From Clostridiaceae bacterium (GTDB lineage: Bacteria; Bacillota; Clostridia; Peptostreptococcales; Natronincolaceae): a DNA stretch of 64,000 bases. Of this stretch, positions 1-64,000 are shown one piece after another. A program made the translations under genes and the position numbers. Within the stretch, counting starts at the first letter, position 1; each line of letters starts with the position of its first letter. The stretch spans positions 1-64,000 of the forward strand of contig JAFIFG010000052.1 of assembly GCA_020832135.1 (NCBI GenBank), in the 5' to 3' direction. The notes under the pieces are model-generated. The model did not search any database. It saw only the letters and a program-made list of their open reading frames with translations, and had not been told where the DNA came from.

Positions 1-103
1 TAAATCTATTCATCGCATTATGTTGATAAAATAAAACAAATCCTCCTATTAAAACAATACATAGGAAAAAAGTTATAGCTGCCCTCAATATTTGCCTGTA
101 CAC
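1..103 (-). CDS. Partial membrane-anchored protein, N-terminus only
   Basis: A frame opens at a GTG codon just behind a GAGGGGGAG ribosome-binding site and runs off the left edge of the window. The 34 visible residues begin with a short basic stretch (Y-R-Q-I-L-R) followed by a hydrophobic run of about 20 residues, which reads as a signal anchor or signal peptide. Nothing in the visible part identifies a family, so the function is unknown. Confidence 0.5.
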   Translation of the reverse strand, partial: MYRQILRAAITFFLCIVLIGGFVLFYQHNAMNRF

Positions 104-198
104 CCCAACTCCCCCTCAAGACATAGTTTTATAATTAAAATTTATGAGAAAAAGTAAAAAAATATCGTTGGTTTTTCTTAATATACTACAGTAAATTC

Positions 199-352
199 CT
201 ATATTACACGTTCCTCTTTTTTCTGAATTCTTATATCTTCTAGTTCCTCCACCGTTACATTTCTGTTATGTAAGATTCCATGAATTACTTCCAGTATATC
301 TACTAGCTCTTCAATATTATCAGTTTCAAGGTATTCATCTACCACTTCTGCT
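199..352 (-). pseudogene. Remnant of a MazG-like NTP pyrophosphohydrolase gene
   Basis: The minus strand reads about 50 residues of acidic helix, with the segments EAEVVDEYLETDNIEELVDI and LEVIHGILHNRNVTVEELED, ending in I-R-I-Q-K-K-E-E-R and a stop. This resembles the C-terminal half of the small MazG-like (phosphoribosyl-ATP pyrophosphohydrolase-type) house-cleaning proteins of Firmicutes. An in-frame TAA lies immediately before it and no catalytic N-terminal half is visible. It is therefore a decayed fragment. The family call rests on memory of the family's C-terminal pattern. Confidence 0.6.
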
Positions 353-662
353 TCTTACCTCTTATTGTTATTTTCTATGAAATGATATTCCTATATATTT
401 ATTTTCTTACAGTTTTTACAATGCAGACATAAATGTATAACTCCTTTGTATTAATATAGCATCTTATATATATTGTCGATTTAAGTAGAAATGTGGCGAA
501 TTATTTATAAAGGTATTATACATTTTTATATAGAAGTACTATCGTGGCTATATTTCAATATACTATACAGAAGTCGTACATACTTTATTTGTAAATATCT
601 TTCTGTAAAACTGTGTAGCTATTAATGTAAATTACATCAAAATTTTATGGAGGTTATAAAAA
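353..662. other. AT-rich intergenic region
   Basis: No open frame or RNA is recognisable here. The stretch just before 663 ends in a good ribosome-binding site (GGAGG) for the plus-strand gene, so its promoter should lie within this region, but no clear -35/-10 pair could be chosen. Confidence 0.5.
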
Positions 663-2915
663 ATGAAAAAAAAATTACTATTAATATTTTTCATGCTATT
701 TTTTATCATTAGTATCTTTTCTGAACAAAATCAAGTTTATGCAGTGAATACAAGTAATGTTGAATGGGAAAAGAACATTGATTTATCTAGAAATTCCTTA
801 AGATGCGTAGTCTATGCTGATGGCAAATATATTGCTATTGGTAATGATAGTACGGTAAAAGTATCTTTTGATGGTGTTACATGGACAACTAATTTTATTG
901 ACACCAATAATGACTTGACTGCTATTGTTTGGAACGGTGAACAATTTATTATTTATGGAGATGACGGCTCAATTATAACATCACAAGACGGGCTTGAGTG
1001 GACACTCAATCAATCAAGTTTAGAGAAAGGCTTGCGTGGAATTGTAAAAACTAATAAACAGTTTGTTGCTTTTTATCCTACATATAAGCCAGGGACTTAC
1101 ACACAAATTACTCAAATCGTCACATCACCCGATGGAATAAAATGGAACAAAGGTGCTGTGATTGAAAGACGTATCAACAGCATAGCATACAATGGAAATA
1201 CTTACGTAATGGTTGGCGGTGGAGATGGACCTGGTTCACGAATACATACATCAAATGATGCAATTTCTTGGAAAAATCCAGAATATGAAGGAGCGATAAG
1301 CTGGTTAAGAAAAGTAATATGGGATGGTAATAAATTTATCGCTGTCGGATTTGGTGGTAGTACATCCCGTGAGAGATATGCAGCAATTTGGGTTTCAAAC
1401 GATGGTGTAACTTGGACTTCGAGAACTTCTGAAGCAAATAACTATTTTAGGAATATCGACCTTAGCTCTATTACATATAGTAATGATTTGTATGTAGCAG
1501 TAGGAAGTGATCATAACTCTTCTAAAGGCGGAAGAATTTTAATATCTTCCGATACAGCTACCTGGACAGAAGTAGACTCTGGTACAAATAATGGTTTGTC
1601 TAATACTATATGGGGAGGAAATAAATTTATAGCAGTAGGAAATGCAGGTATAATTACAACATCGCTTGATGGATCTAATTGGATAGCTAGAACCTCTGAG
1701 TCACATAATTCTATTCGAAATATCTCATGGAATGGGGAACAGTTTATAGCTGTAGGAGATGAGGGGTTAATATTAAGGTCACAACTAGGGAGTAATTGGG
1801 AAAAAATTCCTCATATAACTACCAATTATCTTGGAGACCTTGCTTGGAATGAGAACCACTATGTTATTATAGGTGGCGAAGGGAATAGTAGTGGGAGAAT
1901 AACTTTAACTTCTATGGATGGATCATCATGGGATATACAACAAACATATGAAACCGATGACTATTCAGGTTATTCTGATCTTGATTCAATTATTTGGGAT
2001 GGGGAACAATTCATTGCTGTTGGATACAGAGGTGAAATAGTACGTTCATCAGATGGCACATACTGGGAATCTTTGTCCAATGAATCTCCAATGGATATCG
2101 TATGGAATGGTAAAAAATATGTTGGAGTTGGTCATCGGGGATTAATAGTAACATCAGAAGATGGGGAAGATTGGAGGAAGCAAGCATTTGATGATAAGGG
2201 ATTAAATGTATTTTTTAACTCTATAATATGGGATGGAAATCAATTTATTGCTGGAGGATATGGTAACGATGCTTCTTATATTAGAAATAGTGTAATAGCG
2301 ACGTCGAAGGATGGAGATCAATGGTCACTAAATGTATTAGACACTACCGAATCTATTCGTGCAATAAATTGGAACGGGAAAATATATGTGGCTGTTGGTA
2401 GCAATGGTTTAATCCTTTCATCAAAAGACGGAATTGCTTGGAATGAAGAACACTCTGGAACAACAAATTGGCTTAGTTCAGTTGTTTGGAATGGCAGAAA
2501 ATATATTGTTGGTGGTGCTTCAGGAACATTGCTAACAGGAAATTTAGTAAATCATGAGGATAGTGCTATTCAAATTTTTATCAATGGTACAAACACTTTT
2601 TTTGATTCATCTCCAGTCATGAGCAATGGGCGTGTTTTAGTACCATTACGAGGGATATTTGAATCTTTAGGATTTAATATCTCATGGAATCCTGATGATC
2701 AAATAGTTACAGCTACAAAAGATAATGTAAATATAACTCTTGAAATTGGAAATAACCAAGCTACAGTAAACAACGAAACAATAGAACTAGATGCTCCTGC
2801 TACTCTTGTCAATGGCAGAGCCTTAGTTCCTGTTAGATTTATTGCTGAAAGTATAGAGGCTAATGTTAGTTGGAATGGTGACTTCAATACAGTCACAATT
2901 ACAACACAAGAATAA
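663..2915 (+). CDS. Secreted beta-propeller-like repeat protein with C-terminal copper amine oxidase N-domain
   Basis: The 750-residue product starts with a signal peptide (residues 1 to about 27, ending V-Y-A). Residues about 35-630 contain more than ten repeats of the form WNG..FIAVG..G.I..S.DG..W, the pattern of BNR/YCF48-type beta-propeller blades. The last ~113 residues (637-750) match the copper amine oxidase N-terminal domain (Cu_amine_oxidN1), with two NGR.LVP.R motifs, common on clostridial surface proteins. The role is probably structural or ligand-binding outside the cell; no enzyme motif is seen. It is a single-gene unit with AGGAGG-like spacing before the ATG and its own terminator. 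Confidence 0.8.
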   Translation: MKKKLLLIFFMLFFIISIFSEQNQVYAVNTSNVEWEKNIDLSRNSLRCVVYADGKYIAIGNDSTVKVSFDGVTWTTNFIDTNNDLTAIVWNGEQFIIYGDDGSIITSQDGLEWTLNQSSLEKGLRGIVKTNKQFVAFYPTYKPGTYTQITQIVTSPDGIKWNKGAVIERRINSIAYNGNTYVMVGGGDGPGSRIHTSNDAISWKNPEYEGAISWLRKVIWDGNKFIAVGFGGSTSRERYAAIWVSNDGVTWTSRTSEANNYFRNIDLSSITYSNDLYVAVGSDHNSSKGGRILISSDTATWTEVDSGTNNGLSNTIWGGNKFIAVGNAGIITTSLDGSNWIARTSESHNSIRNISWNGEQFIAVGDEGLILRSQLGSNWEKIPHITTNYLGDLAWNENHYVIIGGEGNSSGRITLTSMDGSSWDIQQTYETDDYSGYSDLDSIIWDGEQFIAVGYRGEIVRSSDGTYWESLSNESPMDIVWNGKKYVGVGHRGLIVTSEDGEDWRKQAFDDKGLNVFFNSIIWDGNQFIAGGYGNDASYIRNSVIATSKDGDQWSLNVLDTTESIRAINWNGKIYVAVGSNGLILSSKDGIAWNEEHSGTTNWLSSVVWNGRKYIVGGASGTLLTGNLVNHEDSAIQIFINGTNTFFDSSPVMSNGRVLVPLRGIFESLGFNISWNPDDQIVTATKDNVNITLEIGNNQATVNNETIELDAPATLVNGRALVPVRFIAESIEANVSWNGDFNTVTITTQE

Positions 2916-3010
2916 GCATTGATTTAAAATCTTTTATTAAGTTTTAGAGTCATCTTCCTTTGAAATAGACTTTGTTAAAAACGTGTATTGGTATTTTATA
3001 AAAAATTAAG

Positions 3011-3060
3011 GCATAGGCATATTGCTAATATTTTTAGCACATATGTCTATGCTTTTTAAT
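3011..3060 (+). terminator. Rho-independent terminator of the propeller protein gene
   Basis: A long hairpin has arms GCATAG-G-CATAT-TGCTAA and TTAGCA-C-ATATG-T-CTATGC and is followed by TTTTTAATTTT. It lies about 95 bases past the stop at 2915. Confidence 0.85.
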
Positions 3061-3094
3061 TTTATTTCGCCTTTTGATAAATAGTGCTAATTAT

Positions 3095-3496
3095 CTATTG
3101 TAACATCCCTTTCTTCTCTAATGTAAAAGGAATACGGAAATACCTATAATTACTAGTAATTTTTTCAATTGGCTCATCATTGTAAATTCTAATACCAGAA
3201 TGTATTATGGTGTTTGTTCTTTTGCTTCTAAATAATTCTTCCTTGGCTTCCTCAGTAAGTTCTGGGTATATAAATAGTTCACCTATATCATGAAATGTAA
3301 TATATGGGTCTTCAACTAATCCCCCACCTAGAACCATGTGACTCGTTCTACTACCTCCTACTTCAACATTCTTTGGTCTTTCTCCATCATTTATAACAAC
3401 TTCTCTTAAGTAAATTTTTACAAATCCCCTATTAGATATACTCATAGTTATTAATGTTTTATCATCACTATTTCCTGAGAGTCTCGGACTATGCAA
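3095..3496 (-). CDS. Hypothetical protein, probably 5'-truncated at a repeat junction
   Basis: The longest start gives 133 residues from a TTG codon that has no ribosome-binding site. The same frame continues upstream to about 3565 without a stop and reads a good membrane helix (L-F-A-L-F-L-S-F-I-L-Y-I), but it contains no ATG, GTG or TTG before it enters the interspersed repeat and meets a TGA. The likeliest reading is that the original N-terminus, a membrane anchor, was cut off when the repeat was placed upstream. The soluble part has no family I recognise. It may be non-functional or may use a rare ATT start near 3556. Confidence 0.5.
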   Translation of the reverse strand: MHSPRLSGNSDDKTLITMSISNRGFVKIYLREVVINDGERPKNVEVGGSRTSHMVLGGGLVEDPYITFHDIGELFIYPELTEEAKEELFRSKRTNTIIHSGIRIYNDEPIEKITSNYRYFRIPFTLEKKGMLQ

Positions 3497-3644
3497 TGGA
3501 GGATTCCATTTTATATATAGTATAAAGCTTAAAAATAAAGCGAATAATCCTACAATTGAATTGTATCAACTAGCATAACTATGCTATCTTTTTCATCTGG
3601 TACGTCATACCTTCATCCAAAATAGACTAACCGCCCCTACATTA

Positions 3645-3685
3645 TTAGACGATAAATCCTTTCAAACTGCTCCCTTATTATACCA
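3645..3685 (-). promoter_or_regulatory. Overlapping extended -10 and ECF-type promoter in R1
   Basis: On the minus strand TGGTATAAT is followed directly by GGAGC, then 17 bases, then CGTCTAA. The other copies have GGAAC in the -35 position, so this site has one substitution. It faces the gene at 3095. Confidence 0.55.
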
Positions 3686-3726
3686 TTAATTTACTATTTC
3701 TGTAGTATGTGGCAGTTAAAGGCCAA

Positions 3727-3754
3727 AAAGATAGATTGCTTTTTTCAGCAATCA
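3727..3754 (-). terminator. Terminator inside repeat R1
   Basis: Minus strand GATTGCT-GAAAAA-AGCAATC is followed by TATCTTTTT. It sits just upstream of the repeat's promoter and would isolate it from upstream transcription. Confidence 0.6.
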
Positions 3755-4032
3755 TTTTATCTTTATTCACGGGAATTCTCCTTCTATTTTTAAGGGGTAG
3801 GGGGTTACAGGAAGGGTGTTCTTTCTGACAATTACCCATCTGCATTCAGGCACACGTTTCTATATTTTTCCACATGTTTTTATAATATTTTATAATACCA
3901 ATTATTCACATATTATTTTTGCTTTCTATGATTTCATTCCTTAAAAATAGTATAAATCATCTTTTCGTCTTAAAAAGGTGGTGAGCAATATACCTTTTCA
4001 GCTTAAGCAGTATTATTTACAACAAAGTCTAA

Positions 4033-4080
4033 ATAAAAAACAGTAGCTTAATATAAACATAAATTTGTGTTAACTACTGT
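4033..4080 (-). terminator. Terminator of the desulfidase operon
   Basis: Minus strand ACAGTAG-TTAACAC ... CTACTGT is followed by TTTTTATTT, placed 31 bases beyond the stop of the gene at 4111. Confidence 0.75.
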
Positions 4081-4110
4081 CTTCTTATTATCTATCATTC
4101 TATTCTAAGG

Positions 4111-4602
4111 TTACAAAATTTTTCGTATATAGCTTTTAAAGGCATCTATAACTTCTTGACTTTGCTCCTCTATGTATTCTTCAGGAATATCAAAAATATT
4201 TAAATCAATGTTTTCTTCCTTTATTAATTTCATTAATTCTTCCATAAAAATTCCTTTTTCCCCTGAGGCTTCACAGGAAGGACTTCCTTGTATCCCTATT
4301 AACCCAAGAATTTCATAGTCATTAATTATGTATTCCTTTATTTGGTTAACAACTTGTATTGTCAATTGGCTACAAAGACTTCGATAGGTAGGAATATCAT
4401 ACTCTTCCTTTGTTTTAGGGGGGCGGTTTTCCCCTAGAAATGTAAATTCAGGACAAGGCAATTGAATGATAGAGATATTGTCTTCCAACAGTACCCTTAT
4501 AATATTGTTAAAAGCACCTTGCGCCCTTTCCCATTCTCTTATAACAGCATTTTGATTTAATATACAATGAGATATGTATACAATTTGTTTTTTTCTATGC
4601 AT
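4111..4602 (-). CDS. TudS-related putative desulfidase
   Basis: The product has 163 residues from the ATG at 4602, preferred over the upstream TTG because AAAGGGAAG lies 10 bases before it. The sequence resembles the DUF523/TudS group, which removes sulfur from thio-substituted pyrimidines with a [4Fe-4S] cluster held by three cysteines. Cysteines in S-H-C-I-L-N, L-P-C-P-E-F and G-S-P-S-C-E-A are at the expected places (about 13, 50 and 110 in this numbering). It overlaps the stop of the transporter gene at 4595 by eight bases, so the two are translationally coupled. Substrate is inferred from the family only. Confidence 0.7.
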   Translation of the reverse strand: MHRKKQIVYISHCILNQNAVIREWERAQGAFNNIIRVLLEDNISIIQLPCPEFTFLGENRPPKTKEEYDIPTYRSLCSQLTIQVVNQIKEYIINDYEILGLIGIQGSPSCEASGEKGIFMEELMKLIKEENIDLNIFDIPEEYIEEQSQEVIDAFKSYIRKIL

Positions 4603-5170
4603 TTTTAACAAACTTCCCTTTAATTAAATCTTGAGGAAGCTTTTGTATTAATATAGCTACCAATATACAACTAGCAATCTTATCTACAAAATTTCCTGTA
4701 ATCCTTGGTATAAATGCTGCAGTGAAAATTCTTTGTCCACTGGCTAACAGCCATGCAAATATAAGGTCTGTTCCACCTCCAGTTACACCACCATATACAA
4801 ATACAGCTATTGGTGTTCCTATTAAAGGAGCTACTATAGATAATATAAGTCCAGTAATTGCCGCTATCTTTAAATCAAATTTAAATCTTTTAGCAATAAA
4901 TCCTACAATTAATCCAATTACAATATTTACAATAGCGAATGGTATGTTCTTAGGGTTTGTAATCATTCCTTGTATAATATTAGTTAATCCCCCTGTCAAT
5001 GCACCTGCAAAAGGTCCTAGTACTGCTGCTACAAAGATAGTTCCTATAGTATCTAAGAATAACAGTGGAATTTGTAAAGTCTGCACAATAGTACCAAAAA
5101 CAATATTAATTACAATTCCTAGTGATGCCATAATCATGGCATTGGTAGATTTAAATGGTGAGTTTTTCAA
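4595..5170 (-). CDS. ECF-type transporter S component (substrate-binding membrane subunit)
   Basis: The 191-residue, six-helix membrane protein shows the pattern of S components of energy-coupling-factor transporters, including an early F-L-D-T-I-G-T-I-F stretch and a G-A-L-T-G-G loop (about residues 55-65). It needs the shared EcfA/A'/T module, which is not in this window. It starts with TTG at 5170 behind AGGGGGA. Pairing with the TudS-like desulfidase suggests import of a sulfur-substituted nucleobase or similar compound that the partner then desulfurates. The substrate is inference. A hairpin covers the ribosome-binding site. Confidence 0.75.
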   Translation of the reverse strand: MKNSPFKSTNAMIMASLGIVINIVFGTIVQTLQIPLLFLDTIGTIFVAAVLGPFAGALTGGLTNIIQGMITNPKNIPFAIVNIVIGLIVGFIAKRFKFDLKIAAITGLILSIVAPLIGTPIAVFVYGGVTGGGTDLIFAWLLASGQRIFTAAFIPRITGNFVDKIASCILVAILIQKLPQDLIKGKFVKNA

Positions 5171-5180
5171 TAAAATTCCC

Positions 5181-5217
5181 CCTAATAAAATAATATTTTC
5201 ACTTTAATTTTATTAGG
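5181..5217 (-). promoter_or_regulatory. Inverted repeat overlapping the start of the ribosome-binding site of the S-component gene
   Basis: Minus strand CCTAATAAAAT is followed by a 15-base loop and ATTTTATTAGG, an 11-bp perfect inverted repeat. Its 3' arm ends inside the AGGGGG ribosome-binding site of the gene starting at 5170. It could mask translation initiation or be an operator. No known riboswitch class is recognised. Confidence 0.5.
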
Positions 5218-5370
5218 TTTGTTAAAAACTGTACAATTGAAAGTTTCAATAATAATCATCATTCCTATAAAAATAATAGATTAACAGAAATTAAAACTTA
5301 CAAAGTAAAAATTAATTAGACATTTATTCATTAGGCTTTGTTAATGATAAATGTTGATATTTTACAATAT

Positions 5371-5415
5371 AAAAAAGAATGGCTATATTACTATATTTGA
5401 AGTATATAACCATTC
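5371..5415 (-). terminator. Terminator of the gene at 5470
   Basis: Minus strand GAATGG-TTATATAC ... ATATAGCCATTC is followed by TTTTTTATATTG, about 55 bases past the stop at 5470. Confidence 0.75.
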
Positions 5416-5469
5416 CTTAGATATGTTTTATGCCGCATAGAAAAAATACTATGCAACAATCATAATCAT

Positions 5470-5868
5470 TTAGTTAAGTACTTTTTTTGGAACATACCAC
5501 AGAAAATAGTTTTTTGAATATAACCTCGTTCCAATAGCAACAATCTCTTCATTCTTCTCAAATATAAACCCTGCACCTGCTTGCTCTTTAAAATGCCACC
5601 CTTTTTCTTTCATGAATTCTTTTACTAAATCATAACTAGAAGGAGAATTTCTTGTAGTTTTTGACACATATCTATATCCGCTGTTTGTTTCTGAAAACTG
5701 CTGATAATTACTGTTTGTTAACTCAAGTTTAATAATCGAAGTTAAAATTGGAATAGGGTTCCCCTCTTGTAGTAGGGCACTACCGAACCTGAATGTAATA
5801 AATCCAAATAACAGTATCAAAACCATTAGTATAATAAACAAAGTTTTTTTCAAAAAATCACTCCTCAA
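5470..5868 (-). CDS. Hypothetical small membrane-anchored protein
   Basis: The product has 132 residues with one N-terminal hydrophobic helix (about residues 8-28) and then a soluble domain of about 100 residues ending in F-L-W-Y-V-P-K-K. The topology suggests an outward-facing, membrane-anchored domain. I recognise no family. It has GAGGAGTGATTTTTTG-type ribosome-binding spacing and lies ~120 bases behind the ECF-type promoter in repeat copy R2. It has its own terminator, so it forms a single-gene unit. Confidence 0.7.
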   Translation of the reverse strand: MRSDFLKKTLFIILMVLILLFGFITFRFGSALLQEGNPIPILTSIIKLELTNSNYQQFSETNSGYRYVSKTTRNSPSSYDLVKEFMKEKGWHFKEQAGAGFIFEKNEEIVAIGTRLYSKNYFLWYVPKKVLN

Positions 5869-5990
5869 CTACAATTTTTTTAAGTGCTTTTCCGCCCATT
5901 AAGCCAACAAATTTTAAATTATGTTTTAAGTAGTCTGTATAGTTGCACATCATACCTTCATCCAAAATAAACTAAGCTACCCCTATCTTA

Positions 5991-6031
5991 TTAGACGATA
6001 AATACTGGCAAATCGTTCCCTCATTATACTA
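5991..6031 (-). promoter_or_regulatory. ECF-type promoter in R2
   Basis: Minus strand TAGTATAAT, then GGGAAC, 17 bases, CGTCTAATAAG. It points at the gene starting at 5868. Confidence 0.65.
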
Positions 6032-6070
6032 TTACCTTTCTGTTTCTGTAACATATTGCAGTTAAAGGAC

Positions 6071-6100
6071 AAAAAAATAGACTGCTTTTTTCAGCAATCC
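6071..6100 (-). terminator. Terminator inside repeat R2
   Basis: Minus strand GATTGCT-GAAAAA-AGCAGTC is followed by TATTTTTTT. It would end transcription from the lipoprotein gene at 6193. Confidence 0.75.
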
Positions 6101-6192
6101 TTTTATCTTTACTCACAGAAATTTTTGCTCTATTTCTAAGGGGTAGGGGGTTATGGGAAGGGTGTTCTTCTTGGTAATTACCCCATCTACAT

Positions 6193-6579
6193 TCAGGGAC
6201 ACGTTTCTATATTTTTCCACATTATTTTATGGTATTTTCCAGAACTGAATTCACCTTGAAAGATCTCTTTGTATACTTCTTCAGGTGTAACTTCCTTTTC
6301 AAATAGCTCCTTGCCATTAGGAGCATATAGTGCTATGATGATGCTTCCTTGCTCTAATTCATATTCTACAACAATCTGAGTGGCTGCAGCAAATTCCCAC
6401 TCCTGTGTTTTTTCTCCTGCAAATCTTCCTATAGATAATACTCGTTCTTGTGGATTGTTAGTATGCATATCTAAATACCTAGTTGTTTGATATCCTCCAA
6501 AAAAATTACATCCTGTAAAACTTAATATAGTCAGAAGTACTATTAAAGTTCCTAAAATACTTTTCATATTTCTCTTCAC
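6193..6579 (-). CDS. Small lipoprotein, apparent ancestor of relics in the repeat
   Basis: The 128-residue product has a lipoprotein signal peptide with lipobox L-S-F-T-G-C at about residue 24, then a soluble domain of about 100 residues rich in beta strands. No named family is recognised. The start could be GTG at 6579 or the ATG four codons later, which has the better spaced GAAGAG. Its last residues overlap repeat R2, and relics of the same C-terminus occur near 3880 and 16640. It lies behind a diverged ECF-type promoter at 6677. A role in envelope stress is only inferred from that promoter. Confidence 0.75.
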   Translation of the reverse strand: MKRNMKSILGTLIVLLTILSFTGCNFFGGYQTTRYLDMHTNNPQERVLSIGRFAGEKTQEWEFAAATQIVVEYELEQGSIIIALYAPNGKELFEKEVTPEEVYKEIFQGEFSSGKYHKIMWKNIETCP

Positions 6580-6676
6580 TTTCTATCTATCCTTTCTATT
6601 GCTTATTACCCTTGTTCTCTTAAGGTATGAACTTAGCCATACACATCTGTAGTATTAATTAACATAAGTCACATTA

Positions 6677-6720
6677 TTAGACGTTATTTATCTGTAGATT
6701 GTTGCCTTTTTATACTATAA
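6677..6720 (-). promoter_or_regulatory. ECF-type promoter in R3
   Basis: Minus strand GGCAAC, 17 bases, CGTCTAATAATG, preceded by TATAGTATAA. The -35 differs by one base from GGAAC. Confidence 0.5.
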
Positions 6721-6763
6721 TTTGCTTGTTAATAATGGTTTATATTGATCAAAAGATAAAAAA

Positions 6764-6795
6764 ATAGACTACTAACTTTTTGTTTCATAGTCTAA
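6764..6795 (-). terminator. Terminator in R3
   Basis: Minus strand TAGACTA, a loop of about 16 bases, then TAGTCTATTTTTTTATC. Confidence 0.55.
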
Positions 6796-6953
6796 CTGTT
6801 TTTACTCAATTATCTCTTTTAATATTTTCACTTACTGCTTTGTTAGCTGCTGTAAAGTTGAGGTATTTTTGATACCTACTGGCTTCATTATATCATCTAC
6901 TGGCATAATTTTACACATATATACAGTCTATTCCACCATTATATTTAGATAAT

Positions 6954-6976
6954 AAAAAAGATGAGCTAGTCATCTT
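6954..6976 (-). terminator. Terminator of the hypB-hypA operon
   Basis: Minus strand AAGATGA-CTAGC-TCATCTTTTTTATT, about 60 bases past the stop at 7038. It closes the four-gene operon. Confidence 0.8.
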
Positions 6977-7037
6977 CTTCACTTCTATCGACAGATAGCA
7001 CTATTCAATTAGTATTTATATAATTTCTACTCTAAGC

Positions 7038-7964
7038 CTACAAATTATTTGCTACCACACTTTTCTTATAATAATTTGTGTGGGTATAAATTTCTTCTTT
7101 TAATGGATTCTTTTTACTCTTAACCATTGTATAAGTCATAAAAACAAATACACCCATGTTAAATATAAAAGAAAACATGCTAATTCCCATTAATAAGCTT
7201 TCTTGGTATGTTGCTAAAACTTTAAAATATGAAGTACTTTGAAAATCAACAGACAAAGAAAACATAGCATAAATTGATAGTATTTGTGCTCTATGTTGTA
7301 ACCACACACCTCTTTTGAATACATATTCTGCAATTAAAGCTGCAAATAAAATACCAAATCCAGCGTACATTGATCTTGTAGAAATACAATTGTAAACATA
7401 AGCGAAATTCCATAAGGTGTAACCTATAATATACATCCATGTCATATCAGGCCATACCATATCTTTTGTTTTATCTTTTGATACACGTATGCCACCAAAT
7501 CCTGTTAATGTAACAATACATAGAATTCCTGCAATTCCATTTAAAATATTCCAAGCACCACCAACAATAAGAATACCACCTGGATCAACCGTTAATGTTT
7601 TATAGGTTGCAAATACTTCAAACTCTCTATATACTGCTTCTGCAATATTCAACGATAGAATTGCTACTGGAAATATGGCTGCAAATCTTTGCTCTCCAAG
7701 TTTGGTGAATCGAATTAACATAAAACCATAAACACCTATTAATGCAGATACGACTTTAACCCATCCAAACCATGTTTTCCCTGTCGGGGATCCTAAAATG
7801 CCCATAACCACACCGATTCCTAATATAACTGGAAGAACACAAAATACCAAAATTGATATCTTTTTTGATCTTCTTGTTATTTCATTAACAAACAATAGCA
7901 CACCAATAAATAAGATAAGTGCAATAAAACTTTCTAATGTTAGCCCCTCATATAAAAAACCCAT
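7038..7964 (-). CDS. DUF5692-type polytopic membrane protein
   Basis: The 308-residue product has about eight hydrophobic helices and small polar loops, with conserved-looking W-N-I-L-N-G-I-A-G and Y-T-L-W-N-F-A-Y segments. It resembles clostridial proteins annotated as DUF5692, whose function is unknown. It is the last gene of the hypB / Fe-S flavoprotein / hypA operon, about 140 bases after hypA. A nickel-related transport role is a tempting but unsupported idea. Confidence 0.65.
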   Translation of the reverse strand: MGFLYEGLTLESFIALILFIGVLLFVNEITRRSKKISILVFCVLPVILGIGVVMGILGSPTGKTWFGWVKVVSALIGVYGFMLIRFTKLGEQRFAAIFPVAILSLNIAEAVYREFEVFATYKTLTVDPGGILIVGGAWNILNGIAGILCIVTLTGFGGIRVSKDKTKDMVWPDMTWMYIIGYTLWNFAYVYNCISTRSMYAGFGILFAALIAEYVFKRGVWLQHRAQILSIYAMFSLSVDFQSTSYFKVLATYQESLLMGISMFSFIFNMGVFVFMTYTMVKSKKNPLKEEIYTHTNYYKKSVVANNL

Positions 7965-8101
7965 TTTAATCCCCCTTAAAATAATAATTATTTGATGACT
8001 AAAAGTTCTAGTTCTTCCCCTTCTTCCTGGGGGGAAGAACAGAACTCCATTATCTCTAAATTGCCTTACAAAGTAATTCCCAAACTACTTATTCTAATAT
8101 T

Positions 8102-8443
8102 TCAATAGGCAACAATCTCTTTAATATTAAATTCTTGTCCTGAAATCAAAGTAAAATCTTCACCATTACACTTTGGACATATTTTCCTGTGATCAACTAT
8201 GTTGTAAACTTCATTGCATAATTTACATTTACCATTGGCTGGTAGGGAAATAATCTCAAGTTTTGTGTTCTCATAGGCTGTTTCACTTACAGCTGCAGGA
8301 TAACAATTTTCAATAAATCTCGGAATTGCTTGAGATAATTGTCCAATTTCTAAAACTATTCTATCTACTTTTGCAAGATTGTTTTCTTCTACAAAACTAT
8401 CTACAACTTTTATAACTTCGTATACAATTCCCAGTTCATGCAT
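8102..8443 (-). CDS. hypA: HypA nickel metallochaperone
   Basis: The product has 113 residues when started at the ATG at 8443, where GAGGGA lies seven bases upstream and the chain begins M-H-E-L-G. HypA needs this N-terminal M-H-E because His2 binds nickel, so the start five codons upstream is rejected. The zinc site is seen as C-K-L-C and C-P-K-C about 20 residues apart. HypA passes Ni to [NiFe] hydrogenase or other nickel enzymes together with HypB. No hydrogenase, hypC, D, E or F gene is in the window. Confidence 0.93.
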   Translation of the reverse strand: MHELGIVYEVIKVVDSFVEENNLAKVDRIVLEIGQLSQAIPRFIENCYPAAVSETAYENTKLEIISLPANGKCKLCNEVYNIVDHRKICPKCNGEDFTLISGQEFNIKEIVAY

Positions 8444-8488
8444 GACATAATCCCTCATTTTCTAATGTTGGTTTCTTTTTCAATAAAA

Positions 8489-11263
8489 CTATCTAGTTCC
8501 CGAAAAAGGATTCACTTTGTTTAAAGTAATTTTAACTTTCCTAGCAAGGGCTTTTTTGATTACTGCTTTTGGCAAGTCCTGGATTTCGTAGCCTTTAACA
8601 TCATGAACTCTTTCTAATGTAATTGCATCAAATTTACATCTTAAAGTACAGGCACCACATCCAACACATAGGTATTCATCTGCCTTAGTAGCACCACAAC
8701 TTAAGCATCTAGCTGTTTCCTTTTGTATTTGCTCTTCTGTTAAAACTCCCCTTAAATCTTTAAAAGTAGTTTTAGACACATTGCCATCAACATGCTTGAT
8801 TCTCTGACGTTCAGTACCATCGTAATCAATTCTTTCATCTAAGTTATCCTTATCAAGCATTTTATAAGAGTGGGTATCCCTTCCAAATACCAGTGATTGG
8901 CCCTTTTGTACAAATCTATGAATAGACACTGCAGCTTCTTTACCAGCGGCTATGGCATCTATCGCAAGTCTTGGTCCACTGGCAACATCACCACCTGAGA
9001 AAATATCATTCTTTGAAGACTGTAATGTTATTGGATCTACTTCTATGGTATTTCTATTAGTTAGGGTAACATTCTCACCTTTAAATAAATTGCCATAATC
9101 AAATGTTTGTCCTACTGACAGTAAAACATAGTCACAAGGAACCACCTTTTTGTCAGATTCGTCAAATTGAGGATTGAATCTCCCGTCTTCATCAAATGCT
9201 GATACACAGCGTTTGAATTCAACAGCTGTTACTTTACCATTTCCAGTTATGATTCTAGTAGGCCCCCAAGAATTGTTAATTCCTACACCTTCTTGTAAAG
9301 CTTCTTCTACTTCCTCTTTATGAGCAGGCATGTTATCTCTAGCTTCAAGGCAGTATATATCTGTCTTAAGGATGTTTTTAAGTCTAACTGAACTTCTAAC
9401 AACATCAATAGCAACGTTACCACCGCCAATTACCACTACTTTACCTTGTACACTAGTTTCTTCACCTAAATTAATTTTTCTAAGGAACTCTACCCCACTA
9501 AGTACTTCCTTTGCATCTTCTCCTTCTAAGCCCAGTTTTCTACCTGACTGTGCTCCAATAGCTATATAAAATGCCTTAAATCCTTTGTTCCTAAGTTCTT
9601 CAACAGAAATATCTTTTCCAACCTCTACTCCTGTTTCAAATTTAACTCCCATTTCTCTAATAATGTCAATTTCTGCCTCTAAAACATCTTTTTCTAGTCT
9701 ATATGAAGGAATACCTAACGTTAACATACCACCTAATTTTTTCTCTTTTTCAAAAACTGTGATATCGTATCCATCAATAGCAAGATCATAGGCACAGGTA
9801 AGTCCTGAAGGTCCTGAACCAATAATTGCAATCTTTTTATCGTTATAGTTGTGTCTCTTTTTAGGAATGTATCTGGTTTCCTTTTCTAGGTCCTTCTCCG
9901 CGATAAACTTTTTAATATCATCAACAGCTACGGCTTCATCAAAATCACCACGGGTACAGTCTTCCTCACAAAGTCTTGGACATATACGACCACATACCGC
10001 TGGAAGTGGATTGTGTTTCTTAATCAGCTCAAGGGCATCTGTATACTTTCCCTGTGATGCTAATTTAATGTAACCCTGAACCGGAATGTGGGCAGGACAA
10101 TTTGTAATACAAGGGGCAGTGCCAGAGTCTAATGAATTTTTCCTGTTTACTCTATAATTGCTATTCCATTTATCTTTTAGCCACTCCGTGTTTCTTGGAG
10201 TTATTTTTGTAATAGTCTCGTCTATTGGATTTTTTGAACAAAGTTTTTGACCAAGTCTCAAGGAGTTTGTTGGACATACATCAATACATTCTCCGCAAGC
10301 AACACATTTTGATTCATCTACTACAGATTTATAATTGGACCTTACAATATCATTATTTAAGTACTCATTTGCCAATCTCATGGCATAACATCCACATCCA
10401 CAACAGTTGCAAATAGCATGGGTTTGCCCCGGTGCATCTAAATTTGGAATAGAATGCATTAATCCATTATCTTCTGCTCTTTTAATAATTTCAAAAGCTT
10501 CTTCTCTTGTTATTTCTCGACCGCGTCCAGTTTTGATATAATACTCCGCGGCATGATCTAGTTGGATACACATTTCTTCTTTTAAGTGGCCACAACCTTC
10601 TCCCATGGCTTCTCTGGAAGTTCTACAGGAACAATCTGATACAGTGAAAACACTGGCTTCATTTAAATGTCTAGATAGTTCTTCATAGGTTGCTTTTCTT
10701 GTATTAGCATCAATAGATCTTTCAATAGGTAATACTCTCATTGGGCCTCCGCCAATAGGCATAATTCCAGCTGCCATAGGACCTCTTTTGCTGGCAAAAT
10801 AATAAAAAGCTTCAGCAACTTCAGGGTATTTTTCAACGATTTCTATGTTGTTATTAATCATTTCAAGGTGACCAGGAACAAAAATATCCTGCCAATACAT
10901 ATCTACACCATCTACTGTGTTAACAAATGCAACACCAACCCAAGCAATATGATCTAGTGCAGCTTTAACTTTTTCATATGGCTCTCCCGATGCTTTTGCA
11001 ACGTCTTGAGCACTAAGCTTTTTACGGAATTCTAAGTGCATTGCTATTTTGGCTTGGTAAGGATCTAGAATCGGTTCAAGAGCATAGTACTCTGGTCCAA
11101 ATGGAATAGCTTCTCTACTGGTTCCAGCTTTGGTTCTTCCGATTTTATTTGCAAGGTCAAGAATCTCTTGTCTATAGGGTCGTCCATCAACATCTCCCCA
11201 TGTTAAAGCAAAATTCAAACGCTTCGACTTATTAAAATTTGTTTTTTCCTGTTTCTTTGCCAT
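8489..11263 (-). CDS. Large multi-cluster Fe-S / FAD oxidoreductase (GltD-like core)
   Basis: The 924-residue product has several domains. Residues 1-200 contain a helix-turn-helix-like segment. Residues 209-292 are cysteine-rich (S-D-C-S-C-R; C-N-C-C-G-C-G-C). A ferredoxin motif CVACGECIDVCP lies near 320-331. A GltD-type Fe-S helical domain (residues about 384-455) is followed by FAD (G-S-G-P-S-G-L) and NAD(P) (G-G-G-N-V-A-I-D) Rossmann motifs, and a C-terminal ferredoxin motif CVGCGACTLRC. It is cytoplasmic and probably moves electrons between NAD(P)H and an unknown Fe-S partner. It lies 3 bases after hypB and 45 before hypA, so it is co-transcribed. Its physiological partner is unknown. 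Confidence 0.8.
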   Translation of the reverse strand: MAKKQEKTNFNKSKRLNFALTWGDVDGRPYRQEILDLANKIGRTKAGTSREAIPFGPEYYALEPILDPYQAKIAMHLEFRKKLSAQDVAKASGEPYEKVKAALDHIAWVGVAFVNTVDGVDMYWQDIFVPGHLEMINNNIEIVEKYPEVAEAFYYFASKRGPMAAGIMPIGGGPMRVLPIERSIDANTRKATYEELSRHLNEASVFTVSDCSCRTSREAMGEGCGHLKEEMCIQLDHAAEYYIKTGRGREITREEAFEIIKRAEDNGLMHSIPNLDAPGQTHAICNCCGCGCYAMRLANEYLNNDIVRSNYKSVVDESKCVACGECIDVCPTNSLRLGQKLCSKNPIDETITKITPRNTEWLKDKWNSNYRVNRKNSLDSGTAPCITNCPAHIPVQGYIKLASQGKYTDALELIKKHNPLPAVCGRICPRLCEEDCTRGDFDEAVAVDDIKKFIAEKDLEKETRYIPKKRHNYNDKKIAIIGSGPSGLTCAYDLAIDGYDITVFEKEKKLGGMLTLGIPSYRLEKDVLEAEIDIIREMGVKFETGVEVGKDISVEELRNKGFKAFYIAIGAQSGRKLGLEGEDAKEVLSGVEFLRKINLGEETSVQGKVVVIGGGNVAIDVVRSSVRLKNILKTDIYCLEARDNMPAHKEEVEEALQEGVGINNSWGPTRIITGNGKVTAVEFKRCVSAFDEDGRFNPQFDESDKKVVPCDYVLLSVGQTFDYGNLFKGENVTLTNRNTIEVDPITLQSSKNDIFSGGDVASGPRLAIDAIAAGKEAAVSIHRFVQKGQSLVFGRDTHSYKMLDKDNLDERIDYDGTERQRIKHVDGNVSKTTFKDLRGVLTEEQIQKETARCLSCGATKADEYLCVGCGACTLRCKFDAITLERVHDVKGYEIQDLPKAVIKKALARKVKITLNKVNPFSGTR

Positions 11264-11266
11264 TTT

Positions 11267-11929
11267 TTATCTCCCCCTCATCTCTTCTCTAATCCAGTTC
11301 ACCCAAAGGTCTACACCCTCTCCAGTTTTTGCTGAAATGGGGATAATCAGTATATCTTTATTTAACTTTCGAACTCTTTCTTCTAGTAAATCTATATTAA
11401 AATCAAAATGTTCCATAACATCGATTTTGTTGACAATAAGAACATCAACTTTACCAAAAATCTTAGGGTATTTTAATGGTTTATCATCCCCTTCTGGAAC
11501 ACTTAGTATGGCGACGTTTTTCATAGCACCAGTGTCATAACCAACAGGGCATATTAAATTACCTATATTCTCTAAAAAAACTAAGTCTAAATCTTCAACA
11601 CCCAGTTCATTAATACCTGACTGTGTCATGGTTGCATCTAAGTGACATAAACCTCCTGTATGCATTTGAACTGCTTTAGCACCGGCATTTTGTACGGTTC
11701 TAGCATCTACATCGGAGTCAACATCCGCCTCAATTACACCAATTTTCATTTCTTCTTTTAAAGCATTGATTGTACTTACTAACGTGGTTGTTTTTCCACT
11801 ACCAGGTGAAGACATAACATTTATAAGATATGCATTATGTCTCTTTAAAGCTTCTCTTGTTTCATTAGCCACCTTTTCATTATCTTCATGGATGTTTTTC
11901 TTGATTGAAAAAACTTTTAATTCATTCAT
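11267..11929 (-). CDS. hypB: HypB GTPase for nickel insertion
   Basis: The product has 220 residues from the ATG at 11929, which has CAGGAGGGT seven bases upstream; the longer frame reads poor sequence. The P-loop is S-S-P-G-S-G-K-T-T near residue 40, and E-N-I-G-N-L-I-C-P is the HypB signature. There is an N-K-I-D GTP-base motif. The His-rich nickel-storage N-terminus of some HypB proteins is absent. It is the first gene of the operon with the Fe-S flavoprotein and hypA. Confidence 0.93.
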   Translation of the reverse strand: MNELKVFSIKKNIHEDNEKVANETREALKRHNAYLINVMSSPGSGKTTTLVSTINALKEEMKIGVIEADVDSDVDARTVQNAGAKAVQMHTGGLCHLDATMTQSGINELGVEDLDLVFLENIGNLICPVGYDTGAMKNVAILSVPEGDDKPLKYPKIFGKVDVLIVNKIDVMEHFDFNIDLLEERVRKLNKDILIIPISAKTGEGVDLWVNWIREEMRGR

Positions 11930-12385
11930 CCTTACCCTCCTGCTCCTCATTTTAAGTTGATTATAGCAAGATTCAAAATACCCAACAACCAAGGTTTATT
12001 TTAAAATTAAAGAGAGTTTTTACTTTACATTTGTGTTGACAGTTTGTTTGACTTAATGAATACCTTAATTGTTTGATAATTTATAAAGTTTTTTAGGACA
12101 ATTGTAAACAAAACCCTAAAGTAAAATATTTTTTTAAACGGTAACAGTTAGAGTTGATGGCCTTATACACTAAAATAATGCAGAAAAAGCCTATATGTTG
12201 TAGAAACATCGTTTGTATGTTAAAATTTTGATAATATATTAAAACTTAAGTTTGAATAAACCTTTAAAAAAGTAAAACTTCATTTAAGCTGTGTTTTGAC
12301 ACATTTTGAATGTTAGCTTAAGTTGATCCAAGAGCTGTTAGTCTTAGATAAGAAATTCTAAAAACATTACTTTAGGTGGTTGATT
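11930..12385. other. Divergent intergenic region
   Basis: About 450 bases lie between hypB (minus) and the transposase-like gene (plus). No gene is seen. It contains several AT-rich promoter-like boxes, including TTGACA near 12035, and short arms TTAAGCT / AGCTTAA near 12285 and 12315. I could not assign a promoter to either gene with confidence. Confidence 0.4.
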
Positions 12386-13372
12386 ATGGATCGAGATTTA
12401 AAATTTACTATAATTTGTGAAGGGCAAAAATTTGGTGTCAGCTCAACCTGTAAAAAATATAACATCTCAAGGACCCTTTATTACCGCTGGTTAAAACGAT
12501 ATAAAACCCTTGGCATTAAAGGTTTAGATGATGTTACAAAGAATTTTACTCCTGTTAATAAAACTAAACCTGAAGTTGTCTCTACTATTTTAAACTTAAT
12601 AAAAAAACATCCTAATTATGGACCGCGAGAAATTAAATACCTTTTAGAAGAGATTGGCTATAACATTAGCGAATCCGCCGTTTATAATGTTATGAAGAGA
12701 AATAATCTAACAACAAGAGCCAAGAGAATAAAGTTTGCAAACAAAAGAGAAAAACAAATAACCAGGAATTATCCTGATTTTGATAATTTAAAAAATGGTG
12801 AATGTTGGTTATGCTGGACAACATCCTATGGTGACTTTGAAAATATTGGAACAATCTATCAATACACTATTTTTGACTACAAAAGTAAAATTACTTGTAC
12901 AAGATTATATAATCAGTTGTCTATGAAGAATTTTGAGGATATTTTAACAGCTGTAGCAATTCCCGTTGCACAAAACTTAAATTTCGAGGCAAAACATTTG
13001 TGCTTTTTTGAGGATTATAAAATCATAGAAAAACAGAAGGATTCTTTTTTATCACATATATATACCATCTTTCAAAATACTGGATTTGATATCAATATAC
13101 ATTTATTAAAAGAAAACGATGATTTAATTAAAACTGAAGAATCGAGAAAAGATTATACCCATCACTGTTTATCATTTCTAATGCCTTTTATTCATAAAGG
13201 AGCATCGTTTAACGAACTTAAAATTCATTTGCAAAAATATATTAGAGATTACAACATTAACCATAAGTCCTCTTATAATGATGGATTTTATTCACCGGTT
13301 GAATACCATGTTAAGTCAACAAATACTGAAATGATTTTGCCCCTTTGGGCTTATATAGAAAGACGATATTAA
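12386..13372 (+). CDS. Transposase-derived protein with a degraded DDE site (IS481-like)
   Basis: The product has 328 residues from the ATG at 12386, with AGGTGG seven bases upstream. It has two helix-turn-helix segments (about 15-40 and 60-105) and an integrase-like fold (about 138-325) ending in the typical Y-N-x-x-H ... G-F-Y-S-P-V-E-Y. The key motifs are altered: the usual W-Q-x-D-T reads W-L-C-W-T-T, so the first Asp is Trp, and the usual D-N-G-S-E-F reads F-F-E-D-Y-K. The frame is nevertheless intact and no terminal repeats or flanking IS ends are seen. It lies 12 bases before the oxidoreductase gene. A domesticated DNA-binding protein is more likely than an active transposase. Confidence 0.75.
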   Translation: MDRDLKFTIICEGQKFGVSSTCKKYNISRTLYYRWLKRYKTLGIKGLDDVTKNFTPVNKTKPEVVSTILNLIKKHPNYGPREIKYLLEEIGYNISESAVYNVMKRNNLTTRAKRIKFANKREKQITRNYPDFDNLKNGECWLCWTTSYGDFENIGTIYQYTIFDYKSKITCTRLYNQLSMKNFEDILTAVAIPVAQNLNFEAKHLCFFEDYKIIEKQKDSFLSHIYTIFQNTGFDINIHLLKENDDLIKTEESRKDYTHHCLSFLMPFIHKGASFNELKIHLQKYIRDYNINHKSSYNDGFYSPVEYHVKSTNTEMILPLWAYIERRY

Positions 13373-13384
13373 GAGGTGGTTAAG

Positions 13385-14575
13385 ATGCGTTTTGCCATAA
13401 TAGGAGCAGGTTTTAGCGGTATGTTAGCAGCATATCTACTAGAAAAAAAGGGAATAGATGTTACTGTATACGAGAAACAAGAGTATATAGGGGGACACTG
13501 TAGAACTATTGTAAATAGAGATATTCACATTGAACTTGGAACTGTATTCTGCTTTGCCGATCAGATTAAAGAGCTTTTAATAGAACTCGATGTGGAATAT
13601 ACTGAGCGTTTTACTTACAGAAATTTTTTGGATGAGAATTTTTCTAAAGTTGAACATATATCTAGAGAAAATGTGGCAGCACTAATGGAGGAGTTAACAA
13701 AATTAAATGATATTTTAGAAGCTTATTCCCCTTCAGTAAAGAATATGAATTATGGATATATTCATGAGGATCTAATGGTATCCTTGCATGAATTTCTTAA
13801 AACAAATAAGTTAAATACTATTAGTGAAGTGATCGGCCCTCATTTATCCTCTTTTGGTTTTGGAAATATTTATGAGATCCAAGCATATTATGCTTTTAAT
13901 ATCTTTAATATGAATACAATTTATTCATTTATTCGGGGTGACAAACTTTTATTTATTAATAAAGGTATGTCTGAAGTGATAAGTAAGCTTAGTCAAAATA
14001 TATCAGATATTCGCTATTCCATCGAAGTAAAAAATATTGAAACATTTGATAGTAAAGTTAAGGTTGAAACGGAATATGGTTCTGATATATATGATAAAGT
14101 TCTTATTACAACCAAATTACCTAAGGATGTAATTAAAGATGATTTATACAATCAACTGATGAATAGAATTGATACAAACCCATACATCACCTGTGCCTAT
14201 GAGGTTGATAATAAAAATATTGTCACAACTTATTATAAAGCTAATTTAGGTGTAAAGGGAAAGATACAATTTTTCCATACCTTTAAGCAAAACAATAAAA
14301 ACATACTGGTTGCTTATGCCTATGGTTATGTAAATAAAGACCTTGTCAATAGTATTACAAATGATATTAAAAAATCAGGTATTCATGTAAAACACTTAAT
14401 TACAGCCAAACAATGGTACATATTTCCTCACTTGAAAGAGAGAAACTTAACACAGAGTTTTTATAAAGACATCTTAGAGAGGCAAAAGATGAGTAATATA
14501 TGCCTTATTGGTTCTTTAGTTTCAAAGCCGGCCATATCTAATTTATATGCATCTATTAAGCAGTTTATAGGATGA
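13385..14575 (+). CDS. FAD-dependent oxidoreductase, NAD(P)-binding Rossmann (amine-oxidase / UGM-like)
   Basis: The product has 396 residues from the ATG at 13385; the GTG three codons earlier overlaps the AGAGGTGG ribosome-binding site. The N-terminus has the FAD dinucleotide motif I-G-A-G-F-S-G followed by E-K and the G-G-H-C-R-T segment of the NAD_binding_8 group. A C-terminal G-S-L-V-S-K-P-A-I-S-N helix matches the second FAD contact of protoporphyrinogen-oxidase and UDP-galactopyranose-mutase-like proteins. Substrate unknown. Its ribosome-binding site lies only a few bases beyond the stop of the transposase-derived gene, so the two appear to be one operon. Confidence 0.75.
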   Translation: MRFAIIGAGFSGMLAAYLLEKKGIDVTVYEKQEYIGGHCRTIVNRDIHIELGTVFCFADQIKELLIELDVEYTERFTYRNFLDENFSKVEHISRENVAALMEELTKLNDILEAYSPSVKNMNYGYIHEDLMVSLHEFLKTNKLNTISEVIGPHLSSFGFGNIYEIQAYYAFNIFNMNTIYSFIRGDKLLFINKGMSEVISKLSQNISDIRYSIEVKNIETFDSKVKVETEYGSDIYDKVLITTKLPKDVIKDDLYNQLMNRIDTNPYITCAYEVDNKNIVTTYYKANLGVKGKIQFFHTFKQNNKNILVAYAYGYVNKDLVNSITNDIKKSGIHVKHLITAKQWYIFPHLKERNLTQSFYKDILERQKMSNICLIGSLVSKPAISNLYASIKQFIG

Positions 14576-14856
14576 AGATAGTTATGCAGGTAGTACTATG
14601 AAATTACAATTGTGTGAAAATGCACTAAATCTATTAATTACAAGGGGTAGGGGGTATTTCCCAAGAATTCCACTCTTGTCATATCCACCTTCGACTTTGT
14701 TTAAAAACCCCACCTAATTTAACCCTCAACTTATTATTTACTTCATGATTTTGGGAATACATTTTATGAAAAAGACTATCTGACTTGGCAACTAGATTAT
14801 CGAACTTAGCTTAATTTATACTATTTTTATCTGTCATTAAATGTCTAGTAATTTTA
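14576..14856. other. Intergenic region with a short relic of the repeat
   Basis: No gene is visible. Positions 14640-14665 hold ACAAGGGGTAGGGGGTA, a short relic of the interspersed repeat; the rest of that repeat is missing here. Confidence 0.55.
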
Positions 14857-14892
14857 AATAGTTAACCATTGTAATTCATTTGGTTGACTATT
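14857..14892 (+). promoter_or_regulatory. BirA operator of bioY-bioB
   Basis: AATAGTTAACCA, twelve bases, TGGTTGACTATT form a 12-bp inverted repeat with one mismatch. This matches the BirA biotin-operon operator of Firmicutes (GTTAAC core in each arm). The right arm covers the -35 box, so BirA with biotinyl-AMP should block transcription when biotin is plentiful. Confidence 0.85.
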
Positions 14893-14912
14893 GTGTTTGT
14901 ATGGAGTATAAT
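14884..14912 (+). promoter_or_regulatory. Sigma-A promoter of bioY-bioB
   Basis: TTGACT, 17 bases, TATAAT. The predicted start is near 14919, about 40 bases before the bioY ATG. It overlaps the BirA operator. Confidence 0.88.
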
Positions 14913-14958
14913 TACATCCAATAGAATAACTCATATACATACAAGAAAGGATGTCATT

Positions 14959-15504
14959 ATGAAAAATCAAAAAACACTTACTCTTACTTTAATCAGTGTC
15001 ATGACTGCAATTACTTGCATTTTGGGACCACTCTCCATTGTAATTCCCATTTCACCAGTTCCAATTTCCTTCACTAACCTTGCTATCTATTTTTCCGCCA
15101 TTATACTTGGATGGAAAAAAGCAACTATCAGCTACTTAGTTTACCTTATGATTGGATTCGTAGGCATTCCTGTTTTTTCAAGTTTCACAGCAGGTCCTGC
15201 TAGGTTGTTAGGTCCAACTGGTGGGTATCTAATTGGTTTTATTTTTATGGCGTTGGTTGGTGGCTTCTTTGTTGATAGATTCCCAGATAAAATCTACATG
15301 CACGTATTAGGCATGGGGATTGGAACAATTATAACTTACGTCTTAGGCACAGGCTGGTTAGCTTATCAGGCAAACATGACTTTCAAGGCAGCTTTGTTTG
15401 CGGGTGTAATTCCATACATCATCGGTGATATTGCAAAGATTGTAATTGCAACTACCTTAGGAACCACCATAAAAAAACAAGTAAAAAGAGCTGGCTACCT
15501 ATAA
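14959..15504 (+). CDS. bioY: BioY, biotin-specific S component of an ECF transporter
   Basis: The product has 181 residues from the ATG at 14959 behind GAAAGGATG; the longer frame starts inside the promoter and cannot be real. It has about six membrane helices, with the BioY signature region G-P-T-G-G-Y-L-I-G-F near residue 90 and the F-S-S-F-T-A-G-P-A-R-L stretch before it. It imports biotin with or without the EcfAT module. It is co-transcribed with bioB under the BirA operator, so uptake and the last synthetic step respond to the same signal. Confidence 0.93.
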   Translation: MKNQKTLTLTLISVMTAITCILGPLSIVIPISPVPISFTNLAIYFSAIILGWKKATISYLVYLMIGFVGIPVFSSFTAGPARLLGPTGGYLIGFIFMALVGGFFVDRFPDKIYMHVLGMGIGTIITYVLGTGWLAYQANMTFKAALFAGVIPYIIGDIAKIVIATTLGTTIKKQVKRAGYL

Positions 15505-15554
15505 TTTATATAAAATCTTAATCACTTAATATTTAAGAGAAAGAGGAGGATACT

Positions 15555-16511
15555 ATGGACATCAAAAAACTGTCACACGAAATAATCGAAGGAAGAAGAC
15601 TAAAGGGTGAAGACGATTTAAATTTTTTTGTTACTGCAAATTTAGAAGAACTTTGCCAAGGCGCTGACAATATCCGTAAAGTATTATGTGGTGATGATGT
15701 TGATTTATGTGCTATTATTAATGGAAAAAGCGGTGAATGTAGTGAAAATTGTAAATTCTGTGCCCAAAGTGGCCACCACCATACGGGAGTTAAAAAATAT
15801 AGTTTCTTAGATACCGATACGATTGTAGATGATTGTAAAAAACATGCTGATAAAGGCGTCCATCGCTATTCTATTGTAACAGCTGGACGTGAATTAAAAG
15901 GACAAGACTTACAATCTGCTTGTGATGCCTACAAAAGAATGAAAGAAGAATGTGATATTGATTTATGTGCTTCACATGGGCTACTATCAGAGGAGGCTTT
16001 TATTGCTTTAAAAGAAAGTGGTGTGTCTATGTATCATGAAAACATAGAAACCTCAAAGAGAAATTTCCCTAATATTTGTACAACCCACACATATGAAGAT
16101 AAGATAAATGCAATTAAGCTTGCACAAAAGTTAGGCTTTAAGGTCTGTTCTGGTGGAATTATTGGAATGGGTGAAGCCTTTGAAGATCGTTTGGATATGG
16201 CTGTCAGTTTAGCGGAACTAAAGATAGAATCCATTCCTATCAATGCCTTAATGCCAATTAAAGGAACTGCATATGAAAATCTTGAACCCTTGACAGAGGA
16301 TGAAATATTAAGAACAGTAGCAATGTTTCGCTTTATTAACCCAACAGCTAAGATTCGATTAGCTGCCGGAAGAATCCTCATGAAGGATTCCGGAAGGCTG
16401 GCATTCCATGCAGGTGCCAATGCTACTATAACAGGCGATTTATTAACCACATCTGGCAATAATATCGATGAAGATAAAGAAATGCTTACGCAGATGGGGT
16501 TTCATATATAA
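15555..16511 (+). CDS. bioB: Biotin synthase
   Basis: The 318-residue product is a radical SAM enzyme that inserts sulfur into dethiobiotin. The CxxxCxxC motif is seen as C-S-E-N-C-K-F-C near residue 60, followed by A-Q-S. Length is normal for the family. AGAGGAGG precedes the ATG. It lies 51 bases after bioY. No other bio genes are in the window, so the cell may only convert imported dethiobiotin or may hold the rest of the pathway elsewhere. Confidence 0.95.
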   Translation: MDIKKLSHEIIEGRRLKGEDDLNFFVTANLEELCQGADNIRKVLCGDDVDLCAIINGKSGECSENCKFCAQSGHHHTGVKKYSFLDTDTIVDDCKKHADKGVHRYSIVTAGRELKGQDLQSACDAYKRMKEECDIDLCASHGLLSEEAFIALKESGVSMYHENIETSKRNFPNICTTHTYEDKINAIKLAQKLGFKVCSGGIIGMGEAFEDRLDMAVSLAELKIESIPINALMPIKGTAYENLEPLTEDEILRTVAMFRFINPTAKIRLAAGRILMKDSGRLAFHAGANATITGDLLTTSGNNIDEDKEMLTQMGFHI

Positions 16512-16559
16512 TTGCTACTGCAAGTAATGAGAAGAGAGCATAGCAATTTAACTGATAGG

Positions 16560-16775
16560 TTTTTTCTGTTTTTCAAGGGGTAGGAGGTTACGGGAAGGGT
16601 GTTCTTTCTGACAATTCCCCCATCTACATTCAGGGACACGTTCCTATATTTTTCCACATAATTTCATGGTATTTTCTACAAAATTTCTAAATTTATTATC
16701 TGTAAATTTTATAATTTCATTCTCTATAAGATAGTATAAATTAGCTTTGTCTCAATAAATAGATGATGTTACAAT
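16560..16775 (-). repeat. Right half of the interspersed repeat
   Basis: This partial copy lies between bioB and the lipoprotein gene at 16791. Minus strand shows the relic K-Y-H-E-I-M-W-K-N-I-G-T-C-P stop, nearly identical to the C-terminus of the intact lipoprotein at 6193, then the CCCCTACCCCTTG block. The terminator and promoter part is absent, as expected where no minus-strand gene follows. Confidence 0.8.
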
Positions 16776-16790
16776 ATATACTAATAACTC

Positions 16791-17342
16791 CTATACATCA
16801 AAATCAAAACCTGTTATCTTCCAACTTCCTTCAAAATTTTCAAAGTATAGGTTTAAAAAAGTAGGAGGAGATACTGGTTCTCCATTTTGATATTCAAAAA
16901 ACTCTCTAATATGAATTACATATGCTTCATTTTCTTCTAAATATCCATACCCTTGAATAATCATGTCTTTATAAATGACATCGCTACTACCATCATAAAG
17001 CATATATTCTATTTCAATTCCATTAGATTCATATGTACCATAAATCTTATCATTGTCTTCTATTATTAAAACATTATCTGCTACAACTTCCTTGAGTTTT
17101 TGAACATCTCCTTGAGTTTGTCCTCTAACAAACTCAATAGATATATTACTAAAAGCAGGGAATAGATTTTCTTTTTCTTGCATCCATGTAACATAGTTGT
17201 TCTTTTCCTCCAACTCAGTTTCTAACATTTTAATTCTTTCTTCCAGTTCGTTTATTTTATTATTATTTTGGACATCTGTATTAATTGCACAACCTGATAT
17301 AAAAAATATACAAATTAAGACAAGCAATAATGCCTTTTTCAT
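16791..17342 (-). CDS. Lipoprotein with coiled coil and NTF2-like domain
   Basis: The 183-residue product has lipobox F-I-S-G-C at about residue 18. Residues 28-52 (N-E-L-E-E-R-I-K-M-L-E-T-E-L-E-E-K) form a heptad-patterned coiled coil, and the remainder (about 68-183) looks like an NTF2/SnoaL-type cone fold ending in G-S-W-K-I-T-G-F-D-F. It is probably attached to the outer face of the membrane. It starts ~125 bases behind the ECF-type promoter of repeat R4 with AAGGAAAGGAG before the ATG. Function unknown. Confidence 0.75.
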   Translation of the reverse strand: MKKALLLVLICIFFISGCAINTDVQNNNKINELEERIKMLETELEEKNNYVTWMQEKENLFPAFSNISIEFVRGQTQGDVQKLKEVVADNVLIIEDNDKIYGTYESNGIEIEYMLYDGSSDVIYKDMIIQGYGYLEENEAYVIHIREFFEYQNGEPVSPPTFLNLYFENFEGSWKITGFDFDV

Positions 17343-17464
17343 TAATAAAACTCCTTTCCTTCTTTTAGTAGTATTGAATTGTATAAACTAACATAGCTAT
17401 GTCGCCTTTTTCATCTGGTACGTCGTACCTTCATCCAAAATAGACTAAGCCACTCCTAACCTTA

Positions 17465-17505
17465 TTAGACGATAAATACTTGCAAATCGTTCCCTTATTA
17501 TACCA
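17465..17505 (-). promoter_or_regulatory. ECF-type promoter in R4, consensus copy
   Basis: Minus strand TGGTATAATAAG, then GGAAC, 17 bases, CGTCTAATAAGG. This copy matches the family consensus at every motif position. It faces the lipoprotein gene at 17342. Confidence 0.7.
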
Positions 17506-17542
17506 TTAACTTTCTGTTTCTGTAGCATGTTGCAACTAAAGA

Positions 17543-17573
17543 ACAAAAAAACAGACTGCTTTTTTCAGCAATT
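17543..17573 (-). terminator. Terminator inside repeat R4
   Basis: Minus strand AATTGCT-GAAAAA-AGCAGTC is followed by TGTTTTTTTG. It would end transcription of the gene at 17738. Confidence 0.65.
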
Positions 17574-17737
17574 CTTTTATCTTTATTCACAGAAATTTTT
17601 TCTATATTTCTCCACATTATTTCATGGTGTTTTCTGTAAAATTTCTAAATTTATTATCTGTAGTTTTTATTATAATCTCATTCCTTTAAAATAATATAGA
17701 TTATCCTTGTCGTTATAAAAAGAAATTACAAAGTATT

Positions 17738-18124
17738 TTAGATTGTTGTAATGGGTCTACCAATTTGCTTTTCAATTCTCCATTGAGGAGCTTTTCCATC
17801 ATTTCCCCAGTATTCATTTAACACTTTTATTTTCTCATTATTGAATTCAAAAAATGATGTTGCATGGACTGATATGTCCTCATTTTTAAGTTGCACCTTC
17901 ACAACAGAAATTACTAAACTATCAATGCATTCCAATCGTTCAACATTAATATTCCAGTCCCCTGGGTATTCTTGGTTAACTCTAATAAATTCTTGTACAC
18001 TAAACCTTTCATTTGTGTTATTCCAATTAATTATAGCCTCATCATCAAAATATTTGCTTATGTTACTCCAGTTCTGCTTATCCATATCATTCCACAAAGC
18101 TATTATGCATTCTTGATAATTCAT
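17738..18124 (-). CDS. SnoaL/NTF2-like small protein
   Basis: The product has 128 residues from the ATG at 18124, chosen because AGGGGGTGG lies about seven bases upstream and the N-terminus M-N-Y-Q-E-C-I-I-A-L-W matches the start of SnoaL-like folds. W-N-D-M-D-K-Q-N-W and the later E-F-I-R-V-N-Q-E-Y-P-G-D-W are typical of polyketide-cyclase-like/NTF2 proteins. Cytoplasmic, with no signal peptide. Substrate unknown. Confidence 0.7.
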   Translation of the reverse strand: MNYQECIIALWNDMDKQNWSNISKYFDDEAIINWNNTNERFSVQEFIRVNQEYPGDWNINVERLECIDSLVISVVKVQLKNEDISVHATSFFEFNNEKIKVLNEYWGNDGKAPQWRIEKQIGRPITTI

Positions 18125-18248
18125 TAGGTACCACCCCCTATTCATTTAGCATATACTTTCCGTTCACATTTTATATCTGTGACAACTTTAAAAGATAATG
18201 AATTTCCACTATAGATATAGGCTATGCTCTTTTGTCTTGACTCCTGTT

Positions 18249-18638
18249 TTAGTTCTTCTTCCACTTATCTTTTATAGCTATTATAGTCATTACCAATATA
18301 GCTATTGCTGTAAAGTTAAAGAAAATATCTCGATAGGCATCTGGATGTAAGGGTTTAATAAATCCTGTTAACCATACATAAAAAAACACAACTCCCATCG
18401 AAATAATATAAGGCACAAAATAGGATAAAACCTTACTCTTTAGGTGAATTTTATCAAATAACATGATTGTTATAACAGCAATTAAAATTACAGCAGCCCT
18501 ATTTAAGATGTGAAAATTGGTATCTGTCAGCTGTCCCTGATATAATTGTAATGAACTACTTAAAATTGTTGTGCCGGAATAAATAATACTAAATAATATG
18601 AAGCCTCGTTTTAACTCACTTATAATTTTACTTTTCAA
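18249..18638 (-). CDS. Small four-helix membrane protein
   Basis: The 129-residue product begins with a basic stretch (M-K-S-K-I-I-S-E-L-K-R) and has four hydrophobic helices (about 12-32, 48-63, 72-92, 103-121), ending in K-D-K-W-K-K-N. It may belong to one of the small clostridial DUF membrane families (possibly DUF6608), which I cannot confirm. It lies between the NTF2-like and GNAT genes on the same strand. No ECF-type promoter was found directly upstream. Confidence 0.65.
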   Translation of the reverse strand: MKSKIISELKRGFILFSIIYSGTTILSSSLQLYQGQLTDTNFHILNRAAVILIAVITIMLFDKIHLKSKVLSYFVPYIISMGVVFFYVWLTGFIKPLHPDAYRDIFFNFTAIAILVMTIIAIKDKWKKN

Positions 18639-18722
18639 ATTTACTGTCCTCCTTCATCTAACATAAATTCATGTTATTACTTATAAAAAAGATAATATAT
18701 AGATTAGATATTTATCAGTTTC

Positions 18723-19178
18723 CTAATATAATGGCTTCACAAACTCTGTTAAATATACATTTTTGCTTATTTCAATATTTTTTGTTTTGCGATATCCATT
18801 TTTTAAATATAAATTAACAGCAGGTAGATTTGCCCTCCCACTACATACCGTTATCTTATATATATTACTTTCAAGTTTTTCTATATAGTTAATCAACTTT
18901 TCTGCAATACCCATTCTAAAGAAGTTAGGATGCACTGCAACTCTATGTATATCCAAAACATTTTTAATGACCTCAAAAGAAATAATTCCTGTTAAAACAT
19001 CATTTATATGATATCCATAAAAAATTTCTTCACATTGCTTTAAGCTCTTTATTGTATCTTTTAAAGGAGGTATTTCTTGAAAGCCTATAATCTCAGCTTC
19101 AATTTTGTATGAAGCTATTTGTAGTTCTAATACAGATTTAGATATTACATCATCTTTTAAATTAAGCTTTTTAATCAT
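18723..19178 (-). CDS. GNAT family N-acetyltransferase
   Basis: The product has 151 residues from the ATG at 19178, which has GAGGAGAAGG upstream and gives the usual GNAT start (M-I-K-K-L-N-L-K-D). Motif A is V-A-V-H-P-N-F-F-R-M-G-I-A-E-K-L and the later N-L-P-A-V-N-L-Y-L-K-N-G-Y is motif B. It acetylates an unknown amine with acetyl-CoA. A GTG eleven codons further upstream is an alternative start. It lies behind the ECF-type promoter of repeat R5. Confidence 0.85.
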   Translation of the reverse strand: MIKKLNLKDDVISKSVLELQIASYKIEAEIIGFQEIPPLKDTIKSLKQCEEIFYGYHINDVLTGIISFEVIKNVLDIHRVAVHPNFFRMGIAEKLINYIEKLESNIYKITVCSGRANLPAVNLYLKNGYRKTKNIEISKNVYLTEFVKPLY

Positions 19179-19212
19179 ACCATCCTTCTCCTCTTGGGTC
19201 ACATTTTTCACC

Positions 19213-19425
19213 TTTAATTCATACCTTCATCCTAAATAAACTTAACCGCACCTACCTTGTTAGACGATAAGTACTTACAAATCCTTCCCTTATTATACCA
19301 TTAACTTTCTATTTCTGTAGCAATCTTTTTATCTTTATTCACAGAAGCCTATCTTCTATTTCCAGTGGATAGAGAGTTGCGGTAAAGGTGTTCTTCCTGG
19401 CATTAGACCATCTGCCTATAGTTTT
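19213..19425 (-). repeat. Interspersed repeat, copy R5
   Basis: This shortened copy keeps the leader and promoter (19260-19300) and a diverged AGTGGATAGAGAGTTGCGG block, but has lost the terminator stem. It lies directly upstream of the GNAT gene. Confidence 0.7.
19260..19300 (-). promoter_or_regulatory. ECF-type promoter in R5
   Basis: Minus strand TGGTATAATAAGG, GGAAG, 17 bases, CGTCTAACAAGG. One base differs from GGAAC. Confidence 0.55.
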
Positions 19426-19825
19426 ATTATTCTAATACGGTCATTAGTTTCTCCCCTGTATATATCCTGATATACATCATAGTAATGTATATTCCTATAG
19501 ATTATTTAACTTCCCTCATATTCAAAGGTTTGAAGAGTCTTATTTGACCTACTTTCTTTATTGATCTCAATTAACCATTGATATACACTGTTGCACTTGG
19601 AGGAAGTCTGTGTATCATTGATCAAAGATATAATACAACAGTTGATGCAATGGTACAAAGAAAAGATTGGGGTATTTTTTTATATAGCAGGTGAAAATCC
19701 CTTGCCTGAACTTTACTACCATTTATTGTTCGTTGAATATTGATAATAAATAGAATAAATTATATATAAATAGATGTGCTTAATATATCTATTTACTACA
19801 TTAATAGCTATAAGGAGGACAGTGA
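19426..19825. other. Intergenic region before the LysM protein gene
   Basis: No confident gene is seen. The plus strand from about 19577 to 19741 is open and reads a helix-like segment (I-I-Q-Q-L-M-Q-W-Y-K-E-K-I-G-V-F-F-Y) without a clear start, possibly a gene relic. The final 60 bases are AT-rich and lead to AAGGAGGAC before the ATG at 19826. Confidence 0.4.
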
Positions 19826-21615
19826 ATGTTATATCCTTTTAAAAAAGGATTTAATGTACTTAGTATGGCCTTGTTACTTATTTTATTAGTAATGCCTCTC
19901 CAGGTTCAAGCTGAAGGTACTACAACACCAATTGTTGAAAATGTGGAAATCGATAATAGGATCATTGTGCCTAGATATAACTCAAATGAAGCAGCCGCTA
20001 CCGTTGAATTTCAATTAAACAGACCAGCAGAGGTTCAGTTAGTTGCAGTTCAACAATATTATTCAGAAGTCTATCATGGGCCAAAACAAATACTACAGTC
20101 AGGAGTTCATGAATTGCAATGGCATGGAATGATGAATAATGGGGCACCTCTTAGAATTAATGAAGGACAATATGTATTTGTAAGAGCTACTGAGTTGGTT
20201 AACGGGAAGCCAGAACCAAGTACCCGGAGGGACTTCATGTTATCCGTAACGATTGACAATGGTGAATATCAAATCCCTGATTGGAGAATGGAAGAGTTAA
20301 TCGAAGAAGTAGAGCTAGATCAGTTAGAAATTTTTGTAAGCCAAACTGAAGCCAATACAGAAATAAAGGGAGCAGTAACCCTTTCAGAGGATGCAAAGGT
20401 AGATATCTCTATTGTTAATAAAGTAGGAGTTAATGTGAAATTTTTACAAAGTAAAGAAGAAAGACCTGGAGTTCATACTTTTACTTGGAATGGAACAGAT
20501 TTCGATGGTACTGATTTCCATACTGGAGATTTAGTTCCAAGCAATACCAATGTCAATAATGGGACTTATTATTTACGGATAGATGTGACAGAACATAGAG
20601 GGACAAAAGGAACGAAAACAGTTCAAGAGCTTCCTATATTAGTAAAGGGAGGGACTGAGTTCCCATTACCAGAGAATCCGCAAATGGTAAGAGTGATTGT
20701 TCCTACTACCCACCTAGGTGGATATATGGCTAAGGAAGGGGAGAATATTCCTATGAAGTGGGGCTATCCAACCCGTGATGGGGTGATCCTAAGAGGAATC
20801 ATGGTTGATTTCGGAGGAAGTAATATTTTTGAAGAAACCGTGGACAAAGGAACTTCCCTTAGGATATTAAGAGAAGAAGAAGAAGGAGAATGGTACCGTG
20901 TACTAGCTCCTTCAGGCAAACAACTATATATTAGGGCTAAGGACTTATCCTTTAAACCAATCACATCTCCAATAATTACTCATACTGTAGCTGCGGGGGA
21001 TACCCTATGGAACATTGGACAGCGTTATGGAGTAACTGTAGATGTAATTGTAATCATAAATCAATTAGATCCAAAAAATATCTTGAAATAGGACAACAAC
21101 TTGTAATAGACACAGATCCTTCTCTAGGAAAGCCTAAGGAGGAGGAGGGTATTTATGTGGTACAAGCTGGAGATAGTCTATGGAAAATTGCTCAGAAACA
21201 CCAAGTGACAGTAGATGAGCTTATTAAAACCAACAACATATTTAGTCCAGATATTATTGTGCCGGGCCTTAGATTACCCATACCTGTAAAGAAAATAGAG
21301 ACTCCAATGATAACTTATGTAATTTCATCAGGAGATAGCTTGTGGAAAATTGCTCAGCAATATAAGGTTACTGTTGCAGATTTGGTTAAGAAGAATAATA
21401 TAACTAGTCCAGACATAATTTTACCAGGACAAAGTTTGATGATCCCTGTAAATGAGGAAATAGAAAAACAGCCTATCAGTCATACTGTGGCCACAGGAGA
21501 TACACTTTGGTTGATTGCTCAGAAGTATCATACAACTATAGATGAGATCACTCAGAAAAATAATATTACAAATCCAAATAATATTCTTGTTGGTCAGAAG
21601 CTTATTATTCAGTAA
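19826..21615 (+). pseudogene. Secreted FlgD-like Ig / LysM-repeat protein, frameshifted
   Basis: The first frame (19826-21091) has a signal peptide ending V-Q-A-E, two FlgD-type Ig-like domains (about 35-155 and 165-285), an SH3-like segment (about 320-375) and most of a first LysM repeat (H-T-V-A-A-G-D-T-L-W-N-I). The frame then breaks at six A residues (21073-21078); one more A restores Y-L-E-I-G-Q-Q-L and three further LysM repeats to 21615. LysM repeats bind peptidoglycan, so the intact product would attach to the cell wall. One base is missing, either a real mutation, phase variation, or a sequencing error. Otherwise the gene looks healthy. Confidence 0.8.
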
Positions 21616-21639
21616 TAAATAACAAGAAAACATAAAGTG

Positions 21640-21670
21640 CCCCAATCTTAGGAGTTTCCTAAAATTGGGG
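21640..21670 (+). terminator. Terminator after the LysM protein gene
   Basis: CCCCAATCTTAGGA-GTT-TCCTAAAATTGGGG is a strong hairpin 25 bases past the stop at 21615. The T-run after it is poor (TATATGTATT), so it may act as a stability hairpin. Confidence 0.6.
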
Positions 21671-21743
21671 TATATGTATTCCCCCCAGCCAACGTAATCT
21701 ACCTCATTTTGAACTAACAATTACTTTTTCATTATATTGATCT

Positions 21744-21865
21744 TACTTCTGCTTTTTCCCATATCCTAGTAAGCGGTAATCAACATGAATTATAAGTAAG
21801 CCTATCCAGGGATAGTTGTCCTTAGGATTGTTTTTCAGAAAATCAATAATTCCAATATATCTAAA
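21744..21865 (-). pseudogene. Remnant of a GNAT acetyltransferase gene
   Basis: The minus strand reads G-I-I-D-F-L-K-N-N-P then Y-P-W-I-G-L-L-I-I-H and D-Y-R-L-L-G-Y-G-K-K followed by a stop, the central beta4 / motif A region of a GNAT fold. There is no N-terminal half, and the upstream end runs into the interspersed repeat. It is not the same as the intact GNAT at 18723. Confidence 0.6.
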
Positions 21866-21869
21866 AACA

Positions 21870-21995
21870 AAAAAATAGATTGATTTTTTGACCAATCATT
21901 TTAGCCTTTATTTCCAAGGGGTAGGGAGTTGCTGCAAAGTATCTAAACTTATTAGCTATAGTCTCTATAATTTTACTCTTTTAAGATAGCATATC
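21870..21995 (-). repeat. Partial copy of the interspersed repeat
   Basis: It keeps AATAGATTGATTTTTTGACCAATCATTTT-like terminator sequence and CAAGGGGTAGGGAGTT, then the AT-rich end found after the gene at 17738. The promoter half is missing. It ends at the stop codon of the gene at 22000. Confidence 0.65.
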
Positions 21996-21999
21996 TTTG

Positions 22000-23019
22000 T
22001 TAATTTTCTTCTATTCCCGTGATTAAATCTTTAAAATACAATCCAATTTGAAAAATCTGTTCATCATTCAGTTTAATTACTGCATTACTATATTCAGCAA
22101 ACTCCAATATCCCTAATTCAGAATAATTTGGAGCAGGTTCAAATTTCTTATCTATAATTTCATTTGTAATAAGATTTATTTGAAAATACACATGAGGACC
22201 GTCAACGGCTCCCGTAACAGAGCCAGTAGCTTTAATCATGGAGAAGGTCAAAACATGCCCATCTGAACTTATTGAAACACCTCCCTCATTTTTTGTACCA
22301 AATTCCTCAAAAACTTTTAATCCAGCAATATACATTGACCTATCCTCGTAATTGTAGGATAAAATATCTGCAGCTTTACCATCAACAATTTCATAGAAAC
22401 GTTTATCTGAAATATGCTTTTCTGAAGTAGTCTCCAAAGCTTCAAGTTCTTCCCTAATTAAAGTCAATTTTTCTATTACTTGGTCAAGCTTATATTTTTG
22501 AGGTTCAAAGTTTATATCTAATTTATCAGTCCTTATACTCCAGTGATGACCCATAGCATCTCCTATAAACAAACTATAGCCTTCTTCTAATTGATTAGAA
22601 AAATTTATTAATTGAGCTTTACTCATCAATGGTAGTTTAGATTTAAAACGATTTATAATTGCTTCATATTTTAAATCAAATTCTATTAAGAAGGCTACAT
22701 ACTCATTATATAAGGGATGGATAGGATTTACTTTATCAGTAGTTTTCATAATTACTGATTTCATAGGTGTAGCTAATTCCCAGTATAGATCAGATTCTTC
22801 TTCTGAAATTGGAAAATCTATATCATTACTTGCAGATAAGTTTGTTACAAACTGTGTCAAATTTCTCCATTCTTTTGCCCTCTGGCTAAACTCATTCATG
22901 ATAATTACCTTTTCAAGCTCAACTTTCTCTGATTGTTCATCAAAATAATTTTTTACAAGAAATATGTTTAACACCAGCGACAAAATAAGTAGAGTAGTTA
23001 TGATTTTAATTCTTTCCAT
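22000..23019 (-). CDS. Hypothetical membrane-anchored extracytoplasmic protein
   Basis: The 339-residue product has an N-terminal signal anchor (about residues 5-23), then a helical region rich in charged residues (about 30-200, possibly coiled coil at 180-205), then a beta-rich C-terminal domain of about 120 residues with G-S-V-T-G-A-V-D-G-P-H-V-Y-F-Q. GAGGGGGAATC lies before the ATG. I recognise no family. It is part of the minus-strand accessory series and may have been duplicated from elsewhere. Confidence 0.65.
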   Translation of the reverse strand: MERIKIITTLLILSLVLNIFLVKNYFDEQSEKVELEKVIIMNEFSQRAKEWRNLTQFVTNLSASNDIDFPISEEESDLYWELATPMKSVIMKTTDKVNPIHPLYNEYVAFLIEFDLKYEAIINRFKSKLPLMSKAQLINFSNQLEEGYSLFIGDAMGHHWSIRTDKLDINFEPQKYKLDQVIEKLTLIREELEALETTSEKHISDKRFYEIVDGKAADILSYNYEDRSMYIAGLKVFEEFGTKNEGGVSISSDGHVLTFSMIKATGSVTGAVDGPHVYFQINLITNEIIDKKFEPAPNYSELGILEFAEYSNAVIKLNDEQIFQIGLYFKDLITGIEEN

Positions 23020-23119
23020 TTTGATTCCCCCTCAAAATCCTGCACCTTTATGTCTCAAAATATTATAAGTTTTAAGTAACACGCAGTTCTTCCTACATTA
23101 GTAAGACTTACTTTAAATT

Positions 23120-23500
23120 TTATTCTTCAATCAATTCATACCTTATGAATGAGTCATTATATTCTGCATAGATTATTTCCTCTGATTGTTTATTACCATA
23201 TATACCGGTATTAATAGGCAGTGTATTTGAAACAAAATACGCTCTTCCTTTTACCATAGGCTCTGTTTGAGATACTCTATCCTCTACTTTTCCTAAGTAA
23301 ACAAACTCTTCAGGTAAAGTCTCTTTTATTCTTCCGGTATCTCCGTAGATATAGTTTTCTTTAGAAATCATAGGCTTATAATCCCATTGCTGCTCGGTGT
23401 CATCTTTATCGTCTACTTGATTCGTGCATCCTGCAATTAATATAGATAAAATGATTAACCCAACGATAAAGCAAAGCGATGACTTTCTAAACTTCCTCAT
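23120..23500 (-). CDS. Small lipoprotein
   Basis: The product has 126 residues from the ATG at 23500 with GGGAGGGGATTG upstream. The signal peptide ends in lipobox L-I-A-G-C at about residue 25. The rest is acidic and short. The longer frame reads into a DUF2500 relic upstream, so it is not used. Function unknown; probably membrane-attached on the outside of the cell. Confidence 0.7.
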   Translation of the reverse strand: MRKFRKSSLCFIVGLIILSILIAGCTNQVDDKDDTEQQWDYKPMISKENYIYGDTGRIKETLPEEFVYLGKVEDRVSQTEPMVKGRAYFVSNTLPINTGIYGNKQSEEIIYAEYNDSFIRYELIEE

Positions 23501-23514
23501 ACCAATCCCCTCCC

Positions 23515-23672
23515 TATTGATACAATTTTTATGAAATTCCATTCTATCTCCGTTTTCAACTTCAAATGCAACATAATATCTAGTAGTAGTATGGTGATGT
23601 CCATTATGATTACTTGTTCTTCTTGAAGTATGATTGTGTTTTGCAACAATTTTGGCTGCTACACTTAATTTA
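23515..23672 (-). pseudogene. Remnant of a DUF2500-type gene
   Basis: The minus strand reads V-A-A-K-I-V-A-K-H-N-H then Y-Y-V-A-F-E-V-E-N-G-D-R-M-E-F-H, the central part of DUF2500 proteins. The N-terminal membrane helix and the C-terminal part are missing, and the frame runs into the start region of the lipoprotein at 23500. Likely a decayed copy. A GGAGGAG site lies upstream, perhaps the old ribosome-binding site. Confidence 0.6.
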
Positions 23673-23697
23673 ACTCCTCCGATATAATTTAGTTAAT

Positions 23698-24123
23698 TCA
23701 TTTTGTGTGTTTAAGCGATATGACAGAAGTTATGAACATTCCTAAAGATATAAATGCCATTATGATCGAAGCATTCAAAAAACTTCCAACAAAAAAATTA
23801 ATTCCATACCATTGACCTAAAAGCAAAATTGCAAAAGGTAGGCTCCAATCAGCGAGAGCCCCTGTAGCACCAATATACCCCGTTAATATAGCAAGAAAGA
23901 GATTTATCATCCAGAACACAGAAAAATATTTCATAACCCTACGATTCTTGCTTTTGATGCTAATTGTTAAAATGAGCATCAAAATACCTATGTATGCAAA
24001 TGTGACAGTTAAATTTTTTACAGTTGCAGGGTTTCCCATTAAGAACTCTTGAAAATTCAAAACCATGCCGCCAATAACAGTCATAATAGATAAAACAATT
24101 ATTACTGCTGCTTTATTTTGCAT
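23698..24123 (-). CDS. Small four-helix membrane protein
   Basis: The 141-residue product is almost wholly hydrophobic, with four helices (about 6-25, 38-56, 65-85 and 110-135) and short loops. RBS GAGGGGG precedes the ATG. It lies ~70 bases behind the ECF-type promoter of repeat R6, so it is expected to be under the same control as the other repeat-linked genes. No family recognised. Confidence 0.7.
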   Translation of the reverse strand: MQNKAAVIIVLSIMTVIGGMVLNFQEFLMGNPATVKNLTVTFAYIGILMLILTISIKSKNRRVMKYFSVFWMINLFLAILTGYIGATGALADWSLPFAILLLGQWYGINFFVGSFLNASIIMAFISLGMFITSVISLKHTK

Positions 24124-24184
24124 TTTTCAACCCCCTCTTTAAGATTTATCTATAATCTAGCTTAAACTTCATTTTAGTTATAGC

Positions 24185-24260
24185 AATAATATTAGACGAT
24201 AAATACTTGGAATTTGTTCCCTTATTATACCATTATTCATCCATTTCTGTAGCTTGAATT
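24185..24260 (-). repeat. Interspersed repeat, copy R6 (promoter core only)
   Basis: Only the promoter core of the repeat remains, from TATTAGACGATAAATACTTGG to the CATTTCTGTAGC block on the plus strand. It is upstream of the membrane protein gene at 23698. Confidence 0.7.
24192..24232 (-). promoter_or_regulatory. ECF-type promoter in R6
   Basis: Minus strand TGGTATAATAAG, GGAAC, 17 bases, CGTCTAATATT. The motif matches the consensus although most of the rest of the repeat is gone. Confidence 0.65.
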
Positions 24261-24299
24261 AATATGAAGGTCATATCATGGTTACATAAATAATGCATC

Positions 24300-24335
24300 A
24301 AAAAAACGAAAAGGAAGATAAATAACATATCCTCC
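24300..24335 (-). terminator. Terminator of the DnaJ-domain gene
   Basis: Minus strand GGAGGATA-TGTTATT-TATCTTCC, followed by TTTTCGTTTTTTTG. Confidence 0.65.
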
Positions 24336-24352
24336 CTTCTCCTAATAACTAT

Positions 24353-25132
24353 TTATAGGTTTTTATACTGTTGTATATTATCATCACTCAGAAACTCATA
24401 TGCAGCAGTAATCTCTTGAAAAATCTTTGTTGCATCCGGAGCTTTGCTCAAATCTGGATGATACTCCTTTGCCTTTTTTCTGTATGCACTTTTTATTTGA
24501 GGTTTATCTGCATCATATGATACTCCTATAACATCACAACTTCTCTCATACTTATTCTTAAACTCAACAGTAGGGTTTACAAAACCATGACTGTAGCTAC
24601 CCTGGCCTCCATAACCACCATAGTTACCTTGACCTCTTTGGGAATTCTGTTGATCCCATTGTTGCTTAAAACGTTCTTCCCATTTTCTTCGTTGCTCATA
24701 ATACTGGCGTTGCTGTTCTCTTATTCTATCCTCTTCTGCTTTTTTATAAGCCGCTTTGTATTCATTAAAAGCTTTGTATTGATAATTTACCTCATCCATA
24801 AGATAATTGGCAGTATTAAATAGAAACTCCGTTGTAATATATTTTATATACTTCAGATAAGATGCAAATTTACCCCCGAATATTAAGAACATCCATAAAA
24901 ACAATATAGTAGATAACCCAGCAGGATGCATCAATACTCTAAAACCTAAATGAACAAATATCAGAAAAAATAAACAACCACCCATACTTGCTAAAGCTAA
25001 ACAGCCTTTGAAAAAACTTCCTACAAATACCACCGTATTCTCGATTAGCTGTATCAATCCCTCCATTATTATACACATTATTTTAGTCATTCCATATAAA
25101 GCTTTACCTAGCATCTTCTTGATTAATCTCAT
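24353..25132 (-). CDS. Membrane protein with C-terminal DnaJ domain
   Basis: The 259-residue product has two N-terminal membrane helices (about 42-65 and 70-90), a charged, Q/R-rich linker (115-180, rich in Gly and Tyr at 165-180), and a J domain at the C-terminus with the catalytic E-Y-H-P-D-L motif near residue 230. It would recruit DnaK to the membrane. Co-directional with the zinc-ribbon protein gene at 25184, 51 bases upstream, so probably one operon. Confidence 0.8.
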
Positions 25133-25183
25133 CTCCAGTTACCCTCTCCTTATTGCCCTAAACCTTGCTAAGCACTAGTCTGG

Positions 25184-25585
25184 TTAAGTCTTTCTAGTAA
25201 ACCTATCTTTACACTGGGGGCATGTAATCACTATTTTCCCTTTGCCCTTTGGTACCCGCAGCATAGTCTTGCATGTCGTACATTTATAATATTTATGGGT
25301 CTTTAAACCTTTAATGTGGCTTTGGATATTTTTGAACTTAGCATAAATGGGACTTACAAATATGGCAAACCTATAATTCTCCATACTACGCTTTTGCAGA
25401 TCCTTTGAAAGCATTCTATAAACAGCCACAAATAAAGGAATATAACTTATGGTCATTAATATTGAGACTCCAGCAATCCGGCTTATCAATGTTAAAACTA
25501 TTGATAATACAAGTAAAAAAATAGATAGCTGATCCCCTCCATATCTTCCAACCATAAATCTTCTTAACCAATCCATCATCATCAC
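25184..25585 (-). CDS. Membrane protein with C-terminal zinc ribbon
   Basis: The 133-residue product has two hydrophobic helices (about 20-52) and a C-terminal zinc ribbon with C-T-T-C and C-P-Q-C pairs. Downstream gene encodes a membrane J-protein, so the two could act together in a membrane-linked folding complex. The family name is unknown to me. Start is uncertain among four Met codons in a row. Confidence 0.7.
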   Translation of the reverse strand: MMMMDWLRRFMVGRYGGDQLSIFLLVLSIVLTLISRIAGVSILMTISYIPLFVAVYRMLSKDLQKRSMENYRFAIFVSPIYAKFKNIQSHIKGLKTHKYYKCTTCKTMLRVPKGKGKIVITCPQCKDRFTRKT

Positions 25586-25987
25586 TCCTAGTAAATACTA
25601 ACTATTATTTCTTATATCCTATACCTTTTTGTAGAATGATTATGGCATCAGATAATTAGACTTCCCTATATAATTATTATATAATTTAAAATACTATATA
25701 TCAAATATCTTTGTAAAATGATATGCTAATACCCAGTATTTTCAATAGCCTTTCAAACTTTTTCTTCGTTACTAAGCCCTTGGGGTCCCAGTGCTTATAC
25801 ATTGAAAATCATAAAAATGGGATGCATATATGAAGAACAGCAAGGGAACATTTGTTACGGATTTAAAAAACTACTAGAGCCAGTAATAAACAGGTAATCA
25901 GAATGATAGGAGTTAGAAGAGGTGTATGCGATAAAATATAGTAATTTTAGGTAAGAATCAAAACCTAATCGTGACATAGTATTAAAA
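25586..25987. other. Intergenic region without a recognised gene
   Basis: About 400 AT-rich bases. No repeat copy, RNA or ORF with support is seen. Possible minus-strand promoter for the gene at 25585 lies within 25590-25700, but it is not clear. Confidence 0.4.
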
Positions 25988-26030
25988 GGAGAAGAAGTTA
26001 AACAACCAACTTCTTCTCCTATATTTTTTC
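25988..26030. terminator. Bidirectional terminator after deoD
   Basis: GGAGAAGAAGTT-AAACAACC-AACTTCTTCTCC, a perfect 12-bp stem, with T-rich tails on both strands. It touches the stop codon of deoD. Confidence 0.9.
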
Positions 26031-26743
26031 TACTCTGCCATTTCTAAGGCGATCTTCATCATATTTGTAAATGCATTTTGTCGTTCTTCAGAAGTTGTTG
26101 CTTCTTGAGTTGCTAGGTTGTCAGACACAGTAAGTAAACATGCTGCATTTTTTCCAAGTACCTTTGCATTATGGAAAAGAGCAAAAGCTTCCATTTCTAC
26201 AGCTACACAGCCATACTTATCATAAATTTCCTTATATTCTTCGAAGTTTTCTCTATAAAACACATCAGAGGAATGAATTCTTTCTATATGCATCTGAATC
26301 CCTAGCTCATTTGCATATTTCATAAGACTCTGGTTTAATTCTGGAGTGCCTTCAATGACATCACTTTCATAACCACCTTGTACTTTAGCATAGCTAGATT
26401 CACTCCAGACATCCTTCGCCAAGATTACATCATACAGTTTTACATTTGGAGTATATCCCCCGCAAGATCCAATTCGAATAATATTTTCTACGTGGTAAAA
26501 CTTATAAAGCTCATAGGAATAAATTCCTATGCTAGGCATTCCCATACCGCTTGCCATAACGGAAATTCTTCTTCCCTTATATGTTCCGGTATATCCTAAA
26601 ACATTTCGAACACTGTTAAACTGTTTTACATCTGTTAAAAATGTATCTGCTATAAACTTTGCTCGCAGGGGATCCCCCGGCATTAAAACAGTTTTTGCAA
26701 TTTCATCCTTATTTTTTGATTCAATATGTGGTGTTGGTATCAT
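26030..26743 (-). CDS. deoD: Purine nucleoside phosphorylase, DeoD type
   Basis: The product has 237 residues from the ATG at 26743 (an ATG one codon earlier is possible), chosen because AAAGGAGG lies seven bases upstream and M-I-P-T-P-H-I is the normal DeoD N-terminus. L-M-P-G-D-P-L-R-A-K-F and G-M-G-M-P-S-I-G-I-Y-S are phosphate- and base-binding segments, V-E-M-E-A is the ribose-binding motif, and S-D-N-L is in the purine site. It cleaves purine nucleosides with phosphate. The inverted repeat upstream may control it. Confidence 0.95.
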   Translation of the reverse strand: MIPTPHIESKNKDEIAKTVLMPGDPLRAKFIADTFLTDVKQFNSVRNVLGYTGTYKGRRISVMASGMGMPSIGIYSYELYKFYHVENIIRIGSCGGYTPNVKLYDVILAKDVWSESSYAKVQGGYESDVIEGTPELNQSLMKYANELGIQMHIERIHSSDVFYRENFEEYKEIYDKYGCVAVEMEAFALFHNAKVLGKNAACLLTVSDNLATQEATTSEERQNAFTNMMKIALEMAE

Positions 26744-26766
26744 CATGTTTCCTCCTTTACGATTTA

Positions 26767-26810
26767 ATACTCTAACCCTACCATTCAAACTAACTCTAGG
26801 GTTAGAGTAT
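26767..26810 (-). promoter_or_regulatory. Long inverted repeat upstream of deoD
   Basis: ATACTCTAACCCTA, 16 bases, TAGGGTTAGAGTAT: two perfect 14-base arms ending about 15 bases before the deoD ribosome-binding site. It could be an operator for a nucleoside-responsive repressor or a leader hairpin. No T-run follows, so it is not a terminator. Confidence 0.65.
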
Positions 26811-27012
26811 TTAGTGATAGTGCTTAAATTATTGTTGTAACTAGAATTGTATCTATCTTTGTCTATTTTTTCAAGGGTTATGTATTTAATAATTGAAAAT
26901 TTGTTCTTTCTCAATATTATATATAAAGCTTGTTACATCTTTTTCATCAAGTATGTATTTAAAAGATAGTACTACTTCACTTAATAATTAGACTGTATGA
27001 GGTGTAATTCCT

Positions 27013-27399
27013 TTATTTAAGTAACTCATTATCGTACAGCTTGAAAACTGCTCCTTTTTTAATCAAATCAGCAGTCATATTACTATTTTCAAAAATTAAT
27101 TTATCACCATCCACTGTAAATATATATGATTCGTTTTCTTCAACATAAAGTATTAATGTCTTACCCTCAATTGAATAAGTTCCCACAGGCAAATATGAAG
27201 AAGCTAGGCTACGGTTAAATATAAATTTCTTATCTTCTTTTAACGAAATCCATGAGTCATTCTCTATTTCTGTGCCTTGCATAACATATCTTCCTAATTT
27301 CAATTCCACTGTTTTGTTCTGCTCTGAACACCCTGTAACTTGAACCACCATTATGCCAATAATCATTAAGGATAATACAAGCATTCTTTTTTTCTTCAT
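27013..27399 (-). CDS. Small lipoprotein
   Basis: The product has 128 residues from the ATG at 27399, because GGAGG lies seven bases upstream and the chain then starts M-K-K-K-R with a lipoprotein signal peptide ending V-Q-V-T-G-C. The remaining ~105 residues look like a small beta-barrel (K-L-G-R-Y-V-M-Q-G-T-E ... L-I-L-Y-V-E-E-N). No family I recognise. The gene starts ~85 bases behind the ECF-type promoter of repeat R7. Confidence 0.75.
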   Translation of the reverse strand: MKKKRMLVLSLMIIGIMVVQVTGCSEQNKTVELKLGRYVMQGTEIENDSWISLKEDKKFIFNRSLASSYLPVGTYSIEGKTLILYVEENESYIFTVDGDKLIFENSNMTADLIKKGAVFKLYDNELLK

Positions 27400-27435
27400 T
27401 TTACATTCCTCCATTGTAGAAATACTCCCTATTGT

Positions 27436-27590
27436 AAATCATATCCTGATTCAAAATAGACTAAGCCCACCATACATTATTAGACGATAAATACTTGCAA
27501 ACGGTTCCCTTATTATAACATTATTTACCTTTATTAGTAACATCCCCCTTTGTACTATTATTTAAGAGGTTGCTGCAAAACAGATTATAC
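27436..27590 (-). repeat. Interspersed repeat, copy R7
   Basis: It holds the leader (AAAATAGACTAAGCCC on the plus strand), promoter core, and a short TTTAAGAGGTTGCTGCAAA piece similar to the partial copy near 21930. The terminator is missing. It is upstream of the lipoprotein gene at 27399. Confidence 0.7.
27480..27520 (-). promoter_or_regulatory. ECF-type promoter in R7
   Basis: Minus strand TGTTATAATAAG, GGAAC, 17 bases, CGTCTAATAATG. Consensus copy of the ECF-type motif. Confidence 0.65.
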
Positions 27591-27618
27591 AATGTGTTCC
27601 AAAACAACCTCCTTACAT

Positions 27619-27873
27619 TTAGTTCGGCATTACATAAACAACTTGCTGCAAGCGAAGGTAGAATGCTGTGTCACTATCATAGGATTTAACAACAATATGA
27701 TCAGGCTTTACATCTGCTAATATACCCTGTAGACTCCCTCTAACTGTTTCAATAACTACTGATCGTCCTATGATCGTCCTTAGTGTTTCTACAACAAAAG
27801 GATCTATTAATGTGGTGTAACTTATTGGCTGTCTATTATACATCATTGGCATTTGATATGGATTATAATTCAT
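27619..27873 (-). CDS. DUF2642 / YuzF-like spore-coat-type protein
   Basis: The 84-residue product begins with a Tyr/Pro/Met-rich tail (M-N-Y-N-P-Y-Q-M-P-M-M-Y) and has one small Sm-like barrel: V-E-T-L-R-T-I-I-G-R-S-V-V-I-E-T then G-S-L-Q-G-I-L-A-D-V-K-P-D-H-I and a C-terminal Q-Q-V-V-Y-V-M-P. This matches the DUF2642 family (YuzF and related spore proteins). GAGGGGGTGAG precedes the ATG. Sporulation control is expected but no sigma-G/K promoter was confirmed. Confidence 0.8.
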   Translation of the reverse strand: MNYNPYQMPMMYNRQPISYTTLIDPFVVETLRTIIGRSVVIETVRGSLQGILADVKPDHIVVKSYDSDTAFYLRLQQVVYVMPN

Positions 27874-27955
27874 TCTCTCACCCCCTCGATAATTTACTTT
27901 GCTGCACTATCATGATAGTTTACTATGGGTAAAGAAGGTTACATCTTTATAAAAT

Positions 27956-27987
27956 AAGAATAGACACCTATATAGATGCCTATTCTT
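27956..27987 (-). terminator. Terminator after the alpha/beta hydrolase gene at 28113
   Basis: Minus strand AAGAATAG-G-CATCTATATAGGTG-T-CTATTCTT followed by ATTTTATAAAG. Confidence 0.65.
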
Positions 27988-28112
27988 ATAATCTGTTGTA
28001 CAATTCTATAATCTTATTTTCAAAGTTCTATACTTCAAGGTATAATCCCAACAATTAAATTTTTAAAAAACATATATTTGCATTCTTCCTACAATCTAAT
28101 ATCAACGTTATT

Positions 28113-29039
28113 TTACACCGTCAAACCTACTTGCTTGATTTTCTTATATATATAACTTGTTATAGCTTCACAATACTTATCAGGCTCTTCAATCCTAACC
28201 CAATGACTAGAAAAATCAAATGTAATCATTTCTTTATCTACCACTCGCTTCAAAAATTCTGCTGTTTGGACTTCACAAGTTATGGGATCATATTTACCTC
28301 TAATTAATAAAGAAGGTTTATTTACATTAGATAACTCAGCAAATACATCCTTATATACCCGCCAATCCTTCAATAATTTAATTCTTGTATTCATAGATTT
28401 ATTCCATAAATTTTTCCCATCATTAGTGGTTATAGCTATCTTATTAATAATTTGCTTATCCTCTCCAAACCACATATAGTTATTACAGTTGGTTCCAATC
28501 TCATTTGATGCCTTCATCAGTAACCTATTAATCTCTTTGTAATCTGTAATTTCTCTTGAAGCTTTAAGATAATTTTCTGCCAATAACGGGTTTCCTAATT
28601 TAATTAATTCCTTGGCTGCTGCACTTAACAAAGAACGTTCTGAAAGTGCAAAATTAAAAGATGGACATTCATATATCATATATTCAATAGAATCAGGATA
28701 TAAATTAGCATAAAGAACAGCAAGATATCCACCAAATGAATGACTAAGTAGTGACCATTTGTTTATATGTAACTTTTTTCTTAGTTCTTCAAAGTCCTCA
28801 ATAATATCTTCTAGTGTAATATCTTCTTCATTTGAAATGGCTTCAGATCTCCATACACCCCTTTGGTCTGGAGCTATAACTTTGAAGCTCTTTGATAACC
28901 TACTACCCTGATATTGCATAAAATCTGCAACACCAATTCCACCGGGGCCACCATGAATAAATAACAATACCGGAGCTGAATCTTCTCCTAAAATCTCAGT
29001 ATAGAGATCTTTTCCCCTAATTTTATAATAATGCCCCAT
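28113..29039 (-). CDS. Alpha/beta hydrolase, proline iminopeptidase-like
   Basis: The 308-residue product has the H-G-G-P-G-G oxyanion motif near residue 29 and D-Q-R-G-V-W near 58. The nucleophile elbow is L-S-H-S-F-G-G near residue 98, with Ser where the family usually has Gly. The Asp is in R-G-K-Y-D-P and the His in S-S-H-W-V. This fits a serine peptidase/esterase of the S33 group, with no signal peptide. Substrate unknown. GGAGGAAATATTAG precedes the ATG. It has a terminator downstream and is probably monocistronic. Confidence 0.8.
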   Translation of the reverse strand: MGHYYKIRGKDLYTEILGEDSAPVLLFIHGGPGGIGVADFMQYQGSRLSKSFKVIAPDQRGVWRSEAISNEEDITLEDIIEDFEELRKKLHINKWSLLSHSFGGYLAVLYANLYPDSIEYMIYECPSFNFALSERSLLSAAAKELIKLGNPLLAENYLKASREITDYKEINRLLMKASNEIGTNCNNYMWFGEDKQIINKIAITTNDGKNLWNKSMNTRIKLLKDWRVYKDVFAELSNVNKPSLLIRGKYDPITCEVQTAEFLKRVVDKEMITFDFSSHWVRIEEPDKYCEAITSYIYKKIKQVGLTV

Positions 29040-29136
29040 CTAATATTTCCTCCTTATTGTAACCTTAATCTTTTGCTGAGTTCTTAGCTAAGTTTAATTC
29101 CTTCGTAATTTATAAATACTGTGAAAAATTCTATAG

Positions 29137-29496
29137 CTAATTGAAATACTTATTATTCATGTGATGTTTTATCCATTTATCAAGTTCTTCTTTGCTAAAT
29201 AATTTGTTTCCATTAGCAAGCTCTATATAAGGAATAAACCTATATGTAGGGTAGCTTGTTAATTTTGCTTTATCGTTCTTATCCTTTATCAAAATGTCTT
29301 TAAATTGGTTGATTGAGATCCCTAAATATTCAGCAGCTTCCTCATCTGTTAATAATGCCTTTTCAATTGATGGTTGGGTATTGGTTGCTTGTGCATTGCT
29401 AAGTTTTTGTAATGATTGTCCTATCCAAATAGAGCTAAATATGATACTAATAGCAAGTATAATTATAGATAGTGGTAATAATCTTTTGTTTTCCAA
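29137..29496 (-). CDS. Membrane-anchored helix-turn-helix (excisionase-like) protein
   Basis: The 119-residue product has one N-terminal membrane helix (about 8-28) and a C-terminal HTH_17-type domain (about 48-112): L-L-T-D-E-E-A-A-E-Y-L-G-I-S then an R-F-I-P-Y-I turn and K-W-I. It combines a membrane anchor with a DNA-binding-type fold, which is unusual for this domain. GGGGGAG precedes the ATG. Function unknown. Confidence 0.75.
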   Translation of the reverse strand: MENKRLLPLSIIILAISIIFSSIWIGQSLQKLSNAQATNTQPSIEKALLTDEEAAEYLGISINQFKDILIKDKNDKAKLTSYPTYRFIPYIELANGNKLFSKEELDKWIKHHMNNKYFN

Positions 29497-29597
29497 GAAT
29501 CACTCCCCCTTTTTGATAATTAAGTCCCATAATCTATTAAATAAGTCATAGATACTACTTAAATGCATGTTCTGCTTTAATGAATATGATACAGTAA

Positions 29598-30389
29598 TTA
29601 TTTTTGACTTATTAGGATATATGACAATGGTATTCCTTCATTATTTAATTCTTTAAACATGCCAGAAATATCATAATCAAACTCAATTAATTTGCTTACA
29701 CACATACTATTCCGACAAATTGCATTTACTATATGTGATAAAGTATGAGAATAACTATAAAATGTCTTTGATTTATAAGATTTCTCGCTCATATAGCCTA
29801 TACCGCTGTTTTCTATCCAAGGTTCTCTTCGTAAATAAGAATTGACAAGTTTATTTGGTACTTCTTCATCATAATTTTCTTCTCCAGTTGCACCTAGCAT
29901 ATTTGTTACTGGATGCATTTCGTTGATTATTAACCTTCCACCCTTTTTAAGACATTGTGCTGCTTTTTCAAAAAACATCGATAAGTCTTTAAACCATGTT
30001 AGTGCTCCTATTGTTACAAATATATAGTCAAAGCTATTATGATGTTGTTCATCAATTTTTAGCATATCAGTAGCTATGAATGTGCAATTAACCCCTAACT
30101 CTTTAGCTGTTTCATTAGCAAATGCAACCATGTTTTCAGCAATATCAAACCCGACTCCTCTAGTAGCACCAAACTTCATAATTGAAAATAATTCCCTACC
30201 ATTATTACAACAAAATTGAGCAACTGCTTTATTAGTAAAATCAGAATTCCATAATTCATTAACTAACACTTTTTCAATAAAAGGAAAGTCCTCATTTTTC
30301 AAACGATAGCTTATGTCATTTCCCCAACTCTTAGATCGTTGATTAAATGCTTCTTCCCAAGCTTCTTTGTTATTACTAATATAATCCAT
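29598..30389 (-). CDS. SAM-dependent methyltransferase, class I
   Basis: The product has 263 residues from the ATG at 30389, placed six bases after GGAAGGA and giving the usual M-D-Y-I-S-N-N-K-E-A-W-E start. Motif I reads C-C-N-N-G-R-E-L-F-S, motif II is the acidic end of the next strand (V-G-F-D-I-A), and Y-I-F-V-T-I-G-A-L-T-W follows. The product K-K-G-G-R-L-I-I-N-E-M-H-P resembles the UbiE/small-molecule methyltransferase group. Substrate unknown. Confidence 0.85.
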   Translation of the reverse strand: MDYISNNKEAWEEAFNQRSKSWGNDISYRLKNEDFPFIEKVLVNELWNSDFTNKAVAQFCCNNGRELFSIMKFGATRGVGFDIAENMVAFANETAKELGVNCTFIATDMLKIDEQHHNSFDYIFVTIGALTWFKDLSMFFEKAAQCLKKGGRLIINEMHPVTNMLGATGEENYDEEVPNKLVNSYLRREPWIENSGIGYMSEKSYKSKTFYSYSHTLSHIVNAICRNSMCVSKLIEFDYDISGMFKELNNEGIPLSYILISQK

Positions 30390-30633
30390 ATAAGTTCCTT
30401 CCAAGCTTCAGTTATTATTACACTTTCAATTTCTTCAAAACAATCTCCATATGTCATCACAGTATTATATGTTATTGTCCATGACCCTAAATATGTATAT
30501 CCTAGCATTAAGAGAAGTAGATAAGAGAAAAACTGATAGGTTAAAAACTTTATTAAATAGACATATACAAGCAAATATGGTACACTGTGTGTGATTTATA
30601 GATTATATGTAATATAGTAAAGGAGTGATCAAA

Positions 30634-30768
30634 TTGGGTACCTTTATCCTAGCAATTTTATTAGGAATACTGGCATGGAATGTAAAGCAAGGATTTGAAA
30701 TGATTGAGGAACGGTTGAAAGATATTCATGAGACTATGCAGAAAAATAGCAAAAATGATAATGAATAA
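30634..30768 (+). CDS. Small single-helix membrane protein
   Basis: A 44-residue frame starts with TTG at 30634 behind AAAGGAGTGATC (well spaced). It reads M-G-T-F-I-L-A-I-L-L-G-I-L-A-W-N-V-K, one membrane helix, then a charged helix (E-M-I-E-E-R-L-K-D-I-H-E-T-M). The stop at 30768 is nine bases from the end of the minus-strand gene at 30777, so the two converge. A real small protein is suggested by the ribosome-binding site and helix pattern; no homology can be claimed. Confidence 0.6.
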   Translation: MGTFILAILLGILAWNVKQGFEMIEERLKDIHETMQKNSKNDNE

Positions 30769-30776
30769 AAATACTT

Positions 30777-31157
30777 TTATAATGAAATCTCTATATTTTC
30801 AATATCATCATAGAAAAAAATTTTTTCAGATATCCCCTCTAAGGTTTCTGATATATCTGAATCTTTTTTTGCCATTGTGATAATAGGTATTCCTTTTGCA
30901 TAAGCATATCCTGCCTCAATTCCTAATCCTACACCTTTTTCCGTTAGGTCTATAACAACCAAATCGCAAATGTCAATCTTTTCAAATGTCAATTTCATCA
31001 ATGTATAGGGGCTATACTTAGTTTGTTCTTCCCTTTTAATATCACCGACAACACAAATTGTTTCATATCCCTTTTTCTCAAGAACTGATGTTATTTTATC
31101 AACAACCATTTTGTTGCTATAATCTTCATAATACTTAATTCCTATATATGCCTTCAT
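30777..31157 (-). CDS. Nucleoside 2-deoxyribosyltransferase-like protein
   Basis: The product has 126 residues from the ATG at 31157 (AAGGAGGGG seven bases upstream); the longer frame has no site. M-K-A-Y-I-G-I-K-Y-Y at the start, D-L-V-V-I-D-L-T-E then G-L-G-I-E-A-G-Y-A-Y-A and G-I-P-I-I match the deoxyribosyltransferase / Toll-like fold with the catalytic Glu in the G-I-E-A-G turn. It may transfer deoxyribose between bases, or be a cousin with another function. Confidence 0.75.
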   Translation of the reverse strand: MKAYIGIKYYEDYSNKMVVDKITSVLEKKGYETICVVGDIKREEQTKYSPYTLMKLTFEKIDICDLVVIDLTEKGVGLGIEAGYAYAKGIPIITMAKKDSDISETLEGISEKIFFYDDIENIEISL

Positions 31158-31239
31158 ATTTCCCCTCCTTCTTATGGTAATAATCAACTCTGTAACTATC
31201 CCATTTATAAAGACTTTTCTTAAAGCAGTAGTTATTTTA

Positions 31240-31554
31240 TTATGTTTTAGATGATTCACTACTCCCACAACTTGGACACTTAGGATAATCAAAATCATAT
31301 CTGAAACCACATTTAAAACATGTAACCTGTGGTAATTCTTTATTAACTTCACCAGGTAAATAAATATTTAGTTTCTCTTTTAAGTAATTCACATCTTTTA
31401 TTACATCTCCCAGAGCAATCATTGCTAATCCGTTCACTGTTCCAAAAAAACCTGCAATAAGTGCTCTCATTGGATTATAGGACAATTCCATAAGTACTAT
31501 AATCAAAGCAATCCCAATACTAACTATCCCTGTAACTCTGAAAAGCTTCGTCAT
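31240..31554 (-). CDS. Two-helix membrane protein with zinc ribbon
   Basis: The 104-residue product has two hydrophobic helices (about 8-24 and 30-50) and a C-terminal zinc ribbon C-F-K-C ... C-P-S-C. Similar in layout to the gene at 25184 but clearly different in sequence. GGAGGAGATACG lies before the ATG. No family known to me. Confidence 0.65.
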   Translation of the reverse strand: MTKLFRVTGIVSIGIALIIVLMELSYNPMRALIAGFFGTVNGLAMIALGDVIKDVNYLKEKLNIYLPGEVNKELPQVTCFKCGFRYDFDYPKCPSCGSSESSKT

Positions 31555-31798
31555 CGTATCTCCTCCATCGATAAAGTAAAACTTAATTTACAATAACCTT
31601 TAACTCAATTTACATTATAACACCATTTATTTTATTAGTAAGTTAAATGATTCATTTATTTGTTTTTCAATGTTAATGTTAAATAACCTATCCGTTTTTC
31701 ACTATGCTATATAAATAAATACGAATAGTATTAAGGGTAATAGCATTTAGTAGTATAAGGAAGAAAAAATCTAAAACTATTGTATAGGTAGGTGCATA

Positions 31799-32770
31799 AT
31801 GAAAAGATATATCCTTATACTAATGTCTATCCTTATAGTAATATGCCTAGTAAAAACAATCTCTTATTTAGGAGATACAGAAAAAAATACATCTGTTGTT
31901 TCAGATAAATCATATATTATAACATTAAAACAGGATATATTTTCACTGATGATGGCATATCCTGAATATATTATAGACATTGAAGTAACAGATGGCGATA
32001 AAGTTTATCTTATATTAAAATCCGGAAAAAAATTGCTATATGATGATGGAAAAGAAAAAACAGAATTAGAAAAAATACAGAATCCAGATCTGCAAGATAT
32101 GATGGAGCAGCAGTATGTACTAGGTTCAGTAGATTCTCTTATGCCAAATGATTATAATCCTGGAAGAATAAGGGTATATTCCCTATTACAAGAAGTATAC
32201 GGTACTAATCGCCAAGAAATAGAAAAAAACCTTACTGGTATAAAAATAAACTCTAACTATCATGGTTTTAATAAAAATAATGCTGCAGCATATTTTCTTG
32301 AAAATTCCATGAAGGAACTTCATCAGCTAGCAAAAACTAACCCTCAGATTTGGTCATATATTCACCCTATAGGGGGAACTTACAATTTTAGATATATCTC
32401 TAAAACCAATAGATTAAGTCCCCATTCCTTTGGTATAGCAATAGATTTAGCTAGTAACCCTAATGACTACTGGCAATGGACAACACCAGCTAAAGGGAAT
32501 AAAAGATTACAGAGTTATCCTGAAGCTATAGTAAATGTAATGGAAAGCAACTATTTTATATGGGGAGGAAAATGGGGACAATTTGATATATTCCATTTTG
32601 AATATCGACCAGAAATAATAATAAAGGCCCTGTATTTCACCGATGAAGAGAGAAATCTTTGGTATGAAAACCTTCCAGTAGAAAATCCAAAGGTGTCTGA
32701 GATCATATGGTTAATAGAGGAAAGACTCCAACATAAGACTAGTCCTAAAGTTGATAATCAGATGAACTAA
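31799..32770 (+). CDS. M15-family peptidase, D-alanyl-D-alanine carboxypeptidase-like
   Basis: The 323-residue product has an N-terminal signal anchor (about 3-22). The zinc-site motif S-P-H-S-F-G-I-A-I-D lies near residue 210, and the second His is in I-F-H-F-E-Y-R-P near residue 272. This is the H-x6-D ... H pattern of M15 (VanY/LAS) peptidases, which trim peptidoglycan stem peptides outside the membrane. The first ~150 residues are specific to this protein and may position it. Monocistronic, with a terminator shared with mtnA. Confidence 0.85.
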   Translation: MKRYILILMSILIVICLVKTISYLGDTEKNTSVVSDKSYIITLKQDIFSLMMAYPEYIIDIEVTDGDKVYLILKSGKKLLYDDGKEKTELEKIQNPDLQDMMEQQYVLGSVDSLMPNDYNPGRIRVYSLLQEVYGTNRQEIEKNLTGIKINSNYHGFNKNNAAAYFLENSMKELHQLAKTNPQIWSYIHPIGGTYNFRYISKTNRLSPHSFGIAIDLASNPNDYWQWTTPAKGNKRLQSYPEAIVNVMESNYFIWGGKWGQFDIFHFEYRPEIIIKALYFTDEERNLWYENLPVENPKVSEIIWLIEERLQHKTSPKVDNQMN

Positions 32771-32785
32771 TCTTATAGAGTAATT

Positions 32786-32814
32786 AAAAAACTGCCAATG
32801 AAGGCAGTTTTTTA
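32786..32814. terminator. Bidirectional terminator between the M15 peptidase and mtnA
   Basis: AAAAAACTGCC-AATGAA-GGCAGTTTTTT has T-runs on both strands. Genes on the two strands converge on it. Confidence 0.9.
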
Positions 32815-33855
32815 TAAGAAAAGCTTTTTTAGGTTTTCATTATATGGAGGATATATAATCCCCTTTTCTGTTGCAATAGCTGTAATTAACTCATGTGGAG
32901 TTACATCAAAAGCTGGGTTATATACCCCAATATTTTCTGGAGCTATTTGCTTTCCAAACCAACTAGTTACTTCTTTGTGTCCTCGCTCTTCTATGGGTAT
33001 TTCCTTTCCAGTTTCCATCATCATATCAATGGTTGGAGTTGGTACAGCTACATAAAAGGGAATGTTAAAATGCTTTGCCAAAATCGCCAGTGACATAGTT
33101 CCTATCTTATTGGCAGTATCTCCATTGGCTGCAACTCGATCCGCTCCTGTAATGACAGCATCTACCTTTCCCTGAGACATTAGAAATCCTGACATATTAT
33201 CACAAATTAGAGTGACGTCTATCCCCCCATGGGCTAGTTCGTAGGCCGTTAGTCTTGCTCCTTGTAGATATGGTCTTGTTTCATTTGCAAAAACTTTAAA
33301 ATCCCATCCCTTTTCCTTTGCAATATACATAGGGGATGTGGCGGTTCCATATTTTGAAGTAGCCAAACTTCCTGCATTACAATGGGTTAACAGGTTCATC
33401 CCTTCCTTTAGTAAGGATATTAAGTTTTCACCTATAGCTCGATTAATACCTTCGTCTTCGCTATGAATTGCCTTTGCTTCATCCAATAACACCTTTTTCT
33501 TTTCTTCTAATGACAATTCTTCCAAGGTTTTAGCCTTTGCCACCATCCTATCCAAGGCCCAAAAAAGGTTTACTGCTGTAGGCCTAGAGGTTGATAAGTA
33601 GTCGACATTTTTTTGTACTTCCTTCACAAAGTCTTCATGATCTTCTGTGGTTACATCTCTAATCCCGATATACAAACCGTAGGCTGCTGCTATTCCAATA
33701 AGGGGTGCCCCCCTTAGCTCCATATCTTTAATGCCATGGAAAACGTCTTCTACTGTCCACTTTGGATTATATTCTTCTACTTCTGGAAGCTTTAACTGAT
33801 TTAAAATATATAGAGCATCATCTTTCCACTCTAGAGGCTTTATAAATTCTGTCAT
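32812..33855 (-). CDS. mtnA: 5-methylthioribose-1-phosphate isomerase
   Basis: The product has 347 residues from the ATG at 33855 with AGGAGG seven bases upstream. Catalytic Cys is in [10 protein letters not shown] and catalytic Asp in [17 protein letters not shown] is in the substrate loop. It converts methylthioribose-1-phosphate to methylthioribulose-1-phosphate. Its upstream neighbour mtnK ends 12 bases before it, and the class II aldolase is next, so the three form one pathway. Confidence 0.95.
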
Positions 33856-33866
33856 TTCTCTTCCTC

Positions 33867-35069
33867 CTACCAAGTTTTTTCTTTTACTAAATTAGTTACC
33901 TCATGGATATTATTGAATTTGTATCGATTCATCATGATTTCCTCTGCTAGTTCTAAAATTTGTACCTGGACCTCTTTTCTTTTTTCTAAATCCTCTATTC
34001 CATCCACATCTTTGTTATGGGCTAGGCCATGGACCCTTCTAATCATTACAGTAGAAGCAAAACCAAGGGTATCTCTAAACATGTTCTCCATATAGTAACT
34101 TTGATAACCCTCTATCTTTGTAATAGTAGCTCTTCCATCCTTTTCCCAGTTAACTTTAAACTTCTCTACAAAACTATTATAGTAATCATTAATAGTGTTT
34201 AATAGATAGCTTCTATAATCATCTACCTTTTCTTGTATTACTTCCTTGCCGCTCCATGAAATATAATTAATTAAAATATTTCCAATGACCTTTCCAACAT
34301 CAAAGGCCGATGGCCCAACAAAGGCGAACTCTGGATCAAATATTTTTGTCTCTTCTTCACTTGTAAAGATTGAACCTGTATGTAAATCTCCATGGATTAA
34401 GCTTTGAGCTTCTGTTAAAAACTTATATTTCAACTTTGTTGCTTCCAACCTTAACTCTTCCTTCTTCCAAAACACCTCTTCTAGATAGGGTTTTAGCTTT
34501 GGATTTATATTATTACTTTCTGCATCGTAATAAGGGTCTGTAAAGATTAAATCCTCTGTGATTTTGCAAAGCTCTGTGTTGGTAAATCTAGCTGTCATTT
34601 TTTTCTTTTCTTCTGAGTCCATATAGAGGTCAGAGGTATAAAAGAGGGTGTCGGCTAAAAAGGTGGAGATGTGCTCTGCAAACCTAGGGTGTTTCTTCAT
34701 ATCAATCATCTCATACCTCATCAATCCCAAATGAGATAAATCCTCCATAATAATTAAAGCTAAATCATCATTGCGATGATATATTTTGGGAACTAAACTA
34801 GGAACTATTCTACTTTGAATTTCCAATGCATTTGCTTCAAATTTTGTTCTGTCTATACTCAAGGGCCAGCTTTCTCCCACCACCCTTACGTAGGGCAATG
34901 CCTGTTTAAGCACAACTGATTTGTCTGTATCCTTTTCTTTAATAATAAAAACTAGATTAAGGTTTCCATCTCCTACTTCTTTTATAGCTAATTGAGCATC
35001 TTTTGAAAATATACCTACGGATTTGACATATGCCTCAATTTTAGTTTCCTTCATCTCATAATACTTCAA
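33867..35069 (-). CDS. mtnK: Methylthioribose kinase
   Basis: The 400-residue product is of normal length. [12 protein letters not shown] is the catalytic loop of the choline-kinase-like fold, and [10 protein letters not shown] is the metal-binding motif. It phosphorylates methylthioribose at C1. The stop is 20 bases after the aldolase stop on the coding strand, consistent with an operon. MtnK and MtnA together process 5-methylthioribose; the nucleosidase that makes it is not in this window. Confidence 0.93.
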
Positions 35070-35089
35070 CAGAATCCCTCCTTCAGTCT

Positions 35090-35740
35090 CTATTTAACAA
35101 TCTTTTTACTGTAGCTCTTTAAATAGATTTCCCTCATTTCCTTTACTTCATTTTTACACAGTCCTTCTACTTCTTTGTTCATACTTTTTAATATAGAAGC
35201 TACTTGGGCAGATTTTTCTGCAATTTCAGCCACTGTCCAAGCCTCTTGTAAATTCCTACCTATGGAGACCAGCCCATGCTTGGCCAACAGAGCTGCATAG
35301 GCACCTTCCTTTAATGCCTGTACAATATTGTTTCCTAATTCATCCGTCCCAGGAAAAGCATACTTAGCAACGGGGATACTTCCTCCTATAATTTGTGCTT
35401 GGTCTTCTGTGTAACAAGGAACTTCCTCTTCAATTGCTGCAAAAGCACTGGCATAAACACTATGGGTATGGACAATTCCATTAATCTCTCCATAGGCTAA
35501 ATAGATACTTCTGTGGAGAGGCATTTCACTGGAGGCCTTAGCTTCTCCATCAATCTGTTCCCCACTCTTTAGGTCCACCACTGCTATTAAATCCGATGTT
35601 AATCCTTCATAAGGGATCCCAGAGGGAGTGATCCATAGTTTATCATCTTTTCTTACGCTGATATTTCCCCAGGTTCCCTTTACAAGGCCACTCTCAATCA
35701 TTTTTAAACCATTGTCTATAATGCTGTTTGCTATTTCCAA
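35090..35740 (-). CDS. Class II aldolase, methylthioribulose-1-phosphate (DHAP-shunt type)
   Basis: The 216-residue product has the zinc motifs H-T-H-S-V-Y-A near residue 96 and A-K-H-G-L-V near 155 with catalytic E-M-P-L-H-R upstream. This is the FucA/AraD/ald2 group. Next to mtnK and mtnA it most likely splits 5-methylthioribulose-1-phosphate (or the 5-deoxy analogue) into DHAP and an aldehyde, the known DHAP shunt for removing methylthioadenosine or 5'-deoxyadenosine. No mtnB/C/D/E genes of the full salvage route are seen here. Confidence 0.85.
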   Translation of the reverse strand: MEIANSIIDNGLKMIESGLVKGTWGNISVRKDDKLWITPSGIPYEGLTSDLIAVVDLKSGEQIDGEAKASSEMPLHRSIYLAYGEINGIVHTHSVYASAFAAIEEEVPCYTEDQAQIIGGSIPVAKYAFPGTDELGNNIVQALKEGAYAALLAKHGLVSIGRNLQEAWTVAEIAEKSAQVASILKSMNKEVEGLCKNEVKEMREIYLKSYSKKIVK

Positions 35741-35887
35741 TTAATCACCTGCTTTTAAATTTTATTTTATTAAAAACCATTTGATTATTTAAGTATATGT
35801 TGATTATATCTTATTAGGAATTTTCAGTAAATATATACTTATGTAGTAATTGGTAGTTTCAATATCCTGTCTTCTTTTATTTTCAAA

Positions 35888-36148
35888 CTATATTTTAAAT
35901 AAAAACCACCTACAGGTATTAACCTCATATTTCAGTTCATATACCTTTATATGATCATGAAGGATAGTCTGACAACGGTAAATAAGCATCCTATTACCAG
36001 CTAGTTTTTCTTCTGTTCTTGTAACTACCCTACCTATCTTGATTATATTATCCTTTTCCTCTTCTCTAACTCTATATTTTATAGGGTTAGGAATACCTTC
36101 TTTTGTGAACCAAGCAATCACCTCTATCGGCTTCATTAATACCTTCAC
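35888..36148 (-). CDS. Conserved hypothetical linked to dinB
   Basis: The 86-residue product starts with GTG at 36148, seven bases after AGGAGG. It reads F-T-K-E-G-I-P-N-P-I-K-Y-R and A-G-N-R-M-L-I-Y-R-C-Q, ending C-R-W-F-L-F-K-I. I recall the same small protein next to dinB-like polymerases in other Clostridia, but I have no functional name. It lies 11 bases after dinB, so it is expected to be LexA-controlled. Confidence 0.7.
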   Translation of the reverse strand: MKVLMKPIEVIAWFTKEGIPNPIKYRVREEEKDNIIKIGRVVTRTEEKLAGNRMLIYRCQTILHDHIKVYELKYEVNTCRWFLFKI

Positions 36149-36158
36149 AATCCACCTC

Positions 36159-37409
36159 CTATAATAAGCTAGACATCATGGGATATTCCTCTTCTGTTAA
36201 TACTCCTCCCATCAAAGGACTTAAATCTGAATTAACGAAACTTGACCGTATGACAGCATGACAACCATATTTTACCCTAATTTTATCTATAGCTTCATCA
36301 AGCTTTTTATGCTCTTTTTCTTTTGTTTCAAATAGTGAGATCTGATAAAAATCATTTAAACATAAGGAAGATAGATAAATACCTAAGTGCCTAATTGGCT
36401 CTCCTTTCCACACCTCATTAAATAATCTCTTTGCATTTTCATAGATGCTATTTGTGGAGGCTATAGGCACATCTAGTTTTCTTTGATGGCTATAGGAAAT
36501 TAGGTGATCATTTTTAATAGAAATAGATAGAACATAAGCACATTTGTTTGCATTTCTTATTCTCGTTCCTACAGTTTCACTTAAAGCCAATAGGATTTGG
36601 TGTGCTGTTATAGAATCTGTTACATCAAAGGCAATGGTATTAGAATTGCCTAAGCCCTTCATAGGTACACCATTGTTTTTAATCACTGAATCATCTAATC
36701 CATTAGCATATTGCCAAATTAATAATCCATGGCTCTTTAGCCATTGCTGTAGGTAACTGGGGTCTGTGTTTGCTAATTCTCCGATGGTCATAATACCTTT
36801 ACTCTTTAATTTTTTAGCCGTAGAAGAACCTACAAAGAATAATTCCTCCACCGGTAGACCCCACATTTTTTTTGCTATTTCTTCTCTATAGAGAGTATGG
36901 ACTTTATTGGGCTTTTCAAATTCTGAAGCCATTTTAGCAAGGAGCTTGTTGTTGCCTATACCAATATTTACTGTAAAGCCTAACTCCTTTCTAATTCTAT
37001 CCTTTATCTTGTGAGCAGCTTCAACTGCTTCTCCGAAGTGACACTCCATATTGGTATAATCTAAAAACACCTCATCAATGGAATATCTTTGTATAGTAGG
37101 AGAATATTCTTTAAGGATTTCTACCATTGCACTACTACACTGCATATATAGTGTGTATCTAGGTGGAACAACCACTAATTCTGGACATTTATTTCTTGCT
37201 GAAAATAGAGTTTCTCCAGTCTTGATACTATATTTTTTAGCAGGAATAGATTTTGTCAATACAATCCCATGTCTATTTTCTTCATTCCCTCCTATAACTG
37301 AAGGAATTTCCCTCAAGTCGACGGTCTGCCCCTGCTGTAGACGATAGACTGCTTCCCAGGACAAATAGGCTGAATTTACATCTATATGAAAAATAATCCT
37401 ATTATGCAT
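36159..37409 (-). CDS. dinB: Y-family DNA polymerase IV
   Basis: The product has 416 residues from the ATG at 37409, which lies eight bases after GGAAGGGG; the longer frame extends across the SOS promoter. The palm motif D-V-N-S-A-Y-L-S-W-E is near residue 9, R-Y-S-I-D-E-V-F-L-D contains the catalytic S-I-D-E, and little-finger residues follow. It copies damaged DNA. Operon with the small gene at 35888. Confidence 0.93.
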   Translation of the reverse strand: MHNRIIFHIDVNSAYLSWEAVYRLQQGQTVDLREIPSVIGGNEENRHGIVLTKSIPAKKYSIKTGETLFSARNKCPELVVVPPRYTLYMQCSSAMVEILKEYSPTIQRYSIDEVFLDYTNMECHFGEAVEAAHKIKDRIRKELGFTVNIGIGNNKLLAKMASEFEKPNKVHTLYREEIAKKMWGLPVEELFFVGSSTAKKLKSKGIMTIGELANTDPSYLQQWLKSHGLLIWQYANGLDDSVIKNNGVPMKGLGNSNTIAFDVTDSITAHQILLALSETVGTRIRNANKCAYVLSISIKNDHLISYSHQRKLDVPIASTNSIYENAKRLFNEVWKGEPIRHLGIYLSSLCLNDFYQISLFETKEKEHKKLDEAIDKIRVKYGCHAVIRSSFVNSDLSPLMGGVLTEEEYPMMSSLL

Positions 37410-37433
37410 ATAATTTACCCCTTCCTTACCATA

Positions 37434-37462
37434 AGTATATATGAACATATGTTCGTAGTAAA
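37434..37462 (-). promoter_or_regulatory. dinB promoter with LexA box
   Basis: Minus strand TTTACT, 17 bases, TATACT, with CGAACATATGTTC lying inside the spacer. GAAC-N4-GTTC is the Gram-positive LexA (DinR) box, so LexA would block RNA polymerase until DNA damage. Confidence 0.88.
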
Positions 37463-37494
37463 GGATAAAAAAATTTAGTCTTACAACCCGCAAA

Positions 37495-37525
37495 GGATAA
37501 ACAGCATGACTAGTACTGTTTATCC
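37495..37525 (-). terminator. Hairpin after the M20 deacylase gene
   Basis: GGATAAACAG-(11-base loop)-CTGTTTATCC is a perfect 10-bp stem just past the stop at 37534. The T-run is short (TTTGCGG on the minus strand), so it is a weak terminator. Confidence 0.55.
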
Positions 37526-37533
37526 CTTGTTTC

Positions 37534-38748
37534 TTAGCAATCACCTACACACATTATTTTGTCTTTTATAGAAAAGTTATCTATTATTCTAGAGTAAATT
37601 TCCACTCCATTTATTAAGTCTTCTATGCTAATCTTTTCGTCTTTCGTATGTGCTGACTCTATATTTCCTGGCCCTATCACAACCGTAGGTATATTAGCAT
37701 AATGAGATAACAATGCTGCATCTGTCCATCCTCTACCTAGTGTTATTTTAGGTTGAAAATCTAATACCTCTCTTAATGCTGTTTGGACTGCATGAACTAT
37801 AGGTTCATTCATAGGTGTAATTAAAGGAGGATTGGGTAGATTAGCTGAATTCTCTTTACTTCTCTCTAAGTTAATTATTATTTGAGGATTCTCTCTCTTT
37901 ATATCATCTATTATCTGTTGAAACTCTTCCATAACAGATTCTATAGTTTCTCCTGGTATATATCTTCTATCTAGTTTTACTACACATCTATCTGCAACAG
38001 TGCTTTGTCCTATCCCTCCATTTATTGTACCTATATTGATATCTGACTTTCCAGCAAATTCAGATATTCTATTCTTTAATTTAGGAACCAAACCCCTTTT
38101 TATCCTATATAAAAATTCTACAGCGTAATCTATAGCATTTATTCCATCATGGGGTCTACCGCTATGAGCAGCTCTTCCAATAAATTCTATATCGAACCAT
38201 TCTAATCCCCTGTGACCTACAGCATATTCATAGTTAGATGGTTCTCCAACAATAGCTGCATCTGCCGTTATCCCTCTTTTTATTATATCCTCTGTCCCTT
38301 CACTGTTACCCTCTTCACCTATTACTCCAGTAAATATTATATCTCCATCGGGCACTATCCCAGCTCTTTTAAATACTACAAGTGTCATCAGTATGGATGC
38401 TATTGGTCCTTTCATATCTACTGCTCCTCTACCCCATACGAACCCATCTCTGACCCCTTCATTAAAGGGATGAATCACCATATTTTCTATGCCAATAGTA
38501 TCCGTATGACCATTAAACATGAGTGACTTACCTGTTCCCTTGCCCTTTATAGTTATGATTACATTTTTTCTTTTATCCACTACTGTGTGTAACTGACAAT
38601 CCAAGTTATTATTCATAGCAAATTTGTATATATGTTCCGCTATTCTCTTCTCTTGATGCTTAACTTTATTATGACTAGGTATGCTTATTAAATTCTTGCA
38701 AAGTTCTATTACTTCCTCATCTCTATAAAATTTAGATGGATTAAACAC
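37534..38748 (-). CDS. M20-family deacylase (ArgE/DapE-like)
   Basis: The 404-residue product has the metal ligands of the family: F-N-G-H-T-D-T near residue 78, G-A-V-D-M-K-G near 112, G-E-E-G near 147 and S-A-H-T-K-D-E near 370. Proteins of this length and layout include YgeY-like hydrolases and ArgE/DapE-type deacylases; the substrate cannot be picked. Monocistronic, with a hairpin after it. No selenium-metabolism genes are in view to support a YgeY role. Confidence 0.85.
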   Translation of the reverse strand: MFNPSKFYRDEEVIELCKNLISIPSHNKVKHQEKRIAEHIYKFAMNNNLDCQLHTVVDKRKNVIITIKGKGTGKSLMFNGHTDTIGIENMVIHPFNEGVRDGFVWGRGAVDMKGPIASILMTLVVFKRAGIVPDGDIIFTGVIGEEGNSEGTEDIIKRGITADAAIVGEPSNYEYAVGHRGLEWFDIEFIGRAAHSGRPHDGINAIDYAVEFLYRIKRGLVPKLKNRISEFAGKSDINIGTINGGIGQSTVADRCVVKLDRRYIPGETIESVMEEFQQIIDDIKRENPQIIINLERSKENSANLPNPPLITPMNEPIVHAVQTALREVLDFQPKITLGRGWTDAALLSHYANIPTVVIGPGNIESAHTKDEKISIEDLINGVEIYSRIIDNFSIKDKIMCVGDC

Positions 38749-38891
38749 TTTTCTAACTAGTACCTCCTTTATTTTTTATTTTTAGGTTGTATTTAAAACA
38801 TATGTTGATATCTTATAAAAAATGAAAGAATAGGTTACAATAAATCCCATTTCAAAAGTATTCAAACATTTTCCTGAATAATATCCTTTTT

Positions 38892-39036
38892 TTATTTTTT
38901 AAATGATGGGATAACTCCCTCATTGGTAGCATTTAAAACAATTGTATTGCCTGATGATTCTCCTAAGGGCTGAGCCTCTCCTCTTGCTCTTTCTAACTGA
39001 GCCTGGCCTTCCTTTTGGGCTTGAACAACTTGGAAT
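38892..39036 (-). pseudogene. Remnant of an SPFH/Band 7 (prohibitin-like) protein C-terminus
   Basis: The minus strand reads Q-V-V-Q-A-Q-K-E-G-Q-A-Q-L-E-R-A-R-G-E-A-Q followed by a short tail and stop. The Q-A-x-x-E-R-A-R-G-E-A pattern is typical of the C-terminal coiled coil of Band 7/prohibitin proteins. The Band 7 domain is missing. It is joined at its upstream end to the SLH pseudogene on the opposite strand. Confidence 0.6.
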
Positions 39037-40186
39037 CAAGAAGTTATTGATGAAGATGGTTCCGGTGTCATCCTTGAATCTCGTATTACTGAAGTGGAAA
39101 CAACTGCAGATGGCACAGTATATACGATCATCTATGAAGAAATCGATGGTCCTTACTATGAAGAACGCCACATCAAAGAAGGTATTGGTGTAATCTTCGT
39201 TGAAAGATTAATGTTTGGTGAGCAAGAGAATTACAAAACTTCTTATTCTCTCTTTGAAGGTTCAACTGGTATAGTTGTAGACATTAACTTCCTAGATATT
39301 TCACAAGACGATTGGTATATGAAGTATGTTTTAAAATTGCTTTCACTAGATTTAATTGATGGTTACCCAGATAAAACCTTTAGACCTCAAAGTGAAATTA
39401 CAGTAGCAGAATTTATTGCATTAACACTAGACTCCCTCGGTTATCGTTATGAAACCGAAGGTGTAGAATGGTATGCTCCTTATATTTCAAAGGCCACAGA
39501 TCTTAATATCATTTCTCAGAATGTATTTGATGATTATAGCCGACCCATAACTCGTTAAGAAATGGCTAAAGTTTTTATTAATGCCTTAGACACAGAATCA
39601 CAATCAGACCTACTAGATTTTGATGCCGCAGATAAAATTGATGCAAAGTTTTTGCCCTATGTAAGTACAGCAGTTGAACTAGGTGTTATCCAGGGTTATC
39701 CTTCAGATAATCTTTCCGTCCTAATGACTATACTACTAGAGCAGAAGCATCAAAGCTATTTGCTTTATTAGTTGATATGGTTCAACCTAAACCGCTCTTA
39801 CTGTCTAATGCCTTGTCTCTAGAATCAGAGTTTGAGAATCGTTTATTTCAAGAAACTGCTGATGGATAGAATGTAAAAAACTTTGATAAAAAAGAAGATT
39901 TAATTGATTATCTTGGTGAAATCATGGATATGGATCTAGCATTAAATTATGCACATACTTATTATAAACAAAGAGATGATAATTTACATATTATCCCTAT
40001 GGATGTCCCACAATGCTTATCGAGGACCAGTCTTATCATTTAGTGATGCATCACCCAAGAGAGTATCAGGTAATCCAAGAAACAACTACCGATATGATAG
40101 GTCATTATACTTTGACGATTACCTATGGTTTTCACCATAACCGATGGATTATTGAGGATCGTCAAGTAGATATCCATGATAGATAA
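39037..40186 (+). pseudogene. Decayed S-layer-homology-domain protein gene
   Basis: The frame from 39037 reads a beta domain and two SLH repeats (Y-M-K-Y-V-L-K-L-L-S-L-D-L-I-D-G-Y-P-D-K-T-F-R-P; I-Q-G-Y-P-S-D-N). It is broken by an in-frame TAA at 39556 (GAA to TAA in R-E-E-M), a one-base shift near 39711, a further stop near 39867 and a shift near 40020. The end reads a second domain (H-T-Y-Y-K-Q-R-D-D-N; G-H-Y-T-L-T-I-T-Y-G-F-H). It lacks a start and signal peptide. The final part may be an IseA-like or other surface domain. Confidence 0.85.
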
Positions 40187-40228
40187 ACACTACCAAAATA
40201 ATTATGGATAAAGATGTAAAATTCATCC

Positions 40229-40858
40229 TTATCCGTAATGCACTACCTTCGTTGCAAGCATCTCAACATCCTCTGGGTCATGAGTTACCAACACAACAGG
40301 AATATTCCATTGTGTTAAGAATTTCTTTATTTCCTTTCGTAACATTTTCCTTACAGGTATATCTACAGCTGAAAAGGGCTCATCTAATAAAAGTACTTTA
40401 GGATTAATAGCTAAAGCTCTCAAAATAGCAATTCTTTGTCTTTCTCCTCCTGAAAGCTGATGGGGATATCTATCTCTCTTATTTTCTAGACCTACAAGGT
40501 TTAATAATTCCACCATCTTTTTTTTCTTTACACTTTTATCTCTTTCTTTCATAGCAAACATAATGTTTTCACCAATCTTCATATGAGGAAAAAGTCCATA
40601 ATTTTGAGGAACATAACCTACCCCTCTATCTCTAGAAGGACAATATATGTTTTTTTGTTTATGAAAAACTAATTCTCTATTAATTTCAATAAATCCATCA
40701 TCAGGATTAATAAGTCCAGCTATAGATTGAATGGTTAAACTTTTCCCAGAACCCGATGGTCCAAAAAGACTAATCACTTCTCCTTTTTCTACTTCCCATG
40801 CTTTTTCTAGTATAAAATCATCAAATTTCTTTTGTATGTTTACTTTTAACAAGACCAT
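40229..40858 (-). CDS. modC: Molybdate ABC transporter ATP-binding protein
   Basis: The product has 209 residues from the ATG at 40858, overlapping the modB stop. Walker A is G-P-S-G-S-G-K-S near residue 36, the signature L-S-G-G-E-R-Q near residue 137 and Walker B L-L-L-D-E-P-F near 157. The Mop (TOBE) molybdate-binding domain found at the C-terminus of longer ModC proteins is absent, as in many Firmicutes. It powers molybdate or tungstate uptake with ModB. Confidence 0.88.
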   Translation of the reverse strand: MVLLKVNIQKKFDDFILEKAWEVEKGEVISLFGPSGSGKSLTIQSIAGLINPDDGFIEINRELVFHKQKNIYCPSRDRGVGYVPQNYGLFPHMKIGENIMFAMKERDKSVKKKKMVELLNLVGLENKRDRYPHQLSGGERQRIAILRALAINPKVLLLDEPFSAVDIPVRKMLRKEIKKFLTQWNIPVVLVTHDPEDVEMLATKVVHYG

Positions 40859-41517
40859 CACCACCTTCTGATATGAGTAAATCTATTGAGTAATAATAAA
40901 CTTATGATGGTAATGACACTAATTAACATCACCAGAAAATTTGCCTGTTGATAGTTTCCACCTTGTACAGCATCATAGATGGCAATGGATAGTGTCTGGG
41001 TTTTTCCCGGGATATTCCCTGCCACCATTAGGGTAGCTCCAAATTCCCCCATAGCCCTAGCAAATGCCAGTACTGTTCCTGCAAAAATTCCTTGCCAGGC
41101 AAGTGGTAAAGTAATACGAAAAAAAATTACCAACTCTGATTTCCCTAAAGTTCTTGCTACATCTTCTAAATTTTTATCAACACTTTCTATACTAGATTGC
41201 ACTGCTTGAATCATTAAAGGTAGGGAAACAATGGTAGCCGCCAATACCGCTCCCTGCCATGTGAATACCAAGTTGATATTAAAGGTATTTTGAAGCCATC
41301 TACCTATAAAACTTTGTCTTCCAATCATAATTAGTAAATAGTATCCTAATACAGTGGGAGGCAAAACCATTGGTAAAGTGACGATGGAAGAAAGTATGTT
41401 TCTTCCTATGAACCTTCCCCTAGCCAATAACCATCCTAAGGGGATCCCGACAAAGGCAGTAATGAGTGTTGAATAAAAAGCTATCTTTAACGATAGATAT
41501 ACTGGTGACCAATTCAA
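40858..41517 (-). CDS. modB: Molybdate ABC transporter permease
   Basis: The 219-residue product has five to six membrane helices and the ABC permease loop E-D-V-A-R-T-L-G-K-S-E-L-V-I-F near residue 140. G-E-F-G-A-T-L-M-V-A-G-N-I-P-G is the ModB/CysT/W signature. It sits 17 bases after modA and overlaps modC, so the transporter is one operon. Confidence 0.93.
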   Translation of the reverse strand: MNWSPVYLSLKIAFYSTLITAFVGIPLGWLLARGRFIGRNILSSIVTLPMVLPPTVLGYYLLIMIGRQSFIGRWLQNTFNINLVFTWQGAVLAATIVSLPLMIQAVQSSIESVDKNLEDVARTLGKSELVIFFRITLPLAWQGIFAGTVLAFARAMGEFGATLMVAGNIPGKTQTLSIAIYDAVQGGNYQQANFLVMLISVITIISLLLLNRFTHIRRW

Positions 41518-41534
41518 GGGTCATACCTCCTTAT

Positions 41535-42323
41535 TTAGGGTAAATAAAACCCGTACTTCTCCATAATTTTTCTACCTTCGGGACTATTTACAAATACAGC
41601 GAAGGATTCTGCTAGTTCTCGATTGTTAGAATGACTCACTACACCTAACATTTGCTCTAAGGGTTTATGAAGGTCTTCATCAATTAAGATGTGGTCAATC
41701 TCCTCCACATCTGCAATGGATAATGCAATAATACCTACTGGTGCATTGCCTGTTTGTACGAATTGCATAGCTTGGGAGACATTTTCACCATATACTAATT
41801 TATCTTTAACTAACTCCCATAGTCCTTTACTTTCCAAAGCTTCTTTTCCTGCCAATCCATAGGGTGCATGATTAGGATTTGCTAAAGAGATATACTGAAT
41901 TTCGTCTAGCAACAAATCTTCTAAGGATTTAACATCTACATGGGCATTTTTATTTACAGCTAGTACAATTCTTCCGATGGCATAAAGGGCTTTTGTTTCC
42001 TCTATAATATCCCCACTTTCTACTAGGTCCTCTACAAATTTTTTGTTCGCCGAGGCAAATAGATCAATAGGTGCTCCATTGGCAATTTGTTGAGCTAAAT
42101 TTCCCGAAGAGCCAAATTGAAAAATTACCTTTACTCCTTTCTCCTCTTCAAAAGTCCTACCTAATTCTTCAAATGCAAATCTTAGATCAGATGCTGCTGC
42201 TACATGTAACTCATTTTCTTCTGTCAGGTTATTCCCTTGATTATTAGGTAAAGTACAGGCAGTAATTAAAATAGATAAAACCAATGTAACAATTGTAAAT
42301 TGTACTATATTCCTTTTTTTCAT
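41535..42323 (-). CDS. modA: Molybdate-binding lipoprotein
   Basis: The 262-residue product has a lipobox L-I-T-A-C near residue 23. A-A-S-D-L-R-F-A-F and F-Q-F-G-S-S-G-N-L-A-Q-Q-I-A-N-G-A-P are oxyanion-binding loops typical of ModA. It captures molybdate (or tungstate) outside the membrane and passes it to ModB. It is the first gene of modABC, just downstream of the ModE box. Confidence 0.93.
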   Translation of the reverse strand: MKKRNIVQFTIVTLVLSILITACTLPNNQGNNLTEENELHVAAASDLRFAFEELGRTFEEEKGVKVIFQFGSSGNLAQQIANGAPIDLFASANKKFVEDLVESGDIIEETKALYAIGRIVLAVNKNAHVDVKSLEDLLLDEIQYISLANPNHAPYGLAGKEALESKGLWELVKDKLVYGENVSQAMQFVQTGNAPVGIIALSIADVEEIDHILIDEDLHKPLEQMLGVVSHSNNRELAESFAVFVNSPEGRKIMEKYGFYLP

Positions 42324-42391
42324 ATTGTATACCTCCTACTATTGATAGTATAGGTCTTTTTCTTAGTGTAGCCTTTGATAGAATAGAGCAT

Positions 42392-42415
42392 CGTTATTTT
42401 TTAAAAAGAATAACG
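42392..42415 (-). promoter_or_regulatory. ModE box upstream of modA
   Basis: CGTTATT-(10 bases)-AATAACG is a perfect inverted repeat between modE and modA. It matches the ModE operator pattern with CGTTAT/ATAACG arms. Binding here should repress modABC when molybdate is plentiful. Confidence 0.75.
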
Positions 42416-42429
42416 AATTGCAAAAAAAT

Positions 42430-42762
42430 TTAATTCTTAAAAAAATTTTGTATTTCCTCTTCAATCTTTGCTTCTATATTACTTTTAAATATTTCATATT
42501 TGTGTATAAAATCTCTTGCTTCTTTAGTTATAGTGGAACCACCACCTTTTTTACCACCAATAGATCGCTCTAATATAGGTGTTTGTAGTTCTTCTTCTAT
42601 ATTTTTAATTATTTTCCATGCCTTGCTATAGGACATCTCCATTGAAATTGCTGCTTGTCTGAGGGAGCCTAATTCTTCAACTTTTTTTAGCAATTTCAAA
42701 GGTCCTTCACCAAATACCTTTCTATTTTCTTTAGTTAACCAAAAACGAAATTTGTATTCCAT
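42430..42762 (-). CDS. ModE-type winged-helix molybdate-responsive regulator (DNA-binding domain only)
   Basis: The product has 110 residues from the ATG at 42762, with GGGGG upstream. It is the LysR-like winged helix of ModE: G-P-L-K-L-L-K-K-V-E-E-L-G-S-L-R-Q-A-A and Y-S-K-A-W-K-I-I, with the E-R-S-I-G-G-K-K-G-G-G-S wing. The C-terminal Mop (molybdate-binding) domains are absent, so how it senses molybdate is open. It is upstream of modABC with the ModE box in between. Confidence 0.85.
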   Translation of the reverse strand: MEYKFRFWLTKENRKVFGEGPLKLLKKVEELGSLRQAAISMEMSYSKAWKIIKNIEEELQTPILERSIGGKKGGGSTITKEARDFIHKYEIFKSNIEAKIEEEIQNFFKN

Positions 42763-42800
42763 AAATTTACCCCCAAACATATAATTTTATTTTACTAAAT

Positions 42801-42823
42801 TCATATGGAGTTTGTCCATATGA
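42801..42823. promoter_or_regulatory. Palindrome upstream of modE
   Basis: TCATATGGA-GTTTG-TCCATATGA gives perfect 9-bp arms. It lies 39 bases before the modE start, where an operator would be expected. It could be a binding site for ModE or another regulator. Confidence 0.45.
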
Positions 42824-42839
42824 GTTAAGTAATTGGTAC

Positions 42840-43238
42840 TTATCTTATGTCTTGTTTTCCTTTAATAAATCCCGCTACCATAATCATCATAACTCCCAAA
42901 AAAGTTATAAAAAATCCTACTTGAACATAATCCATACTAAAGCGCATGGATCTTTCCCATGTAATATTTAAGATTCTAGGGAAATTCATAAATTGCACTA
43001 CCATTAAAATAGTCATAGCAATGCTAGATAGTATGATTTTGTATCCAACTATTCCTCTAGTCATCAGCAGGTAAATTAAAATACCTAAGATGATAATTCC
43101 AGTGCTATCTACAATTCCTATGGAGTATTTCCATTCAATACGAACCCAGGGCAAAAAAAGTCCAATCATTGTGATGACGATCCCCTCCAGTAGCACATAT
43201 CTATCTCGAAAATTTTGTAAGACTTTATTCATGTTCAT
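42840..43238 (-). CDS. Small four-helix membrane protein
   Basis: The 132-residue product has four hydrophobic helices (about 16-32, 44-60, 66-84 and 104-124), with the loop P-R-I-L-N-I-T-W-E-R-S between 88 and 98. No named family. AGGGGAGGAC lies before the ATG. Upstream of the mod genes on the same strand, but separated by the palindrome at 42801. Confidence 0.65.
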   Translation of the reverse strand: MNMNKVLQNFRDRYVLLEGIVITMIGLFLPWVRIEWKYSIGIVDSTGIIILGILIYLLMTRGIVGYKIILSSIAMTILMVVQFMNFPRILNITWERSMRFSMDYVQVGFFITFLGVMMIMVAGFIKGKQDIR

Positions 43239-43364
43239 ACAGTCCTCCCCTTAATATGGCTGAGAATTTTTAATATTCATCTACTAATACTATTATATCA
43301 CCACCTAAAATTTTCTTATATCATTATATTAAATATTTTTGTTCCTCCTCTAACTTCCAGCACA

Positions 43365-43417
43365 AAAAATATTAGAGAAGTATATATTAAATACAACTAA
43401 TATATATCTTCTCTAAT
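43365..43417 (-). terminator. Terminator of the DUF1847 gene
   Basis: Minus strand ATTAGAGAAG-(AT-rich stem)-CTTCTCTAAT followed by ATTTTTTGTG. About 120 bases past the stop. Confidence 0.7.
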
Positions 43418-43538
43418 TTATTACATTTTCTATATTATTGATTTTAATTTTCCTTCTTTATAACCATCAGCCATAATATCAACTAGCTGCAACTATTTTA
43501 GCATGCTTTATCAATACTAGATAATAATGAATATACTA

Positions 43539-44132
43539 CTATTTTTTTAATTTATTATGATAATAACTAGAATAAAGAGTAGCTGCTGGGTTATGTCCTG
43601 TTACACGATCTTTTACTATAAAGGTAGTCACAGGTGCCTCTGAATACTTTGTAAAGAGCATATCATGTCCAATGCATAACCCCACAATGATATTTAAATC
43701 AGTTTTTAAATCATTCAATACTATTGCCTGACCTATAGGGTTGCATATTGCTTCATATCTCTTGCAATCTATTTGTGTCAAATTAAAATCCTTTTTGTCT
43801 ATTGCTGAAAACTTACAGCATACAGCCTCAACATTAAATTTTTCATCAAGTACTTCTTTTAAATGTTTAGCTTCTGTTGTTAATCCTACACAGTGACTTA
43901 TTCCAATTTTAGTATAGCCCATTTCTTCAGCGAAACCAATAATCTCTTCTAGTCTCGTCCACTCCATATAATGTTCTCCTTCTATGTGGGAAGCGGCTTC
44001 AAATATTCTCTTATTATCTCCCTTTTTATATTCTTCTCTTGATGGAGCTTCATAAGAGCTTAGGTCTTGACCTCGTATACATTCCTCTCCCTTGTAACAA
44101 CTACTTATTTTACACCCAGTACAATTGACCAT
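43539..44132 (-). CDS. DUF1847 cysteine-rich metal-binding protein
   Basis: The 197-residue product begins C-T-G-C-K-I-S-S-C (an Fe-S or metal ligand set), and continues with I-G-I-S-H-C-V-G-L and C-I-G-H-D-M-L-F. These match DUF1847, a clostridial family predicted to bind a metal cluster. GAGGGGG lies before the ATG. Function unknown. Confidence 0.8.
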   Translation of the reverse strand: MVNCTGCKISSCYKGEECIRGQDLSSYEAPSREEYKKGDNKRIFEAASHIEGEHYMEWTRLEEIIGFAEEMGYTKIGISHCVGLTTEAKHLKEVLDEKFNVEAVCCKFSAIDKKDFNLTQIDCKRYEAICNPIGQAIVLNDLKTDLNIIVGLCIGHDMLFTKYSEAPVTTFIVKDRVTGHNPAATLYSSYYHNKLKK

Positions 44133-44264
44133 AAAATCCCCCTCTTTTTTGAAATGCTTATTTTCAGCATATACTACTCACATCTTCTTATTGTTTTATT
44201 TCTACCCCTAAGACTTTATCCCTGCAACATTCTATTTTGTTCATTTTAATTTTCTTTAGTTCTC

Positions 44265-44612
44265 TTACTTTTTTATTCCTATAAGGTTGCTTAAAAACAT
44301 ATTTACAATACTGATTAATAGTGAGGCAATAATCGCATCAAATAATGACCTCACATAAAATCCAGTAACTAAAGCAGCAGTCATTTTTAAAACAAATCCA
44401 TTTATTACAAAGGTGAATAAACCTAATGTTAGTAGGTTAATTGGTAGAGTTAATATTACTAATATAGGTCTAATAAAAATATTAACAGCACCAAGAATGG
44501 CTGCAGCAATCAGCGTAGCTTCAAAACCTGATACATCAACTCCACTAAGTATATTAGCTATAACATATATGGATACTCCACTGATTATCCAGCTTAGTAT
44601 AAATCTTTTCAT
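44265..44612 (-). CDS. Phage-holin-family (PF04020) four-helix membrane protein
   Basis: The 115-residue product fits the PF04020 (YvlD/mycobacterial 4 TMS) family, including N-I-F-I-R-P-I-L-V-I-L-T-L-P-I-N near residue 44 and the L-G-L-F-T-F-V-I-N-G motif. The family is found in many Firmicutes and is not a phage holin by origin. Related to the gene at 57415, but the two are diverged. Confidence 0.85.
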   Translation of the reverse strand: MKRFILSWIISGVSIYVIANILSGVDVSGFEATLIAAAILGAVNIFIRPILVILTLPINLLTLGLFTFVINGFVLKMTAALVTGFYVRSLFDAIIASLLISIVNMFLSNLIGIKK

Positions 44613-44872
44613 TCTATATCACTCCTTATATTTTTTGTAAAAGTATTGCTTTTATTAATTTTACTATACCTATAGAGTATTCAAGATAATATTTACCCTA
44701 GAACTGGAAATCCAAACTATTTCTAGAGTATGCAATCCCTGTAATAAAACAATATAAAATTATGTTTTTAAAATTATTTAATATTTCTATTCATAAAGCA
44801 ATATAAATTTATAAAAGATTAAACAAAAAGTTTCTTTAAAAATACAATTAACATACAAAGGAATGAGTAAAT

Positions 44873-46432
44873 ATGAGTTTAAGCATAGGTAGTAGATGGT
44901 TATTAGTTTTATTCATAATAGCAATAGCATTAGGTGTAACAATTGACTCTACAGCAGCAAAGGAAGTAGAAGAGTTTAATAAATTTGCAGACGTTTATTT
45001 GCAAGATACAAATCCTCATTATGATAGTATTTATAAAGTAGCCAATGCTGGAATCATGGGAGGGTTTAATAATGAAATATTTAATCCAAATAAACCTGTG
45101 ACAAGGGGAGAGTTAGCTGCTATTTTAACACGAGTATTTGATATAAAAGAAGTCGCCAATAAAAACCTCAAATTAAATGATGTGGATGAAAATCACTGGG
45201 CTTATGAGTATGTACTCTTGGTCTTAGAAGAAGGTATAATGGAACCTAAAACTCCTTATGAATTCAAATTAGAAGAGCATGTAACCAAAGAAACAGTAAT
45301 ACATGCGCTAAGCGATTTAAATAAAGTAAAAGAAGAAGCTTCAAAAGCAGAAGTAACTAGAGGCGAGATGGCTTATTTAATTGATATATGGTACAAAGAT
45401 GTAAAAAAAGAACCTTTAAACATGCCAAAATTAATAGAGCCCTATGATAAAGATGTATTATTAACAGAAGGTTTTGTTTATGCTCTGTTAAGTAAATATT
45501 CCCCTAGCAACAAGGTATTAACCACAAAAGCATTAGCAGATATTCTAGTAGAAGAGATAGATTTAACATATGACAACTATTTATATTATAGGTATCAAAT
45601 TAATGATACTGCTCATTTAAACATATTAAAGATGTACAGTGAAGGAATTTTGGAAACGGATGCTAATGGCAATGTATTTCCAAATAAAGAATTAACAAGA
45701 AAAGAAGCAATAGAAATAATAGGGAAATTGTCAAACCCTATTACTCCAGAAAGACCTAAGTATATAGAAAGAAATCATGTGCCAATATTAATGTATCATG
45801 AAATAAATCCATTACCCAAGAATGGCCCAACAGGTTTGTATGTAAGTCAGAATAATTTCAAAAAACAGTTAGATGCTTTAAAAGAAGAAGGATATAGTAC
45901 AATAACCATGGATCAGTTATATAATCATTGGGAACATAATGTAGCAATACCTCCTAAACCAATAGTGTTAACATTTGATGATGGTTATAGGTCCCACTAT
46001 AATTTTGTGTCAGTAGAATTAAGTAAGAGGGGTATGACAGGAACGTTTTATATTATAACTTCTATGGTTGATATAGATGATATAAGGACTACCAATAGAT
46101 TAAAGGAAATGCATGAAGAAGGAATGGAAATAGGTAGTCATACAGTTACTCATATTGATGCAAGGCATAGTAGTAAGGCAAAAATAGCTAAGGAATACAA
46201 AGAATCAAAAGAGTATTTAGAAAAAGCAGTAGGGTCAGAAATAAAGCATTTTTGTTATCCAATAGGAGGCGTCACTTCTTATGCAAAAAAGGTATTGAAG
46301 GATTTAGGTTATAAAACAGCAGTGAGAACAACCTATGGCAAAGCCACTAAGTCACAAGGCATGTATGATTTAAGAAGAATAAGAATAGATTACTATGATA
46401 GCATAAGAGGTTTTTTAAACAAGATAAAATAA
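44873..46432 (+). CDS. SLH-domain polysaccharide deacetylase
   Basis: The 519-residue product has a signal peptide (1 to about 30), SLH repeats (about 35-310, with N-P-N-K-P-V-T-R-G-E-L-A-A-I near residue 70 and F-P-N-K-E-L-T-R-K-E-A near 275), and a NodB deacetylase domain from about 315 to the end. V-P-I-L-M-Y-H-E-I precedes T-F-D-D-G-Y-R, and H-T-V-T-H is the metal motif. It would remove acetyl groups from cell-surface glycans while held to the wall by the SLH part. Monocistronic. Confidence 0.9.
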   Translation: MSLSIGSRWLLVLFIIAIALGVTIDSTAAKEVEEFNKFADVYLQDTNPHYDSIYKVANAGIMGGFNNEIFNPNKPVTRGELAAILTRVFDIKEVANKNLKLNDVDENHWAYEYVLLVLEEGIMEPKTPYEFKLEEHVTKETVIHALSDLNKVKEEASKAEVTRGEMAYLIDIWYKDVKKEPLNMPKLIEPYDKDVLLTEGFVYALLSKYSPSNKVLTTKALADILVEEIDLTYDNYLYYRYQINDTAHLNILKMYSEGILETDANGNVFPNKELTRKEAIEIIGKLSNPITPERPKYIERNHVPILMYHEINPLPKNGPTGLYVSQNNFKKQLDALKEEGYSTITMDQLYNHWEHNVAIPPKPIVLTFDDGYRSHYNFVSVELSKRGMTGTFYIITSMVDIDDIRTTNRLKEMHEEGMEIGSHTVTHIDARHSSKAKIAKEYKESKEYLEKAVGSEIKHFCYPIGGVTSYAKKVLKDLGYKTAVRTTYGKATKSQGMYDLRRIRIDYYDSIRGFLNKIK

Positions 46433-46540
46433 GAAGGTCTTCCTTTAAATTTTATTATACTACATGTATAATTATGGAAATTACTTATAGCCATTTTTTA
46501 TATACTATGCTATACTTTATATTGAACTTAATATTTATCG

Positions 46541-46615
46541 CTGGGGGTGCCTTGTGCTGAGAGGATTCGTCCAACCCTTCGAACCTGTAGGTTAATACCT
46601 GCGTAGGAAAGCATA
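46541..46615 (+). ncRNA. TPP riboswitch
   Basis: The strand shows CTGGGGGTGCC, a stem, GCTGAGA, ACCCTTCGAACCTGTAGG, TTAATACCTGCGTAGGAAA, the conserved thi-box core. It controls the thiT gene directly downstream with thiamine pyrophosphate as ligand. Confidence 0.96.
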
Positions 46616-46627
46616 ATCTTGTATTTT

Positions 46628-46659
46628 ACGTGAAAAGGCTTTCTTTTGACGTTTTTTTT
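46628..46659 (+). terminator. Attenuator hairpin of the TPP riboswitch
   Basis: ACGTGAAAAG-loop-CTTTTGACGT followed by eight T. It lies 13 bases past the riboswitch and 43 before thiT, so ligand binding should favour termination. Confidence 0.85.
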
Positions 46660-46702
46660 ATGCATCCAGTGATAAATAAAATCAAAGAAAGGATGTATTA
46701 GA

Positions 46703-47356
46703 ATGTTGGAAAAACTATTTAAAATGTTTGAAAAGCTATTTGAATTAAAACCTGAAGTCTTAGTTGTTTTATCACTGCTAATTATTTTAGCAGTAGTACT
46801 GTCTTATTTAGGGAGAAACAGAAACTTTAAGTTTGATACAAAGATTATCGTATATGGTAGCTTATGTGTTGCTCTCTCTTTTGTTCTATCCTATATTAGA
46901 ATTTACCGTTTCCCTCAAGGAGGAAGTATTACTCCTGCTGCCATGCTGCCTCTAATTCTATATGCAGTAATGTTTGGTCCTCTTCCTGGAATTATTGCAG
47001 GGTTTGCTTTTGGAATGCTCCGATTGATGCAGGATCCTTATATCATTCATTGGGCTCAATTTTTCTTAGATTATCCTTTAGCCTATGGAGCTTTAGGTTT
47101 AGCTGGCTTTTATAGAAAAAATCTTGCAGTATCTTGTGTCCTTGCAGGTTTTGGAAGATTTTTAATGAGCTTTTTATCAGGTGTACTCTTCTTTGGTATT
47201 TATGCCCCTGAGGGCATGAATGTATGGCTATATTCTTTAACTGTCAATGGTATTGGTATTGGAGTTAATACATTAATTTGTATTGTCATCGCTTTTCTAC
47301 CCCAAATTCAGTCTGCCATTAAACAAATACAAAGAGCTGTTCCAGTAGATAGATAG
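46703..47356 (+). CDS. thiT: ThiT thiamine-specific S component of an ECF transporter
   Basis: The 217-residue product has about six to seven membrane helices. F-P-Q-G-G-S-I-T-P-A-A-M-L-P near residue 75 is the ThiT hallmark, and Q-D-P-Y-I-I-H-W-A-Q-F-F-L-D-Y-P-L-A-Y is the other substrate loop. The N-terminal 35 residues before the first core helix are an extension. It needs the EcfAA'T module, which is not in this window. TPP riboswitch control agrees with the function. Confidence 0.95.
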   Translation: MLEKLFKMFEKLFELKPEVLVVLSLLIILAVVLSYLGRNRNFKFDTKIIVYGSLCVALSFVLSYIRIYRFPQGGSITPAAMLPLILYAVMFGPLPGIIAGFAFGMLRLMQDPYIIHWAQFFLDYPLAYGALGLAGFYRKNLAVSCVLAGFGRFLMSFLSGVLFFGIYAPEGMNVWLYSLTVNGIGIGVNTLICIVIAFLPQIQSAIKQIQRAVPVDR

Positions 47357-47422
47357 AATTATATTTGATAACTTCTTATTTATTAATTGTTAAAAACAAG
47401 TAAAAATATTTCTAAAATTAAA

Positions 47423-47455
47423 GCATAGGTATATTTTATACAAATATACCTATGC
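47423..47455. terminator. Bidirectional terminator between thiT and the anti-sigma gene
   Basis: GCATAGGTATATT-(TTATACA)-AATATACCTATGC, a perfect 13-bp stem with T-rich tails on both strands. Confidence 0.85.
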
Positions 47456-47479
47456 CTTTTATTAATTATTTAATAAAAT

Positions 47480-48238
47480 TTATTTATCTTCCAGTATAAC
47501 AATTTGGAATTCCTTTAGCATATTGTCAAATCTTACACCAAAGCCTTCACTTGCCTCTAAGAAGAATTGTTGTTTGATAATAAATGTGCCACCTTGTGTA
47601 TTATCTACTAAATAATATTTTACTACTTCATCATCCCAATTGTCTCCTTTATTCCCATATAGCAAAATGCCCTCTATAGGTATCTCTACTTTTCCCTCGT
47701 TTAGAACTGTTTTATATTCTTCCTTTAACTTATTTTCTATTTCCACAGTCAGATTTTCAATATCTTTATCCTCTATTTGTTCGATCTCCATAGATACTTC
47801 TGGCACATAGTCAGCCTGTTCTTTAGGAGAAATTCTATCCTTATTGTCAAGATTTTCTAAAATAAACCTTTCTTCATCAAAGTATATCACATAACCTAAC
47901 TTGCTTTTTTGTAGTGTCACATCAGTGTTTTCTTCCATTCCCTCTAATTCTTCTACAATAACTTTCTCTGGTACAAACAGTTCCCTAACTATATCAATAA
48001 CAGCATGCCCTGGTGCAGTACCCACTAGAAACATTAAAATTAATGCAGCAGCAATACTTCCCAAACCAAAGAACCTTCTATTGCTTCTTTTTTGTTTTCT
48101 CATTCTTCTTTTTCCCTCCATTTGTTCATTATCAATTTGCTCTTCTATCTTACTCCAAATCTCTTCCTTAAGTTCTCTGGATGAGTCAGTTTTTTTCATT
48201 AAAGATTTTTTTATTTTATCATCAAATTCTTTACTCAT
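47480..48238 (-). CDS. Putative anti-sigma factor with extracytoplasmic domain
   Basis: The product has 252 residues from the ATG at 48238 with GGGAGGAATCAA upstream. A cytoplasmic N-terminus (residues 1-60, charged) is followed by one membrane helix (about 61-80) and a 170-residue extracytoplasmic region. It overlaps the sigma gene stop at 48231 by eight bases, so the two are translationally coupled. The layout is that of membrane anti-sigma factors that release an ECF sigma after an envelope signal. Confidence 0.75.
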   Translation of the reverse strand: MSKEFDDKIKKSLMKKTDSSRELKEEIWSKIEEQIDNEQMEGKRRMRKQKRSNRRFFGLGSIAAALILMFLVGTAPGHAVIDIVRELFVPEKVIVEELEGMEENTDVTLQKSKLGYVIYFDEERFILENLDNKDRISPKEQADYVPEVSMEIEQIEDKDIENLTVEIENKLKEEYKTVLNEGKVEIPIEGILLYGNKGDNWDDEVVKYYLVDNTQGGTFIIKQQFFLEASEGFGVRFDNMLKEFQIVILEDK

Positions 48239-48770
48239 ATTGATTCCTCCCTTCATTAAACTTTTCTATCATTTCTTTTAATTTTTTTCTACCTTTGAAC
48301 AATCGAGATTTTATTGTATTTACATTAAGATTTAATATGTCGGCAATTTCAACCTCTGTAAATCCCTTTAAATATTTTAATACAATAGGTATTTTATTAA
48401 TGTCATCTAATTCTTTAATAGCAGTATATAGTTCTTCGTATTCTTCAAATTTATAAGAATCCTCTTCTACTACGGATGAACCACTCTCTAAGTAATCGCC
48501 CATAGGAATAGTTTTTGACTGACTTTTTAAAATTCTATTGCACTCATTGATTAAAATTCTATAAAGCCATGGTTCAAAGGGTTTATTTTCATCAAAAGTA
48601 TCAATATTGTTATAAACTCGAATAAAAGTTTCTTGTACTGCATCTGCAGCAACTGCTTTGTTTTTAGTAATTGTCATAGATACTCTTATTGCATATTCTG
48701 CATATTGATCATATAGCATTTTAAAGGCTTCTTTGTCACCTTCTTTTATTAGTCCTATTAACTTTTTCAA
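48231..48770 (-). CDS. ECF-type RNA polymerase sigma factor
   Basis: The product has 179 residues from a TTG at 48770 (GAGGTGG upstream; the GTG codons four to five codons earlier are alternatives). Region 2 is seen as E-A-F-K-M-L-Y-D-Q-Y ... A-D-A-V-Q-E-T-F-I-R-V-Y, and region 4 as F-T-E-V-E-I-A-D-I-L-N-L-N-V-N-T-I-K-S-R-L-F-K-G. The anti-sigma gene follows at once. The promoter upstream is different from the repeat promoters, so this sigma may not be the one that reads the repeats. Confidence 0.9.
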   Translation of the reverse strand: MKKLIGLIKEGDKEAFKMLYDQYAEYAIRVSMTITKNKAVAADAVQETFIRVYNNIDTFDENKPFEPWLYRILINECNRILKSQSKTIPMGDYLESGSSVVEEDSYKFEEYEELYTAIKELDDINKIPIVLKYLKGFTEVEIADILNLNVNTIKSRLFKGRKKLKEMIEKFNEGRNQYE

Positions 48771-48803
48771 TGATACCACCACCTCTCTTTTCTCTCTTCA
48801 TAT

Positions 48804-48836
48804 AATATACCCTACAACTTTGTAAAAAGTTTTTTG
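48804..48836 (-). promoter_or_regulatory. Probable autoregulatory ECF promoter of the sigma gene
   Basis: Minus strand AAACTTTTTACAAAG, then GTAGGGTATATTATATG, ahead of the sigma start. The AACTTTTT / GGGTATA pair resembles promoters recognised by ECF sigma factors themselves. This is a motif reading only. Confidence 0.5.
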
Positions 48837-48857
48837 AAAATGTACTTATAAAATAAA

Positions 48858-48881
48858 AAAGTCTTCCTTTGGAAGATTTAA
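48858..48881 (-). terminator. Terminator upstream of the sigma gene
   Basis: Minus strand TCTTCC-AAA-GGAAGA followed by CTTTTTTATTTT. Confidence 0.75.
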
Positions 48882-48964
48882 AGGTTAACTTTTTTGAAAC
48901 CAATAAACGAAAATTATAACTTATCCACAGATTAAAACAGTTTATAATTTCCTATTGGTTATAA

Positions 48965-48992
48965 GAAAAAAGGATGATTAGTCATCCTTTTT
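48965..48992. terminator. Bidirectional terminator after the gene at 49058
   Basis: AAAAAAGGATGA-TTAG-TCATCCTTTTT, T-runs on both strands. Confidence 0.85.
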
Positions 48993-49057
48993 ATCCTGCA
49001 TAAATTACATAATTAAGTAAGTCTGCCCTATGAAATTTTAAATGTTTATTCTAATTA

Positions 49058-49360
49058 TTATTTTAATTTCACTCCACATTTATGGCAATCCTTGGGAAAT
49101 ACCTTATATCTGTCCATAAAGGCACCACAGTTTGGACATTTTCTTGAAGTGCTAACAAAGACCATAGCTATGACACATAACATTAATACTATGTGGATAA
49201 ATCGGTCTGATATAAACCCATGATGTCCTGCAAAAAATAAGCCTCCTAAAAGCAAAGGAGCTACAAATATAACTAAAATAGTAAGGATGATTGTATTGGT
49301 TTCGTGCTTCTGAAATTTTTTAGTGATTTCCTTTTCCTGGTTACTTTCATGATCTTCCAT
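49058..49360 (-). CDS. Small membrane protein with zinc ribbon
   Basis: The 100-residue product has two hydrophobic helices (about 24-46 and 54-70) and a C-terminal ribbon C-P-N-C ... C-H-K-C. The N-terminus is charged and acidic. Third gene of this layout in the window (see 25184 and 31240). Function unknown. Confidence 0.7.
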   Translation of the reverse strand: MEDHESNQEKEITKKFQKHETNTIILTILVIFVAPLLLGGLFFAGHHGFISDRFIHIVLMLCVIAMVFVSTSRKCPNCGAFMDRYKVFPKDCHKCGVKLK

Positions 49361-49741
49361 CTACATTTTCTCCTCTTATCTATATTTTTTATTTCTATAG
49401 TTTTTATGTAAAGCAAAAAATTATTATTCATAAAAAATACTATCAATTATATCCTTTTAAAAAAGAATACCTTCATTAAACTTCTTTATTTTTTCATCGT
49501 ATAATACAAAATCCATATTAATATAATTATATCATGTTTAACTTAACACATATATGTATTTCCTACATTAAAATAGCATACCTTTCAACAAGCTATCTTA
49601 TCTTTGTTAGTAAATATAAATAATTATTATTTTGTATTCTTTCTAAGGTGCTTGCTATACTACTTATGATATCATAATAAATAAATACTACAGCTTAATC
49701 ACTATTAATTTGTATGATGTGATTAAAGGGAGGTAAAATAA
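49361..49741. other. AT-rich intergenic region
   Basis: No gene or RNA is recognised. The last bases hold AAAGGGAGG, the ribosome-binding site for the lipase gene at 49742. Confidence 0.45.
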
Positions 49742-50686
49742 ATGATTACAAGACAGATGAAAATTAATGCTCAAGATGGAAAGTCTATCTTTGGCCGTTG
49801 TTGGCAACCTCTTAACGTTCCTGAGAATCCTATCATTCTACAGATCGCTCATGGCATGGCGGAACACGGAGGTCGTTATGATGAATTTGCCAATTTTTTA
49901 GTACAGCAAGGTTTTGTGGTTTATGTAAATGATCATCGAGGCCATGGACTTAGTCTAGGTGATGGAGATACTTTGGGATATTTTGCTGATACAAATGGAT
50001 GGAAGCAAGTTGTTAATGACCTGAATCTAGTCAGTGAATATATCCTAAATCAATACCCTAAAGGAAGGTTAGTCCTCTTAGGTCACAGTATGGGGTCATT
50101 TTTAGCTAGACGTTTTGTACAGTGCTATGATACAAGACTAGAGGGGCTCATACTAAGTGGAACTGGTTGGGATGTGGGATTTTTAGGATATTTAGCCATA
50201 GGATTAGCAAAAATCCAAATATGGAAAAAAGGCAGCACTGTCCCTAGTACTCTATTAGATCGTCTGTCCTTTGGAAGCTTTAATAAAGGATTTAGGCCTA
50301 TAGAAACACCCTTTGATTGGTTAAGTAGAGATGGCCAAAAGGTAAAGGAATATATAGAAGATCCATACTGTGGCTTTATTTTTACAGCAGGAGGCTTTTA
50401 TGACCTGTTAAATGGAATTAAGGATCTTCACCATCCAGAAGAATTAAATAAAACAACTAAAGATTTGCCTATTCTTATCTTTTCAGGAGAACTAGACCCT
50501 GTAGGAAAGAAAGGCAAGGGAGTACAACAAGTTTATGAAGCCTATAAATCAATTGGCTGTACAAATGTGACAATGAAGCTCTATCCTAAGGGAAGACATG
50601 AAATGTTAAATGAAGTAAATAGACATGAGGTTTATAGGGATGTTACTCATTGGATCCACTTAAATGTAAAGCATAGTACATCTTGA
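49742..50686 (+). CDS. Alpha/beta hydrolase, monoglyceride-lipase/lysophospholipase type
   Basis: The 314-residue product shows H-G-M-A-E-H-G-G-R-Y (oxyanion loop) near residue 37, G-H-S-M-G-S (Ser nucleophile) near residue 107, S-G-E-L-D-P-V-G (Asp) near 262 and G-R-H-E-M-L-N-E (His) near 292. Length and motifs match the serine-aminopeptidase S33 / monoacylglycerol-lipase group. No signal peptide. Probably monocistronic. Confidence 0.9.
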   Translation: MITRQMKINAQDGKSIFGRCWQPLNVPENPIILQIAHGMAEHGGRYDEFANFLVQQGFVVYVNDHRGHGLSLGDGDTLGYFADTNGWKQVVNDLNLVSEYILNQYPKGRLVLLGHSMGSFLARRFVQCYDTRLEGLILSGTGWDVGFLGYLAIGLAKIQIWKKGSTVPSTLLDRLSFGSFNKGFRPIETPFDWLSRDGQKVKEYIEDPYCGFIFTAGGFYDLLNGIKDLHHPEELNKTTKDLPILIFSGELDPVGKKGKGVQQVYEAYKSIGCTNVTMKLYPKGRHEMLNEVNRHEVYRDVTHWIHLNVKHSTS

Positions 50687-50818
50687 AAAACAGTCCTCTC
50701 TTCGTAGAAAGATAAATAAGTATATGGTTTAAAATATCTTTTTAATATTATATAGAAGGATATCCTTATTTATTTTGAAATAAAATCTTCTATTTTCCCT
50801 ATATAGATTATAGTTTTT

Positions 50819-50974
50819 TCACTTTAATTGCTGGTATTTATTCAATAAGCTATCTATTTCTTGACTTATTTTTACTACTTCTGTATCAACGAGAATTGAC
50901 TTTTCATCTATTAATTTATACATTTTTTTCTTTAATTTTTGTATTTTATTAATAAGTTTTTTTTCTTCATTCAT
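50819..50974 (-). CDS. Spo0E-like aspartyl-phosphate phosphatase
   Basis: A 51-residue frame starts at the ATG at 50974, behind AAGGAGGAGCAC. It reads M-N-E-E-K-K-L-I-N-K-I-Q-K-L then L-V-D-T-E-V-V-K-I-S-Q-E-I-D and ends N-K-Y-Q-Q-L-K. The S-Q-E-I-D core matches the S-Q-E-L-D motif of the Spo0E family, small two-helix phosphatases that remove phosphate from Spo0A~P and delay sporulation. Stand-alone gene. Confidence 0.85.
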   Translation of the reverse strand: MNEEKKLINKIQKLKKKMYKLIDEKSILVDTEVVKISQEIDSLLNKYQQLK

Positions 50975-51211
50975 AGTGCTCCTCCTTAAAGCATAATGTA
51001 TGTTAAATATATTTATTGTACTTTGCTACCCATAATTATTATTGATAATCAAAAATTACAAAAAAACCATATTTAATGTCTCTCCACCTAGACTGAATTT
51101 AAGTAACTGTATAGTTAATACATTGATAATTACTGAAAAAACAAATATTTTATTAAAATAAAAGAAGACCGTATATATTTATTTCTATCAAATTGAGCTT
51201 TTATCATGTGA

Positions 51212-51241
51212 AAGGGATTTCTAGATGTCTAGAAATCCCTT
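51212..51241 (-). terminator. Terminator after the gene at 51246
   Basis: AAGGGATTTCTAGA-TG-TCTAGAAATCCCTT, a perfect 14-bp stem, five bases past the stop. Confidence 0.8.
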
Positions 51242-51245
51242 CTGC

Positions 51246-51422
51246 TTATTTTATCTCTAAATCTTTGAATCCCTTTTTTACAGAATATTTTTTCTCTGTT
51301 ATTAGCTTTTTATTGTCCACCATTTCTTCATTGTCAATAACTCCAATATCACCAGCAAGCTCATAGTTCATTTCATTAAAAAAGTTTTTATCAATATTTC
51401 TTTTAAGTTGCTTTTTTTTCAT
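51246..51422 (-). CDS. Small hypothetical protein, possible SASP-like
   Basis: The product has 58 residues from the ATG at 51422 with GAGGTGATA upstream. K-K-K-Q-L-K-R-N starts a basic tail, and N-Y-E-L-A-G-D-I-G-V near residue 17 faintly resembles the Y-E-L-A/D-I-G motif of alpha/beta small acid-soluble spore proteins, but the second motif is absent. Strong terminator directly after it and a good ribosome-binding site suggest a real gene. Family assignment is weak. Confidence 0.6.
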   Translation of the reverse strand: MKKKQLKRNIDKNFFNEMNYELAGDIGVIDNEEMVDNKKLITEKKYSVKKGFKDLEIK

Positions 51423-51579
51423 AAATATCACCTCTTCTTTATTTTTTGTGAAATACAATATAGAATACAAGGTAATTTTAGGATAACAATAATACTTTAA
51501 AATAAATATTTCCATCAGTAAAAAATTACAATTTTAGGAAATGTGAGGATAATAAATTTAATAAAGAGGAGTGTATCTT

Positions 51580-52212
51580 ATGAAAAGAATCAAATTAGTA
51601 ACCGACAGTACTGCATATATAGCTAAAGATTTTCCTAATAATTATGGCATATAAATAATTCCTTTATCAGTAAACTTTGAAGGACAGGTTGAAGAAGAAG
51701 GGTTTCCCTAAAACCTCTCAACCGTCTGTGGGTACTTTTTTAGCTGCCTATAATAAAACCTTAGATGAGGGCTATGAAATTATTGCAATTACTGCATCTA
51801 ATCTAATAGACGATACCAAAGTATCTGTAATAGATTCAGAAACTTCAGCTGCTAATTTCAAGATCTTGGTGGAAATAGCTCTTGATTTAATCAATCAAGG
51901 CATATCGAGAGAAGAAATCGTAGATAAAATTGAAGAACAAAAAAATCCATGGGTATTTACCTGACAGTAGAAACCTTAGATTATTTTAAAAAAAGTGGAA
52001 GATTAACCAGTATTGCTGCTTTTTTTTGGATCCCTATTGAACATTAGGCCTATTATTGCACTAAAGGATGGTAAATTAGAAGGAGTTACAAAGGTAAGAG
52101 GAAAGAAAAAAGCTTTAGAAACAATGATGGAAAGTATCCCTGATGAAACTAATCTTATTAGTATCTGCCATATTCATGCATTGGAGGAGGTTTTTGAATT
52201 TTTAATAAAAAA
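51580..52212 (+). pseudogene. Decayed DegV-family (fatty-acid-binding) gene
   Basis: It starts M-K-R-I-K-L-V-T-D-S-T-A behind AAAGAGGAG. The frame is broken by a TAA near 51651 (AAA to TAA in Y-G-I-K-I-I-P), a shift and deletion near 51700, a missing segment near 51800 (A-I-T-A-S-N then D-D-T-K-V), a shift near 51960 and another near 52025. G-R-L-T-S and N-I-R-P-I-I-A-L-K-D-G-K are DegV landmarks. At least four lesions, so non-functional. Confidence 0.9.
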
Positions 52213-52256
52213 GATAGACCCTAAACATATCATGTTTAAGGTCTACCTTTTTATAT
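52213..52256. terminator. Bidirectional terminator
   Basis: GATAGACCCTAAACAT-ATC-ATGTTTAAGGTCTACC with T-runs both ways (CTTTTTATAT; ATCTTTTTTATT). It ends both the degV relic and the DUF1540 gene. Confidence 0.75.
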
Positions 52257-52285
52257 ATTTTCGATTTACTTTTATCTATCTTAGA

Positions 52286-52444
52286 TTATTCCATTTCAAA
52301 ACTTCCACAGTCTGTAGCCTCTTGATTAGTAGCTTTATTTGAATGTTTAACAACATTAATATGGTCTAAGCTACAGTATGATTCTTTTTTTGCATGATAT
52401 TTACATTCATCTACTGTACATCCAATGTTCTTGTTCATTTTCAT
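52286..52444 (-). CDS. DUF1540 small cysteine protein
   Basis: The product has 52 residues from the ATG at 52444, seven bases after GGAGG. C-T-V-D-E-C-K-Y-H ... Y-C-S-L-D then A-T-D-C-G-S-F is the DUF1540 pattern (four conserved cysteines, likely a metal site). Function unknown. Confidence 0.85.
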   Translation of the reverse strand: MKMNKNIGCTVDECKYHAKKESYCSLDHINVVKHSNKATNQEATDCGSFEME

Positions 52445-52592
52445 CTTAAAACCTCCTCTTGTAATTTTATTTAATCCTACATGGATTATCATAACTATTA
52501 TTTGTACAAAGGAAGTTTTTTATAATTGTTTATAATTACCTATTAACTATAACTAGAAAGATAGCTAAAAAAACTATATGATTTTTAAAAAT

Positions 52593-54275
52593 TTAAATTT
52601 TAAATATATCTATTGATTTTATTAGTTCTTCTGCTTTACTTGCTAAGTTTCCAGCAGCATTAGCAATCTCTTCCACTGTAGAAGTTTGTTCTTCTGCACT
52701 AGCTGATACCTCTTCAGAAGAAGCTGCTGTATCTTGAGATATTGCAGAAATGATTTCAAAGCTGTTGGTAATTTCATCAATACTATCAACAACTTTTTTA
52801 GTGATCGCAGTAGTATTTTCCACTTGTTTTACAACATTTCCTGCCTCTTCTAAAATTTTTTCAAACTTATTGCTGGATTCAATAACAATCCCTACTCCTG
52901 CTTCAACTTCTTTATTATTCAAATTCATAGCATCCACAGCATCTTGAACTTGTGACTGAATAGCTAGTATTAATTGAGTAATTTGATTAGAAGAGTTAGC
53001 CGATTGCTCTGCTAGCTTTCTAATTTCTTCCGCCACCACTGCAAAACCCCTGCCAGCCTCTCCAGCTCTTGCAGCTTCAATAGCAGCATTTAGAGCCAAT
53101 AAATTTGTTTGTTCAGCTATAGCACTAATTGTCTCTACAATCTTTTCTATCTCCTGTGAGCCTTTGTTTAATGTTAAAATGACATCTGCTGTCTTTTCTG
53201 TAGAATCTTTAATACTACTCATCTTTTCAACAGCAGCTTTTGAAGCTGTCATTCCCTCTTGTGCTGAATCTAAATTATTAGCAGATGCATTTTCAATACT
53301 ATCTATGTTTTGTGAAACCTCCTTCATATTCAAGGAAATGTTACTTATATTTTCATTGGACTGGTGTATTGTCATAGCCTGTTCACTAGTGGCCCTAGCT
53401 ACTTCTGTGATAGTAGAACTGACCTCTTCCGATGCAGCACTTACTTCTTGAGAAGAAGCCGAGAGTTGTTGACTAGTTACAGCAACTTGTTCAGCAATAG
53501 TCCCAGTCGTACCTATTAGATTTTTAAGGTTACCAGCCATTGTGTTAACAGCTTGTCCTAATTTATAGATTTCATCCTTTGTTGTAATAGTAACTTCCTG
53601 GGTCAAATCTCCCTTTGCTATCTTTTCTACAGTATCTAATAATTGATTTATTGGTTTAGTGATTATATTAGAGATCCATACCGCTAATATAATAGCCAGC
53701 AACAATCCTATACCGCTAGAACTCATTAAAAGATATCGTATTTGTTGTTGTCGACGTAACAAATCATTACTTAAGCCAGTCAATGTATTCTCTCTATTGT
53801 TGGCTCGTCCTTCAGCTATATAGATTAATGAAGCACCTTCAGGAGCCAAAGAAGATGTCATCATAAAGATGGCGGTTTCTATTTCCCCCTGTTGATACAT
53901 TGGTATGACCGTTTCTAATGCAATTCTCTCCCAATTATTAACACGTGCCTGTAGCAATCGATCTTGTTCTTCATCAACAATATTAAATAATTGTTGGAAA
54001 AGCTCATTATTTTCCTCAGATAAATAAGCATATCTGTGAAAATACTCTTCTTCACCAGTTAAAAAATATCCTCTTAAATTGCTGCTTCTTTCGGCAATAT
54101 TAAAAGCTATTTTATGATTAATTGAGTATAATTGAAATTCCACAGTCATCATTTGATTTAATTCTTCTTCCATAATATTTAGTTGATAAAACAGAATGCT
54201 AGTAATCATAAATAAAATAACAGCAATTAGTGCAAATCCTGCTACTAATTTTGCTCTTATCCCCCTAATATTCAT
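52593..54275 (-). CDS. Methyl-accepting chemotaxis protein
   Basis: The 560-residue product has membrane helices at about 8-30 and 183-203 with a four-helix-bundle sensor between. HAMP (about 204-260) and the signalling coiled coil follow; the conserved tip [19 protein letters not shown] is near residue 390. It sends ligand signals to CheA/CheW. Ligand unknown. No che genes are in this window. Confidence 0.95.
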
Positions 54276-54430
54276 TTTCTTCCCCCTCTACCCTTATAAT
54301 TTTCATTTATGATTAGTATGTATTATTGTGCTAATCTAATTATATACTAAATTTGTAAGTATATAAATATTTTTGTAAAAAACTGTCTCCTTATCTCCAT
54401 CAAATTTATTAGGTATTTACTTAATACTGA

Positions 54431-56248
54431 CTATGATTTTACAGAATATATATCAGAAAATTCCACATGTATTTTTTCAATATATTGATTTTGTGGTTCC
54501 ATAACATCAGTCATTTTTTTATCATTTTCCAATGCTTTGGATGGTAACGTTATAATAAATTCACTTCCTTTACCATATTGACTTTTAACTTCTATTTCTC
54601 CTTTATGTAAATGTACTAAAGTATATACAAGAGACAATCCAATACCACTACCTTCATGCTTTCTTGTAAGGGATTTATCCACCTGTCTAAATCTATCAAA
54701 TATTATTTGTAACTTATCTTCAGGTATTCCTACTCCTTGATCCTTTACGATTATCACAATGTAATCCGACTTATTATATAAATTCACTGCAATTTCATTA
54801 TGTCCTTCAGTAAATTTCACTGCATTAGATAATAGGTTTAACATGATTCTTTCAACGGCATTAGGATCTACAGCAATTATTTTTTCTTCAACATCTGTGT
54901 CAAATACTAAGCTTATATTCTTGTTTTCTGTATATTCTGCAACAGACAAGGTTATATCTTCAACAATGTTTACTATATTGCAGTTTTGTAGCTCCAATTG
55001 AAAATACCCTGAATCCATTTTAGTAACATCTATTAAATTGTTGATTAATCTTATCATTCTATTGCAATTTTGCTTTAATATCCTCATCCGTTTATGAATA
55101 TTTAAGGTATCCTGTTGTACATAACTTGCTATATCTAATTCTAAAATTTGTAGGGTGCTAAAAATTAAATTAATAGGTGTTTTAAATTCATGGGATAGAT
55201 TTGAGAAGAATCCCGTTTTTAAATTATCGTATTCGATAGCTTCCTGCAGTCGTTTTTTTTCCTCTTTCATTTCCTTAGACAGTTCTATTGCCCTTGTTTC
55301 ACTGGTTAAATCTCTAATAACATTAATAATAAACCTTTCTCCCTCAGAGATAAAGGAAGTTCCTCTCATCTCTACGTCGACATTTTTCCCATTAGCTAAG
55401 GTAATTGTATCCTTTACTAAAACTGTCTTTGCCTTATTCATTTTCAATTCTTCTATTTTCTCTTTAAAATCAACATAGTTATTAAATAGACCTGCTAAGT
55501 CTTTAACTTTTAAAACTTTTAAAGATGTAGATTTATCATTCCTTAGTATTTTTACAGCTTGGGTATTACTATATACAATTTCATCCTCTTTGTAGACCAA
55601 TACAGCATCAGGTAACACCTCTAGAAGTCTCCTATATCGTTCCTCACTTGTCCTGAGATTTTTCTCAAATAAGATGCTTCGATTAGCATCATTTAGCATT
55701 AAAACAATTAAAATCAGAGTGACAGTGGAAAAAATAGTTAACAGGGTAGTAACGATAAACCATGTTGCAAATGTTAAATCTAATGTAATCCATAACAAAA
55801 GTTGTTTTAGTAAACTATAAAGTATAAAGGCCTTAGATATTCTTTTAATATCAAGTATTATAACAGGGGTTTGTGTTTTTTTATAAGGACTTAATGTATA
55901 TGCTAAGACAATGGGTAATACAATTAGTATAAAAATTCCTGGCATCGTGCCAGTTCCACCTATATATAGTCTATATAAAGAAGGTATAATCCCTGCAATT
56001 ACACCGGATTTCCATCCAAGCCTATAGGTTACTATAAAGATCGGCACACTCCTCAAGTCAAATATAAGTCCTTCATACTTCAAGGGATTAAGCATAATAA
56101 GCATAGATAAAACCCCCGAAGTAAGTGTAGCAAGACAAAACCAACAGTATTTATCATTTCTTCTTTTTGTAGTTACTTCTAAAATCTTCGTATGAACAAA
56201 TGTCACTGAAACTATTAATGTCATGTTTTGAAAAAATATACGAAGCAT
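54431..56248 (-). CDS. Membrane histidine kinase with LytS-like sensor and PAS domain
   Basis: The 605-residue product has five to six membrane helices (about 1-190) with the 5TMR_LYT motif pattern (R-S-V-P-I-F-I; P-S-L-Y-R-L-Y-I-G-G). A PAS domain (about 205-320) follows, then HisKA with N-L-S-H-E-F-K-T-P near residue 355 (His-phosphorylation site) and HATPase with N-L-L-S-N-A-V-K-F, D-Q-G-V-G-I-P and G-S-G-I-G-L-S. No response regulator is next to it, so it is an orphan kinase. Such sporulation-type orphan kinases are common in Clostridia, but the target is not shown. Confidence 0.9.
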   Translation of the reverse strand: MLRIFFQNMTLIVSVTFVHTKILEVTTKRRNDKYCWFCLATLTSGVLSMLIMLNPLKYEGLIFDLRSVPIFIVTYRLGWKSGVIAGIIPSLYRLYIGGTGTMPGIFILIVLPIVLAYTLSPYKKTQTPVIILDIKRISKAFILYSLLKQLLLWITLDLTFATWFIVTTLLTIFSTVTLILIVLMLNDANRSILFEKNLRTSEERYRRLLEVLPDAVLVYKEDEIVYSNTQAVKILRNDKSTSLKVLKVKDLAGLFNNYVDFKEKIEELKMNKAKTVLVKDTITLANGKNVDVEMRGTSFISEGERFIINVIRDLTSETRAIELSKEMKEEKKRLQEAIEYDNLKTGFFSNLSHEFKTPINLIFSTLQILELDIASYVQQDTLNIHKRMRILKQNCNRMIRLINNLIDVTKMDSGYFQLELQNCNIVNIVEDITLSVAEYTENKNISLVFDTDVEEKIIAVDPNAVERIMLNLLSNAVKFTEGHNEIAVNLYNKSDYIVIIVKDQGVGIPEDKLQIIFDRFRQVDKSLTRKHEGSGIGLSLVYTLVHLHKGEIEVKSQYGKGSEFIITLPSKALENDKKMTDVMEPQNQYIEKIHVEFSDIYSVKS

Positions 56249-56327
56249 TTAACTCTAGCCTCCTAATATATAATTATAAGTTCATCTATTCTTTCGACAT
56301 TTATCTACAATTACCTTTAAAAACCCC

Positions 56328-56351
56328 AAAAAAAGAACCTAAACGGTTCTT
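56328..56351 (-). terminator. Terminator of the divergent deacetylase gene
   Basis: Minus strand AGAACC-GTTTA-GGTTCT followed by TTTTTTGGGG. Confidence 0.8.
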
Positions 56352-56364
56352 CAAATTAAAACTT

Positions 56365-57204
56365 TTAATTAATATCAAATAATTTAGATGCAGGAACTAT
56401 CTCTACTCCCATCTCCTCTAATATAGGTATCATTTCCTTTATAGCTTCTGCTGTCACCTTTCCTCCTTCTGGCCCTACGTGGCCTATGGCAATAGCTGTA
56501 CCATGTTTAATAGCTAATTCTCCTAAAATCTTTATTTGTTTCTTTATAGACTCAACATTTTTTTCATTATCTAAAAATACATTGCGTTCTAATATCGGTA
56601 TTTTATATTCTTCTGCTGTTTGTCTTACTATGGAGTTTGTACTGGTTTTACTGTCCACAATATACATATTCTTTTCCTTTAGAATTTCTATAATAGCAGA
56701 TATGATTCTTTTGTCTTCAGTAACTTTAGAACCCATATGATTGTTTATTCCTACCGCATAAGGAACTTCTTCTATAGCCTCTCTTATAATGTTTTTTATT
56801 TCCTCTGTGGAAAGCATAGTGGTAATGCCTTTTTCTCCTAACCATTTAGGGTTTCCAACATGTGGCTCCATTGGTACATGTATAATTACCTCATGGCCAC
56901 CCTCATGGGCTAATGTTGCATCTTCTTTTGTATAAGGTAGAAAAGGAATAACTGCACAGGTTAGAGGTCTAGGAATAGCTAGCATTTCCTTCGTACCATC
57001 ACCTGAATTACCAAAATCATCTATAATGATAGCCACCCTTCCTTTTACTCCTGTATTATTGGTAGGTAGCGGATGATACATTGCAGTATCTCTACTAAAA
57101 TACATCACCCCTAATATTAAAACTCCGACTACAACTAGAAGTATTAATACTGACAATAGAATCTGTTTTTTCGTTATAATAATAAAAAAATTTTTCTTTC
57201 TCAT
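56365..57204 (-). CDS. Divergent polysaccharide deacetylase (YibQ/DUF610)
   Basis: The 279-residue product has one N-terminal membrane helix (about 13-33). V-A-I-I-I-D-D-F-G near residue 53 (metal Asp pair), I-I-H-V-P-M-E-P-H near 110 and G-I-N-N-H-M-G-S near 153 are the family motifs. The fold is a NodB-like deacetylase facing outward. It probably modifies wall glycan. Function of the family is not settled. Confidence 0.85.
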   Translation of the reverse strand: MRKKNFFIIITKKQILLSVLILLVVVGVLILGVMYFSRDTAMYHPLPTNNTGVKGRVAIIIDDFGNSGDGTKEMLAIPRPLTCAVIPFLPYTKEDATLAHEGGHEVIIHVPMEPHVGNPKWLGEKGITTMLSTEEIKNIIREAIEEVPYAVGINNHMGSKVTEDKRIISAIIEILKEKNMYIVDSKTSTNSIVRQTAEEYKIPILERNVFLDNEKNVESIKKQIKILGELAIKHGTAIAIGHVGPEGGKVTAEAIKEMIPILEEMGVEIVPASKLFDIN

Positions 57205-57414
57205 GGTATCCCTTCCCTTATTTTTATTTGTAAATTTTATAGAAAATTTACTTATTTTTAGGAAATTCTTTAAATGAATAAAATTTTTTAATATTGCAAA
57301 CTATAGTAGTGCAGGTATTTTACTAATAAGGATAAAGTGAAGCTTAATTTAGGGGAGTTTTCCTCCCACTGAATTATAGTGGAAGAAAAAATCCCTTTAA
57401 AAGGAGGTGTTTTT

Positions 57415-57786
57415 ATGTCAGAGGAAAGAAATCCTAATCGTACTCAAGATTCACCTAGCTGGGGTAAATTAATTATAAGATTTATCTTATCTGCCATAGT
57501 AATAGCAGTGGCCGCTTTTATTACTCCTGGTTTTAGAATTGAGGGTTTATGGGGTGTTATTTTTGCAGCATTAGCTATTTCTATTATTAACTATATATTG
57601 GAAAGAGTATTTAATGTAGATGCCTCACCTTTTGGTAGAGGAGTTATTGGTTTTATCGTAGCAGCAATTGTAATTTATATAAGTCAGTTTATAGTACCTG
57701 CAATGACAGTAACATTCCTAGGAGCCATCATAGGTGCTATCGTTATAGGTATTCTAGATATAGTTATACCAGGAAAAACTATTTAG
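57415..57786 (+). CDS. Phage-holin-family (PF04020) membrane protein
   Basis: The product has 123 residues from the ATG at 57415, eight bases after AAAGGAGG. A short acidic N-terminus is followed by four helices with P-G-F-R-I-E-G-L-W-G and D-A-S-P-F-G-R-G-V-I-G-F. A relative of the gene at 44265. It precedes the DnaA-box cluster. Confidence 0.8.
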   Translation: MSEERNPNRTQDSPSWGKLIIRFILSAIVIAVAAFITPGFRIEGLWGVIFAALAISIINYILERVFNVDASPFGRGVIGFIVAAIVIYISQFIVPAMTVTFLGAIIGAIVIGILDIVIPGKTI

Positions 57787-57798
57787 TCTATACATAAC

Positions 57799-57926
57799 TT
57801 ATGCACATAGAGTTATCCACAGCATAGGTTATTAAATAAAGATTAATGCTCTATCAGATATTAGAATGATGTATGAATTGTGAATTGTAAAATTTTTATG
57901 CACATTACTCACAATTTTTATCCACA
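57799..57926 (+). promoter_or_regulatory. Cluster of four DnaA boxes
   Basis: TTATGCACA (57799-57807), TTATCCACA (57813-57821), TTATGCACA (57896-57904) and TTATCCACA (57918-57926) are all on the plus strand and all match TTATNCACA exactly. They lie in the intergenic gap between two convergent genes. Four perfect boxes in 128 bases are unlikely by chance in AT-rich DNA. No dnaA gene is near, so this is probably not oriC but a DnaA-binding cluster that titrates DnaA or regulates neighbours. Confidence 0.75.
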
Positions 57927-57931
57927 GCAAC

Positions 57932-58648
57932 CTATGGATTTTCTGAAAAATATTTTTGTATTCCTGTATATATGCTCCATGCTATTTTTTCCTGATATGC
58001 AGGTTTATTCAATAGTTGTGCTTCTTTAGGATTAGATAAAAACCCACACTCTACTAGGATTGTGGGGATATCTAATCCTTTTATAATATATACTCCCTCT
58101 TTTGATAATGCTACCCTTGTATTTTTCTTATCTAATGTTTCAATTAAAGATCCCTGTACTGCATCCGCCAGCTTCTTACTACTGGGATTATCCTTCGGAT
58201 AGAAGGTTTGAGCTCCATAATACTGGGTTTGGGGAAAGCTATTAAGATGTATGGTAATAAATATATCCGCACCGCTATTTTTTATTATCTCCTTTCTTTC
58301 TCTCAGGTCCTCATTTTTCTTTTGTCTTAAACTTCCTCCTTCAGAATATAACCCCTTATCTTCTGTACGAGTCATAATGACTACCGCACCGCTCTGTTCA
58401 AGGTAATCTTTCAAATACTGAGCTATGGCTAAGTTAATATTCTTTTCTTTGATACCATCTTTAGATATAGCTCCGGGATCAACACCTCCGTGTCCAGCAT
58501 CTATAGCAATAACTTTTGTTATAGCTGGTAATGTAGAAACATTTACCCCCCTTTTGCTTCTACCGACCCCTACTAAAATCAAACTCATTATTAGTAATAT
58601 GCTTAGGATTACTATTAACCATTTCTTTCTTATGATCATAACCTTCAA
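57932..58648 (-). CDS. cwlD: N-acetylmuramoyl-L-alanine amidase CwlD
   Basis: The product has 238 residues from a TTG at 58648 with AGGAGG upstream (GTG two codons earlier is possible). One signal anchor (about 10-30) precedes I-A-I-D-A-G-H-G-G (zinc His and Glu site) near residue 48, T-I-H-L-N-S near 133 and V-E-C-G-F-L-S-N near 200. CwlD makes the muramic-delta-lactam precursor of spore cortex with PdaA. Sporulation gene. Confidence 0.9.
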   Translation of the reverse strand: MKVMIIRKKWLIVILSILLIMSLILVGVGRSKRGVNVSTLPAITKVIAIDAGHGGVDPGAISKDGIKEKNINLAIAQYLKDYLEQSGAVVIMTRTEDKGLYSEGGSLRQKKNEDLRERKEIIKNSGADIFITIHLNSFPQTQYYGAQTFYPKDNPSSKKLADAVQGSLIETLDKKNTRVALSKEGVYIIKGLDIPTILVECGFLSNPKEAQLLNKPAYQEKIAWSIYTGIQKYFSENP

Positions 58649-58877
58649 AATCACTCCTCCTACTTTTTCATTCTTGATTTAGTAAATAGACTTCTATTTA
58701 TATATATGAATGCTAATGGCTAATTACAATAAAAATTTTTTTCATTTTAAAACTTCAGAATTTTATTTTAATATAAGGAAAAAATAAAATTAAGTAGCTA
58801 ACTCAAATCTGTGATTAGATGTTAATTACTTAATAAGTTCAATGATCCTAAATTTCATAACGAAAGGAGATAAAAAT

Positions 58878-59105
58878 ATGGAAAATCCAAAGGATAAAAA
58901 ACAACTTTCAGCTCAATTACACCAATTAAAACTAATAAATGAGAGGTCTAAAGAATATCTTTCTGCTATGGAATTATTAATGGTAGATGATAATAATAGC
59001 CGTTTAAAGGATGGTCAATTACGAAAAGAAGTAGAAAATATCACTACTAGTATTAATGCAGTCTCTGAAAGTATTTCTTCTTTAGAGAATGTATTAGGTA
59101 GATAG
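58878..59105 (+). CDS. Small coiled-coil hypothetical protein
   Basis: The product has 75 residues from the ATG at 58878 (GAAAGGAGAT upstream). The whole chain is helical with heptad spacing (L-H-Q-L-K-L-I-N-E-R-S; L-R-K-E-V-E-N-I). No family recognised. Confidence 0.65.
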   Translation: MENPKDKKQLSAQLHQLKLINERSKEYLSAMELLMVDDNNSRLKDGQLRKEVENITTSINAVSESISSLENVLGR

Positions 59106-59209
59106 AACTGAGAGGATATGCCTAAAACACATACGACATATTTCCTCTATATTCTTCAGCATATTTCCCAGGAAAACTGTAAATAGATGCTTCTTTCTAC
59201 ATAAAATAA

Positions 59210-59290
59210 GACTAAATTCAGTGAGACTTCTACTTTCACTAAGTTTAGTCAAAAATAAAAAGACTGCCACAATGAAGTAGCAGTCTTTTT
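59210..59290. terminator. Pair of hairpins at the prophage edge
   Basis: The first, 59210-59250, has arms GACTAAATTCAGTGA and TCACTAAGTTTAGTC. The second, 59258-59290, is AAAAAGACTGC-(CACAATGAAGTA)-GCAGTCTTTTT with T-runs both ways. They isolate the gene at 58878 from the prophage genes on the right. Confidence 0.7.
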
Positions 59291-59410
59291 GATATAGCGG
59301 TATTATCTCTTTGAGAATTTTACATATTGAATTTCCAAGGGTTTCAAGTGATTTTGTTAGTTGTATGTATGTTATTTCCACCATCCTATAGGAACTTATA
59401 GACCATTACA

Positions 59411-59755
59411 TTACAACATACTTTGAACCTTGGTCTTTGAAATTGAACCCTGATAATCAATTAAGTATTTATTATCCTTAATTGCTTCATGAACATCCAT
59501 TAATAGTTGACCATATTGACTGTAAGTGTCAAAAGTAATATCAAACCCTGAATCTAAGCTTCTAAGGAATTCATTTGCAATGTGGATTTGAAAGCCTTTG
59601 GTGATTACTTGATTCGTGAATATTAGACTGTTTTTATTTTGTCCATTTAAAATCTTGAAGCTGATAAATACTATTGGTTTTCCATTATCTGATCCTGTTA
59701 ATAACAAGTTGTCCACTTTCACTTTATAGGTTCCATTATCTATTGTTCTTTTCAT
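59411..59755 (-). CDS. DUF669-like phage protein
   Basis: The 114-residue product reads K-R-T-I-D-N-G-T-Y-K-V-K-V-D, K-P-I-V-F-I-S-F-K-I-L-N-G-Q-N-K-N-S-L-I and Q-V-I-T-K-G-F-Q-I-H-I-A-N-E-F-L, close to phage DUF669 proteins found beside single-strand-binding and recombination genes. It overlaps the previous gene by ATGA, so translation is coupled. Confidence 0.7.
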   Translation of the reverse strand: MKRTIDNGTYKVKVDNLLLTGSDNGKPIVFISFKILNGQNKNSLIFTNQVITKGFQIHIANEFLRSLDSGFDITFDTYSQYGQLLMDVHEAIKDNKYLIDYQGSISKTKVQSML

Positions 59756-59922
59756 AATTTATCCATCCCTTCAATTCGTTTTAATTTATCTTTTAAGATG
59801 TTTAATGCCATAGTGTGATACTCTATGTCCTTTTTTCTTGTATCTCTCTGTAAAGTCCATTCTAGCGCCTGTATTTGTGCTCTAAGCTTACCAACATCAT
59901 TACTTGATACAACTTTCATCAT
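59752..59922 (-). CDS. Small phage hypothetical protein
   Basis: A 56-residue frame starts at the ATG at 59922 (or the next one) behind GGGGTGACC. It is helical (L-R-A-Q-I-Q-A-L-E-W-T-L; A-L-N-I-L-K-D-K-L-K-R-I-E) and overlaps the next gene by four bases. Typical small prophage gene; function unknown. Confidence 0.65.
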   Translation of the reverse strand: MMKVVSSNDVGKLRAQIQALEWTLQRDTRKKDIEYHTMALNILKDKLKRIEGMDKL

Positions 59923-59939
59923 TAGTGGTCACCCCTTCC

Positions 59940-60167
59940 TTATCCCCAAGTGCCATTGGGATAATAGTGCAGCCATTCACCATTGTTGAAATGAACTTCA
60001 AGGTGGGTCCTATGTTCTTTGACCTTCTTTGGTGTCCAATCTTCCTTGTAGTCAGTTCCATGTCCTGAATTATGCCTTACATAAGTTGATTTGAATAAAT
60101 CTTTTGCGGCTCCTGAAAGCTTGTTGAATCCCTTCACCTTTTCAAAATCAATTTGAATATAATTCAT
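59940..60167 (-). CDS. Small phage hypothetical protein
   Basis: The product has 75 residues from the ATG at 60167 with AAAGGAGATTG upstream. G-F-N-K-L-S-G-A-A-K-D-L-F and G-E-W-L-H-Y-Y-P-N-G-T-W-G (aromatic C-terminus) are visible. It lies five bases past the GIY-YIG gene stop. Family unknown. Confidence 0.65.
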   Translation of the reverse strand: MNYIQIDFEKVKGFNKLSGAAKDLFKSTYVRHNSGHGTDYKEDWTPKKVKEHRTHLEVHFNNGEWLHYYPNGTWG

Positions 60168-60171
60168 GTAA

Positions 60172-60672
60172 TCAATCTCCTTTTTTATTATTCGCATAAA
60201 TCCAAGTTAACTTTTTACCATCCACTTCACCTGCAAAGTTTGTTCTACCAGTCAAACAGTTGCTTATATATGCAGTTCTTATTCCATAAAATTCGCCCGC
60301 TTCTTTTATTGACCTAAAATGCCTATTGGTTGTAAGACATATTACAGGTTTATAATATCTACCCTTTCTGAAATTCCCACCACTTTCAATGTTGTATCCA
60401 TGCTTCTTATCTGTCGAATTGTATTTTACAATTAACTCAATTTCTTTAATTTTGGCTTCACGTTGACTTAATTCATTAAATAGAACCTCATGGTTGAAAT
60501 TCTCCCAACCATACTTTTCAATGTCAGTTATTAAACCAGGATTAAACCTATAACCTTTCCCTTCCATCCACCTCTTTTCAGGCATTAAGCTGGTAATCCC
60601 CACATAAACCTTACCTTTTGGTGATGTAAGCTTATAAACACAATACTTTTTACTCTTCCCTATCTTGACCAA
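60172..60672 (-). CDS. GIY-YIG endonuclease-like protein
   Basis: The 166-residue product has the GIY-YIG nuclease motif C-V-Y-K-L-T ... G-K-V-Y-V-G-I-T in the first 30 residues, and the conserved Arg/Glu region after it. The C-terminus (I-C-L-T-T-N-R-H-F-R-S-I-K-E-A) looks like a NUMOD-type DNA-binding module. Such proteins are often free-standing homing endonucleases in phages. It is transcribed away from the Cro/C1 gene. Confidence 0.85.
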   Translation of the reverse strand: MVKIGKSKKYCVYKLTSPKGKVYVGITSLMPEKRWMEGKGYRFNPGLITDIEKYGWENFNHEVLFNELSQREAKIKEIELIVKYNSTDKKHGYNIESGGNFRKGRYYKPVICLTTNRHFRSIKEAGEFYGIRTAYISNCLTGRTNFAGEVDGKKLTWIYANNKKGD

Positions 60673-60685
60673 CCCCTTTTAATAT

Positions 60686-60769
60686 TTAAGTGTTCGCTTA
60701 ATTATTAAGTATATGCTTATGTTATCACTTAAATTTTAATATGTCAATATATTTTTTAAGCGAACACTT
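60686..60769. promoter_or_regulatory. Paired operators between GIY-YIG and Cro/C1 genes
   Basis: TTAAGTGTTCGCTTAA (60686-60701) and its complement TTAAGCGAACACTT (60756-60769) are 54 bases apart and face each other. They sit in the divergent promoter region and are the likely sites of the Cro/C1 regulator at 60821. The sequence between them has AT-rich -10 boxes. Confidence 0.75.
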
Positions 60770-60820
60770 GCTTTTTTAATATTATGCATGTATTATTGAT
60801 TATAAGGGGAAGGTGATTGG

Positions 60821-61036
60821 ATGCCAGTATCATATAAAAAATTGTTCCATCTATTAGTTGATAGAAATATGAAAGATGTTGACCTAAGGAAAGCTGCTAA
60901 CATTTCAGCACCAACCATGGCAAAATTAAGACAAGATAAGGTTGTCCAAACTGATATAATCGGTAAGGTATGTAAAGCTTTGGATTGCCAACCTGGGGAC
61001 ATTATGGAATACATACCTGATTCATCTGAAGAATAA
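60821..61036 (+). CDS. Cro/C1-type helix-turn-helix regulator
   Basis: The 71-residue product (RBS AAGGGGAAGG) reads Y-K-K-L-F-H-L-L-V-D-R-N-M-K-D-V-D-L-R-K-A-A and S-A-P-T-M-A-K-L-R-Q-D-K (recognition helix), ending D-C-Q-P-G-D-I-M-E-Y. This is the short YozG-type XRE family. It should bind the paired operators upstream and control its own gene and the divergent nuclease operon. Confidence 0.9.
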   Translation: MPVSYKKLFHLLVDRNMKDVDLRKAANISAPTMAKLRQDKVVQTDIIGKVCKALDCQPGDIMEYIPDSSEE

Positions 61037-61080
61037 AAAATGAAGCACCTGGATAAGTTCCAAGTGCTTCATTTTTTATT
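61036..61080. terminator. Bidirectional terminator between the regulator and the beta-helix protein
   Basis: AAAAAATGAAGCAC ... GTGCTTCATTTTTTATT. T-runs on both strands. Confidence 0.85.
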
Positions 61081-61087
61081 CTAATAT

Positions 61088-62956
61088 TTAATTACTCATA
61101 GGCCTTCTAAATACACAAATAAAGATTCCAAATAACAAACAGATTTTCACCAACTCTATCCATGTAAGATTGGTTTCAGATTGAGTTTGAAGTGGTTCGT
61201 TACTTCCTCTATCATTTGTACCATTAACATCAGAACCAACATTCACATTGACATTGATAGTTAAACCATCCCCATCTTCCTGGACCTTTACACCATCAGG
61301 AACAATGCTCGCAGCATCAATTTTAATGGTTTGCTCTTGGCTTATGGGTATTGGTATATTATTTGGACTTACTGATGCCACTTGTCCATTTGATGGGTTC
61401 TGATTATCTGCTTGATTGGTGTTTTGATTGCTAGTCGAACGATCATCACCATAAAAATAATTATTGACTACTGAACTAGAACTTGGATTGATTTCTGCAA
61501 TATCTGTGGTTGACCTTGATGAAGAATTTGAAGTTGACGTTGAAGTTTGTTCTTGGGAACTCACCTGGTCAACATTTGATTCCGAAGGGGTTTGAGTTTG
61601 TTCCTGTTCTTCCTGGTCAGTATCTTGTTCTTCTTCCTGCTCTTGTTCCTCTTGGTCATTATCTTCCTGTTCTTCATCCCCAGGGGTTTCATCTTCTTCA
61701 CCAGGTTCTTCAACTGGTGGTTCTTCATCAATAGGGTCTTGGGGTTCTTCTTCATCAGCAGGTGGTTCTTCTTCTTCTTCTTCTTCTACTGGTGGTGTAT
61801 ATTCTTCAACCAAATATGTCAATCCATTGGTCAATCCAATGATTTCTGTTCCTGTCAGTGCTTCTGCTTCTGATTCATTGGTTGTCAAGGAACCATCTGT
61901 CTTTGAATAACTTATAACATCATCCACAGTGACTTTATAGTGCTTCCCTGATTCAAGTCCTCTTATTTTACCATCATCTTCTATTCCTAATGATTCAGGG
62001 GCAAGAACAACTTCTGTAGGTGGAATTTCATAAATCAATTTCAAAAGTGAATTATTCATTTCAGGGTTTATATCATGCAATTCAACTTCTGATTCAAAGT
62101 CATAGTCATTAACCCAATCTATAGGAACAATACCATCATCTTTGAATAATTCAGTCAAGATTTCCAATGATGATTCTAAAAGATTTAAGTTCCCATATGC
62201 AGCATTTGCAATATCAGCACCACCATATGTTGCTGCATTATCATATACCTTGGATTCAGTAACTTTCATAAACCCATAGTTTGAAATACCGCCACCAAAT
62301 TCACCTGCTGAATTACCTGTGATGGTACTATATAAAATATTGCATGTTGTAGGTGATACAGAATTCCTTATTGCACCACCATCTTTGGTTGCATATCCAT
62401 TTTGTAAAATACTATTTTCAATAGTCACATTGGCCATTTGATTTACATAGATATGCCCACCTTGGACTGCCTTATTATTGTCAAAAACACAATTGTCGAA
62501 AGATACTGTTCCACCAATTACTTTTACTGCACCACCTTGAGAGTTAGAGAAAGAGTTCTTAAAGTTTACATTCTGAAAAGATGAATTCGTATATATAAGA
62601 ACAAATGCATCAGGTGAATTAATTTCACCACCATCAAAAGTAATATTTTGAACTACTGAATTTACACCATCCATGTTTATATAACTTGTTTCATTCATCC
62701 TTTTTAGAATGATATGTTTATCGTTGTCACCAATCGTAATGGTAGAAAAAATATTAATTACACCATTGATACCAATAACATCACCATCTTTTGCTTGAAT
62801 CATTGCTGAATACAATTGTGATAAGTTTGATACTGTCACTGTGACTTCTCCCGCCGCATTTACCATTCCTTGCATTCCTTGAATTAAAGGTACTGCTCCA
62901 ATCAAACAAATTAATAAAAGGGTAACTAATAACCTGCTTTTCTGCTTTCTGTTCAT
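61088..62956 (-). CDS. Large surface protein: beta-helix domain, acidic Pro/Glu/Gln-rich linker, C-terminal membrane helix
   Basis: The product has 622 residues from the ATG at 62956, eight bases after GGGGGAGG. A signal peptide (1 to about 36, ending V-N-A-A-G) precedes parallel beta-helix rungs (about 45-260; V-S-F-D-N-C-V-F-D-N-N-K-A-V and I-T-G-N-S-A-G-E-F-G-G-G-I). A linker rich in E, P, D and Q (about 390-470) and a Ser/Thr/Asn-rich region (about 470-590) follow. The last ~25 residues form a membrane helix with R-R-P at the end, but without LPXTG. Its own terminators flank it, so it is an independent unit inside the phage region. It may be an adhesin or lysogenic-conversion gene. Confidence 0.8.
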   Translation of the reverse strand: MNRKQKSRLLVTLLLICLIGAVPLIQGMQGMVNAAGEVTVTVSNLSQLYSAMIQAKDGDVIGINGVINIFSTITIGDNDKHIILKRMNETSYINMDGVNSVVQNITFDGGEINSPDAFVLIYTNSSFQNVNFKNSFSNSQGGAVKVIGGTVSFDNCVFDNNKAVQGGHIYVNQMANVTIENSILQNGYATKDGGAIRNSVSPTTCNILYSTITGNSAGEFGGGISNYGFMKVTESKVYDNAATYGGADIANAAYGNLNLLESSLEILTELFKDDGIVPIDWVNDYDFESEVELHDINPEMNNSLLKLIYEIPPTEVVLAPESLGIEDDGKIRGLESGKHYKVTVDDVISYSKTDGSLTTNESEAEALTGTEIIGLTNGLTYLVEEYTPPVEEEEEEEPPADEEEPQDPIDEEPPVEEPGEEDETPGDEEQEDNDQEEQEQEEEQDTDQEEQEQTQTPSESNVDQVSSQEQTSTSTSNSSSRSTTDIAEINPSSSSVVNNYFYGDDRSTSNQNTNQADNQNPSNGQVASVSPNNIPIPISQEQTIKIDAASIVPDGVKVQEDGDGLTINVNVNVGSDVNGTNDRGSNEPLQTQSETNLTWIELVKICLLFGIFICVFRRPMSN

Positions 62957-63069
62957 ATTATGAACCTCCCCCAATTATGTATTTTTGCAGTGAACAACTG
63001 CATACTTATATTATAATTGGGTTTTGTCTTAATTTGTTGTGTTTGGTCGAATTAGTTAAAAAGTACCAA

Positions 63070-63106
63070 AATAAAAAGAACCCACACTTTTGAATGTGAG
63101 TTCTTC
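63070..63106 (-). terminator. Terminator after the tape-measure gene
   Basis: Minus strand AAGAACTCACA-TTCAAAAG-TGTGGGTTCTT followed by TTTATTTT. Confidence 0.85.
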
Positions 63107-63123
63107 CATAGTATTCTTATTGC

Positions 63124-64000
63124 TTAATCATGCACCCCTTCCGCAGCCACAACCATTGTTTCATAAACTTTTTCCTCTAAGTGTGCAACCACACCATCAA
63201 GGTCCATTTCATTATTGATATTCATATCATTTTTCATATCAACTCTGATTTCAGCGGTTGTGAATCTGTTGACCGCTTCTTTTTCTGCAAGGTCCCTAAG
63301 ATATTTCAATTCTTCTTCTGAACCTTCCATTGAATCCCTTAATGCTCCGGTGTTTGCGGCAGTATCTGACATATCATTCATCATTTGCATCTGATCTGCA
63401 TAATCACCAATGTTTAAATCATCTGTTCCAAATCCACCCAATAGGTTTCTTGGGTCAAACTTATCAGCAACATTTTCACCGAACTCATAACCTTTATTAT
63501 AAGCATCACCATAATCAAATCTATCAAGATATAAACTTTCACTGTCCATTCTTGGAATCTTGATTTCAGCTTCACCAACAATATCAGTTACCATTGAATC
63601 AAGTGATGATCTCCAACCCTTAATTCCGTCAGCCATATTGGAACCAAAGATTGCATCCATTGCTTTTGCAATTCCTTGGAGAACCCCAAGGATTGAATCA
63701 GCCATATTTGCAAACAACCGAACAATTGAACCTACCGGGTCATTAAACACATTTGCAAAGAATTCTGCAAACCCTGCAATATAGTTCCATAGTACTGCAA
63801 CAATATCAATTACCAAGTTATAAAATCCAACAAATAGGTTCCCAATAAATGCAAGTGCGGTCATGAATGCACCGGCAATAATTCCTGTTGCACTAACTGA
63901 TGTTCCTGCAAATTTGTTCACTGCTGCAACCGCACCATAGAACACCGCAATAAGTAGAATTATTGCTGCTATAATCCATGTGATTGGTGATGCCATTAGT
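63124..64000 (-). CDS. Phage tail tape-measure protein, C-terminal part
   Basis: The frame is open beyond the right edge; the visible 291 residues are the C-terminus. Hydrophobic helices (W-I-I-A-A-I-I-L-L-I-A-V-F-Y-G; A-L-A-F-I-G-N-L-F-V-G-F) are followed by D-A-I-F-G-S-N-M-A-D-G and Y-L-R-D-L-A-E-K-E-A-V-N-R-F-T-T-A-E-I-R-V, a C-terminal pattern of Firmicute siphophage tape-measure proteins. The gene determines tail length. Downstream tail genes that should follow are missing; the next gene is the beta-helix surface protein. Confidence 0.85.
   Translation of the reverse strand, partial: LMASPITWIIAAIILLIAVFYGAVAAVNKFAGTSVSATGIIAGAFMTALAFIGNLFVGFYNLVIDIVAVLWNYIAGFAEFFANVFNDPVGSIVRLFANMADSILGVLQGIAKAMDAIFGSNMADGIKGWRSSLDSMVTDIVGEAEIKIPRMDSESLYLDRFDYGDAYNKGYEFGENVADKFDPRNLLGGFGTDDLNIGDYADQMQMMNDMSDTAANTGALRDSMEGSEEELKYLRDLAEKEAVNRFTTAEIRVDMKNDMNINNEMDLDGVVAHLEEKVYETMVVAAEGVHD

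Follow-up and report, generated by a model that had tools for sequence, protein, structure and literature searches.

What is the repeat that stands, always in the same orientation, ahead of a series of small and different genes in this Clostridiaceae bacterium, and how did it get there? The first-pass annotation of the window, by which we mean the whole stretch of 64,000 nucleotides analyzed here, had listed seven copies and proposed that one regulatory unit was copied ahead of different genes. Both points stand: a 127-position profile recovered all seven copies on the minus strand with scores of 54.9 to 109 bits, the next-best match in 297 genomes being 21.8 bits, and the proteins encoded downstream are not detectable paralogs (lowest mutual blastp E value 0.019). 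Three more units of the same genome lie outside the window, two on contig C53 and one on contig C36; they belonged to the profile's model and so match it by construction. With the 43-base core and up to three mismatches allowed, three matches were found and none was expected. The unit is also present in two other genera, with two copies in genome G012 and one in G015; copies restricted to this genome and randomly oriented, the pattern that had been named as fatal to a regulon, are therefore not what is seen. Pattern scans of other collections, from which records near the window may be missing, gave no viral contig and one Pasteurellaceae genome contig, which we take as chance; they are not evidence of absence.

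The part of the repeat nearest to the genes looks like a promoter. The promoter units occupy positions 3604-3727, 5949-6073, 6636-6760 (the most diverged), 17422-17547, 19218-19322, 24154-24264, and 27438-27554, all of them, like every other feature given below, on the minus strand. The motif GGAAC-N17-CGTCTAA, reported earlier in all seven, is exact in four (cores 5991-6019, 17465-17493, 24192-24220, and 27480-27508). The other three each carry one change in GGAAC (GGAGC at 3645-3673, GCAAC at 6677-6705, and GGAAG at 19260-19288), and only CGTCTAA is retained throughout. Genome-wide, 6 of 10 units have the exact motif, and unit C53_1915 reads CGTCTAT. GGAACTT is the -35 element of E. coli sigmaE and CGTC an ECF -10 element, in which a DXXR motif reads the -12G, according to the available text of PMC3397946. 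We thus interpret the conserved motif as the predicted -35/-10 pair of an ECF sigma factor and not as a transcript start, so that transcription would be expected to begin about 10 nt after CGTC instead of at CGTCTAA as first suggested. In 20 genomes the ECF motif occurs 91 times versus 14 for the reversed motif (17 versus 0 in this genome), and 10 of the 11 non-repeat sites of this genome are located 52-296 nt ahead of a gene.

A second promoter element, the sigmaA-like extended -10 TGGTATAAT, would precede the ECF pair. In the five diverged units 34 of the 35 ECF -10 cells are conserved, as are 41 of the 45 cells of TGGTATAAT, versus 113 of 225 for the leader. The ECF -35 (21/25) hardly differs from the spacer (68/85), and the contrast between the motif and the rest is equalled by 5 of 125 circular shifts; both counts speak against our reading. 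It might then be asked whether the sigmaA promoter alone works and the ECF resemblance is inherited yet idle, given that TATAA is invariant across 13 of 13 aligned units and that in G012 and G015 the ECF -35 is changed in two of three units with TATAAT intact. However, the units have only a poor sigmaA -35 (GTTACA at 18 nt, reported for one copy), CGTCTAA persists in every copy of the window, and the exact ECF motif of most units in this genome recurs at the promoter of a sigma gene itself, which makes an idle ECF element improbable.

That sigma gene, on contig C42, encodes an ECF factor that is likely to be the one recognizing the repeat promoters, and it is followed by a zf-HC2 anti-sigma-like gene. 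GGAAC-N16-CGTCTAATAA occurs upstream in 1 of 22 Sigma70_r2 loci of this genome. Orthologs of the C42 sigma are present in 19 of 20 genomes of the family, and GGAAC-N16/17-CGTC lies upstream of all 19 and in none of 462 control stretches; by one regular expression, D-x-x-R is found in 17 of the 19 ortholog loci. The repeat thus has its motif in common with the putative autopromoter of the C42 sigma. The arrangement resembles the E. coli sigmaE and T. tengcongensis RpoE1 regulons in its CGTC -10, its GGAAC-type -35 (as in sigmaE), its DXXR motif, and its downstream anti-sigma gene, as far as these are treated in the available part of PMC3397946; unlike there, copied promoter units form part of the regulon here.

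Upstream of this promoter lies a GGGG-rich block, which is, on the comparisons made here, an arm of a large serine recombinase (LSR) attachment site. The 3' half of an L,D-transpeptidase (YkuD) gene has an LSR frame directly next to it in three genomes: this one (contig C10), G010, and G002. The LSRs of C10 and of G010 (contig C7) carry Resolvase, Recombinase, and zinc-ribbon domains, and the G002 frame shows 46% identity. The 5' half of the transpeptidase gene is fused to the block of the repeat on contigs C13 and C53 of this genome and also in G012 and G015, and the point of fusion in the target gene is identical across three genera. In keeping with inverted P and P' arms flanking a short core, the arms of C10 and C13 pair at 18 of 22 positions, a value reached by none of 60,000 random 22-mers and none of 4,000 random pairs with shifts allowed. 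Less favorable to an origin from inserted islands, the arms pair at 15 and 13 of 22 in G010 and at 14 in G002, and among 4,000 random pairs 13 score at least 15 and 39 at least 14; a P' match of 17/22 lies in G001 at an apparently unrelated place; and C10, C13, C53, C36, and C28 are separate, unjoined contigs. Among phage records, 783 match the LSR, all at less than 60% identity (37.5% for the best listed), so no close phage source is apparent. If the island reading is right, it would also provide an LSR whose attB, deduced here, lies inside a conserved gene.

The blocks can be followed through the window. At 3786-3866 and 6132-6213 the P' arm starts from 3836 and 6182, respectively, and matches at 20 of 22 positions in each; at 16569-16650, where the promoter is missing, it matches at 19. 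The block at 19358-19414 reaches 16/22, equal to the highest match outside the repeats in the window. A partial block with a terminator-like remnant occupies 21868-21937, the unit at 17422-17547 has lost its block, and that at 24154-24264 retains little beyond the promoter. Three relics had been listed in addition to the seven copies: at 16560 the upstream block is well preserved, at 21870 it is partial, and the relic at 14640, with about 16 shared C-rich bases, is doubtful. The fuller copies had also been described as holding a terminator and the tail of a lipoprotein gene. A terminator scan of the minus strand found terminators between arm and promoter at 3734-3753 and 6079-6100, none at the copies at 17374, 19213, and 27436, and an unrelated-looking one (24309-24339) at the copy at 24185. 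The tail is really repeat sequence, which ORF 6193-6579 enters and in which it ends; in further copies of the repeat and in different genera, the same sequence is present without this gene. The repeat is not a known structured RNA to judge from Rfam, which gave no match in the window at gathering scores and, across 14 loci and with E values up to 1 allowed, nothing overlapping a repeat.

The distance from arm to promoter in six units is 162, 162, 119, 162, 162, and 163 nt, and the 162-163 nt spacing is found in two genera. In combination with the split target gene, it leads us to consider the repeats as, quite probably, left-end remnants of genomic islands inserted by the LSR, with the transpeptidase gene as attB and with an ECF promoter that would wire the adjoining genes. 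In the direction of transcription, each unit would consist of an attL-type site ending in the P' arm, an intrinsic terminator, and a tandem promoter. If integration recurred or islands accreted at a single polar site, the units would be expected to cluster, to share one orientation, and to have unrelated genes between them, and ageing copies would decay until little beyond the promoter remained. No LSR gene was detected in the window by tblastn with the C10 LSR, for which reason we call the array remnants and make present mobility only a conjecture.

The same absence is also expected if the unit spread by plain segmental duplication, unequal recombination, or gene conversion, the recombinase being uninvolved and the att block merely included because an old island end lay in the duplicated piece; the ECF promoter reading would be kept. 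The clustering fits this scheme, as do the 97% identity of units 3674 and C53_460 and the profile count of att blocks, which lie upstream of only 5 of the 10 promoter units in this genome. Blocks lacking a promoter, which count against the island reading, are found at 16569, at C53 6645, on C13, and in G001 and G003. The tree of 13 units has a single well-supported fork and is otherwise without resolution. A further upstream block, P1 (3840-3991, 16624-16774, and 17592-17735), recurs in many copies and, as judged by the tests applied, does not derive from the target gene, which fits duplication and counts against the island reading: a decayed transpeptidase gene was rejected as its source, since neither local alignments with shuffles nor HMM searches against the transpeptidase coding region gave significant similarity. 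P1 has one match upstream of a transpeptidase gene in G001 (E value 6e-5). By eye alignment only, CTGAATGTA near the core is common to several copies and the target; when that half is compared in a fixed register the resemblance fails, with 0 to 5 of 15 positions in seven of eight blocks, and the C53 fusion alone reaches 13/15. Duplication nevertheless leaves unexplained why the downstream genes are not detectable paralogs, why the block meets the target gene at an identical position in three genera, and why the arm-to-promoter spacing recurs between genera; we regard it as fairly unlikely.

Two lipoprotein-like genes (16791-17342 and 27013-27414), a GNAT acetyltransferase gene (18723-19211), and a membrane-protein gene (23698-24123) are among those behind the units. 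The gene at 27013-27414 has a 35% identical relative in G012 that also lies behind a unit, and the relatives that G007 and G012 have of the gene at 23698-24123 are 60% identical to it. Neither repeat nor motif accompanies the relatives of this gene in G007 and G004, and the unit is absent upstream of a rhomboid relative in G014, in both cases with synteny too weak to call an empty site. By crude hydropathy, exported or envelope proteins make up 5 of the 7 targets versus 31 of the 61 other ORFs of the window (p = 0.43), so the set is not enriched in envelope-type genes. An envelope-gene expression cassette of unspecified kind, transcribed from CGTCTAA, agrees with a unit of the same orientation ahead of each listed gene; it is very improbable, considering this lack of enrichment, the assignment of CGTC to an ECF -10 element, and the att arm in the block.

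Integron cassettes are small unrelated genes in one orientation, placed between recombination sites by a tyrosine recombinase. The present array is similar in its small, unrelated, same-orientation genes between putative recombination sites and differs in the serine recombinase and in the promoter inside the repeat. A tentative proposal, in our opinion rather doubtful, is an integron-like capture by the LSR, in which each insertion into the transpeptidase site would leave behind an att end, a terminator, and an ECF promoter and the captured genes would come immediately under the host's envelope-stress sigma. In G015 and G010 the 5' half of the transpeptidase gene is present twice, around insertions, as if the elements carried it for restoration of the gene. 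The target is itself the gene of a cell-wall enzyme.

Mobile promoters, or promoter propagation, reportedly described by Matus-Garcia in 2012 and van Passel in 2014, involve one promoter sequence recurring before unrelated genes of a single genome. A similar promoter precedes unrelated genes in this genome too; here it belongs to the ECF type, comes after a terminator in those copies that are fuller, and stands at a set distance from an LSR att arm. The remnants that we favor have their closest island counterpart in the Dehalococcoides ssrA islands, tandem islands bounded by direct repeats, with a roughly 540-residue serine recombinase, a single target gene, and accretion considered; those islands target the tmRNA gene, not an L,D-transpeptidase gene, and a stress-sigma promoter at the island end is not mentioned in the available part of PMC3146451. 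Staphylococcal and enterococcal cassette chromosomes likewise combine LSRs, one chromosomal target, imperfect inverted repeats in att, and varied cargo, and differ in the target rlmH and the two recombinase genes (ccrAB), with no ECF promoter mentioned in the sections available of PMC6222049. The regulon of HrpL in Pseudomonas syringae, also of the ECF type, changes its membership by gene gain linked to mobile elements and by promoter erosion; a copied unit at an integration site is not described in what is available of PMC3879358.

The scheme bears on how acquired genes gain useful control. The terminator would insulate the upstream gene, sigmaA would provide basal expression of the genes behind an island end, and envelope stress, the presumed signal, would free the C42 sigma from its zf-HC2 anti-sigma and induce them. 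A gene landing beside the repeat may in this way become part of the cell's response to envelope stress. With arm and promoter 162-163 nt apart in five of six cases, the unit is compact, and candidates for both the sigma factor and the recombinase are identified. If the proposed scheme is true, an integration end would bring a stress-sigma promoter together with an insulating terminator, and acquisition and regulon wiring would occur in one step.

The seven repeat copies that the first-pass annotation had placed between small minus-strand genes were borne out at their positions by a direct-repeat search, and, as also stated there, they share one orientation (7/7 on the minus strand). A profile search of the genome and its relatives, suggested at the same time, was performed with a profile of 13 units based on sequence only. 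Besides the seven window copies, it matched three others in this 4.0-Mb draft genome (two on contig C53, one on contig C36), two in the family genome G012, and one in G015; all 13 matched units were in the model, and under stricter filters in 297 genomes of the order they scored 54.9 to 109 bits, versus at most 21.8 bits for any other match. The sequence GGAAC-N17-CGTCTAA, reportedly kept by all seven window copies, is exact in four, the remaining three having one change in GGAAC; the copy at 24192 retains the promoter and little else. Across five diverged units, the conserved cells number 34/35 for the ECF -10, 21/25 for the -35, 41/45 for TGGTATAAT, 68/85 for the spacer, 133/215 upstream, and 113/225 in the leader. 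The contrast between the motifs and the rest is suggestive only, because 5 of 125 circular shifts equal it.

GGAACTT is the -35 element of E. coli sigmaE, and an ECF sigma of Thermoanaerobacter reads the -10 motif CGTC at -13 to -10 via its DXXR motif (PMC3397946). The CGTC of the repeats matches this -10 motif; therefore the predicted start falls about 10 nt beyond CGTC and not, as previously proposed, at CGTCTAA itself. One of the 22 Sigma70 region 2 loci of this genome, on contig C42, has GGAAC-N16-CGTCTAATAA upstream. It encodes a 198-aa ECF sigma carrying DFLR as the DXXR motif, with a zf-HC2/DUF4349 protein next downstream. Orthologs of this sigma are present in 19 of the 20 family genomes, all with the promoter upstream (18, plus one further on the correct frame); the strict promoter pattern occurs in 0/462 control stretches, and the looser one, used in the first ortholog promoter scan, in 20/462. 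The G015 ortholog is split between two frames (C1:1567612-1568198; extracts L103 and L105), and the sole promoter unit of that genome has an altered -35. The window itself encodes a second ECF-type sigma (48231-48782), whose upstream region yielded no GGAAC-CGTC autopromoter.

In the 20 genomes, GGAAC-N16/17-CGTCTAA occurs at 91 sites versus 14 for the reversed pattern (17 versus 0 in the studied genome). Not all of them are promoters, since one near-identical site sits within a long frame in G001, G005, G012, and G015. Six of the 17 sites belong to repeat units; ten of the other 11 are located 52 to 296 nt ahead of a gene start, and the last one, on contig C6, is within a long frame with no gene start at this distance. 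By our reading, lipoproteins and secreted or membrane proteins make up most of the ten predicted non-repeat targets, together with an ABC transporter and the sigma, as in envelope-stress regulons; transcription from these sites and a stress signal acting on it are presumed.

The proposal that the repeats drive envelope-type genes was not supported by an enrichment: membrane or lipoprotein features occur in 5/7 window targets versus 31/61 other window ORFs (p 0.43, no difference). Products encoded behind the units include lipoprotein-like and small membrane proteins, a GNAT protein, a CPBP-type protein (C53), and a rhomboid protein (C36), with no detectable paralogy among them. In G012, one unit precedes a relative (35% identity) of the 27013-27414 gene and a second sits one gene ahead of the 23698-24123 relative, while the G015 unit precedes the relative of a gene on C53; neither repeat nor motif was found upstream of the 23698-24123 relatives in G007 and G004. 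The repeat region also contains a plus-strand ORF with helix-turn-helix domains (12380-13372), transposase-like by our reading.

On C53, the GGGG block and the 5' half of an L,D-transpeptidase gene form a fusion, which recurs on C13, in G012, and in G015. In a family-wide search of 20 genomes, the best transpeptidase match is uninterrupted across codon 139 in 16, cut at this codon in the studied genome, G010, and G002, and missing in G018. In this genome (C10) and G010, the neighbor of the 3' half is a protein of 540 aa that combines Resolvase, Recombinase, and zinc-ribbon domains; in G002 it is a frame with 46% identity to this protein over 522 aa. Judged by sequence, the protein is a large serine recombinase (LSR). 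Two LSR fragments adjoin transpeptidase sequence in G012. G010 and G015 each carry the transpeptidase 5' half in duplicate (90% over 469 columns and 98.6% over 640, respectively). Two neighboring genes, which we take to be a QueT-like and a 166-aa one, precede one G010 5' half, and their 94% and 75% identical window relatives precede the block at 3991-3786. A gene pair, presumably nucleotidyltransferase/HEPN-like, follows the transpeptidase-att junction on both C13 (L208 511-1145) and G012 (L081 5480-6149). A different short repeat, which includes GTAGGGGCGACC/GGTCGCCCCTAC parts, is found in L081 at about 12600-12900 and in L082 upstream of both transpeptidase copies.

The C10 arm left of the core and the C13 arm right of it form an inverted pair with 18/22 matches, compared with a maximum of 16 among 60,000 random 22-mers and 17 among 4,000 random pairs allowed to shift freely (none reaching 18 in either control). 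Pairs in G010 (15 and 13) and G002 (14) are weaker, at least 15 being reached by 13/4,000 random pairs. The C13 arm recurs in the window blocks at 3836 (20/22), 6182 (20/22), and 16619 (19/22), in the C53 blocks (21, 20, and 18), and in those of G001 (19), G015 (17 and 17), and G003 (17), although an apparently unrelated G001 site also reaches 17/22; the best other window sites on both strands have 16/22, one being the repeat block at 19408. Run against the 20 genomes, a profile built from the blocks of all five matched genomes except G003 detected eight places here, five in G015, two in G001, and one each in G012 and G003; the four window blocks share one orientation, as do the five of G015.

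We propose that LSR islands integrated serially, or accreted, at the transpeptidase site, and that one type of island would bring, at its left end, attL together with a terminator and a tandem sigmaA/ECF promoter. The promoter match, the autopromoter of the sigma, the arm, and the interrupted transpeptidase gene are established by the sequences; this order of events, and any present mobility, are conjectural. The distance from the arm to the ECF -35 is 162, 162, 119, 162, and 162 nt, and 163 nt in G015; the two copies in which the terminator scan gave a hit have the terminator between these elements. The main rival explanation is duplication of the unit without a recombinase. The block profile found no block upstream of 5/10 promoter units of this genome, and a search with the LSR sequence found no LSR within the window; blocks without a promoter occur at 16569, at C53 6645, on C13, and in G001 and G003.

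Promoter propagation is a known kind of comparable system. Other known kinds are the tandem serine-recombinase islands with direct repeats at Dehalococcoides ssrA (PMC3146451) and the cassette chromosomes of staphylococci and enterococci (PMC6222049). Within partial literature coverage, nothing was found linking an ECF sigma factor to an interspersed repeat or to a genomic island combined with attL and a promoter; no such unit appeared, by title and start of abstract, in the papers found on ECF sigma regulons with transposable elements, promoters, and repeats, or, by title among the matches listed, in those on serine recombinases (tandem islands, cassette arrays, transpeptidase sites).
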